From NCBI RefSeq assembly GCF_900143525.1, contig NZ_FREZ01000003.1:124001-188000 (forward strand): 64,000 nucleotides of DNA, read 5' to 3'. Under the pieces are notes generated by a model that saw only the letters and a program-made list of their open reading frames with translations, was not told the DNA's origin and did not search any database. The position numbers were made by a program, and so were the translations under genes. The DNA comes from Ruegeria sp. Alg231-54. GTDB lineage: Bacteria > Pseudomonadota > Alphaproteobacteria > Rhodobacterales > Rhodobacteraceae. Numbering within the stretch: the first letter of the stretch is position 1; every line of letters starts with the position of its first letter. Below are positions 1-64,000 of this stretch, one piece after another.

Positions 1-555
1 GGCTGATGCCATGCAGTGCCGTGCGTTGGGGTCGATATTGTTAGACCGGAACCCGGCTTTCATCAGTTTGGAGGCCGCATAGCCTTCCCAAACAGTCCAT
101 TGGCCGGAACCAAACATGCCGACACTGGTCGGGCCTTTCTTGGCCAGCGCCTCTTTCCATTTTGCGGCCATGACATCGAACGCTTCGTCCCAGCTTACCG
201 GTTCGAATTCACCGTTTTTGTCGTATTCGCCATTGGTCTTGCGCAGCAAAGGCGTAGTCAGTCGATCCTTGCCGTACATAATCTTGGACAGGAAATAACC
301 CTTGATACAGTTCAACCCCCGGTTCACAGGCGCGTCTGGGTCACCTTGCGTCGCAACGACGCGACCTTCTTTGGTGCCAACCAGAACAGAGCAGCCTGTA
401 CCACAGAACCGACAGGCCGCCTTGTCCCAGCGGATGTCCGGCGCTCCGGCCTGGGCATTGGCTTGACCGGCCGCCAGCGGAATACCAGCGGCTGACGCCG
501 TTGCTGCGGCCGCTGAGGCCTTGAGAAAAGTCCGACGGGATTCAGAATGTGTCAT
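1..555 (-). CDS. napA: NapA, periplasmic nitrate reductase catalytic subunit (N-terminal 185 codons; cut by window edge)
   Basis: NapA reduces nitrate to nitrite in the periplasm with a bis-MGD molybdenum cofactor and one [4Fe-4S] cluster. The protein opens with a twin-arginine export signal (SRRTFLKAS, residues 6-14, then an Ala-rich stretch), followed by the cluster-binding Cys motif typical of NapA ([13 protein letters not shown] near residue 48, with a further Cys in GLNCIKG). The reading frame then runs off position 1, so about three quarters of the usual ~830 residues lie outside the window. Its ATG overlaps the napD stop by four bases (ATGA), so it is translationally coupled in a napF-napD-napA order. 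The call rests on motifs plus gene order and is firm. Confidence 0.95.
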
Positions 556-845
556 TGCGTGGGCCTCCGGCTGGGGGTTGGGCTTGGGGCATCGGGCTGC
601 GGATGGGCGTCCGCGGGATCCTCGAAATGGTGATAAGTCAGTGTCAGTGAGATGACGCCCGGGATCTGGTGCAGATCCATGATGATCTCGGACGCAAGGC
701 GCGATGGCGTGTCTTCGACGACGACAACAAAACGCCCATCTTCTGTTTCGGCGTGAATTTCGACACCCGGCGTGTCCTTCATCACGCGCGCTGCTGCGCT
801 CGTGTGATCAGGTGCGACATGGGCGAGACAACCGCAGATGTTCAT
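552..845 (-). CDS. napD: NapD, NapA maturation chaperone
   Basis: NapD is a small cytoplasmic chaperone that binds the Tat signal of NapA and delays its export until the cofactor is inserted. The product is 97 residues. It starts MNICGCLAH, has the alternating hydrophobic pattern of the ferredoxin-like NapD fold ([18 protein letters not shown] near the middle), and ends in a Pro/Asp-rich tail that is longer than in the E. coli protein. The frame is open further upstream, but the ATG at 845 overlaps the napF stop as ATGA, which fixes the start. It lies between napF and napA with overlaps on both sides. Confidence 0.9.
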
Positions 846-1357
846 TGAGTAGCTTCCATTTGTGGTTGAGGTTGGCGTTCCGGCGCAATGGCATCGGCGG
901 GACATAAACTTGTGCAAATCCCGCAGCCGTTGCATGTATCAAGGTCAAGCACCGGCTCTGCGCGGCCACCGGCCATCAGTTTGAAACGGATCGCGCTTTG
1001 TTCGCAATTGTCCTGACAGATACGGCAACTGATGCCGTTCATAGATAGGCAGGTGTCCGCTGTAAGCGCGGCGCGCCATGGCCAATCTGGCAGACGGTCA
1101 ATCGATAACGCTTCGGTTGGACAAATCCGGGCGCAGTCACCGCAGAAGGTGCAGGGATTGTCAGTGGGCTGGAATCGGGGGTATCCATCTGTTCCGATGA
1201 CGATTGCATCTTCGGGGCAAGTATCTGCGCAATCACCACATTTACTGCATGTTTCAGCAAAGCACAGCTCAACAGAGCCCGGAGGTCTGGCGATATTGCC
1301 GTCCTCTGGTCTGATCTTTGCGCTTAGAAACGCGCGTCGGCTGGTCAGTTGTTGCAT
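842..1357 (-). CDS. napF: NapF, ferredoxin-type accessory protein
   Basis: NapF is a cytoplasmic iron-sulfur protein involved in NapA maturation or electron supply. I see four-cysteine cluster motifs of the 4Fe-4S ferredoxin type: CSKCGDCADTCP, CTFCGDCARICP, a modified set with CRICQDNCEQ, and CNGCGICTSLCP. That matches the NapF layout at about 171 residues. The chosen start is the ATG at 1357 (MQQLTSRRAFLSA). An upstream in-frame ATG at 1405 would add 16 residues without family support. It is the first gene of the nap operon in this window. A possible FNR-type site lies about 70 bases upstream of the start. Confidence 0.92.
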   Translation of the reverse strand: MQQLTSRRAFLSAKIRPEDGNIARPPGSVELCFAETCSKCGDCADTCPEDAIVIGTDGYPRFQPTDNPCTFCGDCARICPTEALSIDRLPDWPWRAALTADTCLSMNGISCRICQDNCEQSAIRFKLMAGGRAEPVLDLDTCNGCGICTSLCPADAIAPERQPQPQMEATQ

Positions 1358-1428
1358 TGCATGCGACCTGGCTACACTCGATTCCTGTAATCGAGTGTAT
1401 CGCATACCGTGATCTGTGGGGGCCTTTT

Positions 1429-1442
1429 TTGATGTAGGTCAT
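1429..1442 (-). promoter_or_regulatory. Possible FNR/Nnr-type operator upstream of napF
   Basis: The minus strand reads ATGAC-N4-ATCAA. One half-site is perfect and the other imperfect compared with the FNR/CRP-type consensus TTGAT-N4-ATCAA. It lies 72-85 bases upstream of the napF start in an A/T-rich stretch. nap operons are commonly controlled by oxygen- or NO-responsive FNR-family regulators, so the position makes sense. The match is short and one arm is weak, so this is tentative. Confidence 0.35.
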
Positions 1443-1506
1443 TTTGCCTGTTAAATATTAGTCATTTAGGAAACTTTAATTTTTTGGCCGAAGCGACCCA
1501 TTGAGA

Positions 1507-2520
1507 TCATCTGCGAGGGCGCGCGGTTCGGATCAGCAGAAGAAAAACAAAAACCGATCCCAGCGATGTCGTGACAATCCCAACAGGCAGCTCTTGCGGG
1601 GCAAGCAACAGACGGCTCAGGATATCCGAGCCTGTAAGCAAAGCTGCCCCAACAATTGCAGCGGTAGGCACAAGCTGGCTGTGCAATGGTCCTGCGATAC
1701 CGCGCGCGATGTGGGGAACCATCAAGCCGACAAAACCGATCACACCCGCAACGGACACAAACACAGCAGTCGCAAGAGCGGCCACGAAGAACATCCGGAA
1801 CCGTAAGCCTTGAACGGGCACACCCAGGGTGGCGGCCGTCAAATCACCAGTCAGCAGCGCATCAAGCCAGCGGCTACGGTACAATGCATAGGCGAGGATC
1901 AATGCTAAACCTGCGCAGACCAGAGGGAATGTCTCCCACCGGGCAAGACCCAAACCCCCAAGCATCCAAAAGATAACAGAATGCGCCGCACGGCTGTCGC
2001 CCGCGAAAATCAGATAATTGGTAATAGCTGAAAACAAGAACGAAACCGCAAGCCCCGCGAGGATCAGTTTTTCGGGCGCGCTTGTGCGCAGCCCATGAAC
2101 CAAAGCCAGCACAATGCCTGATGCGATAAGCCCTCCGAAGAACGCGGCCAGTGGCAGGGTCCAAAAGCCCAGCACATCTCCGGTTACTGTAATGACAAAG
2201 ACAGCTCCCGCCGCAGCGCCAGAGGACAGGCCGAACAGAAACGGGTCCGCCAGATCGTTGCGTGTGGTGGTTTGCAGGACAACGCCGACGATGCCCAGCC
2301 CGGCACCGATCACGGCGGCAAACAGCGCGCGTGGTAAGCGCAGGTCAAACACGATGCGGTGGAGCGGAGACATTTCCCCTTCCACCATTCCCGTGCCCAA
2401 CAAGACACCGGCCAGTGCGTCAGAGGCCGGAATGGATGTGGTTCCGTAGACCGTCGAGGTTAGCAAAAGGGCAGCCAATACAGCCGCCCCCAGCAAGAGT
2501 GTAAGGCCAAGTCGGCCCAT
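1507..2520 (-). CDS. btuC: BtuC-like corrinoid ABC transporter permease (FecCD family)
   Basis: This is an integral membrane permease of 337 residues. It has the many long hydrophobic segments (about ten) of the BtuC/FecCD family and conserved stretches such as LRLPRALFAAVIGAGLGIVG near residue 65 and GVIGFVGLMVPHIAR near residue 260, which are hallmarks of vitamin B12 and ferric siderophore permeases. It would form the inner-membrane channel with the ATPase at 3483-4268 and receive ligand from the binding protein at 2522-3472. On sequence alone a siderophore or heme permease is equally likely. The upstream cobalamin riboswitch makes corrinoid uptake the better reading. Confidence 0.85.
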   Translation of the reverse strand: MGRLGLTLLLGAAVLAALLLTSTVYGTTSIPASDALAGVLLGTGMVEGEMSPLHRIVFDLRLPRALFAAVIGAGLGIVGVVLQTTTRNDLADPFLFGLSSGAAAGAVFVITVTGDVLGFWTLPLAAFFGGLIASGIVLALVHGLRTSAPEKLILAGLAVSFLFSAITNYLIFAGDSRAAHSVIFWMLGGLGLARWETFPLVCAGLALILAYALYRSRWLDALLTGDLTAATLGVPVQGLRFRMFFVAALATAVFVSVAGVIGFVGLMVPHIARGIAGPLHSQLVPTAAIVGAALLTGSDILSRLLLAPQELPVGIVTTSLGSVFVFLLLIRTARPRR

Positions 2521-2521
2521 A

Positions 2522-3472
2522 TCAGTTCAGGCCCGGGTGCATGGCTTTGGCCATTTTCGAAATTGCTTCGATATTTGCCGGTCCGGGTGTCAGTTCCTCG
2601 TAGCGCAGACCAATCCAGCGTTCGTTCTTGACCGCATCCGTCTGAGACATCACGGGATGGTCCTGCAGGAACTTGAAGGTATCTGCGGCGCCATTTCCAG
2701 TTTGATAATCAAGTAAAACCAGGAATTCCGGGTTCGAAGCGGCAACAGCCTCCCACGAGGAACGTCCCCAGCTGGTGTCCATATCATGGGTGACGTTCTC
2801 GCCGCCAGCGGCAGCAATCATCGCGTCGGGAATGGCAAACTTACCAGCCGTAAACGGGGCATCGGCGGGACCGTCCAGCAGGAAAACGCGGGGTTTTGGC
2901 AGGTCGGCTGTCTGTGTTTCAATCGCGGACAGTTCCTCTTTCCAGTCGGAAACCAGCTCTTCTGCTTTGTCTTCAACGTGCATGACTTTGCCCAAGCGAA
3001 GGACGTCGGTGAACAGCAAGTCCATGCTGGCTTCGGGGCGATCCTTATCCAGATGTACGCAGCTTTCCGTCAGGATCATCGTTTTGATGCCAAACGGCGC
3101 AAGAGTGTCCGGGGTCACGTCACCGCCCGGCTTCATGCCATAGTACCAGCCCGCAAAGAAAATGTCGGGTTCGACAGCGACCAGATTTTCAACTGTCGGG
3201 TACTTAGGCGCAAGTTCCGGGATGTCGCCGCGCAGGGTGTCAAACTCGGGGCTGGTTTTGTACCAGCCAGTGATGCCCGTTAGGCCCACGATCTTGTCCT
3301 GCAAACCCAGCGCAAAGGCCATGTCGGTCATGTTCATGTCGTGTACGACCAGCCGCTGGGGCTGAGTTTCAAACACCATGGGCTCGCCACAATTGTCGAC
3401 AGTGATCTCGCGCGCTGTTGCGGCACTTGCAATGCCGCTGATCAGTGCAGCGCACCAGAGAGTTTTGTTCAT
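2522..3472 (-). CDS. btuF: BtuF-like periplasmic corrinoid-binding protein
   Basis: A 316-residue secreted binding protein with a cleavable signal peptide (MNKTLWCAALISGIASAATA) and the two-lobe helical-backbone fold expected of the FecB/BtuF class. Recognisable stretches are PQRLVVHDMNMTDMAFALGL and the later TVENLVAVEPDIFFAGWYYG. It would capture the ligand in the periplasm and pass it to the BtuC-like permease encoded directly downstream (1 bp gap). The two cysteines at mature positions near 28 and in ILTESCVHLD could form a disulfide. Substrate assignment to cobalamin rests on the riboswitch upstream of the operon, not on residues I can identify. Confidence 0.82.
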   Translation of the reverse strand: MNKTLWCAALISGIASAATAREITVDNCGEPMVFETQPQRLVVHDMNMTDMAFALGLQDKIVGLTGITGWYKTSPEFDTLRGDIPELAPKYPTVENLVAVEPDIFFAGWYYGMKPGGDVTPDTLAPFGIKTMILTESCVHLDKDRPEASMDLLFTDVLRLGKVMHVEDKAEELVSDWKEELSAIETQTADLPKPRVFLLDGPADAPFTAGKFAIPDAMIAAAGGENVTHDMDTSWGRSSWEAVAASNPEFLVLLDYQTGNGAADTFKFLQDHPVMSQTDAVKNERWIGLRYEELTPGPANIEAISKMAKAMHPGLN

Positions 3473-3482
3473 GTTATTTTTC

Positions 3483-4268
3483 CTAGTTTGAGGTAATGGT
3501 TCTTCGGATATCCAGTGCCGGGATCATGCGACCTTCGTGCTGAAAGCTAAGAAAATCGACACCAAACGTTTCCCGGACCCTTTCGGGTGTCAGCACTTCG
3601 TGCACCGGGCCGAAACCGGTCAGACGCGTGGATTTCATCAACGCGACATGGGTCGCGAATTCCGGGATCATGACCAGATCATGAACGATCATGACTACCG
3701 TAATGCCCAGCTCGGCGACCAGCGACAACATGCGTCCCTTGGCGTCCGGGTCCAGATGGTTCGTCGGCTCATCCAAAAACAGCAGCGAGGGGTTCTGCGC
3801 CAGCGCCCTTGCGATATGAGCGCGCTGGCGTTCCCCGCCGGATAACACGGCCATCCGCTTGTCGGCAAGGGCGACGAGTCCGGTCAGTTTCAGGATTCGG
3901 TCCAATTCCAAGGCGTGCTCAGCGGCAGACCGATTAGCGCGGATCGGGATTTGCCCAAGGGCCACGTAGTCGCGCAGAAACAAACGCCCGTCCGGCGACT
4001 CTTGCTGGCTGACCACGGCGATCATTCGGGCGCGGTCCATCGCCGATAGCTGCCGAAGGCTGCGCCCCTTTACCAAAACGTCCCCCAGCACAATCTCTTC
4101 GCCGCCGCACAAAAGATTCAGCAGCGTTGTTTTGCCCGCACCGTTTGGGCCGGCAATTGCCAGGGTTGCCCCTTCATTCAGTTCGAAATTGATGTTTTGC
4201 AGCAGTACGTCGCCGTTCAGGGCGTAAAACTCCAGCCCGCGCGCCTCAAGGAAAGCTCCGCAGGTCAT
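3483..4268 (-). CDS. btuD: BtuD-like ABC transporter ATP-binding protein
   Basis: A 261-residue ABC ATPase with Walker A GPNGAGKTTLL near residue 40, Q-loop SQQESPDGRLF, signature LSGGERQRAHIARAL near 142 and Walker B LLFLDEPTNHLDP near 163, followed by the switch histidine (IVHDL). This is the FecE/BtuD/HmuV subfamily that powers helical-backbone importers. The start ATG at 4268 overlaps the stop of the DUF1636 gene as ATGA. Together with btuF and btuC it makes a full importer under the cobalamin riboswitch at 4736-4915. Confidence 0.88.
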   Translation of the reverse strand: MTCGAFLEARGLEFYALNGDVLLQNINFELNEGATLAIAGPNGAGKTTLLNLLCGGEEIVLGDVLVKGRSLRQLSAMDRARMIAVVSQQESPDGRLFLRDYVALGQIPIRANRSAAEHALELDRILKLTGLVALADKRMAVLSGGERQRAHIARALAQNPSLLFLDEPTNHLDPDAKGRMLSLVAELGITVVMIVHDLVMIPEFATHVALMKSTRLTGFGPVHEVLTPERVRETFGVDFLSFQHEGRMIPALDIRRTITSN

Positions 4269-4621
4269 GCGCTTGTCTCCAGCTTTAGCCGTGGTAGGCG
4301 CGCCAGGGTTTTTTCAAGAAGGGTAGGCGGGCGCTGCGATGCGTTGGTCCAACCGTCACCGCTGCGATGGTATTGATGTGCAAATTCGGCCAAAGCATCC
4401 ACGTCCTCAGCCGATTTGATGTCACCGAAAAGGTACTGCGCTTTGTCTAATGCCTGAAACCCGACAGTTGTGGGCCGACCGCAACCGGCCATGCAGGAAA
4501 CGCTTTGGATGTCAAAACTGGATGGAAGCTTGCTTGCAAGCGCAGCGCGCAATGAATCCGCCCGGTCAGAGCCCTCGCAGGTCTCGCAAATCAGAAGGAA
4601 ATGATCAGGACTGATCGACAT
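4265..4621 (-). CDS. DUF1636 family protein, probable 2Fe-2S or metal-binding thioredoxin-fold
   Basis: A 118-residue protein of the DUF1636 type, often found beside cobalamin synthesis or uptake genes. Four cysteines stand out: CETC near residues 11-14 and CMAGC near 43-47. This CX2C plus CX3C arrangement in a short alpha/beta protein resembles thioredoxin-like 2Fe-2S ferredoxins. Its role is not known to me, and electron transfer or metal handling for corrinoid metabolism is inference from the context. The start is set at the ATG at 4621. An upstream TTG at 4663 is in frame but lacks a ribosome site. It is the first substantial gene downstream of the riboswitch and overlaps btuD by four bases. 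Confidence 0.75.
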   Translation of the reverse strand: MSISPDHFLLICETCEGSDRADSLRAALASKLPSSFDIQSVSCMAGCGRPTTVGFQALDKAQYLFGDIKSAEDVDALAEFAHQYHRSGDGWTNASQRPPTLLEKTLARLPRLKLETSA

Positions 4622-4691
4622 GGCCCACTCCGCCTGTTGCCAAGCGCGGACAGAAGGTGCCAATCATGTCATCATGTCTTAGACGTGTCAT
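4605..4691 (-). CDS. Possible 28-codon leader ORF between riboswitch and DUF1636 gene
   Basis: Just downstream of the cobalamin riboswitch an ATG at 4691 is preceded by a strong Shine-Dalgarno (GGAGG, 4 bases away). It opens a 28-codon frame (starting MTRLRHDDM) that ends at 4605, overlapping the DUF1636 start by 17 bases in another frame. The riboswitch could mask this ribosome site, and translational coupling would then pass control to the next gene. I recognise no protein family. The ribosome site and its position are visible; function is inference. Confidence 0.35.
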   Translation of the reverse strand: MTRLRHDDMIGTFCPRLATGGVGHVDQS

Positions 4692-4735
4692 AAAGCCTCC
4701 TTCCAGGACGCCCCGCCCCGGGTTGGTTGAACATC

Positions 4736-4915
4736 GGATGGTAGGTCTCCTGACTTGCGGGTCGTGGCTTGGCCATCCTTCCCGACCCGTTCCGGTCAGT
4801 GGGTATTTGGCGTCGCTCACCGCTTACAGTTGCGGGGGCAGTCACGGACTTGGCGCTTGTTGGCAACCTCACCGTATTCCCTTTTCATCCCTTGGCGAAC
4901 CACAGGGAACCATCG
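4736..4915 (-). ncRNA. Cobalamin (adenosylcobalamin) riboswitch
   Basis: Read on the minus strand, this segment carries the ordered conserved boxes of the B12 riboswitch. These are AAAAGGGAA followed by CGGTGAGG, the long CTGCCCCCGCAACTGTAAGC box with GGTGAG after it, then CCACTG, GGGAAGGATGGCC and the closing AGTCAGGAGACCTACC. The element sits 45 bases upstream of the leader ORF and about 115 bases upstream of the DUF1636-btuDFC genes, so cobalamin binding should repress the importer. The boxes are near-consensus, which makes this one of the firmest calls in the window. The exact ends are approximate. Confidence 0.96.
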
Positions 4916-5121
4916 CGGTGATGCTTGCCCGAGTTCCGATTTTGGGTCAAGCGATAATACTTAGCGCCCCACGCACAGAGGTCATTTGTCATTTGCCAAC
5001 GATCTGACTACGCTGCGTCGCAGAAATGTAGGGACAAAGGTGGATATGTTCTGGTTCTGGGGGGACCGCACATCCAATGTTTAAAACGACGAACACGCAT
5101 TCGTAAACAAAGCCGGTCGAG

Positions 5122-6516
5122 ATGAAAATTCAAGAAAACAGAACCTATTCTCAACTGAAGGTAGGCGACAAGGCGCAGGTCACCCGATTGTGCACCGTGG
5201 ACGACTTGTACGCGTTTGCCTCGGCTTCGGGTGATCACAACCCGCTGAATCTGGCGGCCTATGACGGAGATGGAGATGGACACCCCGAGGCTGTCGCGCC
5301 CGCCTTGTGGCCCGCGGGTCTGGTGGCTGCGGTTATCGGAAACATCTTACCGGGGGCCGGTACGCAAACACGTCGGGCGGACCTGAGTTTTCATGCTCCG
5401 GTTATGGCGGGCGAAGAACTGACCGCCTTTGTGGCTGTTACCGAAAAGCGTGAAGACGGCGACCTGACCTGTTCCGCCGAAGTGCGCCGGGTCGGGGATA
5501 ACGCATTGATCCTAAGCGGCACCGTACAGGTCACGCCACCGTCGCGGCATTTGACCTTCGACTCGGTCGAGGTGCCGGGACTGATCGTTCAGCGTCACCG
5601 GCATTTCGACGCTTTGTTGGAAAGGGTACGTCCTTTGGACCCGATGCCTACAGCGATCGTCGCGCCGGAAGAGGCGAATTCGCTAGGCGGGGCATTACTC
5701 GCTTTGGAAAACGGTATCATTACTCCGATTTTGGTGGGCGACCCGGACAAAATCACCGCCGCTGCCGACCAGCTTGGGGCCGATTTGTCCGGAGTTGAAA
5801 TCATTGAAGCGCGAGGCCACGAAGTGGCTGCCCAACGCGCGGTCCGGCTTGTCGTCGAAGGTAAGGCCCGGATGCTGATGAAGGGTCATTTGCACACGGA
5901 TGTCTTGTTACGCGCCGTTCTGCGCAGGGAAAAAGGTCTGAGAACCGGGCGGCGGCTGTCGCATGTGTTCGTGATGGACGTGCCAGGCATGTCTCGGCCC
6001 ATCATGGTTACAGATGCGGCGGTGAATATCGCACCGGATCTCGAAACCAAGGCCGATATCGTTCAGAACGCCATCCATCTTGCGCATTCTATTGGCATCG
6101 AGATGCCTAAGGTTGGCGTCTTGTCAGCGGTTGAGACGATCAACCCGCATTTACCGTCGTCTGTCGATGCCGCGCTGTTGTCGAAAATGGCCGAGCGTGG
6201 ACAAATCACCGGCGGGCTGGTCGATGGCCCATTGGCTATGGACAACGCGGTTGATCTGAACGCGGCGCGGACAAAAGGCATCACCTCACCAGTCGCGGGG
6301 GTCGCAGACATTCTGGTTGTTCCGAATATCGAAGCCGGCAACATGGTAGCCAAACAGCTGACATATATCTCTCATGCCGAGGCTGCCGGCGTCGTGATAG
6401 GTGCTGCTGCACCGATTATCCTGACATCTCGGGCAGATGATGATGCTTCGCGGCTGGCGTCTTGTGCTGTCGCGGCGCTGCATGCAATTGCGAATGAAGG
6501 CAAAATCCATGGCTGA
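5122..6516 (+). CDS. Bifunctional MaoC-like hydratase / phosphate acetyl(butyryl)transferase
   Basis: A 464-residue fusion. Residues ~1-145 form a MaoC/hot-dog hydratase domain with the motif FASASGDHNPLNL (Asp and His of the (R)-hydratase dyad). Residues ~160-464 form a phosphate acyltransferase of the Pta/Ptb type, with segments such as LMKGHLHTDVLLRAVL, RLSHVFVMD and the C-terminal AGVVIGAAAPIILTSRADD. The transferase makes acyl-phosphate from acyl-CoA. The hydratase part may act on enoyl-CoA. The architecture is common in alphaproteobacteria and is annotated there as enoyl-CoA hydratase/phosphate acetyltransferase. The ackA start overlaps its last eight bases, so the pair is an acyl-CoA to acyl-phosphate to ATP module. 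Confidence 0.9.
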   Translation: MKIQENRTYSQLKVGDKAQVTRLCTVDDLYAFASASGDHNPLNLAAYDGDGDGHPEAVAPALWPAGLVAAVIGNILPGAGTQTRRADLSFHAPVMAGEELTAFVAVTEKREDGDLTCSAEVRRVGDNALILSGTVQVTPPSRHLTFDSVEVPGLIVQRHRHFDALLERVRPLDPMPTAIVAPEEANSLGGALLALENGIITPILVGDPDKITAAADQLGADLSGVEIIEARGHEVAAQRAVRLVVEGKARMLMKGHLHTDVLLRAVLRREKGLRTGRRLSHVFVMDVPGMSRPIMVTDAAVNIAPDLETKADIVQNAIHLAHSIGIEMPKVGVLSAVETINPHLPSSVDAALLSKMAERGQITGGLVDGPLAMDNAVDLNAARTKGITSPVAGVADILVVPNIEAGNMVAKQLTYISHAEAAGVVIGAAAPIILTSRADDDASRLASCAVAALHAIANEGKIHG

Positions 6517-7678
6517 ACATGTTTTGGCGCTGAATGCCGGGTCGTCCTCGTTAAAATTTGCGCTGTACGAACTGGTCGGGGATCGACGCCCCAGTATGCG
6601 CTGGCGCGGTCAGATCGAGCGGCTGGGGGATGCCCCACGCCTGTTGGCCCAATCGGCGGGGGGGCGATCTGTCGATCGCCAGCTGTCTGGCGCTAAAACT
6701 CATGACGAGGCCATCAATGCGTTTCTTGAACTTACCCGCGAATACCTGCCGGACATTCACGTCCGGGCCGTGGGCCACCGCGTCGTTCACGGAGGGCCAG
6801 TCTATTCGGAACCTGTCGTGGTGGACGAGCGAGTCTTTGATACGCTAAGCGGTTTCATTCCCTTCGCGCCTTTGCACCAACCCTACAGCCTTGCGGGTAT
6901 CAAGGCGGCCGCGGCAGCCTTTCCGGGTACCACCCAGATTGCGTGCTTCGATACCGCGTTTCACAGGACACACCCTTGGGTGAATGATACCTTCGCATTG
7001 CCTCAAAGATTCTACGAAAAGGGCGTGCGCAGATACGGGTTTCACGGGCTCAGCTATGATTACGTCTCGCAAAAGCTGAAAGAAATTGCGCCGGGTTTGT
7101 ACGACGGCCGCGTCGTCATTGCGCATTTGGGAAATGGCGCGTCGATGTGTGCGGTGTCGGGCGGTCGGGCCGTGGCCTCGACCATGGGGTTTTCGGCGCT
7201 CGATGGTCTGCCCATGGGCACCCGCAGCGGGCAATTGGACCCGGGGGTCGTGCTTTACATGATGCAGCAAGAAGGGATGGAGGCAGACGAAATCGCCGAG
7301 CTTCTCTATCGAAAGTCCGGCTTGCTTGGCCTGTCCGGCATGTCCTCGGACATGCGCACCCTGTTGGCTGCAGATACTCCGGATGCGCGCAAAGCGATTG
7401 AGTATTATGTCTTCCGCATCCGCCGTGAACTGGGCGCCTTGTCTGCCGCGCTGGAAGGCATTGACGCTTTGGTCTTTACCGGAGGCATCGGCGAAAATGC
7501 CGCCCGCATCCGTCAGATGGTCTGCGAAGGGATGCGCTGGATCGGCATTGATATGGATCCGAACCGAAATGCCGACAACGCTACGGTTCTGTCCACTGAT
7601 TTCAGCCGGGTGCGTATTCTGGCTATTCCCACAAACGAAGAGATGGTGATCGCGCGTGCAGCGGCGAGAATGGCATGA
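6509..7678 (+). CDS. ackA: AckA, acetate kinase
   Basis: Acetate kinase interconverts acetyl-phosphate plus ADP and acetate plus ATP in the cytosol. The 389-residue protein has the acetokinase N-terminus (LALNAGSSSLKFALYE), the GHRVVHGG substrate motif near residue 88, the catalytic FDTAFH near 148, HLGNGAS and the MGTRSGQLDPG motif, and a C-terminal FTGGIGENAARIR. The full length matches the family. The ATG at 6509 was chosen over further upstream starts because the family begins there and it overlaps the fusion gene stop by eight bases. It works with the phosphotransacetylase encoded just upstream. Confidence 0.95.
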   Translation: MAEHVLALNAGSSSLKFALYELVGDRRPSMRWRGQIERLGDAPRLLAQSAGGRSVDRQLSGAKTHDEAINAFLELTREYLPDIHVRAVGHRVVHGGPVYSEPVVVDERVFDTLSGFIPFAPLHQPYSLAGIKAAAAAFPGTTQIACFDTAFHRTHPWVNDTFALPQRFYEKGVRRYGFHGLSYDYVSQKLKEIAPGLYDGRVVIAHLGNGASMCAVSGGRAVASTMGFSALDGLPMGTRSGQLDPGVVLYMMQQEGMEADEIAELLYRKSGLLGLSGMSSDMRTLLAADTPDARKAIEYYVFRIRRELGALSAALEGIDALVFTGGIGENAARIRQMVCEGMRWIGIDMDPNRNADNATVLSTDFSRVRILAIPTNEEMVIARAAARMA

Positions 7679-7684
7679 TCGCTT

Positions 7685-8155
7685 CTAATCCGGTTTGTTT
7701 TTTCCACGCCGCGCGTATCTGAGCAGAACGCCTAGAACCGTGCTGATAATATCGGGTGACAGCATCCCGATCGGATCGCGCTTTAGGCCGACGATTGTGT
7801 TGCGCGCCTCGGCCAAGTTGTCCCGGACTTCGTCCTCGATGTCGTGCAGCGCCATATCCCGCAATTCGACGGCAGCCGAAGTGTCACTTTCGGCGGTCAT
7901 GGAATTTGCAACCAGCGCGAGGATCACGGCCAGAACAAGGTTCACACCGGCCACTATGATCGCGGCCAGAGACTTTGACATGGCCTCGGACAGCCAAAAG
8001 AACCCGGCGACGTTCAGCATGATTACTGCAAGCCCAACGGCTAACCCGGCAGCAGCGTAAAAGCCTGTGCGTTTCGCCGCGACGGACAGTTGCCTTTGAG
8101 CAATAAGACGCTCGGCTCGCAGGATGATCGAAATGTTGCGTGAAATGCGGTTCAT
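7685..8155 (-). CDS. Holin-X-like / phage holin-like membrane protein
   Basis: A 156-residue protein with a basic amphipathic N-terminus (residues 1-28) and two hydrophobic segments (about 31-58 and 63-82) joined by a short turn. A long charged C-terminal helix rich in Asp/Glu follows, ending in a basic KNKPD tail. This resembles the Actinobacterial holin-X/PF07332-like family of small bacterial membrane proteins that are unrelated to phage lysis. It lies with the next gene in a two-gene unit (10 bp gap) and converges on ackA. The role may be envelope or stress related; only the topology is supported by the sequence. Confidence 0.6.
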   Translation of the reverse strand: MNRISRNISIILRAERLIAQRQLSVAAKRTGFYAAAGLAVGLAVIMLNVAGFFWLSEAMSKSLAAIIVAGVNLVLAVILALVANSMTAESDTSAAVELRDMALHDIEDEVRDNLAEARNTIVGLKRDPIGMLSPDIISTVLGVLLRYARRGKNKPD

Positions 8156-8165
8156 GTTCGGGCTC

Positions 8166-8441
8166 CTACCGGGAACGGCCTAGAAGATAGCCAAGTGTGA
8201 AAATCCCAAGGGCGAATAGGATCGGCCTTTTATGTGGAAACTCCTCAAGCTCTGTCATGACTTCTTCTAATTGCGTTGACCACTCATCCAGGCTTTCGAC
8301 AATTCCGTCCGTCATCGATTTGTGTGAATCAGCTTGTTTGCCGCTGTTCGAAGCTGAGATGCCTTCTCGTGCGCTGGATTGTTCGGCCAACTGGCGCCGC
8401 AACTCTGCGACTTCGGCTTCTAGCTGTGCTTTGGTTACCAT
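8166..8441 (-). CDS. Small coiled-coil, C-terminally membrane-anchored protein (ElaB/YqjD-like)
   Basis: A 91-residue protein: an N-terminal heptad-like helix (MVTKAQLEAEVAELRRQLAE), a polar middle, a second acidic helix, and a single C-terminal hydrophobic segment (ILFALGIFTLGYLLGRSR). This is the layout of the ElaB/YqjD/DUF883 group, tail-anchored proteins that in enterobacteria bind ribosomes or membranes in stationary phase. Similarity is by layout rather than by a conserved motif. The ATG at 8441 follows an AAGGAC ribosome site; an upstream in-frame start at 8468 is less likely. It forms a unit with the holin-like gene. Confidence 0.6.
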   Translation of the reverse strand: MVTKAQLEAEVAELRRQLAEQSSAREGISASNSGKQADSHKSMTDGIVESLDEWSTQLEEVMTELEEFPHKRPILFALGIFTLGYLLGRSR

Positions 8442-8606
8442 CACTTGGGTCCTTCGATGGTCGCGCAAAAATCAGGCTCGCGACTTTTTCCTTTGTCGAG
8501 GGCCATGTTAATTCGATTTTTTGAATTCGGGAAAGGGTGTTATCCCGATGCAGCGATCAGCACCCGGCCCGGATGTGATCAAGCCTGCGCACGCGCTATC
8601 CGTTTA

Positions 8607-9272
8607 TCAATAGTCTGATACCAGCAAGAAATTGGGTTTTGTGTTTTCTTCAATCGTTGCAAAGCGCGGAATGGGATCCTCGAACACATTATCGGTCCGG
8701 TCATCGTTGACAGTTGACACCTCGCCAATCAGGCAGTCGCCCTGTTCCGCCCAGAATGCGTGCCAGATACCCGGCATCAGGGTTACGCTCTGACCGGGTT
8801 TCAGCCTTAGCAGCTCTCCAGGTTTGATGGTGACAGGGCAGTTGTCGCTGGGAACAACCACCGGGTTATCCCGGTCTATACCGCCGTCCGAGTCCGAGGC
8901 ATAAATCTCCATAACCAGATCGCCGCCGCCCCGGTTGATGATGTCTTCGGCCTTGATGATGTGGCGATGCATCGGGGAGAGTTGCTTGTCCCGAGAAACC
9001 AAAAGCTTCTCTGCATAAAGCATGCCGCGACCTTTTTTCAGATCCTGCACATCGCCATTGCGCAGGGTAAATAGGAACAGGCCAAGCTCATCAAATCGGT
9101 CTTGGCCGTAATCGGTAATGTCCCACCCAAGCCCGCGGTCACGGATGCCTTGTGCCTGTGCGCTGCGCATTTGTTCTGGCGACCAGTTTGCAAAGGGGGG
9201 CAGGACGGCCCCGAACGAGCGAATGAAGGCCTCGGCTTCGGTTTTGATGTCGTTGATATCTGATCTTTTCAT
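8607..9272 (-). CDS. D-lyxose isomerase-like cupin sugar isomerase
   Basis: A 221-residue cupin resembling D-lyxose ketol-isomerase, which interconverts D-lyxose and D-xylulose (and often mannose and fructose). Metal ligands expected in this family are visible: HRH near residues 102-104 with a following Glu (IIKAEDI), and a later His in MPGIWHAFW near 171. The N-terminal part (ITDYGQDRFDELGLFLFTLRNG) is typical of the family. It is last in the minus-strand unit below aglR, with a fructokinase-like gene 17 bases upstream. That suggests conversion of an aldose to a ketose followed by phosphorylation. The actual sugar is not determined by the sequence. Confidence 0.75.
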   Translation of the reverse strand: MKRSDINDIKTEAEAFIRSFGAVLPPFANWSPEQMRSAQAQGIRDRGLGWDITDYGQDRFDELGLFLFTLRNGDVQDLKKGRGMLYAEKLLVSRDKQLSPMHRHIIKAEDIINRGGGDLVMEIYASDSDGGIDRDNPVVVPSDNCPVTIKPGELLRLKPGQSVTLMPGIWHAFWAEQGDCLIGEVSTVNDDRTDNVFEDPIPRFATIEENTKPNFLLVSDY

Positions 9273-9289
9273 CTCGGTCCCTTAGGGGG

Positions 9290-10216
9290 TCAAAGTTCAT
9301 GCGCCCAAGGCGGGTTTGCGCCGGCGCGGGAAACGGTGATGGCGGCGACGTCTGCACCTTTGGCCAACGCCGCGCGCAAGACGTCTGGGTCTAACGTCCG
9401 AAGATTGGCCTTGGTCAATCGACCTGCACGGTCCAACTCAGCCAGAACGCCAGCGTTGAAAGTGTCACCGGCACCCACCGTATCGACCACCTCGACCGCT
9501 TTGACAGGCACCGAAGTTTCGGACCCGTCCACCAGATATCCCGACGCCCCATCACTGCCGCGTGTTACGATAACTACGGAAGGTCCTGCTTGCAGGAGTA
9601 GCGGGACTTTCTCGGCCAGTGTTTCAGGCCCTGGAACGATCCAGTCCAGATCTTCGTCCGAGACTTTCACGATATCAGATTGAGCGATCATACGGTTCAA
9701 TCGTGTACGATACCGTGATTGATCCTTGATAAATCCGGGTCGGATGTTTGGGTCCAGCATGACTGCCCGGTCTGATCCGTGGCGCTCCAGCAGGGCCGCG
9801 TAGGCGTCCGCACAGGGTTCACATGCAAGACTGATCCCACCAAAATACAAGGCGGATACAGTAGGCAGCTGTTTTGGCATGTCCTCAGGCATCAACATGC
9901 GCCCAGCCGAGTTTTCGTCGACAAAGCTGTAGGTGGCATGGCCGTCCACTAGCTGTACAAAGGCCAGTGTCGTGGGGCGATCCGATCGGATCACATGGCT
10001 TGCTTCCACATGGCTGGCTTGCAGCGCGTCTGCCAGTTGATGTCCGAACATATCTGTCGACAAGCCTGTCAACAGACCCGCCGGCGCGCCCAGCCGACCC
10101 AAAGCAATGGCTGTGTTGAAGACGGCACCACCGGAATGGGGTACGAAACCGCGCGACCCAGAAACGGTTGGCTCGGCGATCATGTCGATCAGGGCTTCAC
10201 CGCAGCACAAAATCAT
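9290..10216 (-). CDS. PfkB-family sugar kinase, probable fructokinase
   Basis: A 308-residue ribokinase/PfkB kinase with the N-terminal glycine motif (CCGEALIDMI, then SGGAVFNTAIALGRLG) and the C-terminal signature DTVGAGDTFNAGVLAEL near residue 245, whose Asp is the catalytic base. It phosphorylates a sugar, most likely fructose given its resemblance to bacterial fructokinases. It lies between the GH1-glucokinase fusion gene and the lyxose isomerase-like gene on the same strand with short gaps. Together these could feed glucose and fructose released from sucrose-type glucosides into metabolism. Other hexoses or 2-keto-3-deoxy acids remain possible. Confidence 0.8.
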   Translation of the reverse strand: MILCCGEALIDMIAEPTVSGSRGFVPHSGGAVFNTAIALGRLGAPAGLLTGLSTDMFGHQLADALQASHVEASHVIRSDRPTTLAFVQLVDGHATYSFVDENSAGRMLMPEDMPKQLPTVSALYFGGISLACEPCADAYAALLERHGSDRAVMLDPNIRPGFIKDQSRYRTRLNRMIAQSDIVKVSDEDLDWIVPGPETLAEKVPLLLQAGPSVVIVTRGSDGASGYLVDGSETSVPVKAVEVVDTVGAGDTFNAGVLAELDRAGRLTKANLRTLDPDVLRAALAKGADVAAITVSRAGANPPWAHEL

Positions 10217-10253
10217 GCCGTGGTCCTTTCTGTAACAGGGTCAGGCGGTCAGT

Positions 10254-12578
10254 TTACCGCGCGAGCGCACTTTTACAGAAATTGTTAGCGCCAACAATGC
10301 CAAATTCATCCTGCTCTGACACATACAAGTTCATTGAGCGCCGCAAGTCACTGAACCGCCCACCGGCGTTAAAGGCATCCCGGAACGCTTCTTTGAAGAG
10401 CCAGCGGTTTTTCTCGGCCACGCCACCCACAAGGAAAACACCTCCTGTCGGCATGTAGGCGACGGCCAAGTCGCCCATAACAGCCCCAAGGTGGGTTTTG
10501 AACATATGCGCAGTTTTGACCGCAATCGGGTCGGATTCCGCCAGCGCGTCCTGCAGTATATCCTTAGCGCTGCGCCTTGTAGCATCGGTCTGTCCAGCGG
10601 CCATGCAGGCGGCTTGGTACAGAATGGGAAGGCCAGTGCCGCTGAGGAACATTTCCGCTTCGATCACTAGGCTGTCATCAAAGAAGCACTCGGGCGCGAT
10701 ATTGCGTGCCGCTTTGAAGACTTCGACCTCATCCTCGTGGCGTGGGGACAGGCCGACATGGCCACCTTCACCCGACGCGGTATGGTATCGCCCTTGGGAA
10801 TACAGCAATGCGCCGACGCCAAGGCCTGTGCCGGGGCCCACAACCAGCCGCGTTCCGACTGGCGGTGTCTCAGCCCCTTGCAGCACCTCGACATGATCAC
10901 CGGTGATTTCGGCGACCGACCAGGCGGCGGCGGTGAAGTCATTGATAACAAACGTATGCTTGGCGCCCGTAGCTTTGCCGATATCGCGTTCAGACAGGTC
11001 AAGATGCGCATTCGTCAACCGGATTGTCCCGTCCTTGACGGGTCCAGCTCCGGCCGCAACGACGGCGCGTGGATCGGTGCCAATCTCGTCGCGCAGGCTG
11101 TGAAACGCATCCAGAAGCTCTTGCAACGACCCGGTTGGGTATTTGCGAAGGTCCGTCAGTTGTCCGTTCGAGATGACACCCAGTCGTGTGTTTGTGCCAC
11201 CGATGTCCGCGACAAGGTTCCAATGCTCGTGCATGGTTCCGGCAGGCTGAGCCATCGGCAGAGAAACAGACCCACCGGACAATGCCGATTTCAGCGCGTT
11301 GTACGAGGCTTTGGGCGTCCGTTCGAGCGTATCGAAATCTACATCAACCAACCCGAACCGCTTTTCATAACCAAAGGACCATTCGTAATTGTCCAGCAGC
11401 GACCAGATGAAGTAGCCCTTGACCGGAACAGCTTCGTCCAGCGCCGTCTGAACTGCACCAAGGTGCTGGTTGAGGTAATCAATGCGGTCGTCATCTTGCT
11501 TGCGTTCCGGGCTCGCCATGCCGTTTTCGGTGACATATATCGGCAAGTCGCCGGTATAATTGCGCATCGTACGGGTCAGAAAGCGGGCCAGGGCATCGGG
11601 TTCAATTTCCCACCCCATCTGTGTTTTGGGAAGCGTGCCGGGTACTTCTTCCAGGCTTGGCCATGCGGTATCGGCAGGCGCGATCAGTTTGCGGGTATAG
11701 TAGTTCAGACCACACCAATCGACGGGTGCACCAATGGTGTCAAAGTCGTCTTGCCAGCCGGATGGAAGATGACGTTCCAACCCGTCCAGAACATTTTGCG
11801 GATAGGCTTTTTTGAACACACCACCTAGGAAAAACCGGTTGTAGATCCCGTCATAAAGATCAGCCGCCTTGCGCGCAGCGGGGCTGTCATCGGCAGGTTC
11901 GGCCCATTCCAGATTGAACACGGCGCCCAGGTTTGACATGCCCAGACCACGCATCGCCTCAATGGCGCGGCCATGGGCCAGCAGAACATGATGCATGGAC
12001 CGTGCCGTCGCGCGAATGTCGCGCATTCCCGGTGCATGGTGGCCTTCAAAATGGCTCAGCCAGCTGACACACCACGGCTCATTGATCGGCGCTACACTGT
12101 ACATGCGGTCGCCGATGCGGCTCATGATGACCTCGGCAAAGTCGGCAAACCAGTTTGCGATGTCCCGGTTGCGCCAGCCGCCCAGATCAGCAAGTGGAGA
12201 GGGCAATTCCCAATGATAGAGGGTCGCACAGGGGCGAATGCCGCGTTCCAACAAGGCGTCGGCAAGTCGGTCGTAATAATCCAGACCTGCCTGATTTACC
12301 GGGCCACGCCCTTCGGGTAAAACGCGCGCCCAGCTGGTCGAGAATCTGTAGCTATCAAAACCAGCATCACGCACAAGATCGAAGTCTTGGGGGAAGCGGT
12401 TCAAGTGGTCACAGGCCAGATCTCCATTTTCGTTTCGCACCACGTTTCCGGGCGAGGCCGCGAAACTATCCCAATGGGTTTTTCCCGCGCCACCCTGTGC
12501 GTGCCCTTCGATTTGATAAGCCGAGGTTGCGACACCAAAGAGAAAGTCATTGGGGAAGTCCGAACGAGTGTATTTCAT
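10254..12578 (-). CDS. GH1 beta-glucosidase fused to glucokinase
   Basis: A single 774-codon open frame carries two complete enzymes. Residues 1-~435 are a GH1 beta-glucosidase with acid/base Glu in INEPW (E167), nucleophile in VTENG (E351) and the family N-terminus FLFGVATSAYQIEG. Residues ~453-774 are a glucokinase of the Glk type with ADIGGTNTR (457-465), FVINDFTAAAW, and GEGGHVGLSPR. A short Ser/Gly/Pro linker joins them. Internal Met codons at 442 and 449 lack a clear ribosome site, so a separate glucokinase start is not favoured. Hydrolysis of cellobiose-like glucosides and phosphorylation of the glucose would be coupled in one chain. It sits directly below aglR (3 bp gap). Confidence 0.9.
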   Translation of the reverse strand: MKYTRSDFPNDFLFGVATSAYQIEGHAQGGAGKTHWDSFAASPGNVVRNENGDLACDHLNRFPQDFDLVRDAGFDSYRFSTSWARVLPEGRGPVNQAGLDYYDRLADALLERGIRPCATLYHWELPSPLADLGGWRNRDIANWFADFAEVIMSRIGDRMYSVAPINEPWCVSWLSHFEGHHAPGMRDIRATARSMHHVLLAHGRAIEAMRGLGMSNLGAVFNLEWAEPADDSPAARKAADLYDGIYNRFFLGGVFKKAYPQNVLDGLERHLPSGWQDDFDTIGAPVDWCGLNYYTRKLIAPADTAWPSLEEVPGTLPKTQMGWEIEPDALARFLTRTMRNYTGDLPIYVTENGMASPERKQDDDRIDYLNQHLGAVQTALDEAVPVKGYFIWSLLDNYEWSFGYEKRFGLVDVDFDTLERTPKASYNALKSALSGGSVSLPMAQPAGTMHEHWNLVADIGGTNTRLGVISNGQLTDLRKYPTGSLQELLDAFHSLRDEIGTDPRAVVAAGAGPVKDGTIRLTNAHLDLSERDIGKATGAKHTFVINDFTAAAWSVAEITGDHVEVLQGAETPPVGTRLVVGPGTGLGVGALLYSQGRYHTASGEGGHVGLSPRHEDEVEVFKAARNIAPECFFDDSLVIEAEMFLSGTGLPILYQAACMAAGQTDATRRSAKDILQDALAESDPIAVKTAHMFKTHLGAVMGDLAVAYMPTGGVFLVGGVAEKNRWLFKEAFRDAFNAGGRFSDLRRSMNLYVSEQDEFGIVGANNFCKSALAR

Positions 12579-12581
12579 TTT

Positions 12582-13613
12582 TCAGAACCTGTCTGGAGCG
12601 GGGCCGGTTGAGCCGCCAACTACCAGTTCGGCCTCCAGCAATCTAGTTTTCACCGGGTCTTCCGGAGATTTGATGCGTTCGATCAGCATTTCAGCCGCCA
12701 TTTCTCCGGCCCTACGTACAGACGACCGTGTAGCGGTGAAAATCGGTACGTCCTGACCGTTCTTGAGGTAAGATAAGTCGTCGTCATGGGCGATGACCGA
12801 GACATCTTTGCCCATCTTCAAACCCGCTTCGTTAAGCGCGCGACGCACTCCGATAGCGGAAATCATAGAGGCTGTCAGGATGGCCGTAGGTGGGTCATCG
12901 AGGCGAAGCATGTCGCGGGTTTCATGGTGGCCATAAACCTCGGTCATCTCGGCGCTGCGCATCAATTCCGGGTCGGGGGACAGACCTGCCTCATGCAGGG
13001 CTTCAAGATATCCGTCACGCCGACGTTGAGCGAAATCCATATCCTCAAGCCCGTTGATCAGGGCAATGCGGCGATGCCCAAGGTCGATCAGAAAACGGGT
13101 GGCGCGCAGGAAGGAACTTTTGTTGTTCACGTCGATCCAGTCATAGGGCACGTCCACCCCGGTTGATCTGCCATGAACGATAAAGGGCACGCCCATTCTG
13201 GTTAGGACCTCGATCCGGTGTTCGTTGACCTTGGGGCCTTGCAATACAATACCATCGACCGCGCCACGCTGGAAAAGACTGCGATAGGCTTCCTCGATCG
13301 AGGTGTCATCTGCATTAGTGAACATCATGTCATATCCATGATCCGAATACTTGCGTGCAGCACCGGCGACAAAATCACCAAAAATCGGGTTCACCATTTC
13401 ATGCTGGGATGAGGAGGGAATCACGTGCCCAATCACCATCGAGCGCCCTGTTGCCAATCCCTTGGCCCGACTGTTCGGTCGATAGCCATGCTTGGCAGCG
13501 GCGGCTTGGACGCGCAGGCGCGTATCCTCGTTCACCTCGGGGTAACCATTCAGCGCGCGGCTGACAGTGGTTTGAGATAAACCAAGGATTTCTGAGAGCT
13601 GCTTTAGATTCAT
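12582..13613 (-). CDS. aglR: AglR, LacI-family repressor of glucoside genes
   Basis: A 343-residue LacI/GalR regulator. The N-terminal helix-turn-helix with hinge is clear (MNLKQLSEILGLSQTTVSRA then LNGYPEVNEDTRLRV), followed by a periplasmic-binding-protein-like sugar domain. In Sinorhizobium the orthologous position is taken by aglR, which controls aglEFGAK, and the gene order is the same here. It is divergent from aglE with 216 bases between the starts. Its own strand continues into the GH1-glucokinase gene. The likely operator is the CAAAGCGCTTTG palindrome in front of aglE. The inducer is probably a glucoside or glucose, which is inference. Confidence 0.85.
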   Translation of the reverse strand: MNLKQLSEILGLSQTTVSRALNGYPEVNEDTRLRVQAAAAKHGYRPNSRAKGLATGRSMVIGHVIPSSSQHEMVNPIFGDFVAGAARKYSDHGYDMMFTNADDTSIEEAYRSLFQRGAVDGIVLQGPKVNEHRIEVLTRMGVPFIVHGRSTGVDVPYDWIDVNNKSSFLRATRFLIDLGHRRIALINGLEDMDFAQRRRDGYLEALHEAGLSPDPELMRSAEMTEVYGHHETRDMLRLDDPPTAILTASMISAIGVRRALNEAGLKMGKDVSVIAHDDDLSYLKNGQDVPIFTATRSSVRRAGEMAAEMLIERIKSPEDPVKTRLLEAELVVGGSTGPAPDRF

Positions 13614-13735
13614 CTTTGCCTCAAAGCGCCTTCAAATTTGATCATTTTCAGATTTGCGGGCGCCTCCCGCCCGACTGCCACATCTTGCTGGCACTGCCCT
13701 GAATATTAATAATATAGGCAACAGTAAACAGATTA

Positions 13736-13786
13736 TTGACAAAAATTGAATGTTAGCGGATAAAGTGCGTTATCCAAAGCGCTTTG
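13736..13786 (+). promoter_or_regulatory. aglE promoter with LacI-type operator
   Basis: TTGACA at 13736-13741 and GATAAA at 13759-13764, spaced by 17 bases, look like -35 and -10 elements reading toward aglE. Just downstream is a perfect 12-base palindrome CAAAGCGCTTTG (13775-13786), the usual form of a LacI-family operator. An inverted repeat GGATAA-N6-TTATCC (13758-13775) overlaps the -10 region. A repressor bound here would block the promoter. AglR, encoded divergently next door, is the obvious candidate. Confidence 0.7.
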
Positions 13787-13829
13787 AAAATGAGTCTCAA
13801 AGGCGCGAGCAAAGTTGGGAGGAAACTTC

Positions 13830-15098
13830 ATGAAACACTCGCTTTATGCAGGCGCGGCCACGTTCGCCCTGATGGCGGGCGCGGCGTATGCCGACAAGGT
13901 CACCGTGTTCGGCCCGTGGCTGGGGCCTGATCAGGAAAATGTCGAAAAGGTTTTGGACGGCTTTGCCGCAGCGACCGGGCATGAGTACAGCTATGTCGGC
14001 TCGGACAGCTTTGAGCAACAGATCAGAATTGATGCCGAAGCCGGATCGGCGCCCAACGTAGCAGTGTTTCCCCAACCCGGTCTGGCATCAGATATGGCCA
14101 AGGCGGGATTCCTGACGCCCCTGAGTGAAGGAACTGCGGATTGGATTCGCGACAACTATGCGGCCGGTCAGTCGTGGGTGGATCTGGGAACCTATCAGGG
14201 CCCGGACGGGCAGGACCATCTGTATGGGTTTTTCTACAAGGTCGACGTGAAATCGCTGGTTTGGTTTGTGCCGGAGAACTTCGAAGACGCCGGCTATGAA
14301 ATCCCGACCACGATGGAAGAACTGAAGGCGCTGACCGATCAGATCGTTGCAGATGGCGAAACGCCATGGTGCATCGGGCTGGGGTCCGGCGGAGCGACCG
14401 GTTGGCCAGCGACTGACTGGGTTGAAGACATGATGCTGCGCACGTTGCCGCCCGAAGATTATGACGCCTGGGTCGCCAACGAATTGAAATTTAACGATCC
14501 TAAGGTTGTCGCCGCGATTGAAGAATTCGGAGCGTTTGCGCGCAACGACGATTACGTGGCCGGCGGGGCCGGTGCGGTTGCAACAACTGACTTCCGCGAC
14601 AGCCCGAAGGGTATGTTCAGCTCGCCTCCGCAGTGTTACATGCACCGTCAGGCCTCGTTCATTCCCGCCTTCTTCCCCGAAGGTACGGTTGTGGGCGAGG
14701 ATGCTGACTTCTTCTACTTCCCGGCCTATGAAGGCAAAGACCTCGGCAGCCCGGTTCTGGGCGCGGGCACAGTTTGGGCCATTACCAATGACAGCCCGGG
14801 CGCGCATGCGCTGATGAAATACCTGGAAACGCCCGAGGCGCATGAAGCCTGGATGGCTCTGACCGGGTTCCTGACGCCGCACAAAGGCGTCGATACCTCG
14901 GTCTTCTCAGACCCAACGCTGAAGAAGATGAACGACATTCTTCTGGGGGCCACCACCTTCCGGTTTGACGGTTCCGACCTGATGCCGGGCGGCGTGGGTG
15001 CAGGCACCTTCTGGACTGGTATGGTCGACTATACGGGCGGAACACCTGCCCAAGACGTCGCCGACGAAATCCAGTCCTCGTGGGACGCGCTGGACTAA
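13830..15098 (+). CDS. aglE: AglE, alpha-glucoside ABC transporter substrate-binding protein
   Basis: A 422-residue secreted sugar-binding protein of ABC family 1 with a clear signal peptide (MKHSLYAGAATFALMAGAAYA). Its mature part contains repeated aromatic residues and Asp/Glu-rich loops typical of oligosaccharide binders (for example FGPWLGPDQENVEKVLDGF). It captures alpha-glucosides such as sucrose, maltose or trehalose for AglFGK. The ATG at 13830 is preceded by GGGAGGAAAC, whereas the in-frame TTG at 13815 has no ribosome site. A stable hairpin follows the stop codon. Substrate range is taken from the agl locus of Sinorhizobium, not shown here. Confidence 0.9.
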   Translation: MKHSLYAGAATFALMAGAAYADKVTVFGPWLGPDQENVEKVLDGFAAATGHEYSYVGSDSFEQQIRIDAEAGSAPNVAVFPQPGLASDMAKAGFLTPLSEGTADWIRDNYAAGQSWVDLGTYQGPDGQDHLYGFFYKVDVKSLVWFVPENFEDAGYEIPTTMEELKALTDQIVADGETPWCIGLGSGGATGWPATDWVEDMMLRTLPPEDYDAWVANELKFNDPKVVAAIEEFGAFARNDDYVAGGAGAVATTDFRDSPKGMFSSPPQCYMHRQASFIPAFFPEGTVVGEDADFFYFPAYEGKDLGSPVLGAGTVWAITNDSPGAHALMKYLETPEAHEAWMALTGFLTPHKGVDTSVFSDPTLKKMNDILLGATTFRFDGSDLMPGGVGAGTFWTGMVDYTGGTPAQDVADEIQSSWDALD

Positions 15099-15111
15099 AG
15101 CGTCTGAGATT

Positions 15112-15137
15112 GGGCAACCCGCTCTGCCGGGTTGCCC
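15112..15137 (+). terminator. Intercistronic hairpin after aglE
   Basis: A perfect 10-base-pair stem (GGGCAACCCG / CGGGTTGCCC) with a six-base loop lies 14 bases after the aglE stop and 28 bases before aglF. No T-run follows, so it is more likely an mRNA-stabilising or partial-termination element that raises binding-protein expression over the permeases than a full terminator. Confidence 0.65.
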
Positions 15138-15164
15138 GAACCCATCGTCGCAAGGGAGAGCGGC

Positions 15165-16172
15165 ATGCACCCGGCATTTCAAGGCCTGCTGACCATCGCC
15201 ATCGGCGTGTCAGGTTGCGTGGGCTACTTCTATCTATCCAATCAGTTTCTGGACAGAGTTCTTTTCCCGCCTCGGGGGCCGAATGCTGGCCGCAATATCA
15301 ACCGCGCGAACATGATCCGACCTTGGTTGTTTCTGTTTCCAGCGCTGGCTGCTTTGGGCTTGTATCTGGCCTATCCGGTTGTCGAAACCCTGCGCCTGTC
15401 ACTGACTGATCGTGTCCCGGGCGGCGGCTACAAATGGGTCGGGCTGGACAACTATATCCAGATGGCCAAGGAGCCCAAGTTTTGGGAAGCGATGCGCAAC
15501 AACATGTTCTGGCTGATCATTGTGCCTGCAATGTCGACGGCCTTTGGCCTGTTGGTGGCACAGCTGACTGACCGCATTCGTTGGGGCAATCTCGCCAAGT
15601 CGCTGATTTTTATGCCAATGGCGATCTCGTTCGTGGGGGCATCGGTTATCTGGAAGCTGGTCTATGACACTCGTCCGGCTGAGCAAGACCAGATTGGCAT
15701 GCTCAATGCGCTCTATGTTTTCTTTGGCGGGACTGAGCCGCAGACTTGGCTGACGATACCGTTCTGGAACAGCTTCTTGTTGATGGTTGTCCTCATCTGG
15801 ATCCAGACTGGTTTTGCCATGGTTATCCTTTCGGCCGCCCTGCGCGGAATCCCCGAGGAAACGATTGAGGCCGCTATTCTGGATGGCGCCAACCCGTTTC
15901 AGATATTTTTCCGGATCAAAGTGCCGCAGATCAAAACCACCATCCTCGTCGTCTGGACCACGATTACGATCACCGTCCTCAAGGTCTTTGACATCGTTTT
16001 TGCAATGACCAATGGCCAGTGGGAAACGCAGGTCTTGGCCAACTACATGTATGACAAGCTGTTCCGCGCCAACGACTGGGGCGTCGGGTCCGCTTCGGCC
16101 ATGGTGATCATGCTCCTGGTGGCTCCGATCCTTGTCTGGAATGTGCGCAACGCGCGGAAAGAGATGGAGTAG
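15165..16172 (+). CDS. aglF: AglF, alpha-glucoside ABC transporter permease
   Basis: A 335-residue inner-membrane permease of the MalF type. A first hydrophobic segment near residues 6-26 is followed by a basic loop and then the core of about six segments. The EAA loop that contacts the ATPase is visible as EETIEAAILDGANPFQIFF near residue 240. It pairs with AglG. The ATG at 15165 has AGGGAGAG eight bases upstream; the earlier in-frame start at 15132 lies inside the hairpin and is rejected. It is the second gene of the aglEFGAK operon. Confidence 0.88.
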   Translation: MHPAFQGLLTIAIGVSGCVGYFYLSNQFLDRVLFPPRGPNAGRNINRANMIRPWLFLFPALAALGLYLAYPVVETLRLSLTDRVPGGGYKWVGLDNYIQMAKEPKFWEAMRNNMFWLIIVPAMSTAFGLLVAQLTDRIRWGNLAKSLIFMPMAISFVGASVIWKLVYDTRPAEQDQIGMLNALYVFFGGTEPQTWLTIPFWNSFLLMVVLIWIQTGFAMVILSAALRGIPEETIEAAILDGANPFQIFFRIKVPQIKTTILVVWTTITITVLKVFDIVFAMTNGQWETQVLANYMYDKLFRANDWGVGSASAMVIMLLVAPILVWNVRNARKEME

Positions 16173-16176
16173 GGTC

Positions 16177-17325
16177 ATGAGCGATATTGCAGGAACCAAA
16201 CCCGCCCTTCGCTGGGTCGTCCATGCCTCGGTTCTCTTTCTGGTGGTCCTTTGGGTCGTACCCACGCTTGGCTTGCTGATTTCGTCTTTTCGCACAGCGG
16301 ACCAGATCGCAACCAGCGGCTGGTGGCGGTCGCTTTTCCCATCCGAACAAAATCTGACCCTGCGCAGCGCTGCCCCGGATACCCAGGTTCTAGAAAACGG
16401 GCTGTATGTGATCGAAGGCAATCTGTTTGACGAAGGGACGAAGGCGACAATCTCAAAATGGGGCGTCAGCTCTCGTGCAGTTGATGCCTTTTCCCCAGGA
16501 GATACAGCGGAATTGCGCAAGGGCGGCACGATCACAGTAGACGCCACTGGTAATTACCGGATGGAGAACCCGGAAGAGTTCACCGGCAGCCGTGGGTCGC
16601 GGGTTTTCGCAACTGCGGAATTGCCGCCTGAGTTTACCTTGGACAACTATCACAAGGTTCTTCTGGCGGAAGACAGTACCGACAGCATGGGGCGGGCGTT
16701 TTTTAACACGCTGACCGTAACAATCCCGGCGACGATTATTCCAATCCTCGTGGCGGCTTTTGCAGCCTATGCCTTGGCTTGGATGGATTTCCCCGGGCGC
16801 GCTTTGATTATTGCGGCTGTCGTTGGTCTGTTGGTTGTCCCGCTGCAACTGGCCCTGATCCCGTTGCTGAAATTCCACCTGAATATCGGGATTGGTAAAG
16901 GATATCTGGGGGTTTGGATGGCGCATACCGGCTTCGGGTTGCCGCTGGCGATCTATCTTCTGCGCAATTACATGGCCGGTCTGCCCCGCGATCTGATCGA
17001 AAACGCGCGGGTCGATGGCGCGACCGAGTTTCAGATTTTTACCAAATTGATCTTGCCGCTCAGCTTTCCTGCATTGGCGTCTTTCGCGATTTTCCAGTTT
17101 CTCTGGACGTGGAATGACTTGCTGGTCGCCAAGGTGTTCCTGATCGACGCATCCGGACAGACCACCGTCATGACCAACCGTATCGTCGAGCTTTTGGGCA
17201 CGCGCGGCGGGAATTGGGAAATCCTTGCCACAGCGGCCTTTGTTTCGATCATCGTCCCGCTGATTGTTTTCTTCGCAATGCAAAAATACCTGGTCCGCGG
17301 TCTGTTGGCCGGGTCCGTTAAGTAG
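16177..17325 (+). CDS. aglG: AglG, alpha-glucoside ABC transporter permease
   Basis: A 382-residue MalG-type permease. After the first membrane segment (residues ~10-32) comes an insertion of roughly 120 residues that should lie in the periplasm, then five more segments. The EAA motif reads LIENARVDGATEFQIFTKLI near residue 280. The large periplasmic insertion is a known feature of AglG proteins and explains the length compared with ordinary MalG. The ATG at 16177 lies 4 bases after aglF ends. The product works with AglF, AglE and AglK. Confidence 0.88.
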   Translation: MSDIAGTKPALRWVVHASVLFLVVLWVVPTLGLLISSFRTADQIATSGWWRSLFPSEQNLTLRSAAPDTQVLENGLYVIEGNLFDEGTKATISKWGVSSRAVDAFSPGDTAELRKGGTITVDATGNYRMENPEEFTGSRGSRVFATAELPPEFTLDNYHKVLLAEDSTDSMGRAFFNTLTVTIPATIIPILVAAFAAYALAWMDFPGRALIIAAVVGLLVVPLQLALIPLLKFHLNIGIGKGYLGVWMAHTGFGLPLAIYLLRNYMAGLPRDLIENARVDGATEFQIFTKLILPLSFPALASFAIFQFLWTWNDLLVAKVFLIDASGQTTVMTNRIVELLGTRGGNWEILATAAFVSIIVPLIVFFAMQKYLVRGLLAGSVK

Positions 17326-17334
17326 AGGCGTCTG

Positions 17335-18990
17335 ATGAACGTGCAGAACACCGTGAAACTCGAAACAGCAACCAAAGCATCCGCCGACTGGTGGCGGGGC
17401 GGGGTGATCTACCAGATCTATCCACGCAGTTTTCAGGACAGCAACGGCGATGGAATCGGAGACCTTAGGGGTATCACCCAAAGGCTTGGTTACATCGCTT
17501 CGCTTGGCGTCGACGCGATCTGGATCTCGCCATTTTTCAAATCGCCGATGAAGGATTTTGGATACGATGTCAGCGACTATCGTGATGTCGATCCGATGTT
17601 TGGCAGCATGGAGGACTTTAAAGATCTCTTGGATCAGGCGCATTCAGTTGGGCTGAAGGTGATGATCGACCTTGTGTTATCACACACGTCGGATCAGCAC
17701 CCATGGTTCAAGGAAAGCCGGTCCAGTCGAGAAAATGCCAAATCCGACTGGTATGTTTGGGCTGATCCCAAGCCCGACGGCACGCCGCCAAACAACTGGC
17801 TGTCGATTTTTGGCGGGTCTGCATGGCAGTGGGATTCCCGACGCCTACAGTACTATCTGCACAACTTCTTGACGTCGCAGCCGGATCTCAACTTCCATTG
17901 CCCGGACGTGCAGGATGCATTGCTGGATGTGGCGCGGTTCTGGCTGGACTTGGGCGTGGATGGTTTCCGTCTGGACACGATCAACTTCTACTTCCACGAC
18001 AAACAACTGCGCGACAATCCTAGCCTGCCGATGAATCAGCGCAATGCCTCGATCGCGCCGATGGTGAACCCTTATAACCATCAGGATCACCTCTATTCCA
18101 AAAGCCAGCCTGAAAACATCGCCTTCCTCGAACGGTTGCGTGCGCTGACGGACGAATACGAAGGTCGTGCTTGTTTGGGAGAGGTTGGCGACGCTCAGCG
18201 CGGTCTTGAGATCATGGGAGAATACACCAGCGGTGATAGACGCATGCATATGTGCTATGCCTTTGAGTTTCTCGAAAAACGCGCTTTGACCGCCGCATAT
18301 GCCAAGCAGGTGTTTTATCAGTTGGAAGAAAAGGCTGGCGATGCATGGCCTTGCTGGGCGTTCTCAAACCATGATGTTCAGCGCCACGCGTCGCGGTGGG
18401 GTCTGGACGACGCAGCCATCCGTCAACATGCAGTGCTGATGATGTGCCTGCGCGGATCAGCATGCTTGTACCAAGGCGAAGAACTTGGCCTGCCCGAGGC
18501 GGATGTGCCCTTTGATCATCTGCAGGACCCCTACGGCATAGAATTCTGGCCGGAATTCAAGGGCCGCGATGGCTGCCGCACTCCGATGGTTTGGGCTGCG
18601 CAGGACGAACAGTCCGGGTTCAGTACTGGTGCCCCCTGGTTGCCCGTCAGCCAAGCTCAGGCCGAGCAAGCGGTAGACCGGCTAGAGCAAGAGCCAAATT
18701 CGACGTTGCACCATTATCGCCGTGCCATCGCGCTGCGCCACGCGCATTCCGCATTGATGTCTGGCCATCAGCGCGAGATGGCGCAGTCTGGATCGATCCT
18801 TACCTTCCTGCGTGAGGACAATGCCCAACAGATATTCTGCGCATTCAATCTGGGATCTGACAGCGCGGAAATCACACTGCCCGACGGTAACTGGCAGGTT
18901 ATCGGGGAGGAGTTGGGCGGCGTCGCAGGGGCGGGGACAATAACCCTCGGTGCGGCCCAATTCTGTTTGATGGCTCGGGTACAGGGGTAA
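17335..18990 (+). CDS. aglA: AglA, GH13 alpha-glucosidase
   Basis: A 551-residue cytosolic alpha-glucosidase of the GH13 oligo-1,6/alpha-glucosidase type that splits imported disaccharides such as sucrose and maltose. All GH13 regions are visible: DLVLSHTSDQH (region I), GVDGFRLDTINF with the nucleophile Asp (region II), ACLGEVGD with the acid/base Glu (region III) and FSNHDVQRH (region IV). The N-terminal WWRGGVIYQIYPRSF is diagnostic. It lies 9 bases after aglG and 3 bases before aglK. Released glucose could be phosphorylated by the GH1-glucokinase fusion encoded across the regulator. Confidence 0.92.
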   Translation: MNVQNTVKLETATKASADWWRGGVIYQIYPRSFQDSNGDGIGDLRGITQRLGYIASLGVDAIWISPFFKSPMKDFGYDVSDYRDVDPMFGSMEDFKDLLDQAHSVGLKVMIDLVLSHTSDQHPWFKESRSSRENAKSDWYVWADPKPDGTPPNNWLSIFGGSAWQWDSRRLQYYLHNFLTSQPDLNFHCPDVQDALLDVARFWLDLGVDGFRLDTINFYFHDKQLRDNPSLPMNQRNASIAPMVNPYNHQDHLYSKSQPENIAFLERLRALTDEYEGRACLGEVGDAQRGLEIMGEYTSGDRRMHMCYAFEFLEKRALTAAYAKQVFYQLEEKAGDAWPCWAFSNHDVQRHASRWGLDDAAIRQHAVLMMCLRGSACLYQGEELGLPEADVPFDHLQDPYGIEFWPEFKGRDGCRTPMVWAAQDEQSGFSTGAPWLPVSQAQAEQAVDRLEQEPNSTLHHYRRAIALRHAHSALMSGHQREMAQSGSILTFLREDNAQQIFCAFNLGSDSAEITLPDGNWQVIGEELGGVAGAGTITLGAAQFCLMARVQG

Positions 18991-18993
18991 GTC

Positions 18994-20076
18994 ATGTCTG
19001 AACTCAATCTCACGGATGTCGCTAAAACGTATGGCAATGTCGATGTCCTAAAGAACATTAACCTCGACATAGAACGCGGTGAATTGATTGTATTTGTCGG
19101 GCCTTCGGGTTGCGGTAAATCCACATTGCTGCGCATGATTGCAGGGCTTGAAAAGATCACTGGTGGAACGCTTGAGATCGAAGGTCAGGTGATGAACGAC
19201 GTACCACCCGCGCAACGGGGCATTGCGATGGTTTTCCAAAGCTATGCCCTGTATCCGCACATGACAGTGCGCGAGAATATGGCCTTTGCATTGAAAATTG
19301 CCAAAATGCCATCGGACGAGGTCGACGCAGCAGTTGACCGCGCAGCTCGTATCCTACAGTTGGAACCGTTTCTGGACCGACTTCCTAAGGCCCTTTCCGG
19401 TGGTCAGCGGCAACGGGTTGCAATCGGCCGGGCGATCGTGCGCGACCCCAAAGTCTATCTGTTTGATGAGCCTCTTTCCAATCTTGATGCGGCGCTTCGC
19501 GTCGCGACTCGCATCGAAATCGCACGCCTGAAAGAGGCGATGCCCGACAGCACGATGGTCTATGTCACCCACGATCAGGTCGAGGCGATGACATTGGCCA
19601 CCCGGATTGTCGTCTTGGCCAACAAGGGGATCGCACAGGTTGGCACCCCTCTCGAACTGTATGAAACGCCTGACAATGAGTTTGTCGCGCAATTTATTGG
19701 CTCACCTGCAATGAACCTTTTGCCGGGGGTCATCACGCAGACTGGTGAGCGCACCGTCGTAAAACTGGATGGTGGTGGGACCGCGGTGACCAGCATCCCA
19801 ACCGATGCAGCTGACGAGCGTAAACAGGTGAATATCGGAGTGCGTCCCGAAGACTTTCATCCCGTTGAAAGCAATCCGATTATGGAAGGGATTGTGGACT
19901 TTACCGAAGCCCTTGGCGAGGTCACGCTGTTGTATTTTGCGGCAAAAGACGGGGAGGACGCCACAATCGCAAAACTGCCGGGCGTCCAAAAAAACATGCG
20001 GGGTCAAACGGTTGCCGTTTCGGCAGATCCGGGCAAGGTTCACCTTTTTCACCAAGGTCTGTCTATGAGAAAATAA
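18994..20076 (+). CDS. aglK: AglK, alpha-glucoside ABC transporter ATP-binding protein
   Basis: A 360-residue MalK/UgpC-type ATPase with Walker A GPSGCGKSTLLR near residue 36, signature LSGGQRQRVAIGRAI near 134, Walker B VYLFDEPLSNLD near 153, switch His in VTHDQVEAMT, and a C-terminal regulatory (TOBE) domain from about residue 235. It closes the aglEFGAK operon and energises AglFG. No convincing terminator hairpin with a T-run is visible immediately downstream. Confidence 0.9.
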   Translation: MSELNLTDVAKTYGNVDVLKNINLDIERGELIVFVGPSGCGKSTLLRMIAGLEKITGGTLEIEGQVMNDVPPAQRGIAMVFQSYALYPHMTVRENMAFALKIAKMPSDEVDAAVDRAARILQLEPFLDRLPKALSGGQRQRVAIGRAIVRDPKVYLFDEPLSNLDAALRVATRIEIARLKEAMPDSTMVYVTHDQVEAMTLATRIVVLANKGIAQVGTPLELYETPDNEFVAQFIGSPAMNLLPGVITQTGERTVVKLDGGGTAVTSIPTDAADERKQVNIGVRPEDFHPVESNPIMEGIVDFTEALGEVTLLYFAAKDGEDATIAKLPGVQKNMRGQTVAVSADPGKVHLFHQGLSMRK

Positions 20077-20534
20077 CTGTAACCCATACCTGATGGATCG
20101 AAGGGTGCTATGCAGTACGCGAATGCCCCTTTTCATACAGCTTGGAAAGTTGTCTGGGCCCCGCGGCAGCAAGTCCCGGGATCTGTGTGCGTTGCCAAAA
20201 GCATGCAGTTTACGACTGTTTTTGGCGTGATTTCTTTCGGTCTGGCATGACAGAACCCGCTTTTCCCCAATTGGATTGCGGCCCAAAATCTGGTCCCGGA
20301 CCGGACGGGCAACTGTGTTAATTTCTTAAGAAACGTTGCAGAAATAGGCTGCTTCGGTCTCAATATGTGACTGCGGACCCAGGGGTTAACTAGCCATATT
20401 TGCTAGATTAAATCGCAATCTGGACATACGAAATTGCCAATCCGTCACTTTTGGCCTGACAATGCCCCCGCAAAGTTCTAGCGTGGCAACCATAATAACA
20501 AAACAACACAGTCCAATAACGGGAGAACTAAAAT
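20077..20534 (+). other. Intergenic region before the polyamine-type transporter
   Basis: No coding frame with family support is seen in these 458 bases. The region holds a 12-base palindrome TTTCTTAAGAAA at 20322-20333 and a GGTCC-C-GGACC inverted repeat at 20292-20302. The latter is flanked by GCCC and GGGC arms but has no T-run. The last 40 bases before the next gene are A-rich and end in a GGGAGAAC ribosome site. A promoter for the 20535-25083 operon should lie here, but I cannot assign -35 and -10 boxes with confidence. Confidence 0.5.
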
Positions 20535-21659
20535 ATGGCTGAACGGAAAACCGTTTCCAGACGCTCGGTCCTGAAAGGCGCGGGCGCAGCAGCACTGGCA
20601 GCACCGCTTTACAGCAAAAGCGCGCTGGCATCTTCGGGTGAAATCAACATTTTGATGTGGTCGGACTATCTGCCGCCCGCATTCCTGCAAGAGTTTGAAA
20701 CTCTGACCGGAATCAAGGTGAACTATACCGGTATCGGGTCGAACGAAGAAATCATCAACAAGATGAAGGCCACCAAAGGCCAAGGCTTTGACATCGTATC
20801 GCCGACGAACAACCGCTCGCTGCAGTGGGGGCCGCTGGAACTGTTGCAGCCCTTCGACATGAACAAGGTTCCGATTGATCTGGTGAACCCTGCGATGGCG
20901 CAGATCGGCACCGACGCCTGGAACTTTGCTGACAGCGGCGTGCACTGGCTGCCGCATATCTGGGGTACCGAGGGCATTGCCTACCGCACCGACCTGTGGC
21001 TGCCCGAGGGCGACGCCCCGTCCTATGGGGACGTCTGGTCCGAAGCAAACGCAGGTAAGACCATGGGTCGCGCACACTCGATGATGCTGGGCGCGGGTCT
21101 GTATATGGAAGCCTCCGGAGAGATGGAGCCTGGCTCTGTCTGGGCCGCGTACGGCGACGAAGACACCATGCGCAAGGTCTGGGGTCAGATCACCGACTGG
21201 TGCGTCGAGCGGAAGAACCGGATCAAGCTGATCTGGAACGACGCTGACACCCAGAAAAACGGTCTGTTGAACGAAGGCGTTATTGTCGGCCAGACCTGGG
21301 ATGGTCCGCCGCTGGCGCTGAAATCAGCTGGTGAGCCGGTGCACTATCAGGCTCCGGTCGAAGGTGCGATGGCATGGGTCGACGGTATGTCGATGCCGAC
21401 CGGTGCGCAGAACATCGATCAGGTTTATGCCTTCATCGATTTTGCCTATCAGGCCAAGCCTGCTGGTGTCGCCATCGATAGCCATGGCTACAACTCGCCA
21501 GTTCTGGGTGCCGACCAATATGCGGGCGACACCTACAAGAAGAACTTCGCCGAGGCCTATCCGGGCGACTCACTGGCAAACCTGAACCCATGGCCTGCTG
21601 AGGCTCCGTGGTATGCCGAAACTCGGACCGAGTTCGTCAACAAGTTCAAAAGCGCCTGA
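20535..21659 (+). CDS. Polyamine-type ABC transporter substrate-binding protein (PotD/PotF-like, Tat signal)
   Basis: A 374-residue secreted binding protein resembling PotD/PotF. The N-terminus carries a twin-arginine signal (SRRSVLKGAGAAALAAPL), suggesting export in folded form. The mature start (SGEINILMWSDYLPPAFLQE) and the segment QGFDIVSPTNNRSLQW are typical of spermidine/putrescine binders. It is followed by a strong hairpin and then an ATPase and two permeases in a PotD-A-B-C-like order. The ligand may be a polyamine or another small cation such as an opine. The sequence does not settle this. Confidence 0.85.
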   Translation: MAERKTVSRRSVLKGAGAAALAAPLYSKSALASSGEINILMWSDYLPPAFLQEFETLTGIKVNYTGIGSNEEIINKMKATKGQGFDIVSPTNNRSLQWGPLELLQPFDMNKVPIDLVNPAMAQIGTDAWNFADSGVHWLPHIWGTEGIAYRTDLWLPEGDAPSYGDVWSEANAGKTMGRAHSMMLGAGLYMEASGEMEPGSVWAAYGDEDTMRKVWGQITDWCVERKNRIKLIWNDADTQKNGLLNEGVIVGQTWDGPPLALKSAGEPVHYQAPVEGAMAWVDGMSMPTGAQNIDQVYAFIDFAYQAKPAGVAIDSHGYNSPVLGADQYAGDTYKKNFAEAYPGDSLANLNPWPAEAPWYAETRTEFVNKFKSA

Positions 21660-21674
21660 TTGCTTTGACAAGGT

Positions 21675-21698
21675 GCCCTCCGCCACTGTGCGGAGGGC
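21675..21698 (+). terminator. Intercistronic hairpin after the PotD-like gene
   Basis: A nine-base-pair perfect stem (GCCCTCCGC / GCGGAGGGC) with a six-base loop begins 16 bases after the binding-protein stop. There is no T-run, so partial termination or protection of the upstream message is more likely than full termination. It mirrors the hairpin after aglE. Confidence 0.65.
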
Positions 21699-21777
21699 TA
21701 TCAACCCGCATGCCACAACGGCGTGACGGACGCTATTTCGGTGCGGTCACGGACCGTACCTGACGGAGATACCAAAA

Positions 21778-22890
21778 ATGAGTGCAGGGGTCGGTGTAGA
21801 TCTTGAGAACCTGTGGATCCGTTTCGGTGATTTTGTTGCTGTGAGGGATGCAAACGTGAACATCAACGGGGGCGATTTCTTTTCGTTTCTCGGTCCCTCG
21901 GGGTGTGGCAAAACAACGATCCTGCGGGCCGTTTCGGGCTTTCTGGAACCAAGCGAAGGCAAAGTTCTGATCGGCGGCAAGGATATGCGGGGCATTGGCC
22001 CGAACAAACGCCCGACCGCCCTTATTTTTCAGAACCTCGCGTTGTTCCCGCTGATGAAAGTGTGGGAAAATATCACCTTCTCATTGGAGATCAGCGGCGC
22101 AAGCGCAAAAGAGCGCCGAAAGCGTGCCGATGAGCTGCTGGACATGATCGCACTGCCCGACCAGGGTGACAAGCTGCCAAGCGAGTTGTCCGGTGGTCAG
22201 CGCCAACGGGTTGCCATCGCCCGCGCGCTATGTGCGGAACCGGACGTGCTGCTGCTGGATGAACCGTTGTCCGCGCTGGACCTCAAACTGCGCCAGCATA
22301 TGCGCACCGAGCTGCGAGAGATTCAAAAGCGCGTCGGCATCACCTTCATCTATATCACCCACGACCAGGGTGAAGCCCTGACCATGTCAGACAATATTGC
22401 GGTCATGCGGGCTGGTGTGATCGATCAAATCGCTGATGGCAAGACTATCTATAATGATCCCAACACTGCATTCGCGGCCTCTTTCGTAGGTGAAAACAAC
22501 GTATTCCGCGGCAAAATTAAACAGATTATGGGGAACGAAGCGCTGATTTCAACGAACCGGTCTGGTGAATTGGTTGCACGCATCTCGACCGCCAACCAAG
22601 GAAAGCTGGCAGTGGGTGATGACGCCATGATGTTCATTCGCCCCGAGGCTTTTGCGATCGCCTCCGATGGTGCGTCAGGCGATCACTTTGTCACCGCGCG
22701 GGTGAACCACGAAGAATTCGAAGGTAACGTCTTCAACATCTTTACCGAAGGTGACGGCGGAAAAGAGATCAAGGTGTCCTTGCCAAACCTCGGCCAATCC
22801 TTCGATGACCACACAGGCCAAAACATCACGTTGGAATATGAGACCCGCAATGCGGTTCTGGTTCCGGCGGGTGAATTGGCCGCGGAATAA
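21778..22890 (+). CDS. Polyamine-type ABC transporter ATP-binding protein (PotA-like)
   Basis: A 370-residue ATPase with Walker A GPSGCGKTTILR near residue 40, signature LSGGQRQRVAIARAL near 138, Walker B VLLLDEPLSALD near 158, ITHDQGEALT switch region and a C-terminal TOBE-type domain from ~240. Its length and C-terminal domain fit the PotA/PotG class. It lies 118 bases downstream of the binding protein, after the hairpin and an A-rich ribosome site, and 10 bases before the first permease. Confidence 0.88.
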   Translation: MSAGVGVDLENLWIRFGDFVAVRDANVNINGGDFFSFLGPSGCGKTTILRAVSGFLEPSEGKVLIGGKDMRGIGPNKRPTALIFQNLALFPLMKVWENITFSLEISGASAKERRKRADELLDMIALPDQGDKLPSELSGGQRQRVAIARALCAEPDVLLLDEPLSALDLKLRQHMRTELREIQKRVGITFIYITHDQGEALTMSDNIAVMRAGVIDQIADGKTIYNDPNTAFAASFVGENNVFRGKIKQIMGNEALISTNRSGELVARISTANQGKLAVGDDAMMFIRPEAFAIASDGASGDHFVTARVNHEEFEGNVFNIFTEGDGGKEIKVSLPNLGQSFDDHTGQNITLEYETRNAVLVPAGELAAE

Positions 22891-22900
22891 GGGGCCGACT

Positions 22901-23821
22901 ATGCCAGGCTTCCTGAAAGAATTCTTTAACCGAAACGGCATCGGCATGGGCGCCGCAATATTGGGTCTTGTCCTATTCTGGACTATTGGCCTGATCATTC
23001 TGCCCCAGCTGTCGATGCTGGATTTTTCCTTCCGTCCGAACCTGCCACCGCCCGAGATTGGCGGGCCCAAGGACGTCTATACGCTGGAGAACTACAAGTA
23101 CCTGATCTATGGCCCTGAAGGTGGTAGTCAGTCCTATAATGCAGTCGACCTGAGGGTCTTTTTCCGCACACTGCTGGCCGCAGTCTGTGTGACGGTCTTC
23201 AACCTGATCCTCTGCTATCCGATTGCCTATTATCTGGGCCAGTCCAAGGGCAACCACATTCGCATCTTCGCGATCATGCTGATCATCCCTTACTGGATCA
23301 ACGAGATTTTGCGTGCATTTGCCTTGCGGATTATCTTTGGTGAGACCGGTGTTTTGAATACCCTGTTCGTGGGGCTGGGCATCTGGGATACACCGTTTGA
23401 CTTTATTCGCAATGACATCGCGCTCTATGCCGGTCTGGGCTATGCCTACATCCTGCTGATGATCTTCCCGATGTACAACGTGATCGAAAGTCTGGACAAA
23501 AACCAGATCGAGGCCGCGCGCGATCTTGGTGCGCCATGGTGGCGGATTCACTGGCGTGTGGTCATTCCTTACGCCAAACCGGGCATCAGCTCGGGCTGTA
23601 CCATGGTGTTCATGCTAAGCGCTGGTGCGCTGGCCGCGCCGCAAATCCTGGGCGGACCGTCCAGCCTGTGGTTTACGCAGCTGATTTACCAGCAGTTCAA
23701 TGACAACAATGACTGGCCGCAGGGTGCCGCCTACGCCATCGTTCTTTTGGTGACCTGTATTCTGTTCGTGCTGGCGATGATGCGCCTGTTCAAGGTGAAC
23801 ATGGGGGATATCGGGAAATGA
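22901..23821 (+). CDS. Polyamine-type ABC transporter permease (PotB-like)
   Basis: A 306-residue permease with a long first hydrophobic segment (ILGLVLFWTIGLIILPQLSM), a periplasmic loop of ~70 residues and five further segments. The EAA loop reads DKNQIEAARDLGAPWWRIHW near residue 203, typical of the PotB/PotH family. The start at 22901 (MPGFLKEFF) was chosen because earlier in-frame Met codons lie inside the ATPase gene. The next permease start overlaps its stop by four bases. Confidence 0.88.
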   Translation: MPGFLKEFFNRNGIGMGAAILGLVLFWTIGLIILPQLSMLDFSFRPNLPPPEIGGPKDVYTLENYKYLIYGPEGGSQSYNAVDLRVFFRTLLAAVCVTVFNLILCYPIAYYLGQSKGNHIRIFAIMLIIPYWINEILRAFALRIIFGETGVLNTLFVGLGIWDTPFDFIRNDIALYAGLGYAYILLMIFPMYNVIESLDKNQIEAARDLGAPWWRIHWRVVIPYAKPGISSGCTMVFMLSAGALAAPQILGGPSSLWFTQLIYQQFNDNNDWPQGAAYAIVLLVTCILFVLAMMRLFKVNMGDIGK

Positions 23822-25083
23822 ATAATTCCTTCCTTCGTGTAAGCATCTGGGTCTATCTGGTCATTTTCTTCCTATACCTGCTGGGTCCGTTGGTGATCAT
23901 GTCGGTCACGGCCTTCAATTCGTCGGCTTTCCCACGGATGACACCGTGGGAGTGTCTGACCTTCCAGTGGTTCGGCGAGCTGTTTCAGGATCAACGCATT
24001 CTGAACGGCATCAAGAACTCGCTGATCATTGGCGCCGGAACGGTAGTTCTGTCGGTGGCGATGGGTCTGGCCGGGGCGCTGATGCTGACGCAGATCTGGC
24101 CTAAGTTGCGGGCGACCTACTATACGATCATCATCGCTCCGATCCTGATCCCAGGTGTTGTTCTGGGCATCTCGACTTTGGTGTTCTGGGATCGGATCAA
24201 CCGGATGCTGGGACTGGGTGCAGATAGCTTCCTGTCCAACGGTATCTTTCTGACGGTAATCGGCCAATCCACCTTTATTGCAAGCTATTGCATGCTGGTT
24301 CTGGTGGCGCGCCTGCAGCGTTACGATGTGGCATTGACCGAAGCGGCGCTGGACCTTGGTGCAACGCATGCTCAGGCTTTCCGCAAGATCCTGTTGCCCT
24401 TCATGCGTCCTGCGATTGCGTCGGCGGCGGTTCTGGCGTTCCTCGCTTCGTTCGAGAACTACAACACCACCACTTTCACCTTTGGTGAATACCCGACGCT
24501 GACGATCGAACTGGCGCAAAAGGTCCGGTATGGTATCACGCCCGCCATTTCGGCTCTGGCCTTCATCATCGTGGCGCTGACAGTGTTCTTTGCCTTGTTG
24601 AACGAAGCCAAGCTGAAGCGTCAGGAGCTGGTGGCCGCAGCCCGCAAGAGCGCCACAGTTGAGGAGTTGGCCGGCAAGGTTAAGCTGCCCAGCTTATTTG
24701 CTGGCAACATGGCGGCTGTCCTACTGGTTGTGTTTGCGGTTGCGACGATCACTGTCGTTGGCACCGCAACGGCCTACAATCCCGGCCAATGCATCGCCAA
24801 TGTGAAAGAGCAGAAACGCCTGGAAGCGGAACAACGCATTCAAGAGCTGCGCAAGCAGCGCGAAGAACAGCGTAAGAAGCGCGAGGCAGAAGAAGCCGAA
24901 CAAGGTGGTGCGCAGCAATCCACACCGAAACCATCCAACAACAGTGGTTTTGGCAATGTCTTCGCTCCGAATACTCTGGGTGGGGACGCCGAGGAGGAGA
25001 GTTCAGATACTGAAACTCCGCCTTCAAACAACGGTGGCTTCGGGGGCGTGTTCGATCCCAACAGCCTGCAGACTGACCAGTAG
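23818..25083 (+). CDS. Polyamine-type ABC transporter permease (PotC-like) with long C-terminal extension
   Basis: A 421-residue PotC-like permease, whereas typical members have about 270 residues. Residues 1-~265 carry the six-segment core with the EAA loop DVALTEAALDLGATHAQAF near residue 170. After a basic loop there is a seventh hydrophobic segment (~292-318, AAVLLVVFAVATITVVGTA). A highly charged predicted coiled coil (~328-361) follows, then two near-identical short repeats (PSNNSGFGNVFAPNTL at 372-387 and PSNNGGFGGVFDPNSL at 402-417) around an acidic spacer. If the core has its normal topology, the tail would be periplasmic. I do not recognise the extension; the transport role is secure. 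Confidence 0.85.
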   Translation: MNNSFLRVSIWVYLVIFFLYLLGPLVIMSVTAFNSSAFPRMTPWECLTFQWFGELFQDQRILNGIKNSLIIGAGTVVLSVAMGLAGALMLTQIWPKLRATYYTIIIAPILIPGVVLGISTLVFWDRINRMLGLGADSFLSNGIFLTVIGQSTFIASYCMLVLVARLQRYDVALTEAALDLGATHAQAFRKILLPFMRPAIASAAVLAFLASFENYNTTTFTFGEYPTLTIELAQKVRYGITPAISALAFIIVALTVFFALLNEAKLKRQELVAAARKSATVEELAGKVKLPSLFAGNMAAVLLVVFAVATITVVGTATAYNPGQCIANVKEQKRLEAEQRIQELRKQREEQRKKREAEEAEQGGAQQSTPKPSNNSGFGNVFAPNTLGGDAEEESSDTETPPSNNGGFGGVFDPNSLQTDQ

Positions 25084-25106
25084 GTTCCGAAGTTAAATCC
25101 TAAACG

Positions 25107-25139
25107 TGCGCCCGGAGACGTTATCCCTCTTCGGGCGCA
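25107..25139 (+). terminator. Hairpin between convergent PotC-like and GH42 genes
   Basis: An eight-base-pair stem (TGCGCCCG / CGGGCGCA) with a 17-base loop lies 24 bases after the permease stop and overlaps the 3' end of the convergent beta-galactosidase gene. A TCTTTCT stretch follows on the plus strand. It could terminate the transporter operon, but the loop is large and the T-run weak. Confidence 0.45.
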
Positions 25140-27037
25140 TCTTTCTGCGTGACAGCAACGTCACAGGCGTCGACGACGTCACCGTTCCATGCGACCGGTT
25201 GCGCATTGTAATTTATTAGGAAAACATGCGTGGCCGTCTCGCGACGGCGCAGCCCTTTGGGCATCGGATATAGGGTAACCTCGGTTTTGCGCGCGGCCAT
25301 TTCAACGACCCGGTCCCACAATATGTCATCCGGGAAACCTGAAAGATACCAAAGGCGATTTTCACCCAAAAGCGCAGGGGTGCCATCTGCAAATGTCAGC
25401 AAATTGGGGGCAGCCCCCGAAACCCTGTCGATCCAATGTTGCGCTGCGCCGCCGCCATCGACGCCACGGCGGATGTTGGGCGGCAGGGTCTCGACCAGAT
25501 CGACGTCGCATTTCAGACCGTTCAGGCCGGGTCGCGCCCGCGGAATCTGGAAGTCATGTGTGATCGCCCCGCTGCGTGGACCCATGATGAGCAGATCACA
25601 GGTCTCCGCCAATTGACGCTCCAAATTATCGCTCACGGTGGCAATCCCCGGAGCAAGGATGAACTTGTAGCAAACACGCGGAAGGTTGGTTGAGGACACG
25701 AAGTCCACAGACAAGCCCGCCCGCCGCAAGGCGCGATACGCCGAGAAGACCAGACGGAAATAGTCAAATCCCGCGCCCTGAGGCTGTGTCGACCAAGCCC
25801 AATCCGAGGCGTAGTCGAACAGGATGGCAACCTGGGCCTGTGTCTGCACAACGTTGCCGATCTCTGACAATGCGTCCGAAGTCTGCTTTGCCTCGGTCAG
25901 AGTTGGGGCAGGTCGGTTGTTGGGTGTCAGCAGCCCCGCATGCATTTGCTCTTGCGCAAACGGGACCTGCCGCCAGCGGAAATAGCTGACGACCTCTGCC
26001 CCGTGCGCCACTGCCTCAAGCGACCACAGCTTAACCATTCCGGGTAGTGGCGCCGGATTGTATGGTGCCCAATTCACCGGACCGGGTTGCTGCTCCATCA
26101 CCCACCAACGCCCACGCCCGACCGCGCGATACAGGTCATGATGAAAAGCCTGCATGTCCGGATCGCCCTGCTGAAGAAAGGCAGTTTTGTGGGCTTCATC
26201 CGCCTCAAGCCGGTCAGAGAGGAAGCCAATTGGATAGCTGTCCCATGTGGCGATATCCAAATCTTCGCCAACCTTGAAATGGTCGAAATCCAGCACTCGG
26301 CCCATATAGTTGTGCAACAAAGGCGCATCGGTCAAAGCGCGCAGCACATCCACCTGGGCCTTGTTATACGCAACGACCTGATCCGAGCTAAAGCGGCGGA
26401 ACGCCAGAACATGTGCCGGGTTGGGTTCGGTCACTGTCAAATTGGGCAGATCAATCTGGTCGAAATCGCGATACTCCATCGCCCAGAATATGTTGCCCCA
26501 TGCCTCGTTTAGCGCTTCAATGCTGCCGTATTGATCCTTTAGCCAAAGCTGAAAGGCATGCAGAGCGGCGGGGCCGTAACTGACGGTCGTATCGTGACAG
26601 CCATATTCATTGTCGATTTGCCAGGCCGCAATATGCGGGTTTCGTCCATAGCGTTCACCCATGATCCGGGCAATGCGGACGGATTCTTGGACATAACCCG
26701 GATGGCTAAAACAATAATGCCTACGTGAGCCGAATTTTCGTGTATTCCCCAGAACATCCACTGCCAGCATGTCTGGGTGTTTCTCAAGCATCCAACGCGG
26801 AGGTGTCGCAGTGGGCGTCCCCAGTACAACCTTGAGCCCAGCCGCCCCAAGCGTTTCGATTGCACGGTCCAGCCAATCCAACTGCAGATCGCCTGGAGCC
26901 GGCTCCATTCGGCTCCAGGCAAACTCACCGATCCGGACCCAGCTTATGCCAGTTTCAACCATACGGGCCACGTCTTCGGCCCAAATGGCCTCGGGCCAAT
27001 GTTCCGGGTAATAGCAAACACCAAGTTCTGGTTTCAT
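25121..27037 (-). CDS. GH42 beta-galactosidase
   Basis: A 638-residue GH42 beta-galactosidase. The N-terminus LGVCYYPEHWPEAIWAEDV is diagnostic. The acid/base Glu lies in QIDNEYGCH near residue 145 and the nucleophile in WWVMEQQPGPVNWAPYN near residue 312. A trimerisation-type domain and a small C-terminal beta domain follow. No signal peptide is seen, so it should act in the cytosol on imported galactosides. It is the last gene of the minus-strand galactose operon. Its start overlaps the stop of the SMP-30 gene as ATGA. It would supply galactose to the dehydrogenase-lactonase-dehydratase route encoded upstream. Confidence 0.92.
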   Translation of the reverse strand: MKPELGVCYYPEHWPEAIWAEDVARMVETGISWVRIGEFAWSRMEPAPGDLQLDWLDRAIETLGAAGLKVVLGTPTATPPRWMLEKHPDMLAVDVLGNTRKFGSRRHYCFSHPGYVQESVRIARIMGERYGRNPHIAAWQIDNEYGCHDTTVSYGPAALHAFQLWLKDQYGSIEALNEAWGNIFWAMEYRDFDQIDLPNLTVTEPNPAHVLAFRRFSSDQVVAYNKAQVDVLRALTDAPLLHNYMGRVLDFDHFKVGEDLDIATWDSYPIGFLSDRLEADEAHKTAFLQQGDPDMQAFHHDLYRAVGRGRWWVMEQQPGPVNWAPYNPAPLPGMVKLWSLEAVAHGAEVVSYFRWRQVPFAQEQMHAGLLTPNNRPAPTLTEAKQTSDALSEIGNVVQTQAQVAILFDYASDWAWSTQPQGAGFDYFRLVFSAYRALRRAGLSVDFVSSTNLPRVCYKFILAPGIATVSDNLERQLAETCDLLIMGPRSGAITHDFQIPRARPGLNGLKCDVDLVETLPPNIRRGVDGGGAAQHWIDRVSGAAPNLLTFADGTPALLGENRLWYLSGFPDDILWDRVVEMAARKTEVTLYPMPKGLRRRETATHVFLINYNAQPVAWNGDVVDACDVAVTQKDAPEEG

Positions 27038-27894
27038 AGAAGGACTCTGTGTTCTGCTTGGCCTGTGCCAGCGTCCAATGCACCAAAGGTCATACCATTG
27101 GTTGCTTGTGTTTCAACAGTGTCTGCGTCCAACCCCTGACGGGCAGTGGTGCAAAACAACGTTGTCAGATCGTCGCCGCCAAAGGCGGGACAAGATGTAT
27201 GTGCAGCTTGAAACGAGACGGCATGCCGAAACTGCCCATTTGGATCATAGCAAGCGACACGGTTTGCCCCCCATTGGGCGATCCAGATATTGCCTTCTGC
27301 GTCGACCACAGCGCCATCGGGAAAAAGGTCATCAGCGCGCAAGTCGAGAAACACCGTGCTATTGCCTTCGGGCCACCCGGTCTCAGGCTCCAGCGAGCAG
27401 CGCCTAACCTGTTGTGTGACTGTATCGGTGTAATAGACGCGGGACTTGTCTGGGGCAAAACAGATCGCGTTCGAGATTGTGACCTCGGGCACAAGCAGGC
27501 GTAGTTCGCCCTGCCAGTACCGATAGATCGCGCCCGCCTCTTGTTCGGCGTTTTTTCCCATCGTCCCGATCCAGAACCCGCCCCAAGGGTCTGCGCGTCC
27601 GTCATTGGAGCGGGTGACCGGGTTGTCCGCGTCAAGCGAGACGATCAGGTCTTTTTGACCACTGTCCAAACTAAACCGCCACAGACCGGTTTCCGAGGCC
27701 ATCATTATCGTATCCCGGTCCACCCAACCTGCCGCTGAGACATGTTCCGAAAACTGCCAGCTGTGTTGCTCGCCCCCTGTCTGCGTCATCAATCGTTTGT
27801 TGATGATGTCGAACCAGAACAGTTGCTTGCGTTCAGGATGCCACAGGGGTCCTTCGCCAAGCTCACAAGGGCGATCATCAAAAACAAAGCTCAT
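27034..27894 (-). CDS. SMP-30/gluconolactonase family sugar lactonase
   Basis: A 286-residue six-bladed propeller lactonase of the SMP-30/LRE class. Visible family features include ELGEGPLWHP at the N-terminus with the metal-binding Glu, SNDGRADPWGGFWIGTMG in the middle with metal-site Asn/Asp, and YYTDT later on. It would hydrolyse galactono-lactone to galactonate, the second step of oxidative galactose catabolism. It overlaps its neighbours by four bases on both sides (GH42 and DgoA), so the order indicates a shared pathway. Other aldonolactones are possible. Confidence 0.85.
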   Translation of the reverse strand: MSFVFDDRPCELGEGPLWHPERKQLFWFDIINKRLMTQTGGEQHSWQFSEHVSAAGWVDRDTIMMASETGLWRFSLDSGQKDLIVSLDADNPVTRSNDGRADPWGGFWIGTMGKNAEQEAGAIYRYWQGELRLLVPEVTISNAICFAPDKSRVYYTDTVTQQVRRCSLEPETGWPEGNSTVFLDLRADDLFPDGAVVDAEGNIWIAQWGANRVACYDPNGQFRHAVSFQAAHTSCPAFGGDDLTTLFCTTARQGLDADTVETQATNGMTFGALDAGTGQAEHRVLL

Positions 27895-28496
27895 CCAGCA
27901 GCCTCGTCATAGGCAGCGACGATCCGCTTGGCCTGACCGGCAATTTCCGCTACCGACATCCCCGGTTTGAACAGGGCCGATCCGATGCCGAACCCGTCTG
28001 CCCCAGCCTTGATCCATTCGGCGAAGTTCTCAGGTCCAGCGCCACCAACGGCATAGACCAAAGTACCCGATGGCAATACAGGTCGCAGTGCGGCCAAACC
28101 ACTTGGTCCGGCGGTGACACCCGGGAACAATTTCAATCCCGTCGCGCCAGCCTTAAGCGCAGCAAACGCTTCGGTCGGGGTATAGACGCCCGGCCAGCTT
28201 TGCATGTTAAGCGCGACAGAACGCACAATGACCTCGGCGTCATAATTCGGGGAAACGATCAGCTTTCCGCCAACTTCCGAAACGGCCTTTACCTGCTCGG
28301 GGGTCAGAACCGTGCCAGCGCCGATCAATGCTTGATCGCCGAATGAGCTGGCCAACGATTCAATGCTGTTTAGCGGGTCAGGCGAATTCAACGGCACCTC
28401 GATCTTGTCGATACCGGCTTCGATCAGGGCATTGCCCACATTGACGGCTTCTGCCGGTTGCAAGCCACGCAAAATGGCGATGATGGGGCGGCTCAT
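27891..28496 (-). CDS. dgoA: DgoA, 2-dehydro-3-deoxy-6-phosphogalactonate aldolase
   Basis: A 201-residue KDPGal/KDPG-type class I aldolase that splits 2-dehydro-3-deoxy-6-phosphogalactonate into pyruvate and glyceraldehyde 3-phosphate. The N-terminal IIAILRGLQPAEAV with the conserved Arg, IGAGTVLTPEQV, and the Schiff-base Lys region (GATGLKLFPG, near residue 125) are clear. The start at 28496 gives the usual length; the longer upstream frame overlaps the kinase gene too far. Coupling by four-base overlap with dgoK favours the galactose version over the Entner-Doudoroff one. Confidence 0.88.
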   Translation of the reverse strand: MSRPIIAILRGLQPAEAVNVGNALIEAGIDKIEVPLNSPDPLNSIESLASSFGDQALIGAGTVLTPEQVKAVSEVGGKLIVSPNYDAEVIVRSVALNMQSWPGVYTPTEAFAALKAGATGLKLFPGVTAGPSGLAALRPVLPSGTLVYAVGGAGPENFAEWIKAGADGFGIGSALFKPGMSVAEIAGQAKRIVAAYDEAAG

Positions 28497-29386
28497 GCGG
28501 TTTGCCTCGTTAGTTTGCGGGCCTGTGCCAGACCAGCCAATGTGCATTGAGTTGCGTTTGCTGTGTCCACGAAAGCGCCCTGTAGTTGCAGCGCATGTGC
28601 GTAGATTTGGGACATCCCTTCAGCACCGATGATTGCCAGCTGCTGCCCCAACCAGTAGGGGCGTGTTGCGCCCAGTTCAGCCCCGATCAAAAGCCCGGAT
28701 AACTTGGCTCGTGCTGTTCCCTTGTCCTGATCGTGCAACAAATCCGCCGCTCGCAGTCCGAACAGGCGCGCAGCCAATTGTTCGGGTTTGGACAACGCGT
28801 CTGCCGTAGCTTCTGCGAAGGCGTCGGCGTCCCAGCCGTCACCGACCGAATGCTTGAGTACTGATTGCTCGGAGAGCAGTTCAAACATCTCACCCGTCAT
28901 GAACGTTCGAAAGCTCACGACTTCTCCCGCGCTGATCTGAACCCATTTTGAATGCGTCCCGGGCAGGCAGATAACCCCGTCCCAGTTCGGGCGGGTTGCC
29001 AGAAAGCCAGATATTTGAGTTTCCTCACCGCGCATAACGTCCGGCGGTGCGTTCTGTTTGAGACCAGGCACCACGAATGCGCGTATCCGGGCAACGGTAC
29101 CGGGTACCCGTATAGGCGCATCCGGCAGCGGCGCTGACGGGACGGCCGAGTAGGGTGCTTCGACCCAACCTTGCCGCGCACCGACCATGCCGCAAGCCAC
29201 AACATCGACTGGTTCAGCGCCCAACCAATCTGCGATCAGGTCAAGCAAGGCAGATTCAAACGCATCTCTGTTCAGACGAGCCATGCCGCGGTCAGACTGC
29301 CTTTGCGCCAGTACGGTGTCGCCCTGCATGGCCCAGGCCCGTAGTTGGGATGTTCCCCAGTCGACGGCTATCCACTCTGCATTCAT
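28493..29386 (-). CDS. dgoK: DgoK, 2-dehydro-3-deoxygalactonokinase
   Basis: A 297-residue DgoK-family kinase that phosphorylates 2-dehydro-3-deoxygalactonate at the 6 position. The N-terminal phosphate motif WIAVDWGTSQLRAWA, VVACGMVGARQGWVEAPY and LPGTHSKWV near residue 140 are characteristic of the family. It sits directly before dgoA with a four-base overlap, as in other oxidative galactose loci, and 4 bases after the SDR gene. The family is narrow and the context agrees, so the call is firm. Confidence 0.9.
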   Translation of the reverse strand: MNAEWIAVDWGTSQLRAWAMQGDTVLAQRQSDRGMARLNRDAFESALLDLIADWLGAEPVDVVACGMVGARQGWVEAPYSAVPSAPLPDAPIRVPGTVARIRAFVVPGLKQNAPPDVMRGEETQISGFLATRPNWDGVICLPGTHSKWVQISAGEVVSFRTFMTGEMFELLSEQSVLKHSVGDGWDADAFAEATADALSKPEQLAARLFGLRAADLLHDQDKGTARAKLSGLLIGAELGATRPYWLGQQLAIIGAEGMSQIYAHALQLQGAFVDTANATQCTLAGLAQARKLTRQTA

Positions 29387-29390
29387 GGCA

Positions 29391-30158
29391 TTACCCCGTT
29401 ACTACAACGCCGCCATCGACGGCCATGCACTGTCCGGTCATCGCGCGGCTGGCATCCGAGGCCAGGAACAATGTCGGTGCGATCATGTCTTCGGGCGTCA
29501 GGTGTTCTTTCAGGCACTGGCGCTCCAAATGCGCTGCCAGGTCATCCGGCGTAGCCCACATATCAAGTTGCTTTTGCGTCAAAACCCATCCGGGAGCCAG
29601 CGCATTGATACGAATTTTTTGCGGCCCCAATTCGCGTGCCAAAGATCGCGTCATCCCGGTAATCCCGGCATTTGACGTCGTATAAATAGGGTACCCTGCA
29701 TTCCCCATCATGTAGCTGATCGAGCTGAAGTTGACGATTGAACCGCCTTTGCCAGCCATTTGGCGTGCGGCTTCCTGACAGGCGAAGTAATAGGCTTTGA
29801 GGTTCACCTCAATCATCCAGTCCCAGAACTCGGCGGTGGTTTCCTCAAGCGAGTGACGCTTGTCGTTAGCGGCGTTGTTGACCAACACATCCAAAGGACC
29901 ATGTGCCTCGGCAGCCTTTTGCATAGTGGCGTGCAGCAGTTCGGTATCCGTCATGTCGCCCTGCATGAACAGTGGCGCGCGACCATGTTTGTCGCGCATC
30001 TCCTCAACGAATGCGCTGGCGTCCGAGCGGCCGATAAAGGCAACGTTTGCGCCTTGGGCCAAAAAACCGTCCGTCAGGGCGGCCCCTACGCCAGAGCCGC
30101 CGCCGGTAATATAGACCGAGGCGCCGTTTAAATCGTGAAAAGTGGCTGGATGGTCCAT
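29391..30158 (-). CDS. SDR-family oxidoreductase, probable galactose dehydrogenase, with altered active site
   Basis: A 255-residue short-chain dehydrogenase with the cofactor motif TGGGSGVGAAL near residue 17, NNAAN near 93, and the Ser of FSSISYM. Context suggests oxidation of D-galactose to galactonolactone, the first De Ley-Doudoroff step. The canonical YxxxK reads YTTSN here: codon 29670-29672 is AAT (Asn) where Lys is expected. That could be a real change of function, an unusual proton relay, or a sequence error one base from AAA/AAG. The ATG at 30158 overlaps the dehydratase stop by one base. Confidence 0.75.
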   Translation of the reverse strand: MDHPATFHDLNGASVYITGGGSGVGAALTDGFLAQGANVAFIGRSDASAFVEEMRDKHGRAPLFMQGDMTDTELLHATMQKAAEAHGPLDVLVNNAANDKRHSLEETTAEFWDWMIEVNLKAYYFACQEAARQMAGKGGSIVNFSSISYMMGNAGYPIYTTSNAGITGMTRSLARELGPQKIRINALAPGWVLTQKQLDMWATPDDLAAHLERQCLKEHLTPEDMIAPTLFLASDASRAMTGQCMAVDGGVVVTG

Positions 30159-31864
30159 CAATGGCTCTCTCTGGTCACAAGGCGGGTGTCTTTGCCGACG
30201 AGGAAGTCTAGGTCCGCGCCCTGATCGGCTTGCAGCACGTGGTCGACATAAAGTTTCGCATAACCGCGCGTGTAGTGCGGATCATCCGGTTGCCACGCGG
30301 CGCGGCGGGTTTCCAGCTCCTCATCGGCGACAAGCAGCTCCAATTCCCCTTTGCTGGCAGAAACCCGGATACGGTCCCCGGTTTTGACGAGTGCCAGCGT
30401 GCCGCCTGCCTGTGCCTCGGGGCTGACATGCAGGATGACGGTGCCATAGGCGGTGCCGGACATGCGGGCGTCGGATATGCGGATCATGTCGCGGACGCCT
30501 TCCTTCACCAGTTTGGCCGGGATCGGCATGTTGCCGACCTCGGGCATGCCGGGATAGCCCTTTGGGCCGCAGCCCTTCAGGACCAGAATGGTTTCAGACG
30601 TTACTGGCAGATCATCCCGGTCAATATTGGCTTTCAAGTCCTCGATGCTTTCAAAAACGTAGGCTTCGGCTTCTGTTTCCAGCAGTGCATCCGTCGCGGC
30701 CGAGGGTTTCACAATGGCCCCGTTGGGCGCGAGGTTCCCGCGCAGCACGCGCAATCCCGCGGCGGGTTTCACCGGATCGTCGAAGGGGCGGATGACGTCG
30801 GGGTTAAAGCACTCAGCCCCTTCGAAATGGGCCGAGATATCTTTGTTCAGAACGGTTTTTGCGGGGCGCAGGAAGGGTTTCAACTCGTTCAGAACCACGG
30901 GCACACCGCCCGCGTAGCAGAAATCCTCCATCAGGTATTTCCCTGAGGGCATGCAGTTCACCAGCAGCGGGATTTCCGACCCGATTTCAAAGTCTTTCAG
31001 CGTCAGGTCTATGCCCACGCGGCCTGCCAGCGCGAGTAAATGCACCACTGCATTGGTCGAGCCGCCAACGGCTGCATTGGCCAGAATGGCATTTTCGAAC
31101 GCTTCCTTGGTCAGGATGTCCGACGGTTTAAGATCTTCGTCCACCATCTCGACAATCCGTTTACCCGTCAGGTGTGCCAGCGCCATACGGCGGGCATCAA
31201 CGGCGGGCAGGGCGGCGTTGGTGGGCAGGGACATACCCATCGCTTCGACCAAAGACGCCATGGTGGACGCCGTACCCATGGTCATGCAAACACCTGCGCT
31301 GCGTGACATGCCGGATTCGGCGTTCATGAAATCCTTGAGGGTCATTTCGCCGGCACGAACGGCCTCGGAAAACTTCCAGACATCTGTTCCGGATCCAATG
31401 TCCTTGCCTTGGTACTTCCCATTCAGCATCGGGCCAGAGCTGACTACGATCGAGGGCAGATCGACCGACGCGGCACCCATCAGCTGCCCCGGCGTAGTCT
31501 TGTCACAACCGCCGAGCAGCACCACGCCGTCGATGCCATAGGCGCGGATGGATTCCTCGACATCCATCGCCAGCAGGTTGCGGAACAGCATGGCAGTTGG
31601 CTTCATTTGGGTTTCGCCCAGTGACATCACCGGGAACTCGACCGGAAACCCTCCGGCCTCCCACACGCCGCGTTTGACACCTTCTGCCAGATCACGCAGG
31701 CCCGAGTTGCACGGCGTGAGTTCCGACCAGGTGTTGCAGATACCGATGATCGGGCGACCATCGAACGCGTGATCGGGAAAACCCTGGTTTTTCATCCACG
31801 ACCGGTGGATGAAGCCGTCTTTGTCGAGCTTTCCGTACCAATGCTGCGAGCGGCGTTTTGTCAT
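30158..31864 (-). CDS. IlvD/Edd-family sugar-acid dehydratase, probable D-galactonate (or L-arabinonate) dehydratase
   Basis: A 568-residue IlvD/Edd dehydratase, the iron-sulfur enzymes that remove water from aldonic acids. Cluster and active-site segments are visible: CNTWSELTPCN, LLGGCDKTTPG and SAGVCMTMGTASTMA, plus GGSTNAVVHLLALA. The length fits the sugar-acid branch rather than dihydroxy-acid dehydratase of isoleucine synthesis. In this operon it should turn galactonate into 2-dehydro-3-deoxygalactonate for DgoK. L-arabinonate or xylonate are alternative substrates of close relatives. It lies between the GH4 and SDR genes on the same strand. Confidence 0.85.
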   Translation of the reverse strand: MTKRRSQHWYGKLDKDGFIHRSWMKNQGFPDHAFDGRPIIGICNTWSELTPCNSGLRDLAEGVKRGVWEAGGFPVEFPVMSLGETQMKPTAMLFRNLLAMDVEESIRAYGIDGVVLLGGCDKTTPGQLMGAASVDLPSIVVSSGPMLNGKYQGKDIGSGTDVWKFSEAVRAGEMTLKDFMNAESGMSRSAGVCMTMGTASTMASLVEAMGMSLPTNAALPAVDARRMALAHLTGKRIVEMVDEDLKPSDILTKEAFENAILANAAVGGSTNAVVHLLALAGRVGIDLTLKDFEIGSEIPLLVNCMPSGKYLMEDFCYAGGVPVVLNELKPFLRPAKTVLNKDISAHFEGAECFNPDVIRPFDDPVKPAAGLRVLRGNLAPNGAIVKPSAATDALLETEAEAYVFESIEDLKANIDRDDLPVTSETILVLKGCGPKGYPGMPEVGNMPIPAKLVKEGVRDMIRISDARMSGTAYGTVILHVSPEAQAGGTLALVKTGDRIRVSASKGELELLVADEELETRRAAWQPDDPHYTRGYAKLYVDHVLQADQGADLDFLVGKDTRLVTRESH

Positions 31865-31921
31865 TTCTGGCGTTTCTTTTTTGGCTGCGGTTGCAATTGA
31901 GTATTTGTGAAAAGATGAAGA

Positions 31922-33262
31922 TCAGGCAGCGCGGGCCGGGCGGCACCAGTCCGGCAGCCAGTCGGCATGAGCGGTCAGCAGGTCGGTCACAAGGCTGCGG
32001 ATCTGACGCAAGTCCAGTTCGGCGGCGGTATGCGGGTCCATCATGGCTGCGTGATATATGTGTTCGGGGTTCTGCTCAACCAATGCCCGCACAGTCAGTT
32101 CCTGCACGTTGATCTGGCTGCGCATCAGCGCGATCAGCTGGGGCGAAATATCTGTTACGACCGAAGGTTGGACACCGTTAGTGTCTACAAGGCAAGGTGT
32201 TTCGACAGCCGCGCCAAGGGGGAGTTGAGGGATCTGTCCAGTATTGGGCAGGTTCCCATACGCCACGTAGGGCGTATCAGTCACGATCGCATTCATTAGG
32301 TCGGCGGCGAACTCATGGCTTCGGATCACTTCAATATCACGCCCGTCGGTCAGGGTCTTGGCCTGTTCTTTCCAACTGGCGATCTGTTCTTTGCAGCGGG
32401 TTGGGTATTCATCCAGCGGGATGCCGAACTGCTTAATCAGGTCCTGGCGGCCTTCTTTGATGAACCATGGAACGTATTCCGCCAAGTGTTCTGAACTTTC
32501 CGTGCAGAAATAGCCCAGATGTTCCATCACCTCATACCGCACCTTGTTGGCGCAACGTGGCATCAAAAGCGGTGGTTTGGGGATTTTCCCACTGGTGTAT
32601 CCCTGCCGCAAGGCCGGATAGAGGTCGCGCCCTTCGTGTTCCAGCCTCAGGAAAAAGGCCACGTGGTTCACGCCTGCCACCTTGTAGCGAAACTCGTCTT
32701 TGGGCAGGTCCAGATCGTGAGCCAATTCTTCGACGGTGTTTTGTACCGAATGGCACAGTCCAACATGTTTCAAGGCCGGGAAACGTTCTGCCAGCGCCCA
32801 TGTGTTGATCGCCATTGGGTTCACGTATTGCAGCAGCGTTGCGTTTGGGCAGAGCTGCATCATGTCTTGTACAACATCCCACAACACAGGAACCGTGCGC
32901 AGGCCGCGCATAATACCGCCGACGCCTAGGGTGTCGGCGATAGTCTGGCGCAGGCCGTATTGTTTGGGGATTTCAAAATCCGTCACCGTGCAGGGTTTGT
33001 AGCCGCCGACCTGGAAGGCGGTGATGACGAAATCGGCGCCCTCAAGCGCTGCGCGCCGGTCAGTGTGGGTAGAGACGGATGCCCCCGTTCCGACAGAGCG
33101 GATCATTGCCTGGGCGACGGCCTCGCTTTCGGCAAGGCGCACGGGATCGATGTCCATCAGCGCAAAATGGCTGTCGGCCAGTGCAGGGGTCAGCAGGGCG
33201 TCGCCCACGGTATTCTGCATGAAGATCGTGGAACCCGCCCCGATAAAGGTGATCTTGGTCAT
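31922..33262 (-). CDS. melA: MelA-like GH4 alpha-galactosidase
   Basis: A 446-residue GH4 glycosidase, the NAD- and metal-dependent family that uses a redox elimination mechanism. The N-terminal dinucleotide site (ITFIGAGSTIFMQN), the metal-binding CHSVQNT near residue 170 and GVNHVAFFL near 200 are all present. Close relatives are alpha-galactosidases (MelA). A role on melibiose or raffinose-type sugars fits the neighbouring importer and galactose pathway. No signal peptide is seen, so it acts in the cytosol. It lies 22 bases after the permease gene. Alpha-galacturonidase is the main alternative in GH4. Confidence 0.85.
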   Translation of the reverse strand: MTKITFIGAGSTIFMQNTVGDALLTPALADSHFALMDIDPVRLAESEAVAQAMIRSVGTGASVSTHTDRRAALEGADFVITAFQVGGYKPCTVTDFEIPKQYGLRQTIADTLGVGGIMRGLRTVPVLWDVVQDMMQLCPNATLLQYVNPMAINTWALAERFPALKHVGLCHSVQNTVEELAHDLDLPKDEFRYKVAGVNHVAFFLRLEHEGRDLYPALRQGYTSGKIPKPPLLMPRCANKVRYEVMEHLGYFCTESSEHLAEYVPWFIKEGRQDLIKQFGIPLDEYPTRCKEQIASWKEQAKTLTDGRDIEVIRSHEFAADLMNAIVTDTPYVAYGNLPNTGQIPQLPLGAAVETPCLVDTNGVQPSVVTDISPQLIALMRSQINVQELTVRALVEQNPEHIYHAAMMDPHTAAELDLRQIRSLVTDLLTAHADWLPDWCRPARAA

Positions 33263-33284
33263 GAGGCAAACCTTTGGTTTGACG

Positions 33285-34133
33285 TTATTTTACGGCACCG
33301 AGGGTCAGGCCCGCGATGAAGTGTTTCTGCATGAGGAAGAACATGGCCACCGGCGGCAGAGCCGCGACGATAGAGCCGGCACTCATTAATTGATAGGCCG
33401 CCCGAAATTGGGCGTTAAAACTGGTTATTCCTGCTGTCACGGGTTGGCTTTCCGCACCCTGGGTCAGGACAACAGCCCAGAAGTAGTCGTTCCAGATGAA
33501 GGTAAAAATCAATACACTGAGGGCCGCGATCGCCGGTTTCATCAGCGGCAGGACCACGTACCAAAAAATGCGCCATTCACTGATGCCTTCAACGCGAGCC
33601 GCCTCGATCAGTTCGAAGGGCAGGGCGCGGATAAAGTTGCGCATGAACAACGTGCAAAAGCCCGTTTGGAAAGCAATGTGGAACAAGACGAGGCCGGTTT
33701 TGGTGTTGTAGAGACCCAGTTCTAGAGTCAGATCTCGCACCGGAACCATTAGGATCTGAAATGGTACGAAATTGCCGGCAACAAACATGAAAAAGATCCA
33801 GATGTTTGAGCGGAATTTATAGATCCCCAGTGCAAACCCGGTCATGCAACTAAGCGCAACGGCACCGATCACTGTTGGAATGGTGATCATGAACGAGTTC
33901 AGCAAATAGCGTGGCATGTCCGAGTTGAAGAATACCTGCCCATAGTTGTAGGCACCCTCAAAGCTGGACGGCATCCCCCAGTAGTTCGCGTTGGTAAAGT
34001 CGGCTGCCGGCTTGACCGAGAACAGCGCTACCGCCAGCAGGGGGCCGAGCCACAGCAGCAGTGCCAGGGGCAGCATCGCCTGGTAGGTGATCTGAGCCCC
34101 GCGGGGTTGTTTTTCGATGGGTTTGGGAAACAT
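33285..34133 (-). CDS. Carbohydrate ABC transporter permease (MalG-like)
   Basis: A 282-residue MalG-type permease with six hydrophobic segments and the EAA loop ELIEAARVEGISEWRIFWYV near residue 180. It is the second permease of the probable alpha-galactoside importer. One base separates its start from the stop of the MalF-type permease. The substrate-binding protein is at 35155-36414 and the likely ATPase at 37367-38425 on the other strand. Confidence 0.88.
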   Translation of the reverse strand: MFPKPIEKQPRGAQITYQAMLPLALLLWLGPLLAVALFSVKPAADFTNANYWGMPSSFEGAYNYGQVFFNSDMPRYLLNSFMITIPTVIGAVALSCMTGFALGIYKFRSNIWIFFMFVAGNFVPFQILMVPVRDLTLELGLYNTKTGLVLFHIAFQTGFCTLFMRNFIRALPFELIEAARVEGISEWRIFWYVVLPLMKPAIAALSVLIFTFIWNDYFWAVVLTQGAESQPVTAGITSFNAQFRAAYQLMSAGSIVAALPPVAMFFLMQKHFIAGLTLGAVK

Positions 34134-34134
34134 C

Positions 34135-35058
34135 TTAATGCCCCCTTTCTTCGCGGTACATCGACCACAGGAAATAGGCGATGAAGCACAGCATGATCAG
34201 GAACAGGATCACCGCGATGGCGGCGCCATATCCCATGCGGAAGCCGTATTCTGACAGCGCGACTTCGAACATGTAATAGGCAAGCACACGGGACGAACCG
34301 AACGGGCCACCCTGGGTCATGATCGAGATCAGATCGAAAGACCGAAGCGCGCCAATGATGGTGACAACGAAAGCAATGAAGGTGGCGGGGCGTAGTTGGG
34401 GCAGGATGATGTGCCACAGCATCCGCCCTCCTTTTGCACCGTCCAGACGTCCGGCCTCGATCTGTTCAGGATCCACAGCGTTCAGGCCTGTGAGATACAA
34501 GATCATGCAATAGGCCGTTTGCGGCCAGAGACCGGCAAAGATGATGCCGTAGGTGACGAAACGCTCATCCCCCAGAACATTCAGCGGGCCGAAGCCGAAA
34601 AAGCCCAGGAATTCGTTCAACAGGCCGAAAGTAGGGTCATAGAACCACGTGAAAACGAGTCCAACCACGACCTGAGAGATTACAAAGGGGAAGAAGAACA
34701 GCGACTTATAGAGCCGAATGCCCCAGACGGTTTGATTCAGGAACAGAGCGATGAACAGGCCCGCGGGGATTGCCAACAGATACATGATCAACCAGATCAG
34801 GTTGTTCTTCAGCGATATGTAAAACGCGTCGCGATCGGCCAATTCCCAATACAGGTCTTCGTAGTTGCGAAAACCTACATATTCCGCAGCGCCAAGCCCA
34901 TCCCATTCGTACAAGGACAAGTTGAACGATTGGAACACTGGAATGATCACATAGACCATGAAGAACAGCAGACCCGGGGCCAAAAATAGCCAGGGCGCTA
35001 TGCGCTGTTGATTTCTGTGGAACCAGCTTTCTTGTTCAGGGACATCGACGGCTGACAT
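34135..35058 (-). CDS. Carbohydrate ABC transporter permease (MalF-like)
   Basis: A 307-residue MalF-type permease with about six hydrophobic segments (first at ~23-46, APWLFLAPGLLFFMVYVIIP) and the EAA loop DPEQIEAGRLDGAKGGRMLW near residue 205. The ATG at 35058 (MSAVDVPEQE) gives a normal cytosolic N-terminus; the open frame upstream to 35136 runs toward the hairpin that follows the binding-protein gene and is not needed. It forms the channel with the MalG-like partner. Confidence 0.87.
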   Translation of the reverse strand: MSAVDVPEQESWFHRNQQRIAPWLFLAPGLLFFMVYVIIPVFQSFNLSLYEWDGLGAAEYVGFRNYEDLYWELADRDAFYISLKNNLIWLIMYLLAIPAGLFIALFLNQTVWGIRLYKSLFFFPFVISQVVVGLVFTWFYDPTFGLLNEFLGFFGFGPLNVLGDERFVTYGIIFAGLWPQTAYCMILYLTGLNAVDPEQIEAGRLDGAKGGRMLWHIILPQLRPATFIAFVVTIIGALRSFDLISIMTQGGPFGSSRVLAYYMFEVALSEYGFRMGYGAAIAVILFLIMLCFIAYFLWSMYREERGH

Positions 35059-35126
35059 GCGCTCACTCGGTTTTGGATCAAAGGAGTAAGCCGGGTATGC
35101 ACCCGCCTTACGCACGAAGTGGTACA

Positions 35127-35153
35127 GGCCGGTCAAAAGCCCGGCCCGACCGG
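35127..35153 (-). terminator. Intercistronic hairpin after the galactoside-binding protein gene
   Basis: Immediately after the binding-protein stop the sequence can form a stem of CCGGTC / GACCGG (35129-35134 with 35148-35153) or, alternatively, GGCCGG / CCGGCC (35127-35132 with 35141-35146). Neither has a strong T-run on the minus strand. As after aglE and the PotD-like gene, it probably stabilises the upstream message or causes partial termination. Confidence 0.5.
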
Positions 35154-35154
35154 T

Positions 35155-36414
35155 TTAGTTTTCGTAGATACGCTGACGTGCGCGTTCCAGTTTGGAAAGG
35201 ATACGGTCAGCATTGTCCGGCTTGACCATGAATTCCTGGAACCCTTCCATCGACACCTTCGCCATTTCCGCAGGTGCGTCACGATCCCAGAACTGGGCGA
35301 CGCCACCGGGGCTGTTGGCGGACAGCATCTCAAAGCCTTGCTGCAGGAACTTGTCGGCATCGACGGACGACTGAGCGTTCACAGGCAGCTGGCCCAGGTT
35401 TGCGCCGTTGTTGATCTGAGTTTGCTCATCCGCGGAAACGGCAAAGCGCAGGAACTCACGCGCGGCTTCTTTATTCGATGCGTTGGCCGGGATGTGGAAG
35501 GTATCAGTTGGCGCATCTTCCGCCAATTCTACATCCGGGTTGATAGAAACGAACTGATAGAAGTCCAATTGGTCGTCGGTCAGTCCCGCTTCGCGCAGCG
35601 GAGCAACAGCAAAGTTACCCATCAGGTACGCGGCGGCTTCGCCGTTCACCATGAAGGGCAGGGCCTCTTGCCAGCTGTACGTCTGATGGTTGTCGACGAA
35701 CGCGCCCATGTCGATCAGCTGTTTCCAGTTGGCGAAGGTCTGCTTGACCCGGTCGTCTTCCCAACTGATTTCGCCATTGGCAAGCTGGTTGTGGAAGTCG
35801 AACCCGTTGGTGCGCATGTTCAGGTAGTCGAACCAGCCGCCAGCGGTCCATAGGAACTTGGTGCCGATCGTATAGCAGGCGCGACCGGAATCGACGATCT
35901 TCTGGCAGTTCGCCAGCTCTTCTTCCCAAGTCGTTGGCTCGGTCAGGCCCAGTTCGTCAAAGATGTCTTTGCGATAGTAAACACCCCACTGATAGTAGGT
36001 GTAGGGTACACCCCACTGCTTGCCGTCGATGGTCATCGCACCTTTGGTCGATGCCAGATTTTCGGCGATCTCAGGTTCGGCCCACAAATCCGATACATCT
36101 TCGAACAGGCCCGCCTCGACGTAGGGCTTCATGCGGTTCGCCGCATACCACGTTGCCACGTCCGGTGTATCCGCAGTCAGGAAGTTGCGGATCTGGGTCT
36201 TGTACGCCTCGCGGTCGATTACCGTGGTTTCGATCTCCAGTCCCGGATGCTGTTCCGCAAAACGGTCGATCATTGCCTCCATCGTCGCGCGTGGCGCCGG
36301 GTTGGAGGTATCGAGAAAGATTCGCAGCTCGCCGGTCAGTTCGGCGGCGACAGGTGCGGCAAGTGCGACACTGGCTGCCAAAGCGGCGGCAGTGCGCTTG
36401 TACATGGAATGCAT
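35155..36414 (-). CDS. Carbohydrate ABC transporter substrate-binding protein (family 1), probable alpha-galactoside binder
   Basis: A 419-residue secreted sugar-binding protein. The start ATG at 36414 follows GGGAGGAAACC, and the signal peptide (basic start, then ALAASVALAAPVAA) is clear. The mature N-terminus (ELTGELRIFLDTSNPAPRATM) and aromatic-rich middle match extracellular solute-binding family 1. Gene order with GH4 alpha-galactosidase suggests melibiose or raffinose-type ligands. It is first in a long minus-strand operon reaching GH42 at 25121. The regulator and ATPase are divergent from it. Confidence 0.87.
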   Translation of the reverse strand: MHSMYKRTAAALAASVALAAPVAAELTGELRIFLDTSNPAPRATMEAMIDRFAEQHPGLEIETTVIDREAYKTQIRNFLTADTPDVATWYAANRMKPYVEAGLFEDVSDLWAEPEIAENLASTKGAMTIDGKQWGVPYTYYQWGVYYRKDIFDELGLTEPTTWEEELANCQKIVDSGRACYTIGTKFLWTAGGWFDYLNMRTNGFDFHNQLANGEISWEDDRVKQTFANWKQLIDMGAFVDNHQTYSWQEALPFMVNGEAAAYLMGNFAVAPLREAGLTDDQLDFYQFVSINPDVELAEDAPTDTFHIPANASNKEAAREFLRFAVSADEQTQINNGANLGQLPVNAQSSVDADKFLQQGFEMLSANSPGGVAQFWDRDAPAEMAKVSMEGFQEFMVKPDNADRILSKLERARQRIYEN

Positions 36415-36444
36415 GGTTTCCTCCCTTAGCTTCCATTTTATACT

Positions 36445-36475
36445 TTTCAGTTCCAAATAATGAAACTGTGTTTTA
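36445..36475. promoter_or_regulatory. Inverted repeats in the divergent control region (possible IclR operator)
   Basis: Between the binding-protein gene and the IclR gene lie TTTCA-N11-TGAAA (36445-36449 with 36461-36465) and an overlapping TGAAAC-TGT-GTTTTA (36461-36475) with imperfect dyad symmetry. The stretch is A/T rich and sits about 35-60 bases upstream of the binding-protein start, where an IclR-type regulator would control both directions. Only the repeats are seen; the regulator link is inference. Confidence 0.4.
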
Positions 36476-36563
36476 TATATTGAAAACTACACATCAACTC
36501 GGTTAGTCTTGTCAAGTCCCTCGTGCCGATTGCGATGGGTTAATTGGAGGAGAACAGGCATCC

Positions 36564-37370
36564 GTGGCTGGTGACGGAACAATAGGAAAAGCATGTGATG
36601 TGCTGGATCAGGTGGCTGCGTTCGCGCGCCCGGTTCGATTCGCAGAGCTGTTGGAAAGCAGCAATTTCCCCAAGGCGACCCTGTATCGGTTCCTGCAAAC
36701 GCTGACCAATCAGGGAATGCTGTCGTATGATCCGGACCGACAGACATATACGCCTGGTTTGCGATTGGTTCGGCTGGCTCATGCAGCGTGGACACAAAGC
36801 TCGCTCGCGCCGATTGCGCGACCGTTTCTGGATGCATTGAGCCGGGAAACCGGGGAAACGGTGCATTTGGCACAGCTTGATTCAAATCAGGTGCTGTACG
36901 TGGATAAACGCAATGCGGCCCAGCCGATTGAGATGTATTCGCAGGCTGGCAAGGTCGGCCCGGCCTATTGCACCGGCGTCGGTAAAGCCATGATGGCGTT
37001 TCTGGATGAGGCCGCGCTGGACCGCGCCGCGTCTCAGCAAAGCTACCACCGCTTTACCGACAAAACACTGACATCCGAGGCGGCGTTGCGCGCCGATCTC
37101 CACCTGATCCGCAGCCGTGGCTATGCCGTCGATGACGAAGAGCATGAGCCCGGCATTATCTGCATTGCCTGTCCAATCCTCACCTCAGGCGGGCGAATGT
37201 TGGGGGCGATTTCCGTGACTGGATCGACCGAGCGGATGAATTTCGACCAATTGGAAACCTGGGTTCCCCGTGTTCGCCGTGTGGCCGAACAAATTGGAGC
37301 CGAAGCACAGGCCTGGCGGTTCCCCGAGACCCGCCCAAGCGCCGACACAGACAGGATGCAAGCAACATGA
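36564..37370 (+). CDS. IclR-family transcriptional regulator
   Basis: A 268-residue IclR regulator with an N-terminal winged helix (FAELLESSNFPKATLYRFLQ near residue 28) and a C-terminal GAF-like effector domain (GKVGPAYCTGVGKAMMAFLD near 130). The start codon is GTG at 36564, with GGAGGA about 13 bases upstream. It is divergent from the galactoside transporter operon and overlaps the ATPase gene by four bases, so it most likely controls the whole alpha-galactoside system. IclR rather than LacI or ROK control of such a locus is less common. The effector cannot be inferred. Confidence 0.87.
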   Translation: MAGDGTIGKACDVLDQVAAFARPVRFAELLESSNFPKATLYRFLQTLTNQGMLSYDPDRQTYTPGLRLVRLAHAAWTQSSLAPIARPFLDALSRETGETVHLAQLDSNQVLYVDKRNAAQPIEMYSQAGKVGPAYCTGVGKAMMAFLDEAALDRAASQQSYHRFTDKTLTSEAALRADLHLIRSRGYAVDDEEHEPGIICIACPILTSGGRMLGAISVTGSTERMNFDQLETWVPRVRRVAEQIGAEAQAWRFPETRPSADTDRMQAT

Positions 37371-38425
37371 CAGGTGTGACTCTGAACCAGGCGATCAAGC
37401 GGTATGGCGAGACGCAGGTTATTCACGGCATTGATCTGGAAATCGAAGATGGAGAGTTCTGTGTCTTCGTTGGCCCGTCGGGCTGTGGCAAATCCACTTT
37501 GCTGCGGATGATCGCGGGTCTTGAGGAAACAACTGAAGGGCAAGTCCATATCGGCGCACGCGACGTAACCCATATGGACCCGGCTAAGCGCGGCGTGGCC
37601 ATGGTATTCCAGACCTATGCCCTTTATCCGCATATGACCGTGGCCGAGAATATGGGTTTTGGTTTGCGCATGAATGGCGTGGAAAAGTCCGAGATCAACA
37701 AGAAAGTGCAAGACGCTTCGAACATCCTCAAGTTGGATCAATACCTCAAGCGTAAGCCCAAAGCCCTGTCTGGTGGTCAACGCCAGCGGGTCGCCATCGG
37801 GCGTGCCATTGTGCGGGGTCCGGAGGTGTTTTTGTTCGACGAACCACTGTCCAACCTCGATGCGGAACTGCGCGTAGAAATGCGGGTCGAGATCGCGCGG
37901 CTGCACAATGAAATTGGCGCGACCATGATCTATGTTACCCACGATCAGGTCGAAGCGATGACAATGGCCGACAAGATCGTGGTGCTTCGCGATGGCCGGA
38001 TCGAGCAGGTCGGCGCGCCGATGGACTTGTATCGGAACCCGGACAATCGGTTTGTAGCGGGGTTCATCGGATCGCCTGCTATGAACTTCCTTGACTGCGA
38101 TATTGTCGATGGGAAGGTCTCGCACCCAGCCCTTAGCGAACCGTTGGATGTGCCTGTAAACGTACCGGCTGGGATGAACAAAGTGACCCTTGGCATACGT
38201 CCGGAACACATCGCAGTGGATCGCGCAGGCGATACCTGCACGGTTGATCTGACCGAAGCACTTGGCGGTGTTAGCTATACGTATCTGCTGACGCCCAATG
38301 GCGATAAGCTGATCGTCGAGGAACGAGAAGATCAGCGCAGCAAACAAGGTGAACGAATCGGGCTGTCAGTGCGGCCGGAACGCGCGATGCTGTTTGATCC
38401 CGAAACAGGACACAGGCTTCGCTGA
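37367..38425 (+). CDS. MalK/UgpC-type sugar ABC transporter ATP-binding protein
   Basis: A 352-residue ATPase with Walker A GPSGCGKSTLLR near residue 37, signature LSGGQRQRVAIGRAI near 134, Walker B VFLFDEPLSNLD near 154, VTHDQVEAMT and a C-terminal TOBE-type regulatory domain. It is translationally coupled to the IclR gene (ATGA overlap) and is the only ATPase near the galactoside permeases at 33285-35058, so it should drive that importer. The paralogue AglK at 18994 serves the alpha-glucoside system. Confidence 0.88.
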   Translation: MTGVTLNQAIKRYGETQVIHGIDLEIEDGEFCVFVGPSGCGKSTLLRMIAGLEETTEGQVHIGARDVTHMDPAKRGVAMVFQTYALYPHMTVAENMGFGLRMNGVEKSEINKKVQDASNILKLDQYLKRKPKALSGGQRQRVAIGRAIVRGPEVFLFDEPLSNLDAELRVEMRVEIARLHNEIGATMIYVTHDQVEAMTMADKIVVLRDGRIEQVGAPMDLYRNPDNRFVAGFIGSPAMNFLDCDIVDGKVSHPALSEPLDVPVNVPAGMNKVTLGIRPEHIAVDRAGDTCTVDLTEALGGVSYTYLLTPNGDKLIVEEREDQRSKQGERIGLSVRPERAMLFDPETGHRLR

Positions 38426-38560
38426 AAAATCCATTTTGTAATTTGAGCGCGCCCGACCATTGATCCGGCGCGTCTTCAATTTTTCTGGATTTTGTATCCA
38501 ATATCCGTTATGGCGATTCCAAAAGCGTGTGTAACCGCCCAGCCATCGAGGAATTTACCA

Positions 38561-39520
38561 ATGTCGACCAATGTGTTCACCGGCACGATGCCCGCTCTGA
38601 TGACACCATGCAAACCCGACCGGACGCCTGACTTTGATGCGTTGGTGTACAAAGGAAAGCAGATGATCGAGGCGGGTATGTCCGCGGTGGTCTACTGCGG
38701 TTCGATGGGGGATTGGCCCTTGTTGACCGATGCACAGCGGATGGAAGGTGTCGAGCGTTTGGTCGACGCGGGTTTGCCCGTTGTGGTCGGGACCGGAGCC
38801 ATCAATACCAAATCCGCGGTGGCCCATGCGGCCCATGCACAAAAGGTAGGCGCCGTTGGGCTGATGGTCATTCCACGCGTTCTGTCCCGCGGCAGTTCAC
38901 CTGCCGCGCAGAGGAACCACTTCAAAGCGATCTTGTCAGCCGCCCCCGATGTTCCGGCGATCATCTACAACAGTCCGTATTATGGCTTTGCTACACGCGC
39001 CGACCTGTTCTTTGCTCTGCGCGCAGAACATTCAAACCTGATAGGCTTCAAGGAATTTGGTGGCAAAGACGACCTGCGATATGCGGCCGAGAACATTACC
39101 AGTCAGGATGATCAGGTAACCCTGATGGTGGGTGTTGATACTGAGGTTTACCACGGTTTCGTAAACTGCGGCGCAACCGGGTCGATCACCGGGATTGGCA
39201 CAGCCTTGCCGCGCGAAGCGCTGTTGCTGGCTGCTTTGTCCAAAAAAGCGGCGCAAGGCCATGCTGAGGCCCGCCGGCGCGCGCTGGAACTGACCGAAGC
39301 GATTCAGGTGCTTTCCAGCTTTGACGAAGGCCCGGATCTGGTGCTGTATTACAAGCACTTGTTGGTTCTGAACGGGGAACAGGAATACCGATTGCACTTT
39401 AATGAGACGGATGAGTTGACGGATGCACAACGTAACTATTGCGAACAGCAATATGGTCTTTTCCAGACTTGGTATGCCGATTGGTCGAAACAGGGTGGGG
39501 TGATCGCTGAATGCACGTGA
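38561..39520 (+). CDS. DapA-family lyase/deaminase, probable pyrroline-4-hydroxy-2-carboxylate deaminase
   Basis: A 319-residue DHDPS/N-acetylneuraminate lyase family protein. The start at 38561 (MSTNVFTGTMPALMTPC) follows GAGGAA. Family features are GSMGDWPLLT near residue 49, IIYNSPYYGF near 138 with the conserved Tyr, and the Schiff-base Lys in LIGFKEFGG near 166. Its place before a hydroxyproline epimerase and a D-amino-acid oxidase points to deamination of pyrroline-4-hydroxy-2-carboxylate to 2-oxoglutarate semialdehyde. Other keto-acid aldolase roles remain possible. The epimerase start overlaps its stop by ten bases. Confidence 0.8.
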   Translation: MSTNVFTGTMPALMTPCKPDRTPDFDALVYKGKQMIEAGMSAVVYCGSMGDWPLLTDAQRMEGVERLVDAGLPVVVGTGAINTKSAVAHAAHAQKVGAVGLMVIPRVLSRGSSPAAQRNHFKAILSAAPDVPAIIYNSPYYGFATRADLFFALRAEHSNLIGFKEFGGKDDLRYAAENITSQDDQVTLMVGVDTEVYHGFVNCGATGSITGIGTALPREALLLAALSKKAAQGHAEARRRALELTEAIQVLSSFDEGPDLVLYYKHLLVLNGEQEYRLHFNETDELTDAQRNYCEQQYGLFQTWYADWSKQGGVIAECT

Positions 39521-40443
39521 TCGACAGTCACACAGGCGGCGAGCCGACGCGTGTCATTCTGGATGGCGCGCCCGATTTGGGCTCTGGGCCGTTGTCGGAA
39601 CGAGCACAGCGGCTGGCTATTGAGCATGAGGCGTTCTATCGCTCTGTCATGTTAGAGCCGCGCGGCCAGCCAGCCATGGTCGCTGCGTTACTGGTCGAGC
39701 CGATTGATCCGACATGCGTGACTGGTGTGATCTATTTCGATGTAGATGCCGTTTTGGGCATGTGCGGGCACGGAACCATCGGTCTGGCGGTCACATTGGC
39801 TCATTTGGGACGAATCGACGTGGGCCAACACCGGATCGAAACGCCCGCTGGTGTGGTGACGGTCAAGTTGCACGATGCAAACACCGTTACCGTGACCAAC
39901 ATTGAAAGCCGCAGGGTTCATCAGGACATTACCCTGGATGTCGCGGGCTATGGCCATGTCACAGGCGACGTTGCATATGGCGGCAACTGGTTCTTCATCG
40001 TTGACCCCAGCCCGATCCCGGTCGAGCCTGCCAATATTCGCCAACTGACGGATATGACGGTCGCCATCCGAGAGGCTTCGATCACGCGCGGGGTTGGCGG
40101 CGAAAAAGGCGAACCAATTGACCACGTTATCTTTCAAGATGATTCACCAGATCCGTCAGTTCACAGTCGCAATTTCGTTCTGTGCCCCGATGACAATTAT
40201 GACCGCTCACCGTGCGGAACGGGCAGCTCGGCCCGACTGGCCTGTCTGGCGGCGGACGGGCGCTTAGCGCCGAGTCAGGAGATCATCCAGCAAAGCGTGA
40301 TTGGCAGTTCCTATCGGCTGTCCTACCAGCCCGGGCTAAACGGGGGTGTTATCCCCTCGATCACCGGACAAGCATTCGTCATGGCCGAAGCGACGTTGTT
40401 GTTCAACGATAACGATCCTTTCAGAGCCGGGATCGAAACATGA
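39511..40443 (+). CDS. 4-hydroxyproline 2-epimerase (proline racemase family)
   Basis: A 310-residue proline-racemase-family enzyme. Both catalytic cysteines expected for a two-base epimerase are present: MCGHGTIG near residue 88 and DRSPCGTGSSARL near 233. The N-terminus (MHVIDSHTGGEPTRVIL) is typical of 4-hydroxyproline epimerases, which convert trans-4-hydroxy-L-proline into cis-4-hydroxy-D-proline. The latter would be oxidised by the DadA-like flavoprotein encoded next (overlapping start, ATGA). Proline racemase activity is less likely in this gene order. Confidence 0.87.
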   Translation: MHVIDSHTGGEPTRVILDGAPDLGSGPLSERAQRLAIEHEAFYRSVMLEPRGQPAMVAALLVEPIDPTCVTGVIYFDVDAVLGMCGHGTIGLAVTLAHLGRIDVGQHRIETPAGVVTVKLHDANTVTVTNIESRRVHQDITLDVAGYGHVTGDVAYGGNWFFIVDPSPIPVEPANIRQLTDMTVAIREASITRGVGGEKGEPIDHVIFQDDSPDPSVHSRNFVLCPDDNYDRSPCGTGSSARLACLAADGRLAPSQEIIQQSVIGSSYRLSYQPGLNGGVIPSITGQAFVMAEATLLFNDNDPFRAGIET

Positions 40444-41678
40444 CCTTACAAGTCGTTGTCATCGGCGCCGGAGTAATTGGGATTACGACCGCGCTCGAAC
40501 TGCAACGACGGGGCCATTCCGTGCTTGTCTTGGATCGCAAGGGCATCGCGGCTGAAACATCAGCCGGTAACGCCGGGGCGTTTGCCTTTTCTGAGGTCGA
40601 ACCACTGGCCACGCCCGGCATCATGCGCAAAGCACCGAAGTGGTTGTTGGATCCGTTGGGCCCACTATCTATCCCGCCGGCCTACGCCTTGAAAATTGCG
40701 CCGTGGATGTACCGGTTTTGGCGCGCCAGCCGACCGGACCGCTATGAAAACTTGCTTGGTGCACAAGCCAGTTTGATGGCGTTTTCCAAAACTGCGCTTG
40801 ATCAACTGATATCTACCGTCGATGGCGAGCACTTGCTGCAACGCGATGGGCAGATGCAGTTGTATGAAAGCGAGGCTGAATATCGCGCCAGTTTGCCGAC
40901 ATGGAAATTGCGGCGCGAACACGGGATCGAATTTGAACTGCTTGAAAGCCCGGCCGCAATTGCCGAGATGCAGCCGGGACTCAGCCCTCGGTTCACCCAT
41001 GCCGGATTTACGCCGAACTGGCTGAACACTGTTGATCCAAAACGATGGGTCGAACACCTTGCTGAGGTCTTTCAGGGTCGCGGCGGTCGGATTGAACGGA
41101 AAGATATCCGAACCCTGTCACCGCAGGAAAATGGTGTGCGGGTCGCATGCGCGGACGGAACAATCGAATCGAGCAAGGTGGTGGTTGCCGCAGGTGCTTG
41201 GTCTCATCACATCGTGCAAACATTGGGCGATCGCATTCCACTGGAAACCGAGCGTGGATACAATACGACTTTGCCGGAAGGCGCATTTGATTTGCGTATG
41301 CACCTAACATTCTCGCGCCACGGCTTTGTTGCCAGCAAAATAAATGGCGGCGTGCGCGTCGGAGGGGCGGTCGAACTGGGCGGGTTAACCTTACCGCCAA
41401 ACTACAAGCGCGCCGATATTTTGTTGGAAAAGGCGGCGGCGTTCCTGCCTGGACTAAAAACCGAAGGTGGCACGCAATGGATGGGGTATCGTCCATCGTT
41501 GCCGGACAGCATTCCGGTGATCGGCCCGTCTCGTAAATCGGCGGATGTCGTTTACGCATTCGGGCACGGGCATTTGGGCCTGACCCAATCTGCGGGAACT
41601 GCGGAACTCGTCGGGGCGCTGGTCGATGGGCAAGACCCACCAATATCATTATCGCCTTACGCCGCCACCCGATTTTAA
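40440..41678 (+). CDS. DadA-like FAD-dependent D-amino-acid dehydrogenase, probable cis-4-hydroxy-D-proline oxidase
   Basis: A 412-residue flavoprotein of the DAO/DadA family with the dinucleotide motif VVIGAGVIGITTALEL at residues ~5-20 and ETSAGNAGAFAFSEVEP just after. The C-terminus carries the second FAD-contact region (FGHGHLGLTQSAGTAELV). It should oxidise cis-4-hydroxy-D-proline from the epimerase to pyrroline-4-hydroxy-2-carboxylate, passing electrons to the respiratory chain. Start and stop overlap or abut neighbours in a tight four-gene unit. Other D-amino acids are possible substrates. Confidence 0.85.
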   Translation: MTLQVVVIGAGVIGITTALELQRRGHSVLVLDRKGIAAETSAGNAGAFAFSEVEPLATPGIMRKAPKWLLDPLGPLSIPPAYALKIAPWMYRFWRASRPDRYENLLGAQASLMAFSKTALDQLISTVDGEHLLQRDGQMQLYESEAEYRASLPTWKLRREHGIEFELLESPAAIAEMQPGLSPRFTHAGFTPNWLNTVDPKRWVEHLAEVFQGRGGRIERKDIRTLSPQENGVRVACADGTIESSKVVVAAGAWSHHIVQTLGDRIPLETERGYNTTLPEGAFDLRMHLTFSRHGFVASKINGGVRVGGAVELGGLTLPPNYKRADILLEKAAAFLPGLKTEGGTQWMGYRPSLPDSIPVIGPSRKSADVVYAFGHGHLGLTQSAGTAELVGALVDGQDPPISLSPYAATRF

Positions 41679-41687
41679 GGAGGGGAT

Positions 41688-42713
41688 ATGCGCAGCATTA
41701 AGACCATTCATGTCGTGTCGGCCCATGCCGAAGGCGAGGTCGGCGACGTCATCGTTGGCGGCGTCTCGCCGCCGCCCGGTGACACGATCTGGGAGCAACG
41801 GACGCATATTGCCAACGATCAGACGCTTAGGAATTTTGTGCTGAATGAACCGCGAGGCGGCGTGTTTCGTCATGTCAATCTTCTGGTTCCGCCCAAACAT
41901 CCCGATGCTGACGCCGCCTTTATCATTATGGAACCCGAGGACACTCCGCCCATGTCCGGTTCAAACTCGATCTGTGTTGCCACGGTATTGTTGGATAGCG
42001 GGATCATCTCGATGCAAGAACCCGAGACAATTCTGACGCTTGAAGCGCCCGGAGGCCTGGTTCGCGTGCGCGCTGAATGCCGGGGCGGTAAGGCAGAACG
42101 GATCCACGTGCAGAACCTCCCCAGTTTTGCAGGTAAGCTCTCTGTCCCGTTAGAGGTTCCGGGTTTTGGCACGCTGACTGTTGATACGGCTTTTGGAGGC
42201 GACAGTTTCGTGGTTGTAGATGCCGCTAAGCTGGGGTTTGACATAACCCAAGACGAAGCGCGTGAAATCGCCCGTACCGGCGTTACAATTACGAATGCCG
42301 CCAATGCCCAATTGGGGTTCTCGCATCCCGAGAACCCGGATTGGACCCACATTTCCTTTTGCGCTTTTTGTGGCCCGCTTGAAAAGACCCCGACTGGTTG
42401 GCGCGGTAAATCTGCCGTTGCGATCCAGCCCGGAAAGGTGGATCGCTCGCCCACTGGCACAGCGGTATCTGCGCGCATGGCGCTAATGGCGGCCAAAGGG
42501 CAGATGGCCGTAGGGCAAACCTTCGAGGCCGTCTCGATCATCGACTCGCGCTTTACCGGGCGAATTGTTCAGGAAACGCAGGTTGGCGCCCAACCCGCTA
42601 TCATACCAGAAATCAGCGGGCGCGGCTGGATCACCGGAACCCATCAGCACATGCTTGATCATGACGACCCGTGGCCGGATGGCTACCGTGTCCGAGACAC
42701 TTGGGGCGCTTAG
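41688..42713 (+). CDS. Second proline-racemase-family protein with Ser/Thr in place of the catalytic Cys pair
   Basis: A 341-residue paralogue of the epimerase family, preceded by a strong AAGGAGGGG ribosome site. At the first active-site position it reads [14 protein letters not shown] (Ser instead of Cys) and at the second [14 protein letters not shown] (Thr instead of Cys). Family members with Thr at the second site are usually trans-3-hydroxy-L-proline dehydratases rather than epimerases, so a dehydratase-type or related role is more likely than racemisation. The first-site Ser makes the exact activity uncertain. It ends the hydroxyproline operon. Confidence 0.75.
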
Positions 42714-42931
42714 TTTTTCAGCACTACTTCAAGAAACGAGGGCTTTTGTGTGCCCCGTGTCAATATGCGCGGCCACAAGACGATTGATCCCAAGCCAATC
42801 GTGATTTATGGGAGGCCCAGTCAACGCAGAGTCACTGTTGGGCGGTAGGTTAAACACGCCCATCCTTAGTCACCCGTTTGTGGCACACTCTTGGATCGCA
42901 CGCCCCGAAAGGCTTAAAAAGGTAAAAGAAT

Positions 42932-45145
42932 ATGGCAGATAACTCAAACTTCGACATATTGTATACCATTGTAGACGAAGCGCCCGAACTGGCCAGCGCC
43001 TCGTTCCTGCCCATCATTCGCAAGTTTGCCTCGGCAGCGGGTGTCAGTGTTGGCACCAAGGATATTTCATTGGCAGGTCGTATTCTCTCGACCTTCCCAG
43101 AAAAACTAACTGATGCACAGCGCATCACCGACGATTTGGCCGCATTGGGCGAACTGGTGAAAACGCCGGACGCCAACGTTATCAAACTGCCAAACATCTC
43201 GGCATCGGTTCCGCAACTTGTGGCAGCCGTTGAAGAGCTACAGTCACAAGGCTACGACATCCCGAGCTACCCCGAAGAGCCATCGACCGATGAGGAAAAA
43301 GCAATCCGCGCGCGTTATGACACGATCAAAGGCTCGGCCGTGAACCCGGTTCTGCGCGAAGGTAACTCGGATCGTCGCGCGGCGCGTGCGGTGAAGAATT
43401 ATGCTCAGAAGAACCCGCATTCGATGGGGGAATGGGCGTCGGACAGCAAAACCAAAGTGTCGTCGATGTCTGGCAATGATTTCTATGCCAACGAGAAGTC
43501 CGCCACCATTACCGCCGCTCAGGCCGGTGATGCCAAGATCGAATTTGTTGGCAAAGACGGCAGCGTCACTGTCCTGAAAGACGCCTGGCCTCTGGCTGAG
43601 GGCACAGTTGCAGACGCCACTTTCATGTCCGTCAAGGCACTGTCATCCTTCCTGACAGATGCGATTGAGGACACCAAGAAAGACGGCACGATGTTCTCGC
43701 TGCACATGAAAGCCACGATGATGAAGGTCTCGGACCCAATCATCTTTGGCTTTGCGGTCAAAGCCTGGCTGGCCCCGGTATTCGAAAAATTTGGTGCTGA
43801 ACTCGACGCTTTAGGTGTGAACCCGAATTCCGGCTTGGGCGATTTACTGGAACGTGTTCAGGGCAATGCCGATATAGTGGCTGCCATCGAAGCGATCAAA
43901 GGTGATCGCCCGTCCATGTATATGGTCGACAGTGACAAAGGTATTACCAACCTGCACGTGCCGTCAGACGTGATCATCGATGCCTCGATGCCCGCCATAA
44001 TCCGGGCAGGCGGAAAAGGCTGGAACGAGGCTGGTGCCAAGGGCGACACCAATTGTGTGATCCCCGACCGCTGCTATGCATCGGTTTATGATGAGAGCAT
44101 CAACTTTTTCAAAGCCAATGGCGCGCTGAACCCTGCAACTGTCGGTGCTGTCGCCAACGTCGGCCTGATGGCGCAAAAAGCGGAAGAATACGGTTCGCAC
44201 CCGACGACGTTCCAAGCGCCGGCCGACGGCACCATCCGTATCGTTTTGGCCAATGGCGAGACGCTGCATTCGCATGACGTTGAAAAGGGCGACATTTGGC
44301 GTGCCTGCACTGTGAAGAAGGCTCCGATCGAAAACTGGATCCAGTTGGCCATGGACCGTCAGCGTTTGACCGGGTCCGAAGCGATCTTCTGGTTGGACGC
44401 AAACCGCGCCCACGATGCGGAACTGATCAAATACGTCAAACCAGCGCTTGAGGCGGCTGGTGTGGTCGACAAGTTCCTGATCATGGCTCCGCGCGAGGCG
44501 ACCCGCCAGTCGTTGGAAACCATCACGGCAGGCAAGGACAGCATCGCTATCACGGGCAACGTGTTGCGCGACTACCTGACTGACCTGTTCCCGATCCTTG
44601 AACTGGGCACATCGGCAAAAATGCTGTCGATTGTTAAGCTGATGAATGGCGGCGGTCTGTTCGAAACTGGTGCGGGTGGGTCCGCTCCAAAACACGTGCA
44701 GCAATTGGTTGAGGAAAACCACCTGCGCTGGGACTCGATGGGTGAGTTCTGTGCCTTGGGTGAATCGCTGAACTTCCTAGCCGACAATAATGGCAACGCC
44801 AAAGCGGGTGTTCTGGGTGCCGCGGCCGAAGCGGCCACGCAAGGCATCCTGGACAACAATAAATCGCCCAGCCGTAAAGTTGGGCAGCCAGATAACCGTG
44901 ACAGCCACTATTGGTTCGCACGCTATTGGGCTGAGGCTCTGGCCGCGCAATCGGGTGATGCTGAATTGTCAGCAGAATTTGCGCCGATTGCAAAAGAGCT
45001 GGCGGATAAAGAAGATCAGATACTGTCTGAGCTGGCGACCGCTCAGGGTGCTGCCGCGGATCTCGGTGGATATTACCACACCGATCCTGCCAAGACCGCA
45101 GCAGTAATGCGCCCCAGCGCGACACTGAACGCGATCATCGGCTGA
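42932..45145 (+). CDS. icd: Monomeric NADP-dependent isocitrate dehydrogenase
   Basis: A 737-residue monomeric isocitrate dehydrogenase, which oxidises isocitrate to 2-oxoglutarate with NADP in the TCA cycle. The N-terminus ([20 protein letters not shown]), [15 protein letters not shown] near residue 143, and the late segments [14 protein letters not shown] and [15 protein letters not shown] are typical of the 80-kDa monomeric form rather than the common dimer. It has 218 bases of upstream sequence for its own promoter and a strong bidirectional terminator after it. Confidence 0.94.
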
Positions 45146-45200
45146 TAAACAGTACCCACGTTTTGCGGCGTGGGTATTTTCGGATTGATGAGATCAATAG

Positions 45201-45235
45201 AAAAAAGGGCCGACCCCCAAAGTCGGCCCTTTTTT
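45201..45235. terminator. Strong bidirectional terminator after icd
   Basis: A near-ideal hairpin: an A-run, GGGCCGAC, a seven-base loop CCCCAAA, GTCGGCCC and a T-run of six. It lies 55 bases after the icd stop. The symmetrical A- and T-runs let it work in both directions. Confidence 0.9.
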
Positions 45236-45371
45236 GAGTGAGTGGTCAGGCCGAAGCCTCACCGGTGTAGTTGAATTCACGTTAACTAATCCACGAGTTT
45301 TGGAAATTAGGGGATTCCCGTACTTTTGGGAATTTGGGTGCAACCTGTAGCTAAACCGCCTGTTTTAAACG

Positions 45372-45398
45372 AAAAAGGGCCGGTCAAATGACCGGCCC
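45372..45398 (-). terminator. Terminator at the end of the kinase/LysM operon
   Basis: On the minus strand a ten-base-pair perfect stem (GGGCCGGTCA / TGACCGGCCC, loop of two) is followed by five T residues. It lies 23 bases beyond the stop of the LysM-SBP gene at 45422. Together with the previous terminator it brackets about 135 bases that hold no gene I can support, only a short ATTCCC/GGGAAT inverted repeat at 45314-45333. Confidence 0.88.
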
Positions 45399-45421
45399 AA
45401 TTCGTGCTAAAAGTCGAATGA

Positions 45422-46528
45422 TCAGTTAGATGCTGCGTTCAGCTTTTCATTTTGTTCGCGAAGGGTGTCCGAGATAATCGCGTACCATTCGCCCGACTCA
45501 CGCATTTCGTTCAGGCCCTTGTTCATCATCGCGATATATTCGCGAGCAAACGGGTTGGTTCGGTGCGCAAGGAAGCTCATCGAGGACAAGGTCGAAACAT
45601 ATGGGTTTTCAACCAGATCAGACGAAGTCAGTCCCATGTCGTTCATGGTCGAAGCGAACAGATCGACCTCAAACGCGGCGACATCCGCCGTGCCGGTCAA
45701 AACAGCATCAAGACATTCGCGGGCCGAGTTGGGTTGGACCACAGTTGTGTTTTCGCGGTTCAATCCGACTTCTTCCAGAACAACCATGCTCCAGCCTGAC
45801 ATGCGGCAAATGGTAGAACCTACGAAGTCCTCGAATTTGGTCGCGCTGGCGTAGTCGCTTTCCGGCAATGTGAAGAAGCCGCCTACGATGTCGTATACAG
45901 GGACAGAAGCCACAAATTGCGTACAACGCGCTTCGGTTTCTGACGACCATTCGTATGTGCGGTTCGTACAATCCGGAACGGTCCATGCGATCGAAATATC
46001 GAACGCGCCAAGCGGCAACAATGTGTCCAGATGCGAGCTCCAGTCATCGACAAAACTGACCGAGTAGTCGCGGCTGTTGCCGGCACGTTGAAGACTGGTC
46101 GTAGCCAGACGGGTCATGATGCCGCCGCCGCCCAGTGCTTCACTGGTAAAGGGTTCCCAGCCGTTACCCGCAACCATTTTGATCGGCGGGGCATAGACAT
46201 TCGAACGCTTGACGCTTGCCGCGCGTTGCTCTTCCGCTGCGATCAGTTCCTGCGCGGACTGACCGTTCGGCAGGCTACCATCCTCACAGGGCAAGGCCAG
46301 AACCAGGCCTGGCTCAAGTGCGTTTGGGTTGGTGATGATGTTACGGTTCGCGTTAAAGATCGGCTGATAGTTCGACGTGCCGTATGCCGCGATCGCAATC
46401 GTCGCCATCGTGTCGCCGTCCGCAACTGTATAATTGGTACAAGCTTCTTGCGCAGCGGCGGCACCGGCGCTCAGAGCGGTGACGGCGGTGGCCGACAGTA
46501 CAACTTTCTTTAGGTTCAATTCAAACAT
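45422..46528 (-). CDS. Secreted LysM plus solute-binding-fold (SBP_bac_3-like) protein
   Basis: A 368-residue exported protein. The ATG at 46528 follows GGAGGAAGTGGAC; the in-frame GTG two codons earlier is less well placed. After a signal peptide ending near AGAAAAQEA comes a LysM-like domain (~25-80: NYTVADGDTMATIAI, later ALEPGLVLALPC) flanked by cysteines. Residues ~115-360 form a solute-binding fold (KMVAGNGWEPFTSEALGGGG, later GTADVAAFEVDLF). LysM domains bind peptidoglycan, so this is probably a wall-attached ligand sensor. It is paralogous to the protein encoded at 46574-47836. No permease is nearby. The ligand is unknown. Confidence 0.75.
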   Translation of the reverse strand: MFELNLKKVVLSATAVTALSAGAAAAQEACTNYTVADGDTMATIAIAAYGTSNYQPIFNANRNIITNPNALEPGLVLALPCEDGSLPNGQSAQELIAAEEQRAASVKRSNVYAPPIKMVAGNGWEPFTSEALGGGGIMTRLATTSLQRAGNSRDYSVSFVDDWSSHLDTLLPLGAFDISIAWTVPDCTNRTYEWSSETEARCTQFVASVPVYDIVGGFFTLPESDYASATKFEDFVGSTICRMSGWSMVVLEEVGLNRENTTVVQPNSARECLDAVLTGTADVAAFEVDLFASTMNDMGLTSSDLVENPYVSTLSSMSFLAHRTNPFAREYIAMMNKGLNEMRESGEWYAIISDTLREQNEKLNAASN

Positions 46529-46573
46529 GTCCACTTCCTCCAGACTTTTCTTTTAGTTAGGCCACATGGGGCC

Positions 46574-47836
46574 TTAGCCATTTTCCATTTGATGACGCAG
46601 AGCGGTTGAAACGATGTCTCGCCACTCTCCGGATTGCTGCATGATGTTCAAACCCTGATTGAGCGTCTCAAGGATCGCTTCCCCATCCGGATTATCTTTA
46701 TGGGTCATGACGTTAAGCGACTTGATCGCCGCCAGATTGGGGTTTTCTACAATACGGTGTTCGTACCCCAGCCGTCCGATTGCTTCGAAGGCCAGATGAG
46801 CTTCGATCGCGACGATATCGGCTGTCCCGTTCATAAGCGCGTGAAAGCAATCATCGGGTGAAACCGGGCGCATTAGCGAGATCGCCGGTGGGTACAGTCC
46901 GACCGCGTCCATGTGCGACAGCGACCAACCTTCGGGACGACAGATTGTTGTACCGGCGAAGTCCGCGTAGGTCAATGTTTGCTCATAGCCCGAGCCCTCG
47001 CGGGCAAAGAACGTGTCGACAACTTCATAGAACGGGTTAGAAAAGTTGTATGTATCGCACCGCGCGCGGTCTTTTTCAGAAAGCGTCTCGGCCTCTTCAC
47101 AGTTTGGACGCGACCAGGGGAAGGTGGCATCGAAAGCGAGTGTCGGCATCAGAAGATCCAGATGCGACGGCCAGTCGTTGACGAACTGGATCTTATAGGA
47201 CTGTTCGGGCGCGGCGCGCAGCATCGCTGTTTCGACAAGGTAGGTGTAGAGCCCGCGATTGGGCAGGGCCTCGTCGGTGAAAGGCGCATAATTACCGCCA
47301 GTGATAAGCAACAACTGACGGTCGCGGATTTCGGGGCGTTCGCCGGCGTCTGCGTTACGGATCAGCGCTGCGGCTTCTGCCCGCGCGGATTCGATCTCAT
47401 CCTTGGCAGCCGATTTTGCAGCGATCACCGCATCTTCGCTTGCCTTTTTGGCTTCGGCTTCGGCTTCGGCAACACGGGCTTCCGCCTCTGCGATGGCTTT
47501 CGCCGCGCGATTCTCGGCGGCCTTGACCAGCTCGGCTGCCATTTCGGCGGCCATGGCTTCGGCTTCAGTCTGCGGCGCGGTCGGTGCGCGCCCGATCTCT
47601 TCCAAACAAGGCATGGTCAGAACGTCGCCTACCCGAATGATGTTCGGATTGTTTCCGATCACGTCCCGGTTTGCATCGTAAATGATACGAAAGTCTTCGG
47701 TCGAATAAACTTCGATGGATAACTCGCGCAGGCTGTCGCCTCGTTGAATTTCGTAGGTTGAGCATGCCTGTTGTGCCGAGGCGGTACCCGCAGCGGCAGC
47801 AAGTGCCAGGCTTGATATGATCAGATGGTTTCTCAT
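46574..47836 (-). CDS. Secreted LysM, coiled-coil and solute-binding-fold protein
   Basis: A 420-residue exported paralogue of the previous protein. A signal peptide (ISSLALAAAAGTASA) is followed by a LysM domain (YEIQRGDSLRELSIEVYS, then NIIRVGDVLTMPC). An Ala/Glu/Lys-rich coiled coil at about residues 80-155 comes next, then a solute-binding fold (~160-415; RQLLLITGGNYAPFTDEALP, GTADIVAIEAHLAF). The coiled coil is absent from the shorter paralogue. The ATG at 47836 avoids overlap with the phosphatase gene, although its ribosome site is weak. It could dimerise and signal toward the transmembrane kinase encoded in the same block; that is inference from gene order. Confidence 0.75.
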   Translation of the reverse strand: MRNHLIISSLALAAAAGTASAQQACSTYEIQRGDSLRELSIEVYSTEDFRIIYDANRDVIGNNPNIIRVGDVLTMPCLEEIGRAPTAPQTEAEAMAAEMAAELVKAAENRAAKAIAEAEARVAEAEAEAKKASEDAVIAAKSAAKDEIESARAEAAALIRNADAGERPEIRDRQLLLITGGNYAPFTDEALPNRGLYTYLVETAMLRAAPEQSYKIQFVNDWPSHLDLLMPTLAFDATFPWSRPNCEEAETLSEKDRARCDTYNFSNPFYEVVDTFFAREGSGYEQTLTYADFAGTTICRPEGWSLSHMDAVGLYPPAISLMRPVSPDDCFHALMNGTADIVAIEAHLAFEAIGRLGYEHRIVENPNLAAIKSLNVMTHKDNPDGEAILETLNQGLNIMQQSGEWRDIVSTALRHQMENG

Positions 47837-47858
47837 GGGTCCTGTTGCTTTGCCTTGT

Positions 47859-48644
47859 TTAGTTTTTTGTAAGTTTGACAACACCGATTGAGATGTTGTC
47901 CTGATCTGGGTCGCCCTTAGCGTTCAGCGCGGCCTGCAGCGCCCCGGCTATGTCTTGTGCAAGCCCGCGGGCATTGGATTGAAGAATGGACTGAATTTCA
48001 GCGTTGCTGAGATATTGGAGGCCGTCGCTTCCCAGAACCAAAACATCCGAAGGTGTCAGGCCCAGCGGGGTTTCCGGGCAATCGACCTTTGGAATTGCCG
48101 CACCCATGATGACCGAAGTCAGTTGATTGCGGTCAGGATGCGCCAGGGCTTCGGCCTCGGTCAAAGTCCCTTCGGCCAATTGCGCATCAATCATAGGTGC
48201 CATCGAGTGATCTTCGTTGATCTGCGACAGCTCTCCGTCCCGGAACAGGTAAAGCGGGCTGTCGCCGATCGAAATCCAGAACAGCCGCTGGCCCAACAAC
48301 AAAGTGCCCAACATGGTTGAGCCCATGTTGAATCCAGTACCTTGTTCCTCGGAATAACCGGCAATGGATGCATTGGCTTGCATTGCCGCAAGGGGCAACG
48401 CGTCGATCAAAGCGGACTCGGGTGTCGTTGAACCTTCAAGCTCGGCATCTAACGCGTCACGCCAGGCCTGGATCACAAGGTCCGAGGCGACTTCACCTGC
48501 CGCATGCCCGCCCATGCCGTCAGCGACGACGACATAGCTTGCATTCGTCGCATCGAACATGCGCGAAGCAACCGCGTCCTCCTGCGTGTCACGCTGGCCC
48601 TTGTCCAGGATCAGCGCAATATCATATGCCGGTGTCGCCAGCAT
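47859..48644 (-). CDS. PP2C-family Ser/Thr protein phosphatase
   Basis: A 261-residue PP2C phosphatase with all metal-site motifs: RDTQEDA near residue 18, VADGMGGHAAGE near 40, SIGDSPLYL near 130, LGSDGLQYL near 203 and DNISIGV near the C-terminus. It is cytosolic, with no signal or membrane segment. It lies three bases after the FHA gene and 22 bases before the LysM gene, and belongs with the kinase at 49844-52006. The trio of kinase, phosphatase and FHA protein resembles the PpkA-PppA-Fha module. It should reverse the kinase. Confidence 0.93.
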   Translation of the reverse strand: MLATPAYDIALILDKGQRDTQEDAVASRMFDATNASYVVVADGMGGHAAGEVASDLVIQAWRDALDAELEGSTTPESALIDALPLAAMQANASIAGYSEEQGTGFNMGSTMLGTLLLGQRLFWISIGDSPLYLFRDGELSQINEDHSMAPMIDAQLAEGTLTEAEALAHPDRNQLTSVIMGAAIPKVDCPETPLGLTPSDVLVLGSDGLQYLSNAEIQSILQSNARGLAQDIAGALQAALNAKGDPDQDNISIGVVKLTKN

Positions 48645-48647
48645 CTA

Positions 48648-49637
48648 TTAGGAATCCCGCCAGTCAAAGCCGTCGTCACAGAAGGCGGCAAAGCGGACTG
48701 ATGTTTCGCTGATGCGGATCAGATCCCCGCTGGACAGTGGGACGGTGCTGAGAACCGGCTTGCCGTTCAGACGCACCAGGTTGGCCTTGCCGCCGTGTCC
48801 CAGATAACATTTGCGGTCCTCGGGGTCATAAGCAATCACCGCATGGTTGCTGCGGGAAATACCAGTGTCTCCAAAGTCGAGCTGAATGGCCTGATCGTCG
48901 TTGCGGCCAATCTGCATCAAGCCCTCGGTCAGCGTTACGCTCGCACCCCGGCCCGGACCACCAGTGATGACCAGCCAACCAACCGGGAAAGACTGTTCGG
49001 CATTGTCTGTCTTGGCTGCAGGTTCCGCTGTCTCGATGAGGTCCTGCACATGCGTGTCGGCGCGTTCGAAACCCAGGAAGGTTGTCTTGACGCGACCACG
49101 ACGATCTTCGGCAGCCGCGGGCTGCGGAACCGGGGCAACTTCAGCCAGTGGTTCTTCGGCGACCGGTGCTTCTGGCACCGGTTCTGCGGCGGGTTCGTCA
49201 GAGACTACCTCGATGATCTGTTCCGGCTCGGGTTCCTCGACTTCAAGTACCTCGTGTTCGACAACCTCTTCGACTTCTTCCTCAATTGCCGAGTGCAGCG
49301 TCAACACGGTTTCTTCTTCGAGCGCGGTTACTTCGTCTGCCACGTTCTGAACTTCTGCGATAACTTCAGCGACGACGACTTCATCTTCAGCCTCAGTTGC
49401 ATCTGCTACGTCTTCCTCAGAGAATTCCGGCATTTTCTCTTCGGGCACCAACTCATCGGCTTCTTCGTAGCTGTCCGAGGACATATTGCCGCCTGCCAGC
49501 GCTTCGCGCAGGGCATTGAAATCGGCGATTGGTTCGGCCTTTTCCGGCTCTGGCGCTACCGCTTCTTCGGCTTCGTTCTCTTTCGGTTTGCCGGCACCTT
49601 CGAGAAGCCGGCTAAGAGGGCTTTTGTATTTGAACAT
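48648..49637 (-). CDS. FHA-domain protein with long acidic linker
   Basis: A 329-residue cytosolic protein. Residues ~20-200 are low-complexity, rich in Glu, Val and Ala, and probably unfolded. Residues ~220-325 form an FHA domain that binds phosphothreonine, with the key residues in LMQIGRNDD (Gly-Arg), ISRSNHAVI (Ser and His) and LVRLNGKPV (Asn-Gly). Its N-terminus MFKYKSPLSRLLEG is short and basic. It is likely the reader of the phosphorylation made by the kinase and removed by the PP2C. The ATG at 49637 was chosen because upstream residues are not conserved in type. A gap of 206 bases separates it from the kinase gene. Confidence 0.88.
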   Translation of the reverse strand: MFKYKSPLSRLLEGAGKPKENEAEEAVAPEPEKAEPIADFNALREALAGGNMSSDSYEEADELVPEEKMPEFSEEDVADATEAEDEVVVAEVIAEVQNVADEVTALEEETVLTLHSAIEEEVEEVVEHEVLEVEEPEPEQIIEVVSDEPAAEPVPEAPVAEEPLAEVAPVPQPAAAEDRRGRVKTTFLGFERADTHVQDLIETAEPAAKTDNAEQSFPVGWLVITGGPGRGASVTLTEGLMQIGRNDDQAIQLDFGDTGISRSNHAVIAYDPEDRKCYLGHGGKANLVRLNGKPVLSTVPLSSGDLIRISETSVRFAAFCDDGFDWRDS

Positions 49638-49843
49638 GGTGTCGACACCTTTATTCCTTGGCACAGGACAATGGTCCTATGGGGCTGCTTCTTACCTCTG
49701 TGCGCGGTTGCACAACGGCACGGATATTTGTGACAACAAGGTCACTTTCTATTTCCGCGACGGGCCGGTTCCCGTCAGGGGTGCCGAATTTGGCGCTACC
49801 CTCAGCAAATACATACTGGCAGATCACATACGAACCGGTCAGA

Positions 49844-52006
49844 TCACTCCTGCGCTAATGGCATGTCAGCATCCGTCTCGACGCCATTGCGCAAAACGCT
49901 GAAACGGGCCTGCGGCTGGTCTTCGGAAACGAGTTTGGCCAACAAAACATCAAGGCTGTCCGAGCCATCAATGCCAGTGCCAGAAATTGTCTCTGAGACC
50001 AGGACATCCCCTTCCTGCAAGCTGCCTGATGCCTCTGGCGGAACCGAGCTTAGAACTGTTGTCCAACCCGCACCGTCTTTGTTCTGAATTGTGAAAACGT
50101 AGCCATTTTCCAAGCCGATCACGCGCATTGCGGGCAGTGCCAACAATCCGTTCTGAGGGCGGGTTTCACCCAATGTGCGATAGCGGGCAGAAACGCGGAT
50201 GTAGCCGTCCGGGTCCACATTCAGATCGTTCAACACCTGAGCAGCAAAAGTCGTATCTGCCTGCACTGGCTTGCCGTTCAGAGTGAAGATCGTGGCGCCG
50301 CGCGTGACCCACTCACCCACAATTGACGCGTCCATATCCTGGTCAACACCAGTTATCGCAATCACGTTGCCGGTCGAAGCCCGGCGGCGTGATGTCTGAA
50401 ACGGGATGTCTACGTCCCAGTGAGAGAATGCGATCTGTTGTTCTGCCAGATTTACCGGTTCCGCCGGAACAGGCGGCGTCGGCTCGACGGTCGCGGCTTC
50501 AGCCGTTTCCGTCGCCGCAGCTTCTTCCTGCTCCGTGACAACCGGATCTTCTTGCGCCTGCTCGACAGGCTCTGGAGTGGATGCGACCTCGGCCTGCGTG
50601 GTCTCAATTGGTTCTGATGCCGGCTCCACTTCGGCTGCGGTCACTTGTTCGACCGGGTCCTGCTCGGATGTTTCGACTGCGGCGGTTTCCTCCACCGTTT
50701 CCGTTACTACGGGCGCTTGCGTCGATGCGGTATCCTTGACCGGAGTTTCCTCTCCGGACATCAGAAAGAACCCGCCTGCCGCCAAAGCGGCGACCACGGC
50801 CACACCCGCAACAATTTTGCCTGCGCCATTGGATCCGCTTTTGACCACGGTATCCACCGCGACCGGAACTTCATCCTTCGCTGTGAACGTGGCGAGCCCG
50901 TCGTCGTTCTTGTCCTCATTGCCCAGGGCAATGTCAGTGTTTCCGGCAAGCAATGCGGTGACAACGGCTTCGGCGTTTTCGCTTTCAGCCTTGATCCTGG
51001 CTTTCTCTTCTTCTTCGTCTTTTTGGTCCATTGCCACGATCACCGACACCGGCCGATAGTCAAAGCTGTCGAACATAACGCCGGGGCCGCGGAACATGCG
51101 TAGCCAATCTAATGCAGTCTGAAGGCGATCCGTTGCGTGAACTTCCATTGCCTTGTCAATGGCTTCCAGGAACCCGTCGGGGTAACCTTCGAAACGCCCC
51201 GCCAGCGGTGTGTAGGGGTCCGTCTGACCGTTGTTGAATGCGTTCAGGCGGGTCTGACCGTCGATCGGACGTTCGCCGCTGATGGCGTGATACAGGGTCG
51301 CCGCAAGAACATAGAGGTCACTGCTTGGCCCTTGTTCCGCACCGCGTACATAAAACTCATGCGGCGAATAACCATCCTTGATAACCCGCAGGGTCATCAG
51401 CGCGGCGGACTGGTGCGCAGCCTGTTCGCGCGCGGCGCCAAAGTCGATCAGCACCGGATCACCATTTTCGTCGATCAGGATGTTGTCGGGCGAAATATCG
51501 CGGTGCAGCATGCCGCTTTGGTGGATGAAAGACACCGCCGACAGCATTTTTTCAGTGATCTGAACGATAAAGTCCGGACCAGCTTTGTTTTTGGAATCTT
51601 CAACATAGTCCAGCAGATCGCAGCCACGGATAAAATCCATCGCGATATAAGCGGTCTCGTTGTCTTCGAACACCTGATGAACATCGACGATATTGGGGTG
51701 TACCAAGCGAGCGTGATTGCGTGCTTCGAGGATAAACAAGTCGATGATTGCGCGCAGATCGTCCTTGTAGTCCGGCTCGACCGGTTCAACCATATCGCCG
51801 TTACGACGGCAAAGGGCACCGGGATAGCACTCTTTGATCACAACTTCGCGTTCCAGACTGTCCCGCGCAAGATAGGTGATCCCAAATCCGCCATTGCTGA
51901 TAAAGCGCAGGATCTCGTACTGCCCGCGCAGCAGCTTGGCGCCTGGTTGAAGACCTTCAATTTTCGGTTCGTCGTGCGTCGCGCCGACGGCCTGGTTGTG
52001 GCTCAT
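49844..52006 (-). CDS. Transmembrane Ser/Thr protein kinase with extracytoplasmic PDZ-like domain
   Basis: A 720-residue receptor-type kinase. Residues ~30-305 form the kinase with glycine loop SNGGFGITYLA (38-48), catalytic Lys58, HRDISPDN (168-175) and DFGAA (188-192), and a GYSPHEFY substrate loop. An acidic stretch precedes a single membrane segment at ~396-416. A Glu/Thr/Pro-rich linker (~420-520) follows, and then a C-terminal region of about 190 residues with PDZ-like sequence (for example ITGVDQDMDASIVGEWVTRG, then LSSVPPEASGSLQEGDVLV). With the kinase inside, the PDZ-like part is periplasmic and could meet the LysM proteins. The gene has its own 338-base upstream region. Confidence 0.9.
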   Translation of the reverse strand: MSHNQAVGATHDEPKIEGLQPGAKLLRGQYEILRFISNGGFGITYLARDSLEREVVIKECYPGALCRRNGDMVEPVEPDYKDDLRAIIDLFILEARNHARLVHPNIVDVHQVFEDNETAYIAMDFIRGCDLLDYVEDSKNKAGPDFIVQITEKMLSAVSFIHQSGMLHRDISPDNILIDENGDPVLIDFGAAREQAAHQSAALMTLRVIKDGYSPHEFYVRGAEQGPSSDLYVLAATLYHAISGERPIDGQTRLNAFNNGQTDPYTPLAGRFEGYPDGFLEAIDKAMEVHATDRLQTALDWLRMFRGPGVMFDSFDYRPVSVIVAMDQKDEEEEKARIKAESENAEAVVTALLAGNTDIALGNEDKNDDGLATFTAKDEVPVAVDTVVKSGSNGAGKIVAGVAVVAALAAGGFFLMSGEETPVKDTASTQAPVVTETVEETAAVETSEQDPVEQVTAAEVEPASEPIETTQAEVASTPEPVEQAQEDPVVTEQEEAAATETAEAATVEPTPPVPAEPVNLAEQQIAFSHWDVDIPFQTSRRRASTGNVIAITGVDQDMDASIVGEWVTRGATIFTLNGKPVQADTTFAAQVLNDLNVDPDGYIRVSARYRTLGETRPQNGLLALPAMRVIGLENGYVFTIQNKDGAGWTTVLSSVPPEASGSLQEGDVLVSETISGTGIDGSDSLDVLLAKLVSEDQPQARFSVLRNGVETDADMPLAQE

Positions 52007-52344
52007 TTCTTTCCGCCCGTTCTAATCGTTTTGCGGCTTACTTAACTGGGCTTTCAGCCCGCGAACTCACAACCAAACACAACCGCAGGACACTCATGTA
52101 CGTTAGACGTTTCAAATTTGACTTTATTGGGGCCGCCCGATGGCTTCACTAAGAACCCAGCGCAAAGAAAATCTATATATCGTGTTCTTTCCCATGAGAA
52201 AATCTAAATGTAGATTTTCTAGCGGCAATACTTGCGGACTGAGTGCCTGTTTTTTGCGGATTGGTCACTAAATCCGAAACAATAAGCGCGCGATTCTGAG
52301 GGCTTCGAATCGCTGCATTGCGGCTCAATTAAAACGGGTAGGCG
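52007..52344 (-). promoter_or_regulatory. Control region upstream of the kinase gene
   Basis: These 338 bases hold no supported gene. They are A/T rich and carry three copies of the ten-base word AGAAAATCTA (see the separate repeat entry). No clear terminator with a T-run follows the dynamin gene that ends at 52345. The kinase start is preceded by GGGCGGAAAGAA. A promoter for the kinase-FHA-PP2C-LysM genes is expected here, but I cannot fix its boxes. Confidence 0.5.
52166..52220. repeat. Three copies of AGAAAATCTA, two direct and one inverted
   Basis: The exact ten-base word occurs at 52166-52175 and 52197-52206 in the same orientation, 31 bases apart start to start (about three helical turns). 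It occurs again as its reverse complement at 52211-52220, forming a perfect ten-base-pair inverted repeat with a four-base AATG gap. This is either a regulator binding array or a hairpin. It lies 160-215 bases upstream of the kinase start. Confidence 0.75.
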
Positions 52345-53631
52345 TCAAGTTCCGGTTTTTGCCTGAACTGAATCGACGCGGCTGCCGGCCCAGGCGAGGT
52401 TGTCGCTGAGCTGGGCGAGGATGCTGATCGCGTCCTTCAGTGGCGCGTCACCGCTTTCGAATTGCAGCAGCAAAAGAAGATCAGTGGCCTTTTCAAACTC
52501 ACCGGGAATCCAGTCGGCTTCAGTGGCGATTTCGCCGCCTTGCTCCAGACGCTCTGCAAAATCTTCGACGATTTCCTGACAGCTGTTCAGGAACGCGGCG
52601 GGTTCAATATCCGATGTCTCGCGCAAGTCGTCATAGATGCTAGCAATTGCCGCCAGCCAGTCTTCAAGGATCGGGTTTTCAAGCGGGGGAAGGGCGGATT
52701 CCAGCGTCGCATGAATTGAGGGGGCTTCGACCTGCGCTGGTTCAGCTTCTGCGATGTTCAGGCTGGCCAGAAACGGAAGAAACTCCTGCTCGATGTCATT
52801 TTGGGCAGCTTCCAAATCCTTCAAACGCCGCTCAGATGCGACTTGCAGGACCTGTTCGGCCAGATTTTGACCGCCACAGGTCTCCCACAAATCAAAATCA
52901 GGCTCGGGTTCTTGCGCCATAGCCTTGACGGCGACCGGTGTGCCAATGGGCACGACAGACCGGAAGAATTTACCTTTTTCTTTTTCCAACCGGTGCAGAA
53001 CACGGTCCAGCGCGTCCCGAACCGGGGGGAGATCCGCGTGGGTTACGGCCAGCAAACTGTTCGAGCGCAACTCTTGCGGAACTTGTGCCCACAGGTGGCG
53101 CTCAGTCTCACGCCAGGCATTGGTTCCGTTCGTGCACCAGATGGCACAATCGACATAGGATAATAGGTCCAGAGTGGACTTGTAGGTGTCATCCAGTGCG
53201 CCGGTTCCCGGCAGATCGAATAATGAGATCTCTTGCAGGGCAGGGGTATTCAACCCAACCGAGATAAAATCAGGGTTATCAGCCGCGGCTTTTTCCAGCG
53301 CAATGCCGGAATAGACTTTGGGCTCTTTGTCCCACCAGCCAACCGTGGTTTCCGGTGCGTCCGCATAGGCCACGATGACCAATGGCAGTTTCAGATGCTG
53401 CGGACCCGTGGGCAGAATGTCCGCCCCGGCTAGCATGTTTGCGAGGCTGGATTTCCCGGCCCCGAATTCCCCGGCAAAACCGATATTGACCGCATTCGAA
53501 AGCCGTTCGGCATGGAACAAGGCGCGCTCGCGCATCTTGTCCAGACCGGCCTCTGATGGCAGGTTTTCGGTGGCGGTCAGGAAGCGTTCAAGCTTGCGTA
53601 CTTCCTGTTCGGTTCCGGGAAATTCAATCAT
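52345..53631 (-). CDS. Dynamin-like small GTPase, paired with the gene at 53628-55670
   Basis: A 428-residue GTPase of the dynamin/Era-like P-loop class: P-loop GEFGAGKSS (54-62), switch region LPTGPQHLKLPLV, DLPGTG (139-144) and THAD (197-200) in the NKxD position. It shares the unusual motif WCTNGTNAWRETER (165-178) with the GTPase at 57055-58773. The C-terminal half (~270-428) is helical and unrecognised. Its ATG overlaps the stop of the preceding large dynamin by four bases, so the two are co-translated and probably work as a pair. No membrane segment is seen. Biological role unknown. Confidence 0.8.
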   Translation of the reverse strand: MIEFPGTEQEVRKLERFLTATENLPSEAGLDKMRERALFHAERLSNAVNIGFAGEFGAGKSSLANMLAGADILPTGPQHLKLPLVIVAYADAPETTVGWWDKEPKVYSGIALEKAAADNPDFISVGLNTPALQEISLFDLPGTGALDDTYKSTLDLLSYVDCAIWCTNGTNAWRETERHLWAQVPQELRSNSLLAVTHADLPPVRDALDRVLHRLEKEKGKFFRSVVPIGTPVAVKAMAQEPEPDFDLWETCGGQNLAEQVLQVASERRLKDLEAAQNDIEQEFLPFLASLNIAEAEPAQVEAPSIHATLESALPPLENPILEDWLAAIASIYDDLRETSDIEPAAFLNSCQEIVEDFAERLEQGGEIATEADWIPGEFEKATDLLLLLQFESGDAPLKDAISILAQLSDNLAWAGSRVDSVQAKTGT

Positions 53632-55670
53632 TCCGCAGCCTCTGCTAATTTCTTGTCGGCGCTATTGCCGCCGAATACCGCATCCAGATCATCTGCGACA
53701 CGTTGCGCCTGATCGAATGCTGCCTGTGCTTCTGCACGAACATTGGTTTGGCCGGTTCCGACCCGTTGTTCAAGATGTCCAGCCAACAATGCCAGATAAT
53801 GGTCAAGAACGGTGTTCAGACGCTCAAGCAGATCGGCGCGCGCCGTGTCCACCAGATCGTCCCCGATCATTTCGAATTCCTGAACGATCATCCGCTCGGC
53901 CCGAGCGACCACACTTTTGCGCGAAATCAGCCGGGACAACCAGCTGACGCGCAATTCCACGGTGATGCCCCGGGTAAGTGCCGTGGTATCAGGACGGAAC
54001 CATCGAACTGCACTGGTGTTCATCCGGCTATCGGCCGGGTCCTGCCAGCCGGGCAGGGCGCGAAGCGCGGCATTGCTGTTCATGTCGACGGCGTAAAGTT
54101 CGCTGAGCATTCGCTGCCGCACCACCTGTGTTGCACCCTGAACCAGCTCGCGCATGCGATCCCGCAGCGGTGAAAAGTTCAATTCAGTGTCACCTCCCTT
54201 GGCCAACAAAGGGGAATCGCCATTCGGTCCGCGGACAACGGCGGAGACGGCTTCGGATACAGTGTCATCCATGACGCCGCGAAGATTGGCCAACACATCA
54301 TCCATATCGTCAATAATCTGTGTGGTTTTTTGCGAAACCAGCGCGCGCAGCTCGGCCAATGTTTTGTCGTTTTCGTCGCCGTCGGTCACGTCGGCGGAGT
54401 TTTCGTCGTCAATTACGCGCAGATGGGCCTTGGACCGTTCCAGCTCACCTTGCGCAAAACTGTTAAGGTGCTGCCAGGCCATCTTGAGCTGTTCGTCACG
54501 GGGCCCTTGGGTCAAGGCGTGCGTAACGTGGCGGCGCAGATCGGGCAGACCAGAGGCGATCATTGCGGCAAAGCGCAAAACGCCCTCACGGCTGATTGGG
54601 CCGGGGCCCTGTTTTATCTCTTCTACTCCGTCCAGATATTGCTTCATCTGCTCAGGATGGGCGCGCAGCCAAGCCAGAACATGATCGTGGTTCACGCCGG
54701 TATCGTCACCGGTCAAGGCATAGTGGGCCCATTGGGCACTACCCATCAGGACATCAATGTCCGAATTGCCCAGGGCTTTTTCCAGGCCATCCAAAACGTC
54801 GGCTCTGACTTTTCCGGCATCCTCGGCCCCACCACCCAACTCGTCCACACGGTTGATGAAAACAACAATCTGTCCCAGTTCCAACGCCTGCATCAGGCGG
54901 AACAGCTTCAAGTCCGCCCGCGACAAGGCCTGATGCGCGGACAATACAACAACAAAGAAATCGGATTCCTTGAGGTATTGGCGCGAGATTTCCTCGCGGA
55001 TCAGCAGCGGGTCGTTGACGCCCGGCGTGTCCGTGACCGTCAGCGGGAACGGAAAATGGCCAATGTCAAAGTAGACCTCGGCCTTGCGCGTGATGTCACT
55101 GTACAGTCCCCGATCTGAACCGGGGTCGTATTCTTCGCTGTCGGTCGGATCGTCACCCGCACAAACATAACGGGCCAGATCGTCCGAGTTCAGCTGCTCC
55201 AGATCGTGATGCTGACCCAGCAACTGCTCATAGCTGTCGCCCAATCGCAGTTGGGCGCGGGTTTTCATCGCGTCGACCTGCTCTTCAATCATCTCGCGCT
55301 TATAGCTGTCCTCGTCATCGGGGAACATGTTGCGCAGCTCTTCGCCCTCGGCGATCAGAGCTTGCCACTGACGGTTATCGAAGAAATGAAATTCGGCCCC
55401 TTGGGTTCGACCCGAGGGGTGACCGAAATGCATATCGGTGATCACGGTCGTCCACGGATTAACATCCGAGGGCAGGTATTCGGCCTGCCCCGTAAACCCG
55501 TTGATAAGGCGGGACTTGCCAGCCTTGATCTGCCCGACAAATGCAATTGACGGTTTCAGATTTGATAGATCGCCTACAATGCGTGAAATAAACTGGCGGG
55601 TCTCGTCGTTGCTGACCCCGTTCATGTCTTCGGCGATTCGAATTAACTCACGACGGTTATTTTCACTCAT
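53628..55670 (-). CDS. Dynamin-family large GTPase (second copy)
   Basis: A 680-residue bacterial dynamin-like protein. The GTPase has GQIKAGKS (46-53), the G2-type LPSDVNPWTTVIT (66-78), DTPGVND (214-220) and NRVDEL (273-278). A long helical part follows, including a basic-aromatic stretch SWLSRLISRKS near residue 576 that could insert into a membrane. It is a clear paralogue of the protein encoded at 58782-60794, sharing DVNPWT and RYVC motifs. The start at 55670 (MSENNRREL) was preferred over 55697. It is coupled to the small GTPase downstream. Such proteins remodel or guard membranes; the specific role is unknown. Confidence 0.85.
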   Translation of the reverse strand: MSENNRRELIRIAEDMNGVSNDETRQFISRIVGDLSNLKPSIAFVGQIKAGKSRLINGFTGQAEYLPSDVNPWTTVITDMHFGHPSGRTQGAEFHFFDNRQWQALIAEGEELRNMFPDDEDSYKREMIEEQVDAMKTRAQLRLGDSYEQLLGQHHDLEQLNSDDLARYVCAGDDPTDSEEYDPGSDRGLYSDITRKAEVYFDIGHFPFPLTVTDTPGVNDPLLIREEISRQYLKESDFFVVVLSAHQALSRADLKLFRLMQALELGQIVVFINRVDELGGGAEDAGKVRADVLDGLEKALGNSDIDVLMGSAQWAHYALTGDDTGVNHDHVLAWLRAHPEQMKQYLDGVEEIKQGPGPISREGVLRFAAMIASGLPDLRRHVTHALTQGPRDEQLKMAWQHLNSFAQGELERSKAHLRVIDDENSADVTDGDENDKTLAELRALVSQKTTQIIDDMDDVLANLRGVMDDTVSEAVSAVVRGPNGDSPLLAKGGDTELNFSPLRDRMRELVQGATQVVRQRMLSELYAVDMNSNAALRALPGWQDPADSRMNTSAVRWFRPDTTALTRGITVELRVSWLSRLISRKSVVARAERMIVQEFEMIGDDLVDTARADLLERLNTVLDHYLALLAGHLEQRVGTGQTNVRAEAQAAFDQAQRVADDLDAVFGGNSADKKLAEAAE

Positions 55671-55736
55671 ACTGTTACCCTGGGTACTTGCAATCACAGA
55701 TTGAATTAGTCGAAAAATTGAATATTACGGGCGCGC

Positions 55737-56597
55737 TCATTCGGAACGCTCCGTCAGAGATGTCCACAGATTCACAATGGCGCCTAGCTTGCGCGCCTCG
55801 TGAACGACCATGGAGAATTCCTTGCCGTCATTCAGGACGGCCAAACCAGAACCTTTACCGCCGGACGGACGCATGACGATCAGTTGCGGATGATCCAGCG
55901 CGGCGGCAGCGTCATCATCCCAGCCCGACAGGTCACGTGCGAACTGCGCCAGCAAAGTTTCATCTGCATGTAATGGCTGACCTTCACTACAATCGCCGTC
56001 AGACTGAACCATTTCCCCGCCTTCAGCTTTGACCTGGATGCGACCAACAGCCAAACGCTGGCTGCCGAGATAGAACTGGTTGGCCAAATCGCTGGCATCG
56101 TCTGTTGGTGCCGCGTCATTTGCGGGCTCGGCAGTGTCCGGAACGACCGCTATGACGGGTTCAGCTGGCATTGCGATCATCGTGCAAGCACTAGCGATTT
56201 CGCTAAAAGTGATTCCGACATCGTCCGCTTCCAGCGTGGCGTCCGGCCGCAGAGATATCAGGCTGAGCGGTGCAGGCGCGACGGCAATATCGGTTACCAG
56301 CTGCGCCAATTGACCCGCCAGCGTATCGCGCTCTTCGGTTTCAAAATCAGGCGCAACGCCGGACCGGACACGAAAGACATCAGTAACCCGAGAGCTGTTG
56401 ACCTCGATCGCGAGACAATCGCCATTGGCAGCCGTAAACTCCAACCGACGCGGCAAAACAGTGCCACGGATGGACTGCAATACCTTTTCGCGACGCTCAA
56501 GCGCAGTGTCACCAGCAAGCGCGACGGCTGGTTCCAGCCGCGCGACCGATGATCGCCCAATGTCCTCGAGCAAATCGAGTATGTTTGTATCCATCAT
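55737..56597 (-). CDS. Unrecognised two-domain cytosolic protein between the GTPase pairs
   Basis: A 286-residue protein of no family I recognise. The start ATG at 56597 is preceded by GAGGGGG at good spacing. Residues ~1-135 look like a mixed alpha/beta domain (LPRRLEFTAANGDCLAIEVN). A disordered Ala/Pro/Asp linker (~140-170) follows, then a second domain (~175-286) ending MVVHEARKLGAIVNLWTSL. No signal peptide or membrane segment is visible. It lies between the Roadblock-like gene (23-base gap) and the second dynamin gene, so it is probably a partner or regulator of the GTPases. That is inference from position only. Confidence 0.7.
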   Translation of the reverse strand: MMDTNILDLLEDIGRSSVARLEPAVALAGDTALERREKVLQSIRGTVLPRRLEFTAANGDCLAIEVNSSRVTDVFRVRSGVAPDFETEERDTLAGQLAQLVTDIAVAPAPLSLISLRPDATLEADDVGITFSEIASACTMIAMPAEPVIAVVPDTAEPANDAAPTDDASDLANQFYLGSQRLAVGRIQVKAEGGEMVQSDGDCSEGQPLHADETLLAQFARDLSGWDDDAAAALDHPQLIVMRPSGGKGSGLAVLNDGKEFSMVVHEARKLGAIVNLWTSLTERSE

Positions 56598-56620
56598 GCC
56601 GTGACCCCCTCTGGTCCCGT

Positions 56621-57022
56621 CTAAACTGCGGCCGCGACGGGCCCCAGACTGAGATGCGATTTTGTCAGTGCCAACCCTACATTCGCGCTGTTGCGACAGA
56701 TGTAGCAGACCACATGATCCGGATAGGCCTGCGTCCGCAAGAAAATGTTCAACCGATCCTTTGAAAACACCGCGATTTCCCCAAATCCCGGATTTTCGGT
56801 ATCAGCATTACCCGATTTCCGCAGCAATGCTTCAAAAGCACCCACGCCGCCGCCCTGAAACAGGTTCGCCACTGCAAGCGCGAGACTGTCCAGCACTTCG
56901 GCGTCCTCTTGATCGCGGACACTGGTCCCCAATAACATCCCTGTTTCCATGTCGATATACCCGGCTGCGACGCAGTCGGGTATCGTTTCCATCGCAGATT
57001 TCAGTGCGGCTTCGATAGACAT
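56621..57022 (-). CDS. Roadblock/LC7-like small protein
   Basis: A 133-residue protein whose layout fits the Roadblock/LC7 fold: an N-terminal helix ending in a Pro-Asp-Cys turn, a strand pair (AAGYIDMETGMLLGTSV), a long middle helix (EVLDSLALAVANLFQGGG), strands EIAVFSKDRLNIFLRTQ and HVVCYICRNSANVGLAL, and a final helix. Roadblock proteins such as MglB are partners or activators of small GTPases, so its place inside a GTPase operon is suggestive. The assignment is by fold pattern, not by a strict motif. A profilin-like or other alpha/beta protein is the alternative. Confidence 0.6.
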   Translation of the reverse strand: MSIEAALKSAMETIPDCVAAGYIDMETGMLLGTSVRDQEDAEVLDSLALAVANLFQGGGVGAFEALLRKSGNADTENPGFGEIAVFSKDRLNIFLRTQAYPDHVVCYICRNSANVGLALTKSHLSLGPVAAAV

Positions 57023-57054
57023 CGGGCTTCCCGTCCTTCTACCTTGGTTTCACG

Positions 57055-58773
57055 TTATAAAACATGCCATTCAGCCCCGCCCTTGTTCCCGGCTTTCGGA
57101 AGCGTTGAAACGTCTTTTTTCGCGTCGCGAGCGCCGTGTTCAGCGGCGATCTTGTCGAACTCTTCCAGGAAGGCCACAAAAACCTTTTTCAGGCCTTCCG
57201 GGTCTTCGGGAAGATCCTCACCAGCGGTGATCTCGCACCACATCGCCGATGCGCTGAGTGTTGATCCGGCGTCCGCATTCAGCAATTTCTCTAAGGATTC
57301 AGCCTCGGGCCCTGTCTCGGACGTTCCGTTTGACATAGGCACGACCTGTGTTTCGATCAGGCCGTTGGATTCGGGTTCCAGTTCGAACTCATCGGCTGCA
57401 CCATCCGATTGCTCGGCGAGCAATGCAACGATTGACGACACAGATGTGTCAGCGCATTGTGCGTCTGCTTCGGGGTTTTCGGATACAGTATCTTCAGCTG
57501 CGTCAGCCAGCTTATCCTCGATCGACGCCAACAGGTGATCCTGACCATCGGAGGCGGTGTCAGACTGATTAGCCTCGCCTTCACCCTCGGCTTCCAGTTC
57601 CAAGGTCTCTTCTTCGTCGAAATCCTCGTCATCCAGTTCAAGAAACGCGTTTTCTTCCGAAGGGATCTCGGCAACATCGGCCAAATTCAGAGGCTGACTG
57701 GGCGTTTCCCGGAAAAAAGAGCGCAATTCATCCTGATCGGTTTCAGGAGTGGTCTCTTCCGAGATCGCGGTCATTTCAGCCCGCAACCGTTCGGCCTCGT
57801 CTGCGTCAATGCGGGGTGCGCGTTCAGTATCGCCTGAGCGTGCCTCGACCCGGGCAGGACGGACCGGAAAGCTCGTTACGACTTCGTCCTGCAGAATTTC
57901 GCCCTGAACGGGATCGACCAGCTTTAGCGGGGCAGGCTGCTCTGCGCTCTCGGCGGGTTTGCGTGGACGGACAGGTTGCACACTGGGCATATGAGCAAGG
58001 CTGTTGTCGATCTGGTAACGCGCCAGCATGTCTGCCCGGTTGTCCATGATCTGTTCGGTGATCTCAAGAAAGCTGTCCACCATCTTGCCGCCGCCACTGC
58101 GTCCCCACAGTTCGGCATCACCGCTCTTGTCACGTGCGGTAATCGCATCGCGGGCCGAGAACAAAATCGACCGATTGAACAGATGCCCTGCCTCGCGGTT
58201 GACCCGGCGCAACACCTTCTGGCGGTCCTTCGCGCCCAGTGTATCCGCGCGGGTGACCAACAACAGCGAGTTGTGTTGCAACCGCTCCGGCAGCGCGACC
58301 CATGTCGCCCGTTCGGTCTCGCGCCAGGCCTGGGTAGAGTGTGTGCACCACAGCACCCCATTGGCCTGACCCACGGCGCGACGCCAGACATCAGTTGAAA
58401 TCTTGGGGTCCGAGATGCCGGGCGTATCGATCAGATCGACCGCCTCGAGAATGTCGGACTCAAGGAAAATACGCACGAATTGGGCGTCGTTGACGCCGAC
58501 AGACTCCAAGGCATCCAATTCGATGTTTTCGCGTGTGCCGTCATGGCGCTGCACATACGCAGATTTCTTGCCCCAGCTGAACCAGACGGGCGGCAACTGC
58601 GTGGCAGTCACCTGAGTCGGCAGCGTGTGCGACCGAAGCAGAAAGTTGATCAGCGTGGATTTGCCGGCGCTGAACTCTCCCATAAGCGCAAAGATCGGCT
58701 TGCGGCGGGACCACTGCTCAATGCGTTCCCATGCCTTGGGCGAGACGAAACGGGTTTGTGAGTCTTTTGCCAT
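57055..58773 (-). CDS. Dynamin-like GTPase with long acidic tail, paired with the gene at 58782-60794
   Basis: A 572-residue GTPase: P-loop GEFSAGKST (32-40), LPTQVTATQLPPV switch, DTPG (116-119) and TRAD (174-177). It shares WCTHSTQAWRETER (142-155) with the GTPase at 52345-53631 and so is its paralogue. Residues ~265-480 form a long, very acidic, probably disordered region with a Thr-rich EETTPETDQ (339-347) that could be a phosphorylation site. A C-terminal segment near 500-555 is helical (KVFVAFLEEFDKIAAEHG). It follows the large dynamin gene by 8 bases. No family with a known role is recognised. Confidence 0.8.
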   Translation of the reverse strand: MAKDSQTRFVSPKAWERIEQWSRRKPIFALMGEFSAGKSTLINFLLRSHTLPTQVTATQLPPVWFSWGKKSAYVQRHDGTRENIELDALESVGVNDAQFVRIFLESDILEAVDLIDTPGISDPKISTDVWRRAVGQANGVLWCTHSTQAWRETERATWVALPERLQHNSLLLVTRADTLGAKDRQKVLRRVNREAGHLFNRSILFSARDAITARDKSGDAELWGRSGGGKMVDSFLEITEQIMDNRADMLARYQIDNSLAHMPSVQPVRPRKPAESAEQPAPLKLVDPVQGEILQDEVVTSFPVRPARVEARSGDTERAPRIDADEAERLRAEMTAISEETTPETDQDELRSFFRETPSQPLNLADVAEIPSEENAFLELDDEDFDEEETLELEAEGEGEANQSDTASDGQDHLLASIEDKLADAAEDTVSENPEADAQCADTSVSSIVALLAEQSDGAADEFELEPESNGLIETQVVPMSNGTSETGPEAESLEKLLNADAGSTLSASAMWCEITAGEDLPEDPEGLKKVFVAFLEEFDKIAAEHGARDAKKDVSTLPKAGNKGGAEWHVL

Positions 58774-58781
58774 ATCGCTAC

Positions 58782-60794
58782 TTATGCTGCCTCGTTACTA
58801 AGATCTTTCAGGATGTCGCCCAGAATATCGTCACGCGATTTCTGTGGTGTCAGCCCTGCCATCAGAGCTGCGTTGCGGCTTGGATCACCCTCGGCCGAAG
58901 CCGAAATGCTAAGCAACGTCTCTTTCTGCTCGCGCATGAAATCCGACAGGATCGCCCGCACGTTTTCCAACACGGCTGCAACCTGATTTTCCTCGATATC
59001 CTTGGTGATCGAATTCGCCTCGGACGCGATCAGGCGCGTGTAGTCGGCTGCATAGGCTTCGAACCCTTTGCGGCGCTGCCACCAGCGACGCCACCAGGTG
59101 CTTTGCAAGTCCAATGCGATTGTTCGCCCAATACCGAGTGGGGGTGGGACACGTGGAACAATGGGCGCTTCGATACTGAACTCACCCAAGTGGTTGCCCA
59201 GTATCTTCTGATACAGCGTCTCAATATCTGCGGCCGCCGTATTGTACAGCGCACCTGCTTCTTTGCGCATCGACCGCGCAAAGCTGAAATACGCGGCCTT
59301 TTGCAAGGTCCGCAGACCCGCCGGGTCATACTGCCACGTGCCTTGTTCGCCGTTCCGTTCAAGGTGGGCAATCAGCGAATCCGTTGCTCGTTTGACAAAG
59401 TTGGTTTCCGCTGAATTCAGTCTCTCCAACACCTTCGCACGTAAGGATGCGGTCAGTTCAGCTACGTTCTTTTCGTATTGATCCGAGAGTGTGGCAATCG
59501 CGTCCTCTGGCGATACACCATCCAGATCACGCACAAGACCTTCGCCGCCTGAAAGGGTCTTGGCAACGGCCGTGGCGCGGATTTGGCTGGCTATGTTGCG
59601 GGCGCGGTGGCGGACGCGATCCAGCAAACGGGTGCCTGCGCCTTCGGCGATGCGCTCGTTCATGGCCAACAGCAAATCGGGCAAGCCTGACAGTGCCCAG
59701 ATCTTGTCGAGCGAGGGTGCCTGATCACCAAAACCAGCAGCCAGATAGAACGTGTTCAACGCCTCGCGCGATTCATCGGACAGAATCTCGGGGTTGCCCG
59801 TCAACGCGGCTTCGGCCCACAATGCGCTGCCAAAGACAACGCTGGTACTGGCATCGATATTGTTCTGCTTGAGCGTGTCCTGGATACGGTCACGGATTTC
59901 CGGGACCTGATTGACCGGATCAGCCAGTTCGTCAATTCGGTTCACAAACAGGATGATCTGCCGGTTCTCAAACTGGGCAATAATCCGCATCAGCGCCATG
60001 TCCATCGTTGTAAGCGCCTGGCTGGCAGCCAGAACAACAACGCAGACCTCAGATCCGCGCAAGCTTCGCAGGGTGATCTGCTCGCGGACCATGAATGTAT
60101 CGTTTACGCCTGGCGTGTCGCACAGTTTGAGCGCAATCGGGTATTGCGGGATGTCCATATACAACTCTGCCGACTTCGTTACATCGGCGAACCGCCCGGT
60201 CTTGGGGTTGATGTCCGGGTCATCTTCGTCGCCCAGACAGACATAGCGCTGGATCAGCTCTTCGTCGAAGTAATCATATTGATGGCTCTGCCCCAGAATC
60301 AGGTCGAAATGCTGGCCCAATCTGGATTCGGATTTAGCCTTCATCTCGCCGATCTGGCGACGAATGTCATCCATCTCGTCATCGGCGCCGGCGCGATTTG
60401 CCAGCTCACCCAGACGGCCGCCGCCGACCATCAGGTTGTCCCATTCTTCTTGTTCAAAGAAAGTAAACTTGGCGCGTTTGTCGCCTTCGGTACGGGTGTT
60501 GATGTTCAACGTGGTCACCACCGATGTCCACGGGTTCACATCCGATGGCAGCAGGGCGGGGCGCCCGGCTAGGATGTTCACGATCGAAGACTTGCCGGCC
60601 TTGACCTGCCCGACCATCGTAACGCTGGCCGAGAAATTCTCCATCCGCGTCTTCAGCGTGGCAAGGCGGGCGGACGAGCGCGCATCCGCCACCTCTGTCA
60701 ATTGATCAATCTGTGCGGTCAGCGAGTTCATCGCTGACGTCATGGGCGTCAGTGCCTCATTGCCAACTGATAAAAGATGGTCGTTGCGCGCCAT
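58782..60794 (-). CDS. Dynamin-family large GTPase (first copy)
   Basis: A 670-residue dynamin-like GTPase: GQVKAGKSS (62-70), LPSDVNPWTSVVT (82-94), DTPGVND (226-232) and NRIDEL (285-290), then a long helical stalk-like part. Near residue 566 the stretch TWWRRWWQRRKGF is rich in Trp and Arg and looks like a membrane-contact paddle. The same place in the paralogue at 53628-55670 reads WLSRLISRK. It is cytosolic with no true membrane segment. It starts two bases after the upstream gene and heads the first GTPase pair. By family it should bend or tether membranes after GTP binding. The cellular target is unknown. Confidence 0.86.
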   Translation of the reverse strand: MARNDHLLSVGNEALTPMTSAMNSLTAQIDQLTEVADARSSARLATLKTRMENFSASVTMVGQVKAGKSSIVNILAGRPALLPSDVNPWTSVVTTLNINTRTEGDKRAKFTFFEQEEWDNLMVGGGRLGELANRAGADDEMDDIRRQIGEMKAKSESRLGQHFDLILGQSHQYDYFDEELIQRYVCLGDEDDPDINPKTGRFADVTKSAELYMDIPQYPIALKLCDTPGVNDTFMVREQITLRSLRGSEVCVVVLAASQALTTMDMALMRIIAQFENRQIILFVNRIDELADPVNQVPEIRDRIQDTLKQNNIDASTSVVFGSALWAEAALTGNPEILSDESREALNTFYLAAGFGDQAPSLDKIWALSGLPDLLLAMNERIAEGAGTRLLDRVRHRARNIASQIRATAVAKTLSGGEGLVRDLDGVSPEDAIATLSDQYEKNVAELTASLRAKVLERLNSAETNFVKRATDSLIAHLERNGEQGTWQYDPAGLRTLQKAAYFSFARSMRKEAGALYNTAAADIETLYQKILGNHLGEFSIEAPIVPRVPPPLGIGRTIALDLQSTWWRRWWQRRKGFEAYAADYTRLIASEANSITKDIEENQVAAVLENVRAILSDFMREQKETLLSISASAEGDPSRNAALMAGLTPQKSRDDILGDILKDLSNEAA

Positions 60795-60796
60795 GT

Positions 60797-61201
60797 TCAG
60801 CCTCCGGTTCCTGTCGCGGCCAACGTGTCTGTTGGCGTGCTGGTCATGGTGTCGATTCGGGCGATCAGATTCAGCGCATTGCCCAGGATAGCGGCTTCGG
60901 CACCCGGCGAAATCGACTCAAACGTGTGGCAATCCGCCAAAACTTCGATCGAGCTGAAGCGCTCGCTGTTTTCAAGGCGGGCAAGGCGGCGTCCGGTCGG
61001 AAAACCCTCGGATTTGGTTTCGGGCAGCGGCATACGCGAGTTTGCAAGCAAGTACCGCCGCCCCGAGCGCGTACGCAACGAGACGCCAAACCCGGTGTTT
61101 GGATGGTCTCGATTCAGGGATTTGAGTTCGCCAAGAAAACTTTCACGCGCAAGACCAACGGCTTCTTGCTCGGCAGCTGCGGAGTTCATCATATTGGTCA
61201 C
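60797..61201 (-). CDS. Unrecognised small protein, first in the GTPase operon
   Basis: A 134-residue protein I do not recognise. The likely start is GTG at 61201 (an ATG three codons in is the alternative); an AGGG lies nine bases upstream. It is mixed alpha/beta with SGRRYLLANSRMPLP in the middle and a helical C-terminus, and has no signal or membrane segment. It starts four bases inside a short upstream reading frame and ends two bases before the large dynamin gene, so it is probably translated with it. A role as GTPase partner is inference only. Confidence 0.65.
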   Translation of the reverse strand: MTNMMNSAAAEQEAVGLARESFLGELKSLNRDHPNTGFGVSLRTRSGRRYLLANSRMPLPETKSEGFPTGRRLARLENSERFSSIEVLADCHTFESISPGAEAAILGNALNLIARIDTMTSTPTDTLAATGTGG

Positions 61202-61269
61202 GTTTCAGACCCTTGTACTGGAGTTGAGCGAAAAAACTCGTACAGCGCCCGAAGGCAAAAAAGACTCAT
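61198..61269 (-). CDS. Possible 23-codon leader ORF of the GTPase operon
   Basis: An ATG at 61269 is preceded by AAGGAG and opens a 23-codon frame (starting MSLFCLRAL) whose TGA overlaps the GTG of the next gene as GTGA. The overlap and ribosome site suggest translational coupling. No family is recognised, and the frame may simply be a ribosome-loading leader. The same frame is open back to 61422 but has no better start. Confidence 0.3.
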   Translation of the reverse strand: MSLFCLRALYEFFRSTPVQGSET

Positions 61270-61979
61270 TAACTCCTTCTGCCTATAAGTGACTTTCAAG
61301 GCGGTCTTATTTTGACGCGAATAAGATTTTTTGGCGGTTGAATTGTGGCGCAATTGTGTTTGGCGGTATTTTTCAACCACAACCTCCGGGCGTATTTTCG
61401 GCATCAATGTAAACAACGCCATTTACTGTCCGCAGCATTCAAGACCAGAAAATTTGTCACGATGCGCACGTGTGGTACTTTTGGTGATCCGTATAGTGGT
61501 TTGTTATTAAATTAAAAATTTACTAACTTTTGAAACCAACCTTACACCAAATCTACCCAGAGGACGTCTGCAAAATATATGTCTGTTGTAGTCGACTTTG
61601 GGTTCTCATTATTGCCGGGTCTTAGATGAGAAGCGCTTTACTCAACGTTAGATAGTTTTATACTGCTCACCAAAAGGACCCGAATGTTGCCAAATGCAAA
61701 ACAATGAAATTAATCAAATTTGACCTAAGAATCTATTTTATCTGCTCGGAGAACGCCCAAAATCAGACTGCTTTCCCGCGACGAGCAGCACGACGTGAGA
61801 ACATCCCGCATCCCGCTTAGCAGCAGCGTCCGGCAGACACCATATGTGCACGGCGGTCAGTTCAGAAGCATATTGCGCCGATGTCATCAATAATCTTGCG
61901 CACAACTCAATTTTCCCTCTCGCACTCCGCTGCAAGCTTTGCTATTCACCCCGACATTCCGGCACAGAGTGCTTGGGAT
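61270..61979. other. A/T-rich intergenic region between GTPase operon and tRNA-Leu
   Basis: About 710 bases without a gene I can support. The stretch 61440-61740 is clearly richer in A and T than the surrounding coding DNA and should hold the promoter of the minus-strand GTPase operon. I see no convincing -35/-10 pair. A short AAGCGCTT palindrome lies at 61631-61638. The part nearest the tRNA (61740-61979) is of normal composition and may carry the tRNA promoter. Confidence 0.5.
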
Positions 61980-62064
61980 GCGGGTGTGGCGAAATTGGTA
62001 GACGCACCAGATTTAGGTTCTGGCGCCGCAAGGCGTGGGGGTTCAAGTCCCTCCACCCGCACCA
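61980..62064 (+). tRNA. tRNA-Leu, anticodon TAG
   Basis: An 85-base tRNA with acceptor arms GCGGGTG (61980-61986) and CACCCGC (62054-62060) and encoded ACCA. The D-loop is of the form AATTGGTAGACGC, the anticodon stem-loop is CCAGA-TTTAGGT-TCTGG giving anticodon TAG, and there is a long variable arm (GCGCCGCAAGGCGT). The T-arm is GGGTTCAAGTCCC. The long variable arm and A73 identify leucine. Confidence 0.97.
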
Positions 62065-62276
62065 TATCGTTTCGCAGATTTTTCTTTTCCGGTTCACCTT
62101 TGCGGGCTTTCAGGCAATCACCAAAATTATGTACTGGGAAGCCGATTGGATTTTGACGTTTGAACAGTCGGGTACGCTCGCCAAGCGAACGATTAGGTGA
62201 CTGCATCCATTGTGAAAACACCTGTCTCGATGTTGTGGAAAGGCTGGTTACATGGCCTGCCTATCGGAACGCATTG

Positions 62277-62474
62277 TCAGGAGAACAGGTAGTAGGTCGT
62301 TGGCGACGTGGCCAAAATAGCCAACGCAGCGACAAGCCAAACCAAAACACAAACCCAGTACGTCCCCGGATTTTCGGCAAGGGCTACCCGTTCCCACCAG
62401 TAGGTCGAACCAAATGCCAAGTCTCTGATAGCCCATATCAACAAGCCAAGCCCCACATAGAACCAAATATCCAT
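62277..62474 (-). CDS. Small two-segment membrane protein
   Basis: A 65-residue protein (starting MDIWFYVGLGLLIWAI) preceded by GAGGGAATT directly before the ATG. It has two hydrophobic segments, about residues 3-20 and 40-58, joined by a polar loop with several Trp. Both ends are short. I do not recognise a family. The good ribosome site and membrane pattern make a real small protein likely. It stands alone between the tRNA and the acyl-CoA dehydrogenase gene. Confidence 0.6.
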   Translation of the reverse strand: MDIWFYVGLGLLIWAIRDLAFGSTYWWERVALAENPGTYWVCVLVWLVAALAILATSPTTYYLFS

Positions 62475-62642
62475 AATTCCCTCGCGTGATGAGTTTGGCG
62501 CAACTTAGGTTGTCATAAATGATTGCGCAATTGTGCATTGATCATTTACGGGCAATTGCCGGGCAAAGAACTTGTTTTAGGCCGGCCTGTCGGCGACCTC
62601 ATCACGTTCATAGCACGCGCATGCGGACCCACAACGTCGCCG

Positions 62643-63800
62643 CTATTGCCCTGCCAATCCCATCTGCCGCACGGCCAGATCGCGCAATATCTCTTCGGAT
62701 CCGCCGCCAATCGCCATGATTTTGATTTCGCGCCATACACGCTCCACAGGGTTACCCAGCATGTACGCGGCGCCGCCAAAGATCTGCATCGCCTCGGAAG
62801 CAACAAATTGCAGCGACGTCGTGGCCTGAACTTTGGCCTTGGCGATTTCGGCGACAGGCATCAAGCCCTGCTCAATCGCCCAGCAGATCCGCTCGATATA
62901 TGCCTCATTCATATCTATCCGGGCGGACATTTCTGCAAATTTGTGGCCAATGACCTGATGTTCGACCAGTCGCTTGCCGAATGTCTCGCGTTCCCGTGCC
63001 CAGTCCAGCGCACTATCGTAGCATAGTTTCATCATTCCCAACGAAGCGGATGTCAGGCCGAGCCGTTCAAAGTTGAAATTGTTCATGATTGCGATGAAGC
63101 CCCTGTTCTCAGGCCCCAACAGGGCAGTAGAATCCAGCTCGCAATCATCGAAATGCAGTGTCGCTTGCTGTGAACTGTGCCAGCCCATCTTGCCACCCAA
63201 CGGAGTGCGGCTGAACCCGGGCGCGTCATGAGGGACCAAGAACAACGAAATGCCGGTCAACCCTGGGACGCCAGTGCGGGCACCAACCACAAACCATTCG
63301 GCATCCATTCCCCCGGTGATATAGGTCTTTTCCCCGTTCAGAATCCATTTGCCGCCTTTGCACTCGGCCCTTGTTTGAATATTGGCAACGTCCGACCCTG
63401 CGCCCGGTTCGGTGATCCCAAGGGCCGACATCATGCGCCCCGAGATGATCTCGGGCAGCACTTTCTGTTTGAACTCCTCGGAAGCGAATTTCGCAATTGG
63501 GCTGATTGAAATCGTGCGTCCCCCTACGGCGGCTCCGATACCAGATGCCCCACAGCCAAACAGGATTTCACTATAATCATGGCGCATAAAGGCGTTGTCG
63601 AAACCCAGGCCGCCGTATTCCTCATCGATCCCAAAGCCATATACTCCGAACTCAGCAATTGCTGCATGCAGTTCCCATGGGACGTTGCGATCCGCCTCCC
63701 ATTGCTCAATATTAGGTTTGATTTCGGCATCGACAAACCGCTGGAAATTCCCGCGGAAAGCTTCGCGTTCAGGGGTCATGAAAGGGGATGGCAGGGTCAT
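62643..63800 (-). CDS. Acyl-CoA dehydrogenase
   Basis: A 385-residue flavin acyl-CoA dehydrogenase that introduces the alpha-beta double bond into acyl-CoA and passes electrons to ETF. The family signature ALGITEPGAGSDVANIQT lies near residue 128, FAD/substrate contacts follow (YITGGMDAEWFVV), and the C-terminal part has QIFGGAAYMLGNPVERVWRE and IGGGSEEILRDL, where the Glu is the likely catalytic base. It starts with ATGA overlap after the upstream regulator-like gene. Chain-length preference cannot be read from the sequence. Confidence 0.93.
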   Translation of the reverse strand: MTLPSPFMTPEREAFRGNFQRFVDAEIKPNIEQWEADRNVPWELHAAIAEFGVYGFGIDEEYGGLGFDNAFMRHDYSEILFGCGASGIGAAVGGRTISISPIAKFASEEFKQKVLPEIISGRMMSALGITEPGAGSDVANIQTRAECKGGKWILNGEKTYITGGMDAEWFVVGARTGVPGLTGISLFLVPHDAPGFSRTPLGGKMGWHSSQQATLHFDDCELDSTALLGPENRGFIAIMNNFNFERLGLTSASLGMMKLCYDSALDWARERETFGKRLVEHQVIGHKFAEMSARIDMNEAYIERICWAIEQGLMPVAEIAKAKVQATTSLQFVASEAMQIFGGAAYMLGNPVERVWREIKIMAIGGGSEEILRDLAVRQMGLAGQ

Positions 63801-64000
63801 TCGACCTCCTCGACGTCATTTTCGGGCAATACCTGAAGCTGGCTTTCCATCATGCGAGCAAAGCGATCCATCATCTGCGTAAGGTATTCTGGCGACGAAA
63901 CAAATTTCTCATGCAACAACAGACCACGCAGGAAATTCCGGGCGATGCTCCACAACAATTCAGTGTCGTCACGGTTGCCTGTTGCGCTGACATACCGGGC
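63797..64000 (-). CDS. C-terminal part of a probable TetR-family regulator (cut by window edge)
   Basis: The minus-strand frame is open from the right edge to a TGA at 63797-63799, giving 67 residues. These read as helices (ELLWSIARNFLRGLLLHEKF, then YLTQMMDRFARMM) and an acidic tail. The pattern resembles the ligand-domain C-terminus of TetR regulators, which often precede acyl-CoA dehydrogenase genes. The DNA-binding part lies outside the window, so the call is provisional. The stop overlaps the dehydrogenase start as ATGA. Confidence 0.5.
   Translation of the reverse strand, partial: ARYVSATGNRDDTELLWSIARNFLRGLLLHEKFVSSPEYLTQMMDRFARMMESQLQVLPENDVEEVE

Follow-up and report, generated by a model that had tools for sequence, protein, structure and literature searches.

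A conserved Rhodobacteraceae locus encoding dynamin-like GTPases, predicted Roadblock-fold proteins and a kinase/PP2C/FHA trio

The window that we analysed is a 64,000-nucleotide stretch of the Ruegeria sp. Alg231-54 genome. Positions 45422-61201 contain twelve genes, all on the minus strand (to which all coordinates given here refer) and all with intact open reading frames, in the order Y134, dynL1, dynS1, RB, X286, dynL2, dynS2, STK, FHA, PP2C, LysM2, LysM1. The first gene, Y134 (60797..61201), encodes a protein of 134 aa that belongs to no family and is present in only part of the relatives. A preliminary description of this DNA had reported tight spacing throughout; this holds for most junctions, which range from -26 to +39 nt, but not for the gaps between dynS2 and the kinase gene (338 nt) and between the kinase and FHA genes (179 nt), and the locus may be read as more than one transcript. 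Directly past the last gene, LysM1, lies a terminator-like hairpin (45377..45398; 9 pairs, 8 of them GC, and T5), although such matches are no more frequent here than chance predicts (20 in the region vs. 19.6 expected). A promoter scan of the region gave fewer matches than expected from shuffled sequences (4 vs. 7.9) and was uninformative.

Four genes encode dynamin-like GTPases. Two are large, namely dynL1 (58782..60794, 670 aa) and dynL2 (53628..55697, 689 aa when counted from a GTG, with an alternative ATG at codon 10), and two are small, namely dynS1 (57055..58773, 572 aa, with a long acidic tail) and dynS2 (52345..53631, 428 aa). All four match Dynamin_N above the Pfam curated cut-off, with E values of 4e-11 (dynL1), 4e-13 (dynL2) and 1.6e-9 (both dynS1 and dynS2), and G1, G3 and G4-like motifs are readable in each, in agreement with the preliminary description. 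The genes come in pairs, dynL1 and dynS1 being separated by 8 nt and dynL2 and dynS2 overlapping by 4 nt, and the closest PDB relatives of their products by sequence are Cj-DLP (5owv) and Nostoc BDLP (2j68). None of the four has a strong hydrophobic segment (the top 19-residue average is 1.71) or, on reading of the sequences, a signal-peptide-like start, which would place their action on the cytoplasmic side. DynL1 contains a conserved WWxxWWxRR stretch at about 567-575, in which W567, W568 and W572 are invariant in an alignment of 15 sequences; this Trp-rich stretch is no more than suggestive of membrane binding and of a GTPase stimulated by assembly.

Between the two dynamin pairs lie RB (56621..57022, 133 aa) and X286 (55737..56597). 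The predicted model of RB (pLDDT 90.9) aligned in a structure search with MglB over 117 residues, the whole RB length (Z 15.9, rmsd 2.1). X286 is predicted to have two domains (pLDDT 86.0, pTM 0.54), and the model of the C-terminal one, at about 166-286, aligned with MglB over 106 residues (Z 9.8, rmsd 3.3). As judged from these models, RB has a true Roadblock fold, as had been proposed, and a second such domain, which had been overlooked, is present in X286. The fold was revealed only by the structure search: neither protein matched Pfam Robl_LC7 (PF03259) at E≤10, a PDB sequence search with both proteins gave no Roadblock match, and a Robl_LC7 profile search of the whole genome at 0.01 returned nothing. 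The Arf-family matches in the same genome, taken as a proxy for an MglA-like partner, are frames of 347 and 839 aa, over-long for a single-domain GTPase.

The second half of the locus starts with a Ser/Thr kinase, STK (49844..52006; Pkinase 8e-29), in which VVIK, HRD and DFG can be read. Hydropathy shows a single hydrophobic segment at about 398-416, consistent with the single-pass topology already proposed, so that the C-terminal region would be periplasmic. The top NCBIfam match is PknB_PASTA (2e-39, under its cut-off), with no PASTA domain among the Pfam matches of STK. A PDB search with the C-terminal region gave nothing credible (best E 0.11); on reading, this region looks like paired PDZ-like domains. 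The FHA protein (48648..49664, 338 aa) has an acidic N-terminal half and an FHA domain at 251-318 (FHA 3e-8), and the PP2C Ser/Thr phosphatase (47859..48644, 261 aa) matches PP2C_2 (6e-13) and, under its cut-off, the Stp1-type family (1.4e-40). The Pkinase, PP2C_2 and FHA matches all pass the Pfam cut-offs, so that the trio stands as first described. The last two genes, LysM2 (46574..47884, with its likely true start at the ATG of codon 18) and LysM1 (45422..46534), both encode a signal-peptide-like start, a LysM-like part and a region resembling solute-binding proteins (SBP) of family 3, LysM2 having in addition an Ala/Glu-rich segment. Their earlier identification as exported LysM and solute-binding proteins rests on these starts and on weak matches, none of which exceeds a curated cut-off (for LysM2, SBP_bac_3 8e-4 and the LysM part of PRK11198 8e-6; for LysM1, LysM 0.021, a partial PRK11198 match of 2e-10 and SBP 0.051).

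All 37 genomes of the genus, that of Alg231-54 included, have a full-length dynL1 with no internal stops. The complete set of twelve genes was found in identical order in all nine further genomes of the genus that were inspected at the level of single genes, and also in a tenth (L248), whose stretch runs out inside LysM1; one of these genomes (L109) has a second dynL1-dynS1 copy without the remaining genes. This conservation indicates that the locus is not a product of chance. Of 199 sampled Rhodobacteraceae genomes, from 198 genera, 46 have dynL1-type genes, and in 34 of these FHA and/or PP2C genes adjoin dynL1. The kinase accompanies them in 25 of the 26 linked genomes with the upstream side in view, the exception being G215. 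RB occurs in 39 genomes, all within the 46 with dynL1, and X in 37, all within the 39 with RB (hypergeometric p 1e-34, a value that ignores kinship). All 34 genomes with a linked trio encode RB, as compared to 5 of the 12 other dynL1 genomes. The neighbourhood survey thus ties the kinase trio to the dynamins, and the block behaves as one system whose GTPase and kinase halves are commonly, not rarely, kept together.

The commonest form of the locus is STK-FHA-PP2C-dynS-dynL1-dynS1-RB-X. The 31 genomes that carry it constitute a single clade, so that a large part of the 34 linkages goes back to a single origin and the counts are not independent events. In this form dynS resembles dynS2 of the Ruegeria locus weakly and frequently lacks a canonical DxPG motif, and it may therefore not be an ortholog of dynS2, nor a functional GTPase; among 114 'dynS2' matches, duplicates counted, G1 is the only motif in 38, and all three motifs are missing in 9. 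In one dynL1 clade (support 100/99, 13 rows), the kinase half is adjacent in 12 rows despite its changed placement. It lies downstream in Ruegeria, Roseovarius albus, Aliiroseovarius and Frigidibacter, upstream in Roseovarius aestuarii, divergent in Actibacterium and in L195, and convergent in Defluviimonas; in the Roseovarius albus and L195 rows the kinase is the only part of this half in view. The remaining row, a metagenome-assembled genome (L186), has no trio within 10 kb on either side. Of the 46 dynL1-bearing genomes, 12 have no adjacent trio and 7 of these 12 also lack RB, which indicates that a bare dynamin pair exists apart from the regulators; dynamin pairs with no kinase in view occur in Rubellimicrobium and others.

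LysM genes follow a different distribution. Among genus-level loci at which the kinase has a clear periplasmic domain and the relevant place is in view, all eight carry LysM genes, as against none of the 20 sampled loci that lack such a kinase, although this match concerns one kinase clade only. No LysM gene is in view beside two kinases (L209 and L210, scores 25-27) that have a membrane segment and whose periplasmic region is divergent. LysM-kinase modules with no dynamin in view were found at three loci (L221-L223), and most other LysM/SBP loci inspected have neither kinase nor dynamin. The LysM pair is therefore not part of the core, but an add-on input that tracks the periplasmic domain of the kinase. 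The earlier proposal that LysM sensors signal to the dynamins does not hold as a general rule, because no LysM genes are in view at loci of the commonest form, where 16 of the 20 kinases measured have no membrane segment.

On balance, we lean towards a heteromeric dynamin machine that sits on the inner membrane, is gated by phosphorylation and is regulated by the Roadblock proteins. DynL1 and dynS1, and in Ruegeria also dynL2 and dynS2, would form heteromers on the cytoplasmic face of this membrane, which they would tether, fuse or remodel, possibly in membrane repair. RB and the C-terminal domain of X286 may together make up a platform, dimeric or heterodimeric, to which the G domains of the dynamins bind and which controls their GTP cycle, much in the way that MglB governs the small GTPase MglA. 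The kinase would phosphorylate the FHA protein or a component of the dynamin-Roadblock complex, FHA would read the phosphothreonine and switch or recruit the dynamins, and PP2C would reset the system. In the Ruegeria-type branch, the membrane-spanning kinase may take a wall signal via the LysM/SBP-like exported proteins, whereas in the commonest branch a mostly soluble-looking kinase would sense something inside the cell. The envelope is a plausible site of action.

An anti-phage role appears unlikely to us; here the kinase or LysM side would sense infection and the dynamins would respond by sealing or blocking the membrane, in the way that Bacillus DynA acts against lysis. The patchy presence of the locus (46 of 199 genomes), its carriage on plasmids (18 plasmid records, with the eight-gene unit on a 33-kb Leisingera plasmid) and the phage resistance conferred by DynA, according to the available part of that report (PMC8844932), all speak for it. 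The kinase also matches PADLOC kinase models (2e-43), yet 36 families were matched, and such models respond to kinases generally. Most defence genes are not universal within a genus, unlike dynL1, present in 37 of 37 genomes. The flanks are also unlike defence islands: at E≤1e-10, 2 PADLOC families were matched among 80 flank proteins and 6, of which five are ZorB models, among 80 control proteins, each family with one member (each set being the first 80 of 125 picked at random; the 355 flank and 206 control ORFs available for this had been chosen by length, so that some are spurious). A defence-island context was rejected on this comparison. No match was found in phage records, a viral-contig scan gave 21 pattern matches with no relative among them, and no PHROG family was found for the seven proteins scanned (the dynamins, RB, X286 and Y134); a phage origin was rejected accordingly.

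We regard as rather improbable a vesicle-release machine similar to LeoABC and run by the kinase in response to the state of the wall. The dynamins are paired and show weak, partial similarity to LeoA/LeoBC (best 4e-11), and loss of leoA, leoB or both is described, in the accessible portion of that study, as reducing vesicle cargo to about half (PMC4159319). The locus has no Leo-type split gene, and its dynamins have neither a strong hydrophobic segment nor a signal-peptide-like start; this last argument is weak, considering that LeoA has no obvious signal and yet is found in the periplasm, as stated in the same portion (PMC4159319). It is slightly less credible still that two unrelated operons, one of dynamins and one of LysM-kinase genes, adjoin by chance in Ruegeria. 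The 338-nt gap between the halves and the existence of loci that show one half with the other not in view would fit, but adjacency is found in 34 of 46 genomes and has survived several rearrangements within one clade. Control of type VI secretion (T6SS) can hardly be envisaged. The activities of the trio match the T6SS threonine phosphorylation pathway, PpkA-PppA-Fha, in which a membrane Ser/Thr kinase, a PP2C phosphatase and an FHA protein are encoded together. However, the locus contains no T6SS gene, and VipB is absent from 19 of the 28 dynL1 genomes searched, this genome among them; in the other 9 it is encoded either on a different contig from dynL1 or at a distance of over 150 kb. We therefore reject a T6SS link for this genome, barring a T6SS that has no recognisable VipB, in line with the earlier suggestion that the trio controls something else.

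Extending the Roadblock-regulated machine that we favour, we put forward more tentatively that these proteins may represent a new class of regulated, heteromeric bacterial dynamin, with a GTP cycle that is set by the Roadblock pair RB and X286, that a Hanks-type kinase gates together with PP2C and FHA, and that is fed by interchangeable inputs. In such a class the input would come either from wall-located LysM/SBP proteins or from a cytosolic kinase. Regulators are known, as far as we are aware, for few bacterial dynamins. The conserved locus offers candidates, i.e., a kinase, a phosphatase, a phospho-reader and two predicted Roadblock-fold proteins, and makes the on/off switching of a bacterial dynamin testable in culturable marine strains. 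If the proposal is correct, this would be, as far as we know, the first Roadblock-controlled dynamin; Roadblock control would extend from small Ras-like GTPases to dynamins, in a bacterial parallel to the control that Roadblock platforms exert over GTPases on eukaryotic membranes.

The preliminary description knew of no system with this gene set, and our literature search, which covered few subscription papers, likewise found none published. The bacterial dynamin pairs (Campylobacter Cj-DLP1/2, Nostoc BDLP1, Bacillus DynA, E. coli LeoABC) are likewise side-by-side Dynamin_N GTPases with G motifs, and such pairs tether membranes, according to the available part of one report (PMC6104087). Kinase, phosphatase, FHA or Roadblock partners were not found described for them in the portions of the sources available, whereas the Ruegeria locus has all of these. 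As LeoABC is defined in the accessible part of its source (LeoA together with a DLP that is divided between two proteins, LeoB and LeoC; PMC4159319), the locus falls outside it, with partial weak matches and no split gene. The kinase, PP2C and FHA activities are shared with the T6SS pathway, but the Ruegeria trio is paired with dynamins in a genome with no VipB match. With respect to PknB/Stp pairs, the kinase is nearest to PknB_PASTA and the phosphatase is of Stp1 type (both under cut-off), but STK has no PASTA domain, has another C-terminal region and is coupled to the LysM/SBP-like exported proteins. The Streptomyces conservon, which consists, in the part of its description available, of the CvnA kinase, the Roadblock protein CvnB, the DUF protein CvnC and the small GTPase CvnD, also differs from the locus, which has neither a histidine kinase nor a small Ras-like GTPase among its twelve genes. 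As compared to other recognised Roadblock/LC7 proteins (the MglA-MglB switch, the conservons, Ragulator), RB and the C-terminal domain of X286 are predicted to share the MglB fold, but their sequences are too distant for Pfam Robl_LC7. Finally, MglB acts with a small Ras-like GTPase, MglA, which has no counterpart in the Ruegeria locus, where the partners appear to be dynamins.

Open reading frames place twelve genes on the minus strand of the window, from 61201 to 45422: Y134 (first gene, no family), dynL1 and dynS1 (large and small dynamin-like GTPases), RB (a Roadblock protein), X286 (a two-domain protein), a second pair, dynL2 and dynS2, a Ser/Thr kinase (STK), an FHA protein and a PP2C phosphatase (together, the trio), and the exported LysM/solute-binding-like (SBP) proteins LysM2 and LysM1. 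Gaps between genes range from -26 to +39 nt, with two exceptions upstream of STK (338 nt) and of FHA (179 nt), and a GC-rich hairpin with a T-run (45398-45377) lies directly 3' of LysM1, the last gene. Dynamin_N scores above the Pfam cut-off in 4 of the 12 proteins; clear domains are also seen in the kinase, PP2C and FHA proteins, and assignment to LysM and SBP depends on weak matches under the cut-offs. A tRNA-Leu gene on the plus strand (61980-62064), just upstream of the first gene, is a possible integration site. At residues ~567-575, dynL1 (58782-60794) carries a Trp-rich WWxxWWxRR motif, three Trp of which are invariant in an alignment of 15 sequences; it is a candidate membrane-binding patch.

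At an E threshold as lax as 10, RB still had no match in Pfam, and a PDB search with a profile of 22 relatives gave no Roadblock match. Its predicted model (26 sequences) is confident (pLDDT 90.9), and MglB and Roadblock/LC7 proteins head its list of PDB matches (Foldseek E 4e-7), with Z 15.9 and rmsd 2.1 over 117 residues for Myxococcus xanthus MglB. X286, also devoid of a Pfam family, is modelled as two domains (pLDDT 86.0, pTM 0.54), the C-terminal one resembling Ragulator subunits and MglB (Z 9.8, rmsd 3.3, 106 residues); according to the tool's notes, Z below 8 can reflect a common arrangement, and profilins reach 7.9. With both models matching MglB, the locus encodes two adjacent proteins of predicted Roadblock fold.

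Among 199 Rhodobacteraceae genomes (198 genera), 49 contained a dynL1 match, reduced to 46 when the weak G112, G152 and G205 (best E 3e-8 to 7e-4) were dropped; G227, which was kept, has a dynL2-like relative only. The GTPase and kinase halves, whose rare co-occurrence would have refuted the preliminary description, mostly stay together: when the neighbours of all 46 were read, FHA and/or PP2C adjoined dynL1 in 34. The automated tally was 32/45, because it left out G227 and missed G153 and G180, whose operons had been retrieved as two separate pieces (L128, L136). The kinase is also present in 25 of the 26 trio-linked genomes with the upstream side in view, the exception being G215. No trio lies beside dynL in G063, G064, G074, G104, G107, G125, G185, G195, G227, G236, G237 and G245; G195 has FHA-dynS-RB-X on a separate contig (L244), and in G063 RB-X stands by itself at another site (L243). 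RB and X occur in 39 and 37 of the 199 genomes, invariably in ones that also have a dynL1-type gene, and RB is found in 34/34 trio-linked genomes vs. 5/12 other dynL1-type cases (all raw counts, kinship ignored).

In the dynL1 tree, the 31 rows of the common form (STK-FHA-PP2C-dynS-dynL1-dynS1-RB-X), with LysM absent from view, make up one clade (100/99), within which G111 shows a variant gene order. Ruegeria and Actibacterium belong to a separate clade, and trio-free lineages lie between the two; the trio either joined the dynamins twice or was lost several times. In the 13 rows of the Ruegeria-type clade (among 80 named loci, the best 80 of 502 confirmed) the kinase half is downstream, divergent, convergent or upstream of the dynamins; the kinase is the sole trio member in view in Roseovarius albus (L171) and L195, and L186 shows no trio member. 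This persistence of linkage through rearrangement is our best evidence that the halves share a function. The additional dynS of the common form (e.g., L078:2051-3334), a third dynamin-like protein, in many cases retains the P-loop while having no canonical DxPG motif; it is perhaps a regulatory pseudo-GTPase. Three relatives' loci (L114-L116) show a second dynamin module of RB, X, dynL2 and dynS2, with a ferredoxin/FAD-reductase protein nearby, including a globin-like part in L114. An ABC-type ATPase gene precedes dynL2 in L114 and L115, and in L115 a DSP-type phosphatase is close, again a phosphatase near Roadblock and dynamins.

The LysM sensors, which the preliminary description had included in the system, do not belong to its core. 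They adjoin the kinase in 8/8 genus-level loci with a Ruegeria-type C-terminal region (score at least 88) and the place in view (Ruegeria, Actibacterium, Frigidibacter, Defluviimonas, Roseovarius aestuarii, G188, G175 and G215) vs. 0/20 sampled common-form loci (score at most 33; p 3e-7). Counting against this match, the LysM-linked kinases form a single clade, and no LysM gene is in view at L209 or L210, whose kinases combine a membrane segment with a divergent C-terminal region. The hydrophobic segment after the kinase domain is absent in 16/20 common-form kinases and present in four (L092, L120, L123, L129); G175 has both kinase kinds (L125, L222). The LysM-kinase module also occurs with no dynamin nearby (L221-L223), and the remaining LysM/SBP loci read showed neither a Ruegeria-type kinase nor a dynamin. 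LysM is thus an exchangeable input. Another lone LysM/SBP-like gene lies elsewhere in the genome that holds the window (contig C26, ~84065-85108), with no dynamin or such kinase in the 20 kb examined.

Ruegeria strains are the nearest named relatives, which places the window in that genus. Intact dynL1 is present in 37/37 genomes of the genus, our own included. The whole set, in order, was found in 9/9 other genus genomes read (L102-L108, L110, L111) and in a tenth (L248), whose stretch ends inside LysM1. One Ruegeria genome (L109, L264) has an extra dynL1-dynS1 pair on another contig, with RB, X286 and trio absent from view. Eighteen plasmid records contain relatives (Leisingera 12, Ruegeria 5, Rhodobacter 1): the five Ruegeria records place the locus on large plasmids (0.39-0.81 Mb), an annotated plasmid has the twelve genes in the same order by the depositors' gene names and positions, and a Leisingera plasmid carries the eight-gene common form, including RB and X. 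The plasmid of Rhodobacter sp. CZR27 (L242:817-11267) has four consecutive dynamin genes, then a histidine kinase, a DUF6781 protein and an AarF/UbiB-family protein. No match to the locus was found in phage records. The dynL1 profile matched 2/387 genomes of the class sample at 1e-20, both Rhodobacteraceae, and 16/397 of the phylum sample at 1e-15, 15 of them Rhodobacteraceae; the other, G887, has a dynL-dynS pair with RB and trio absent within 20 kb. RB occurs in 65/196 genomes of the order sample, all Rhodobacteraceae.

Bacterial dynamin pairs tether membranes as heteromers (PMC6104087), and MglB acts as GAP for a Ras-like GTPase (PMC2907295). Since the Roadblock pair and the kinase/PP2C/FHA switch share the locus with the dynamins, we infer that they may control dynamin assembly or GTP hydrolysis through phosphorylation. 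The output could be membrane repair, vesicle release, for which LeoA is a precedent (PMC4159319), or phage tolerance, for which DynA is one (PMC8844932); the flank genes do not favour a defence role.

No paper with this gene set was found in the literature searched, in line with the preliminary statement that no described system is known to have it. The component families are already known, and it is their combination and the Roadblock-dynamin pairing that appear undescribed. The locus belongs among the bacterial dynamin systems; a categorically new regulatory scheme would be the bolder reading.
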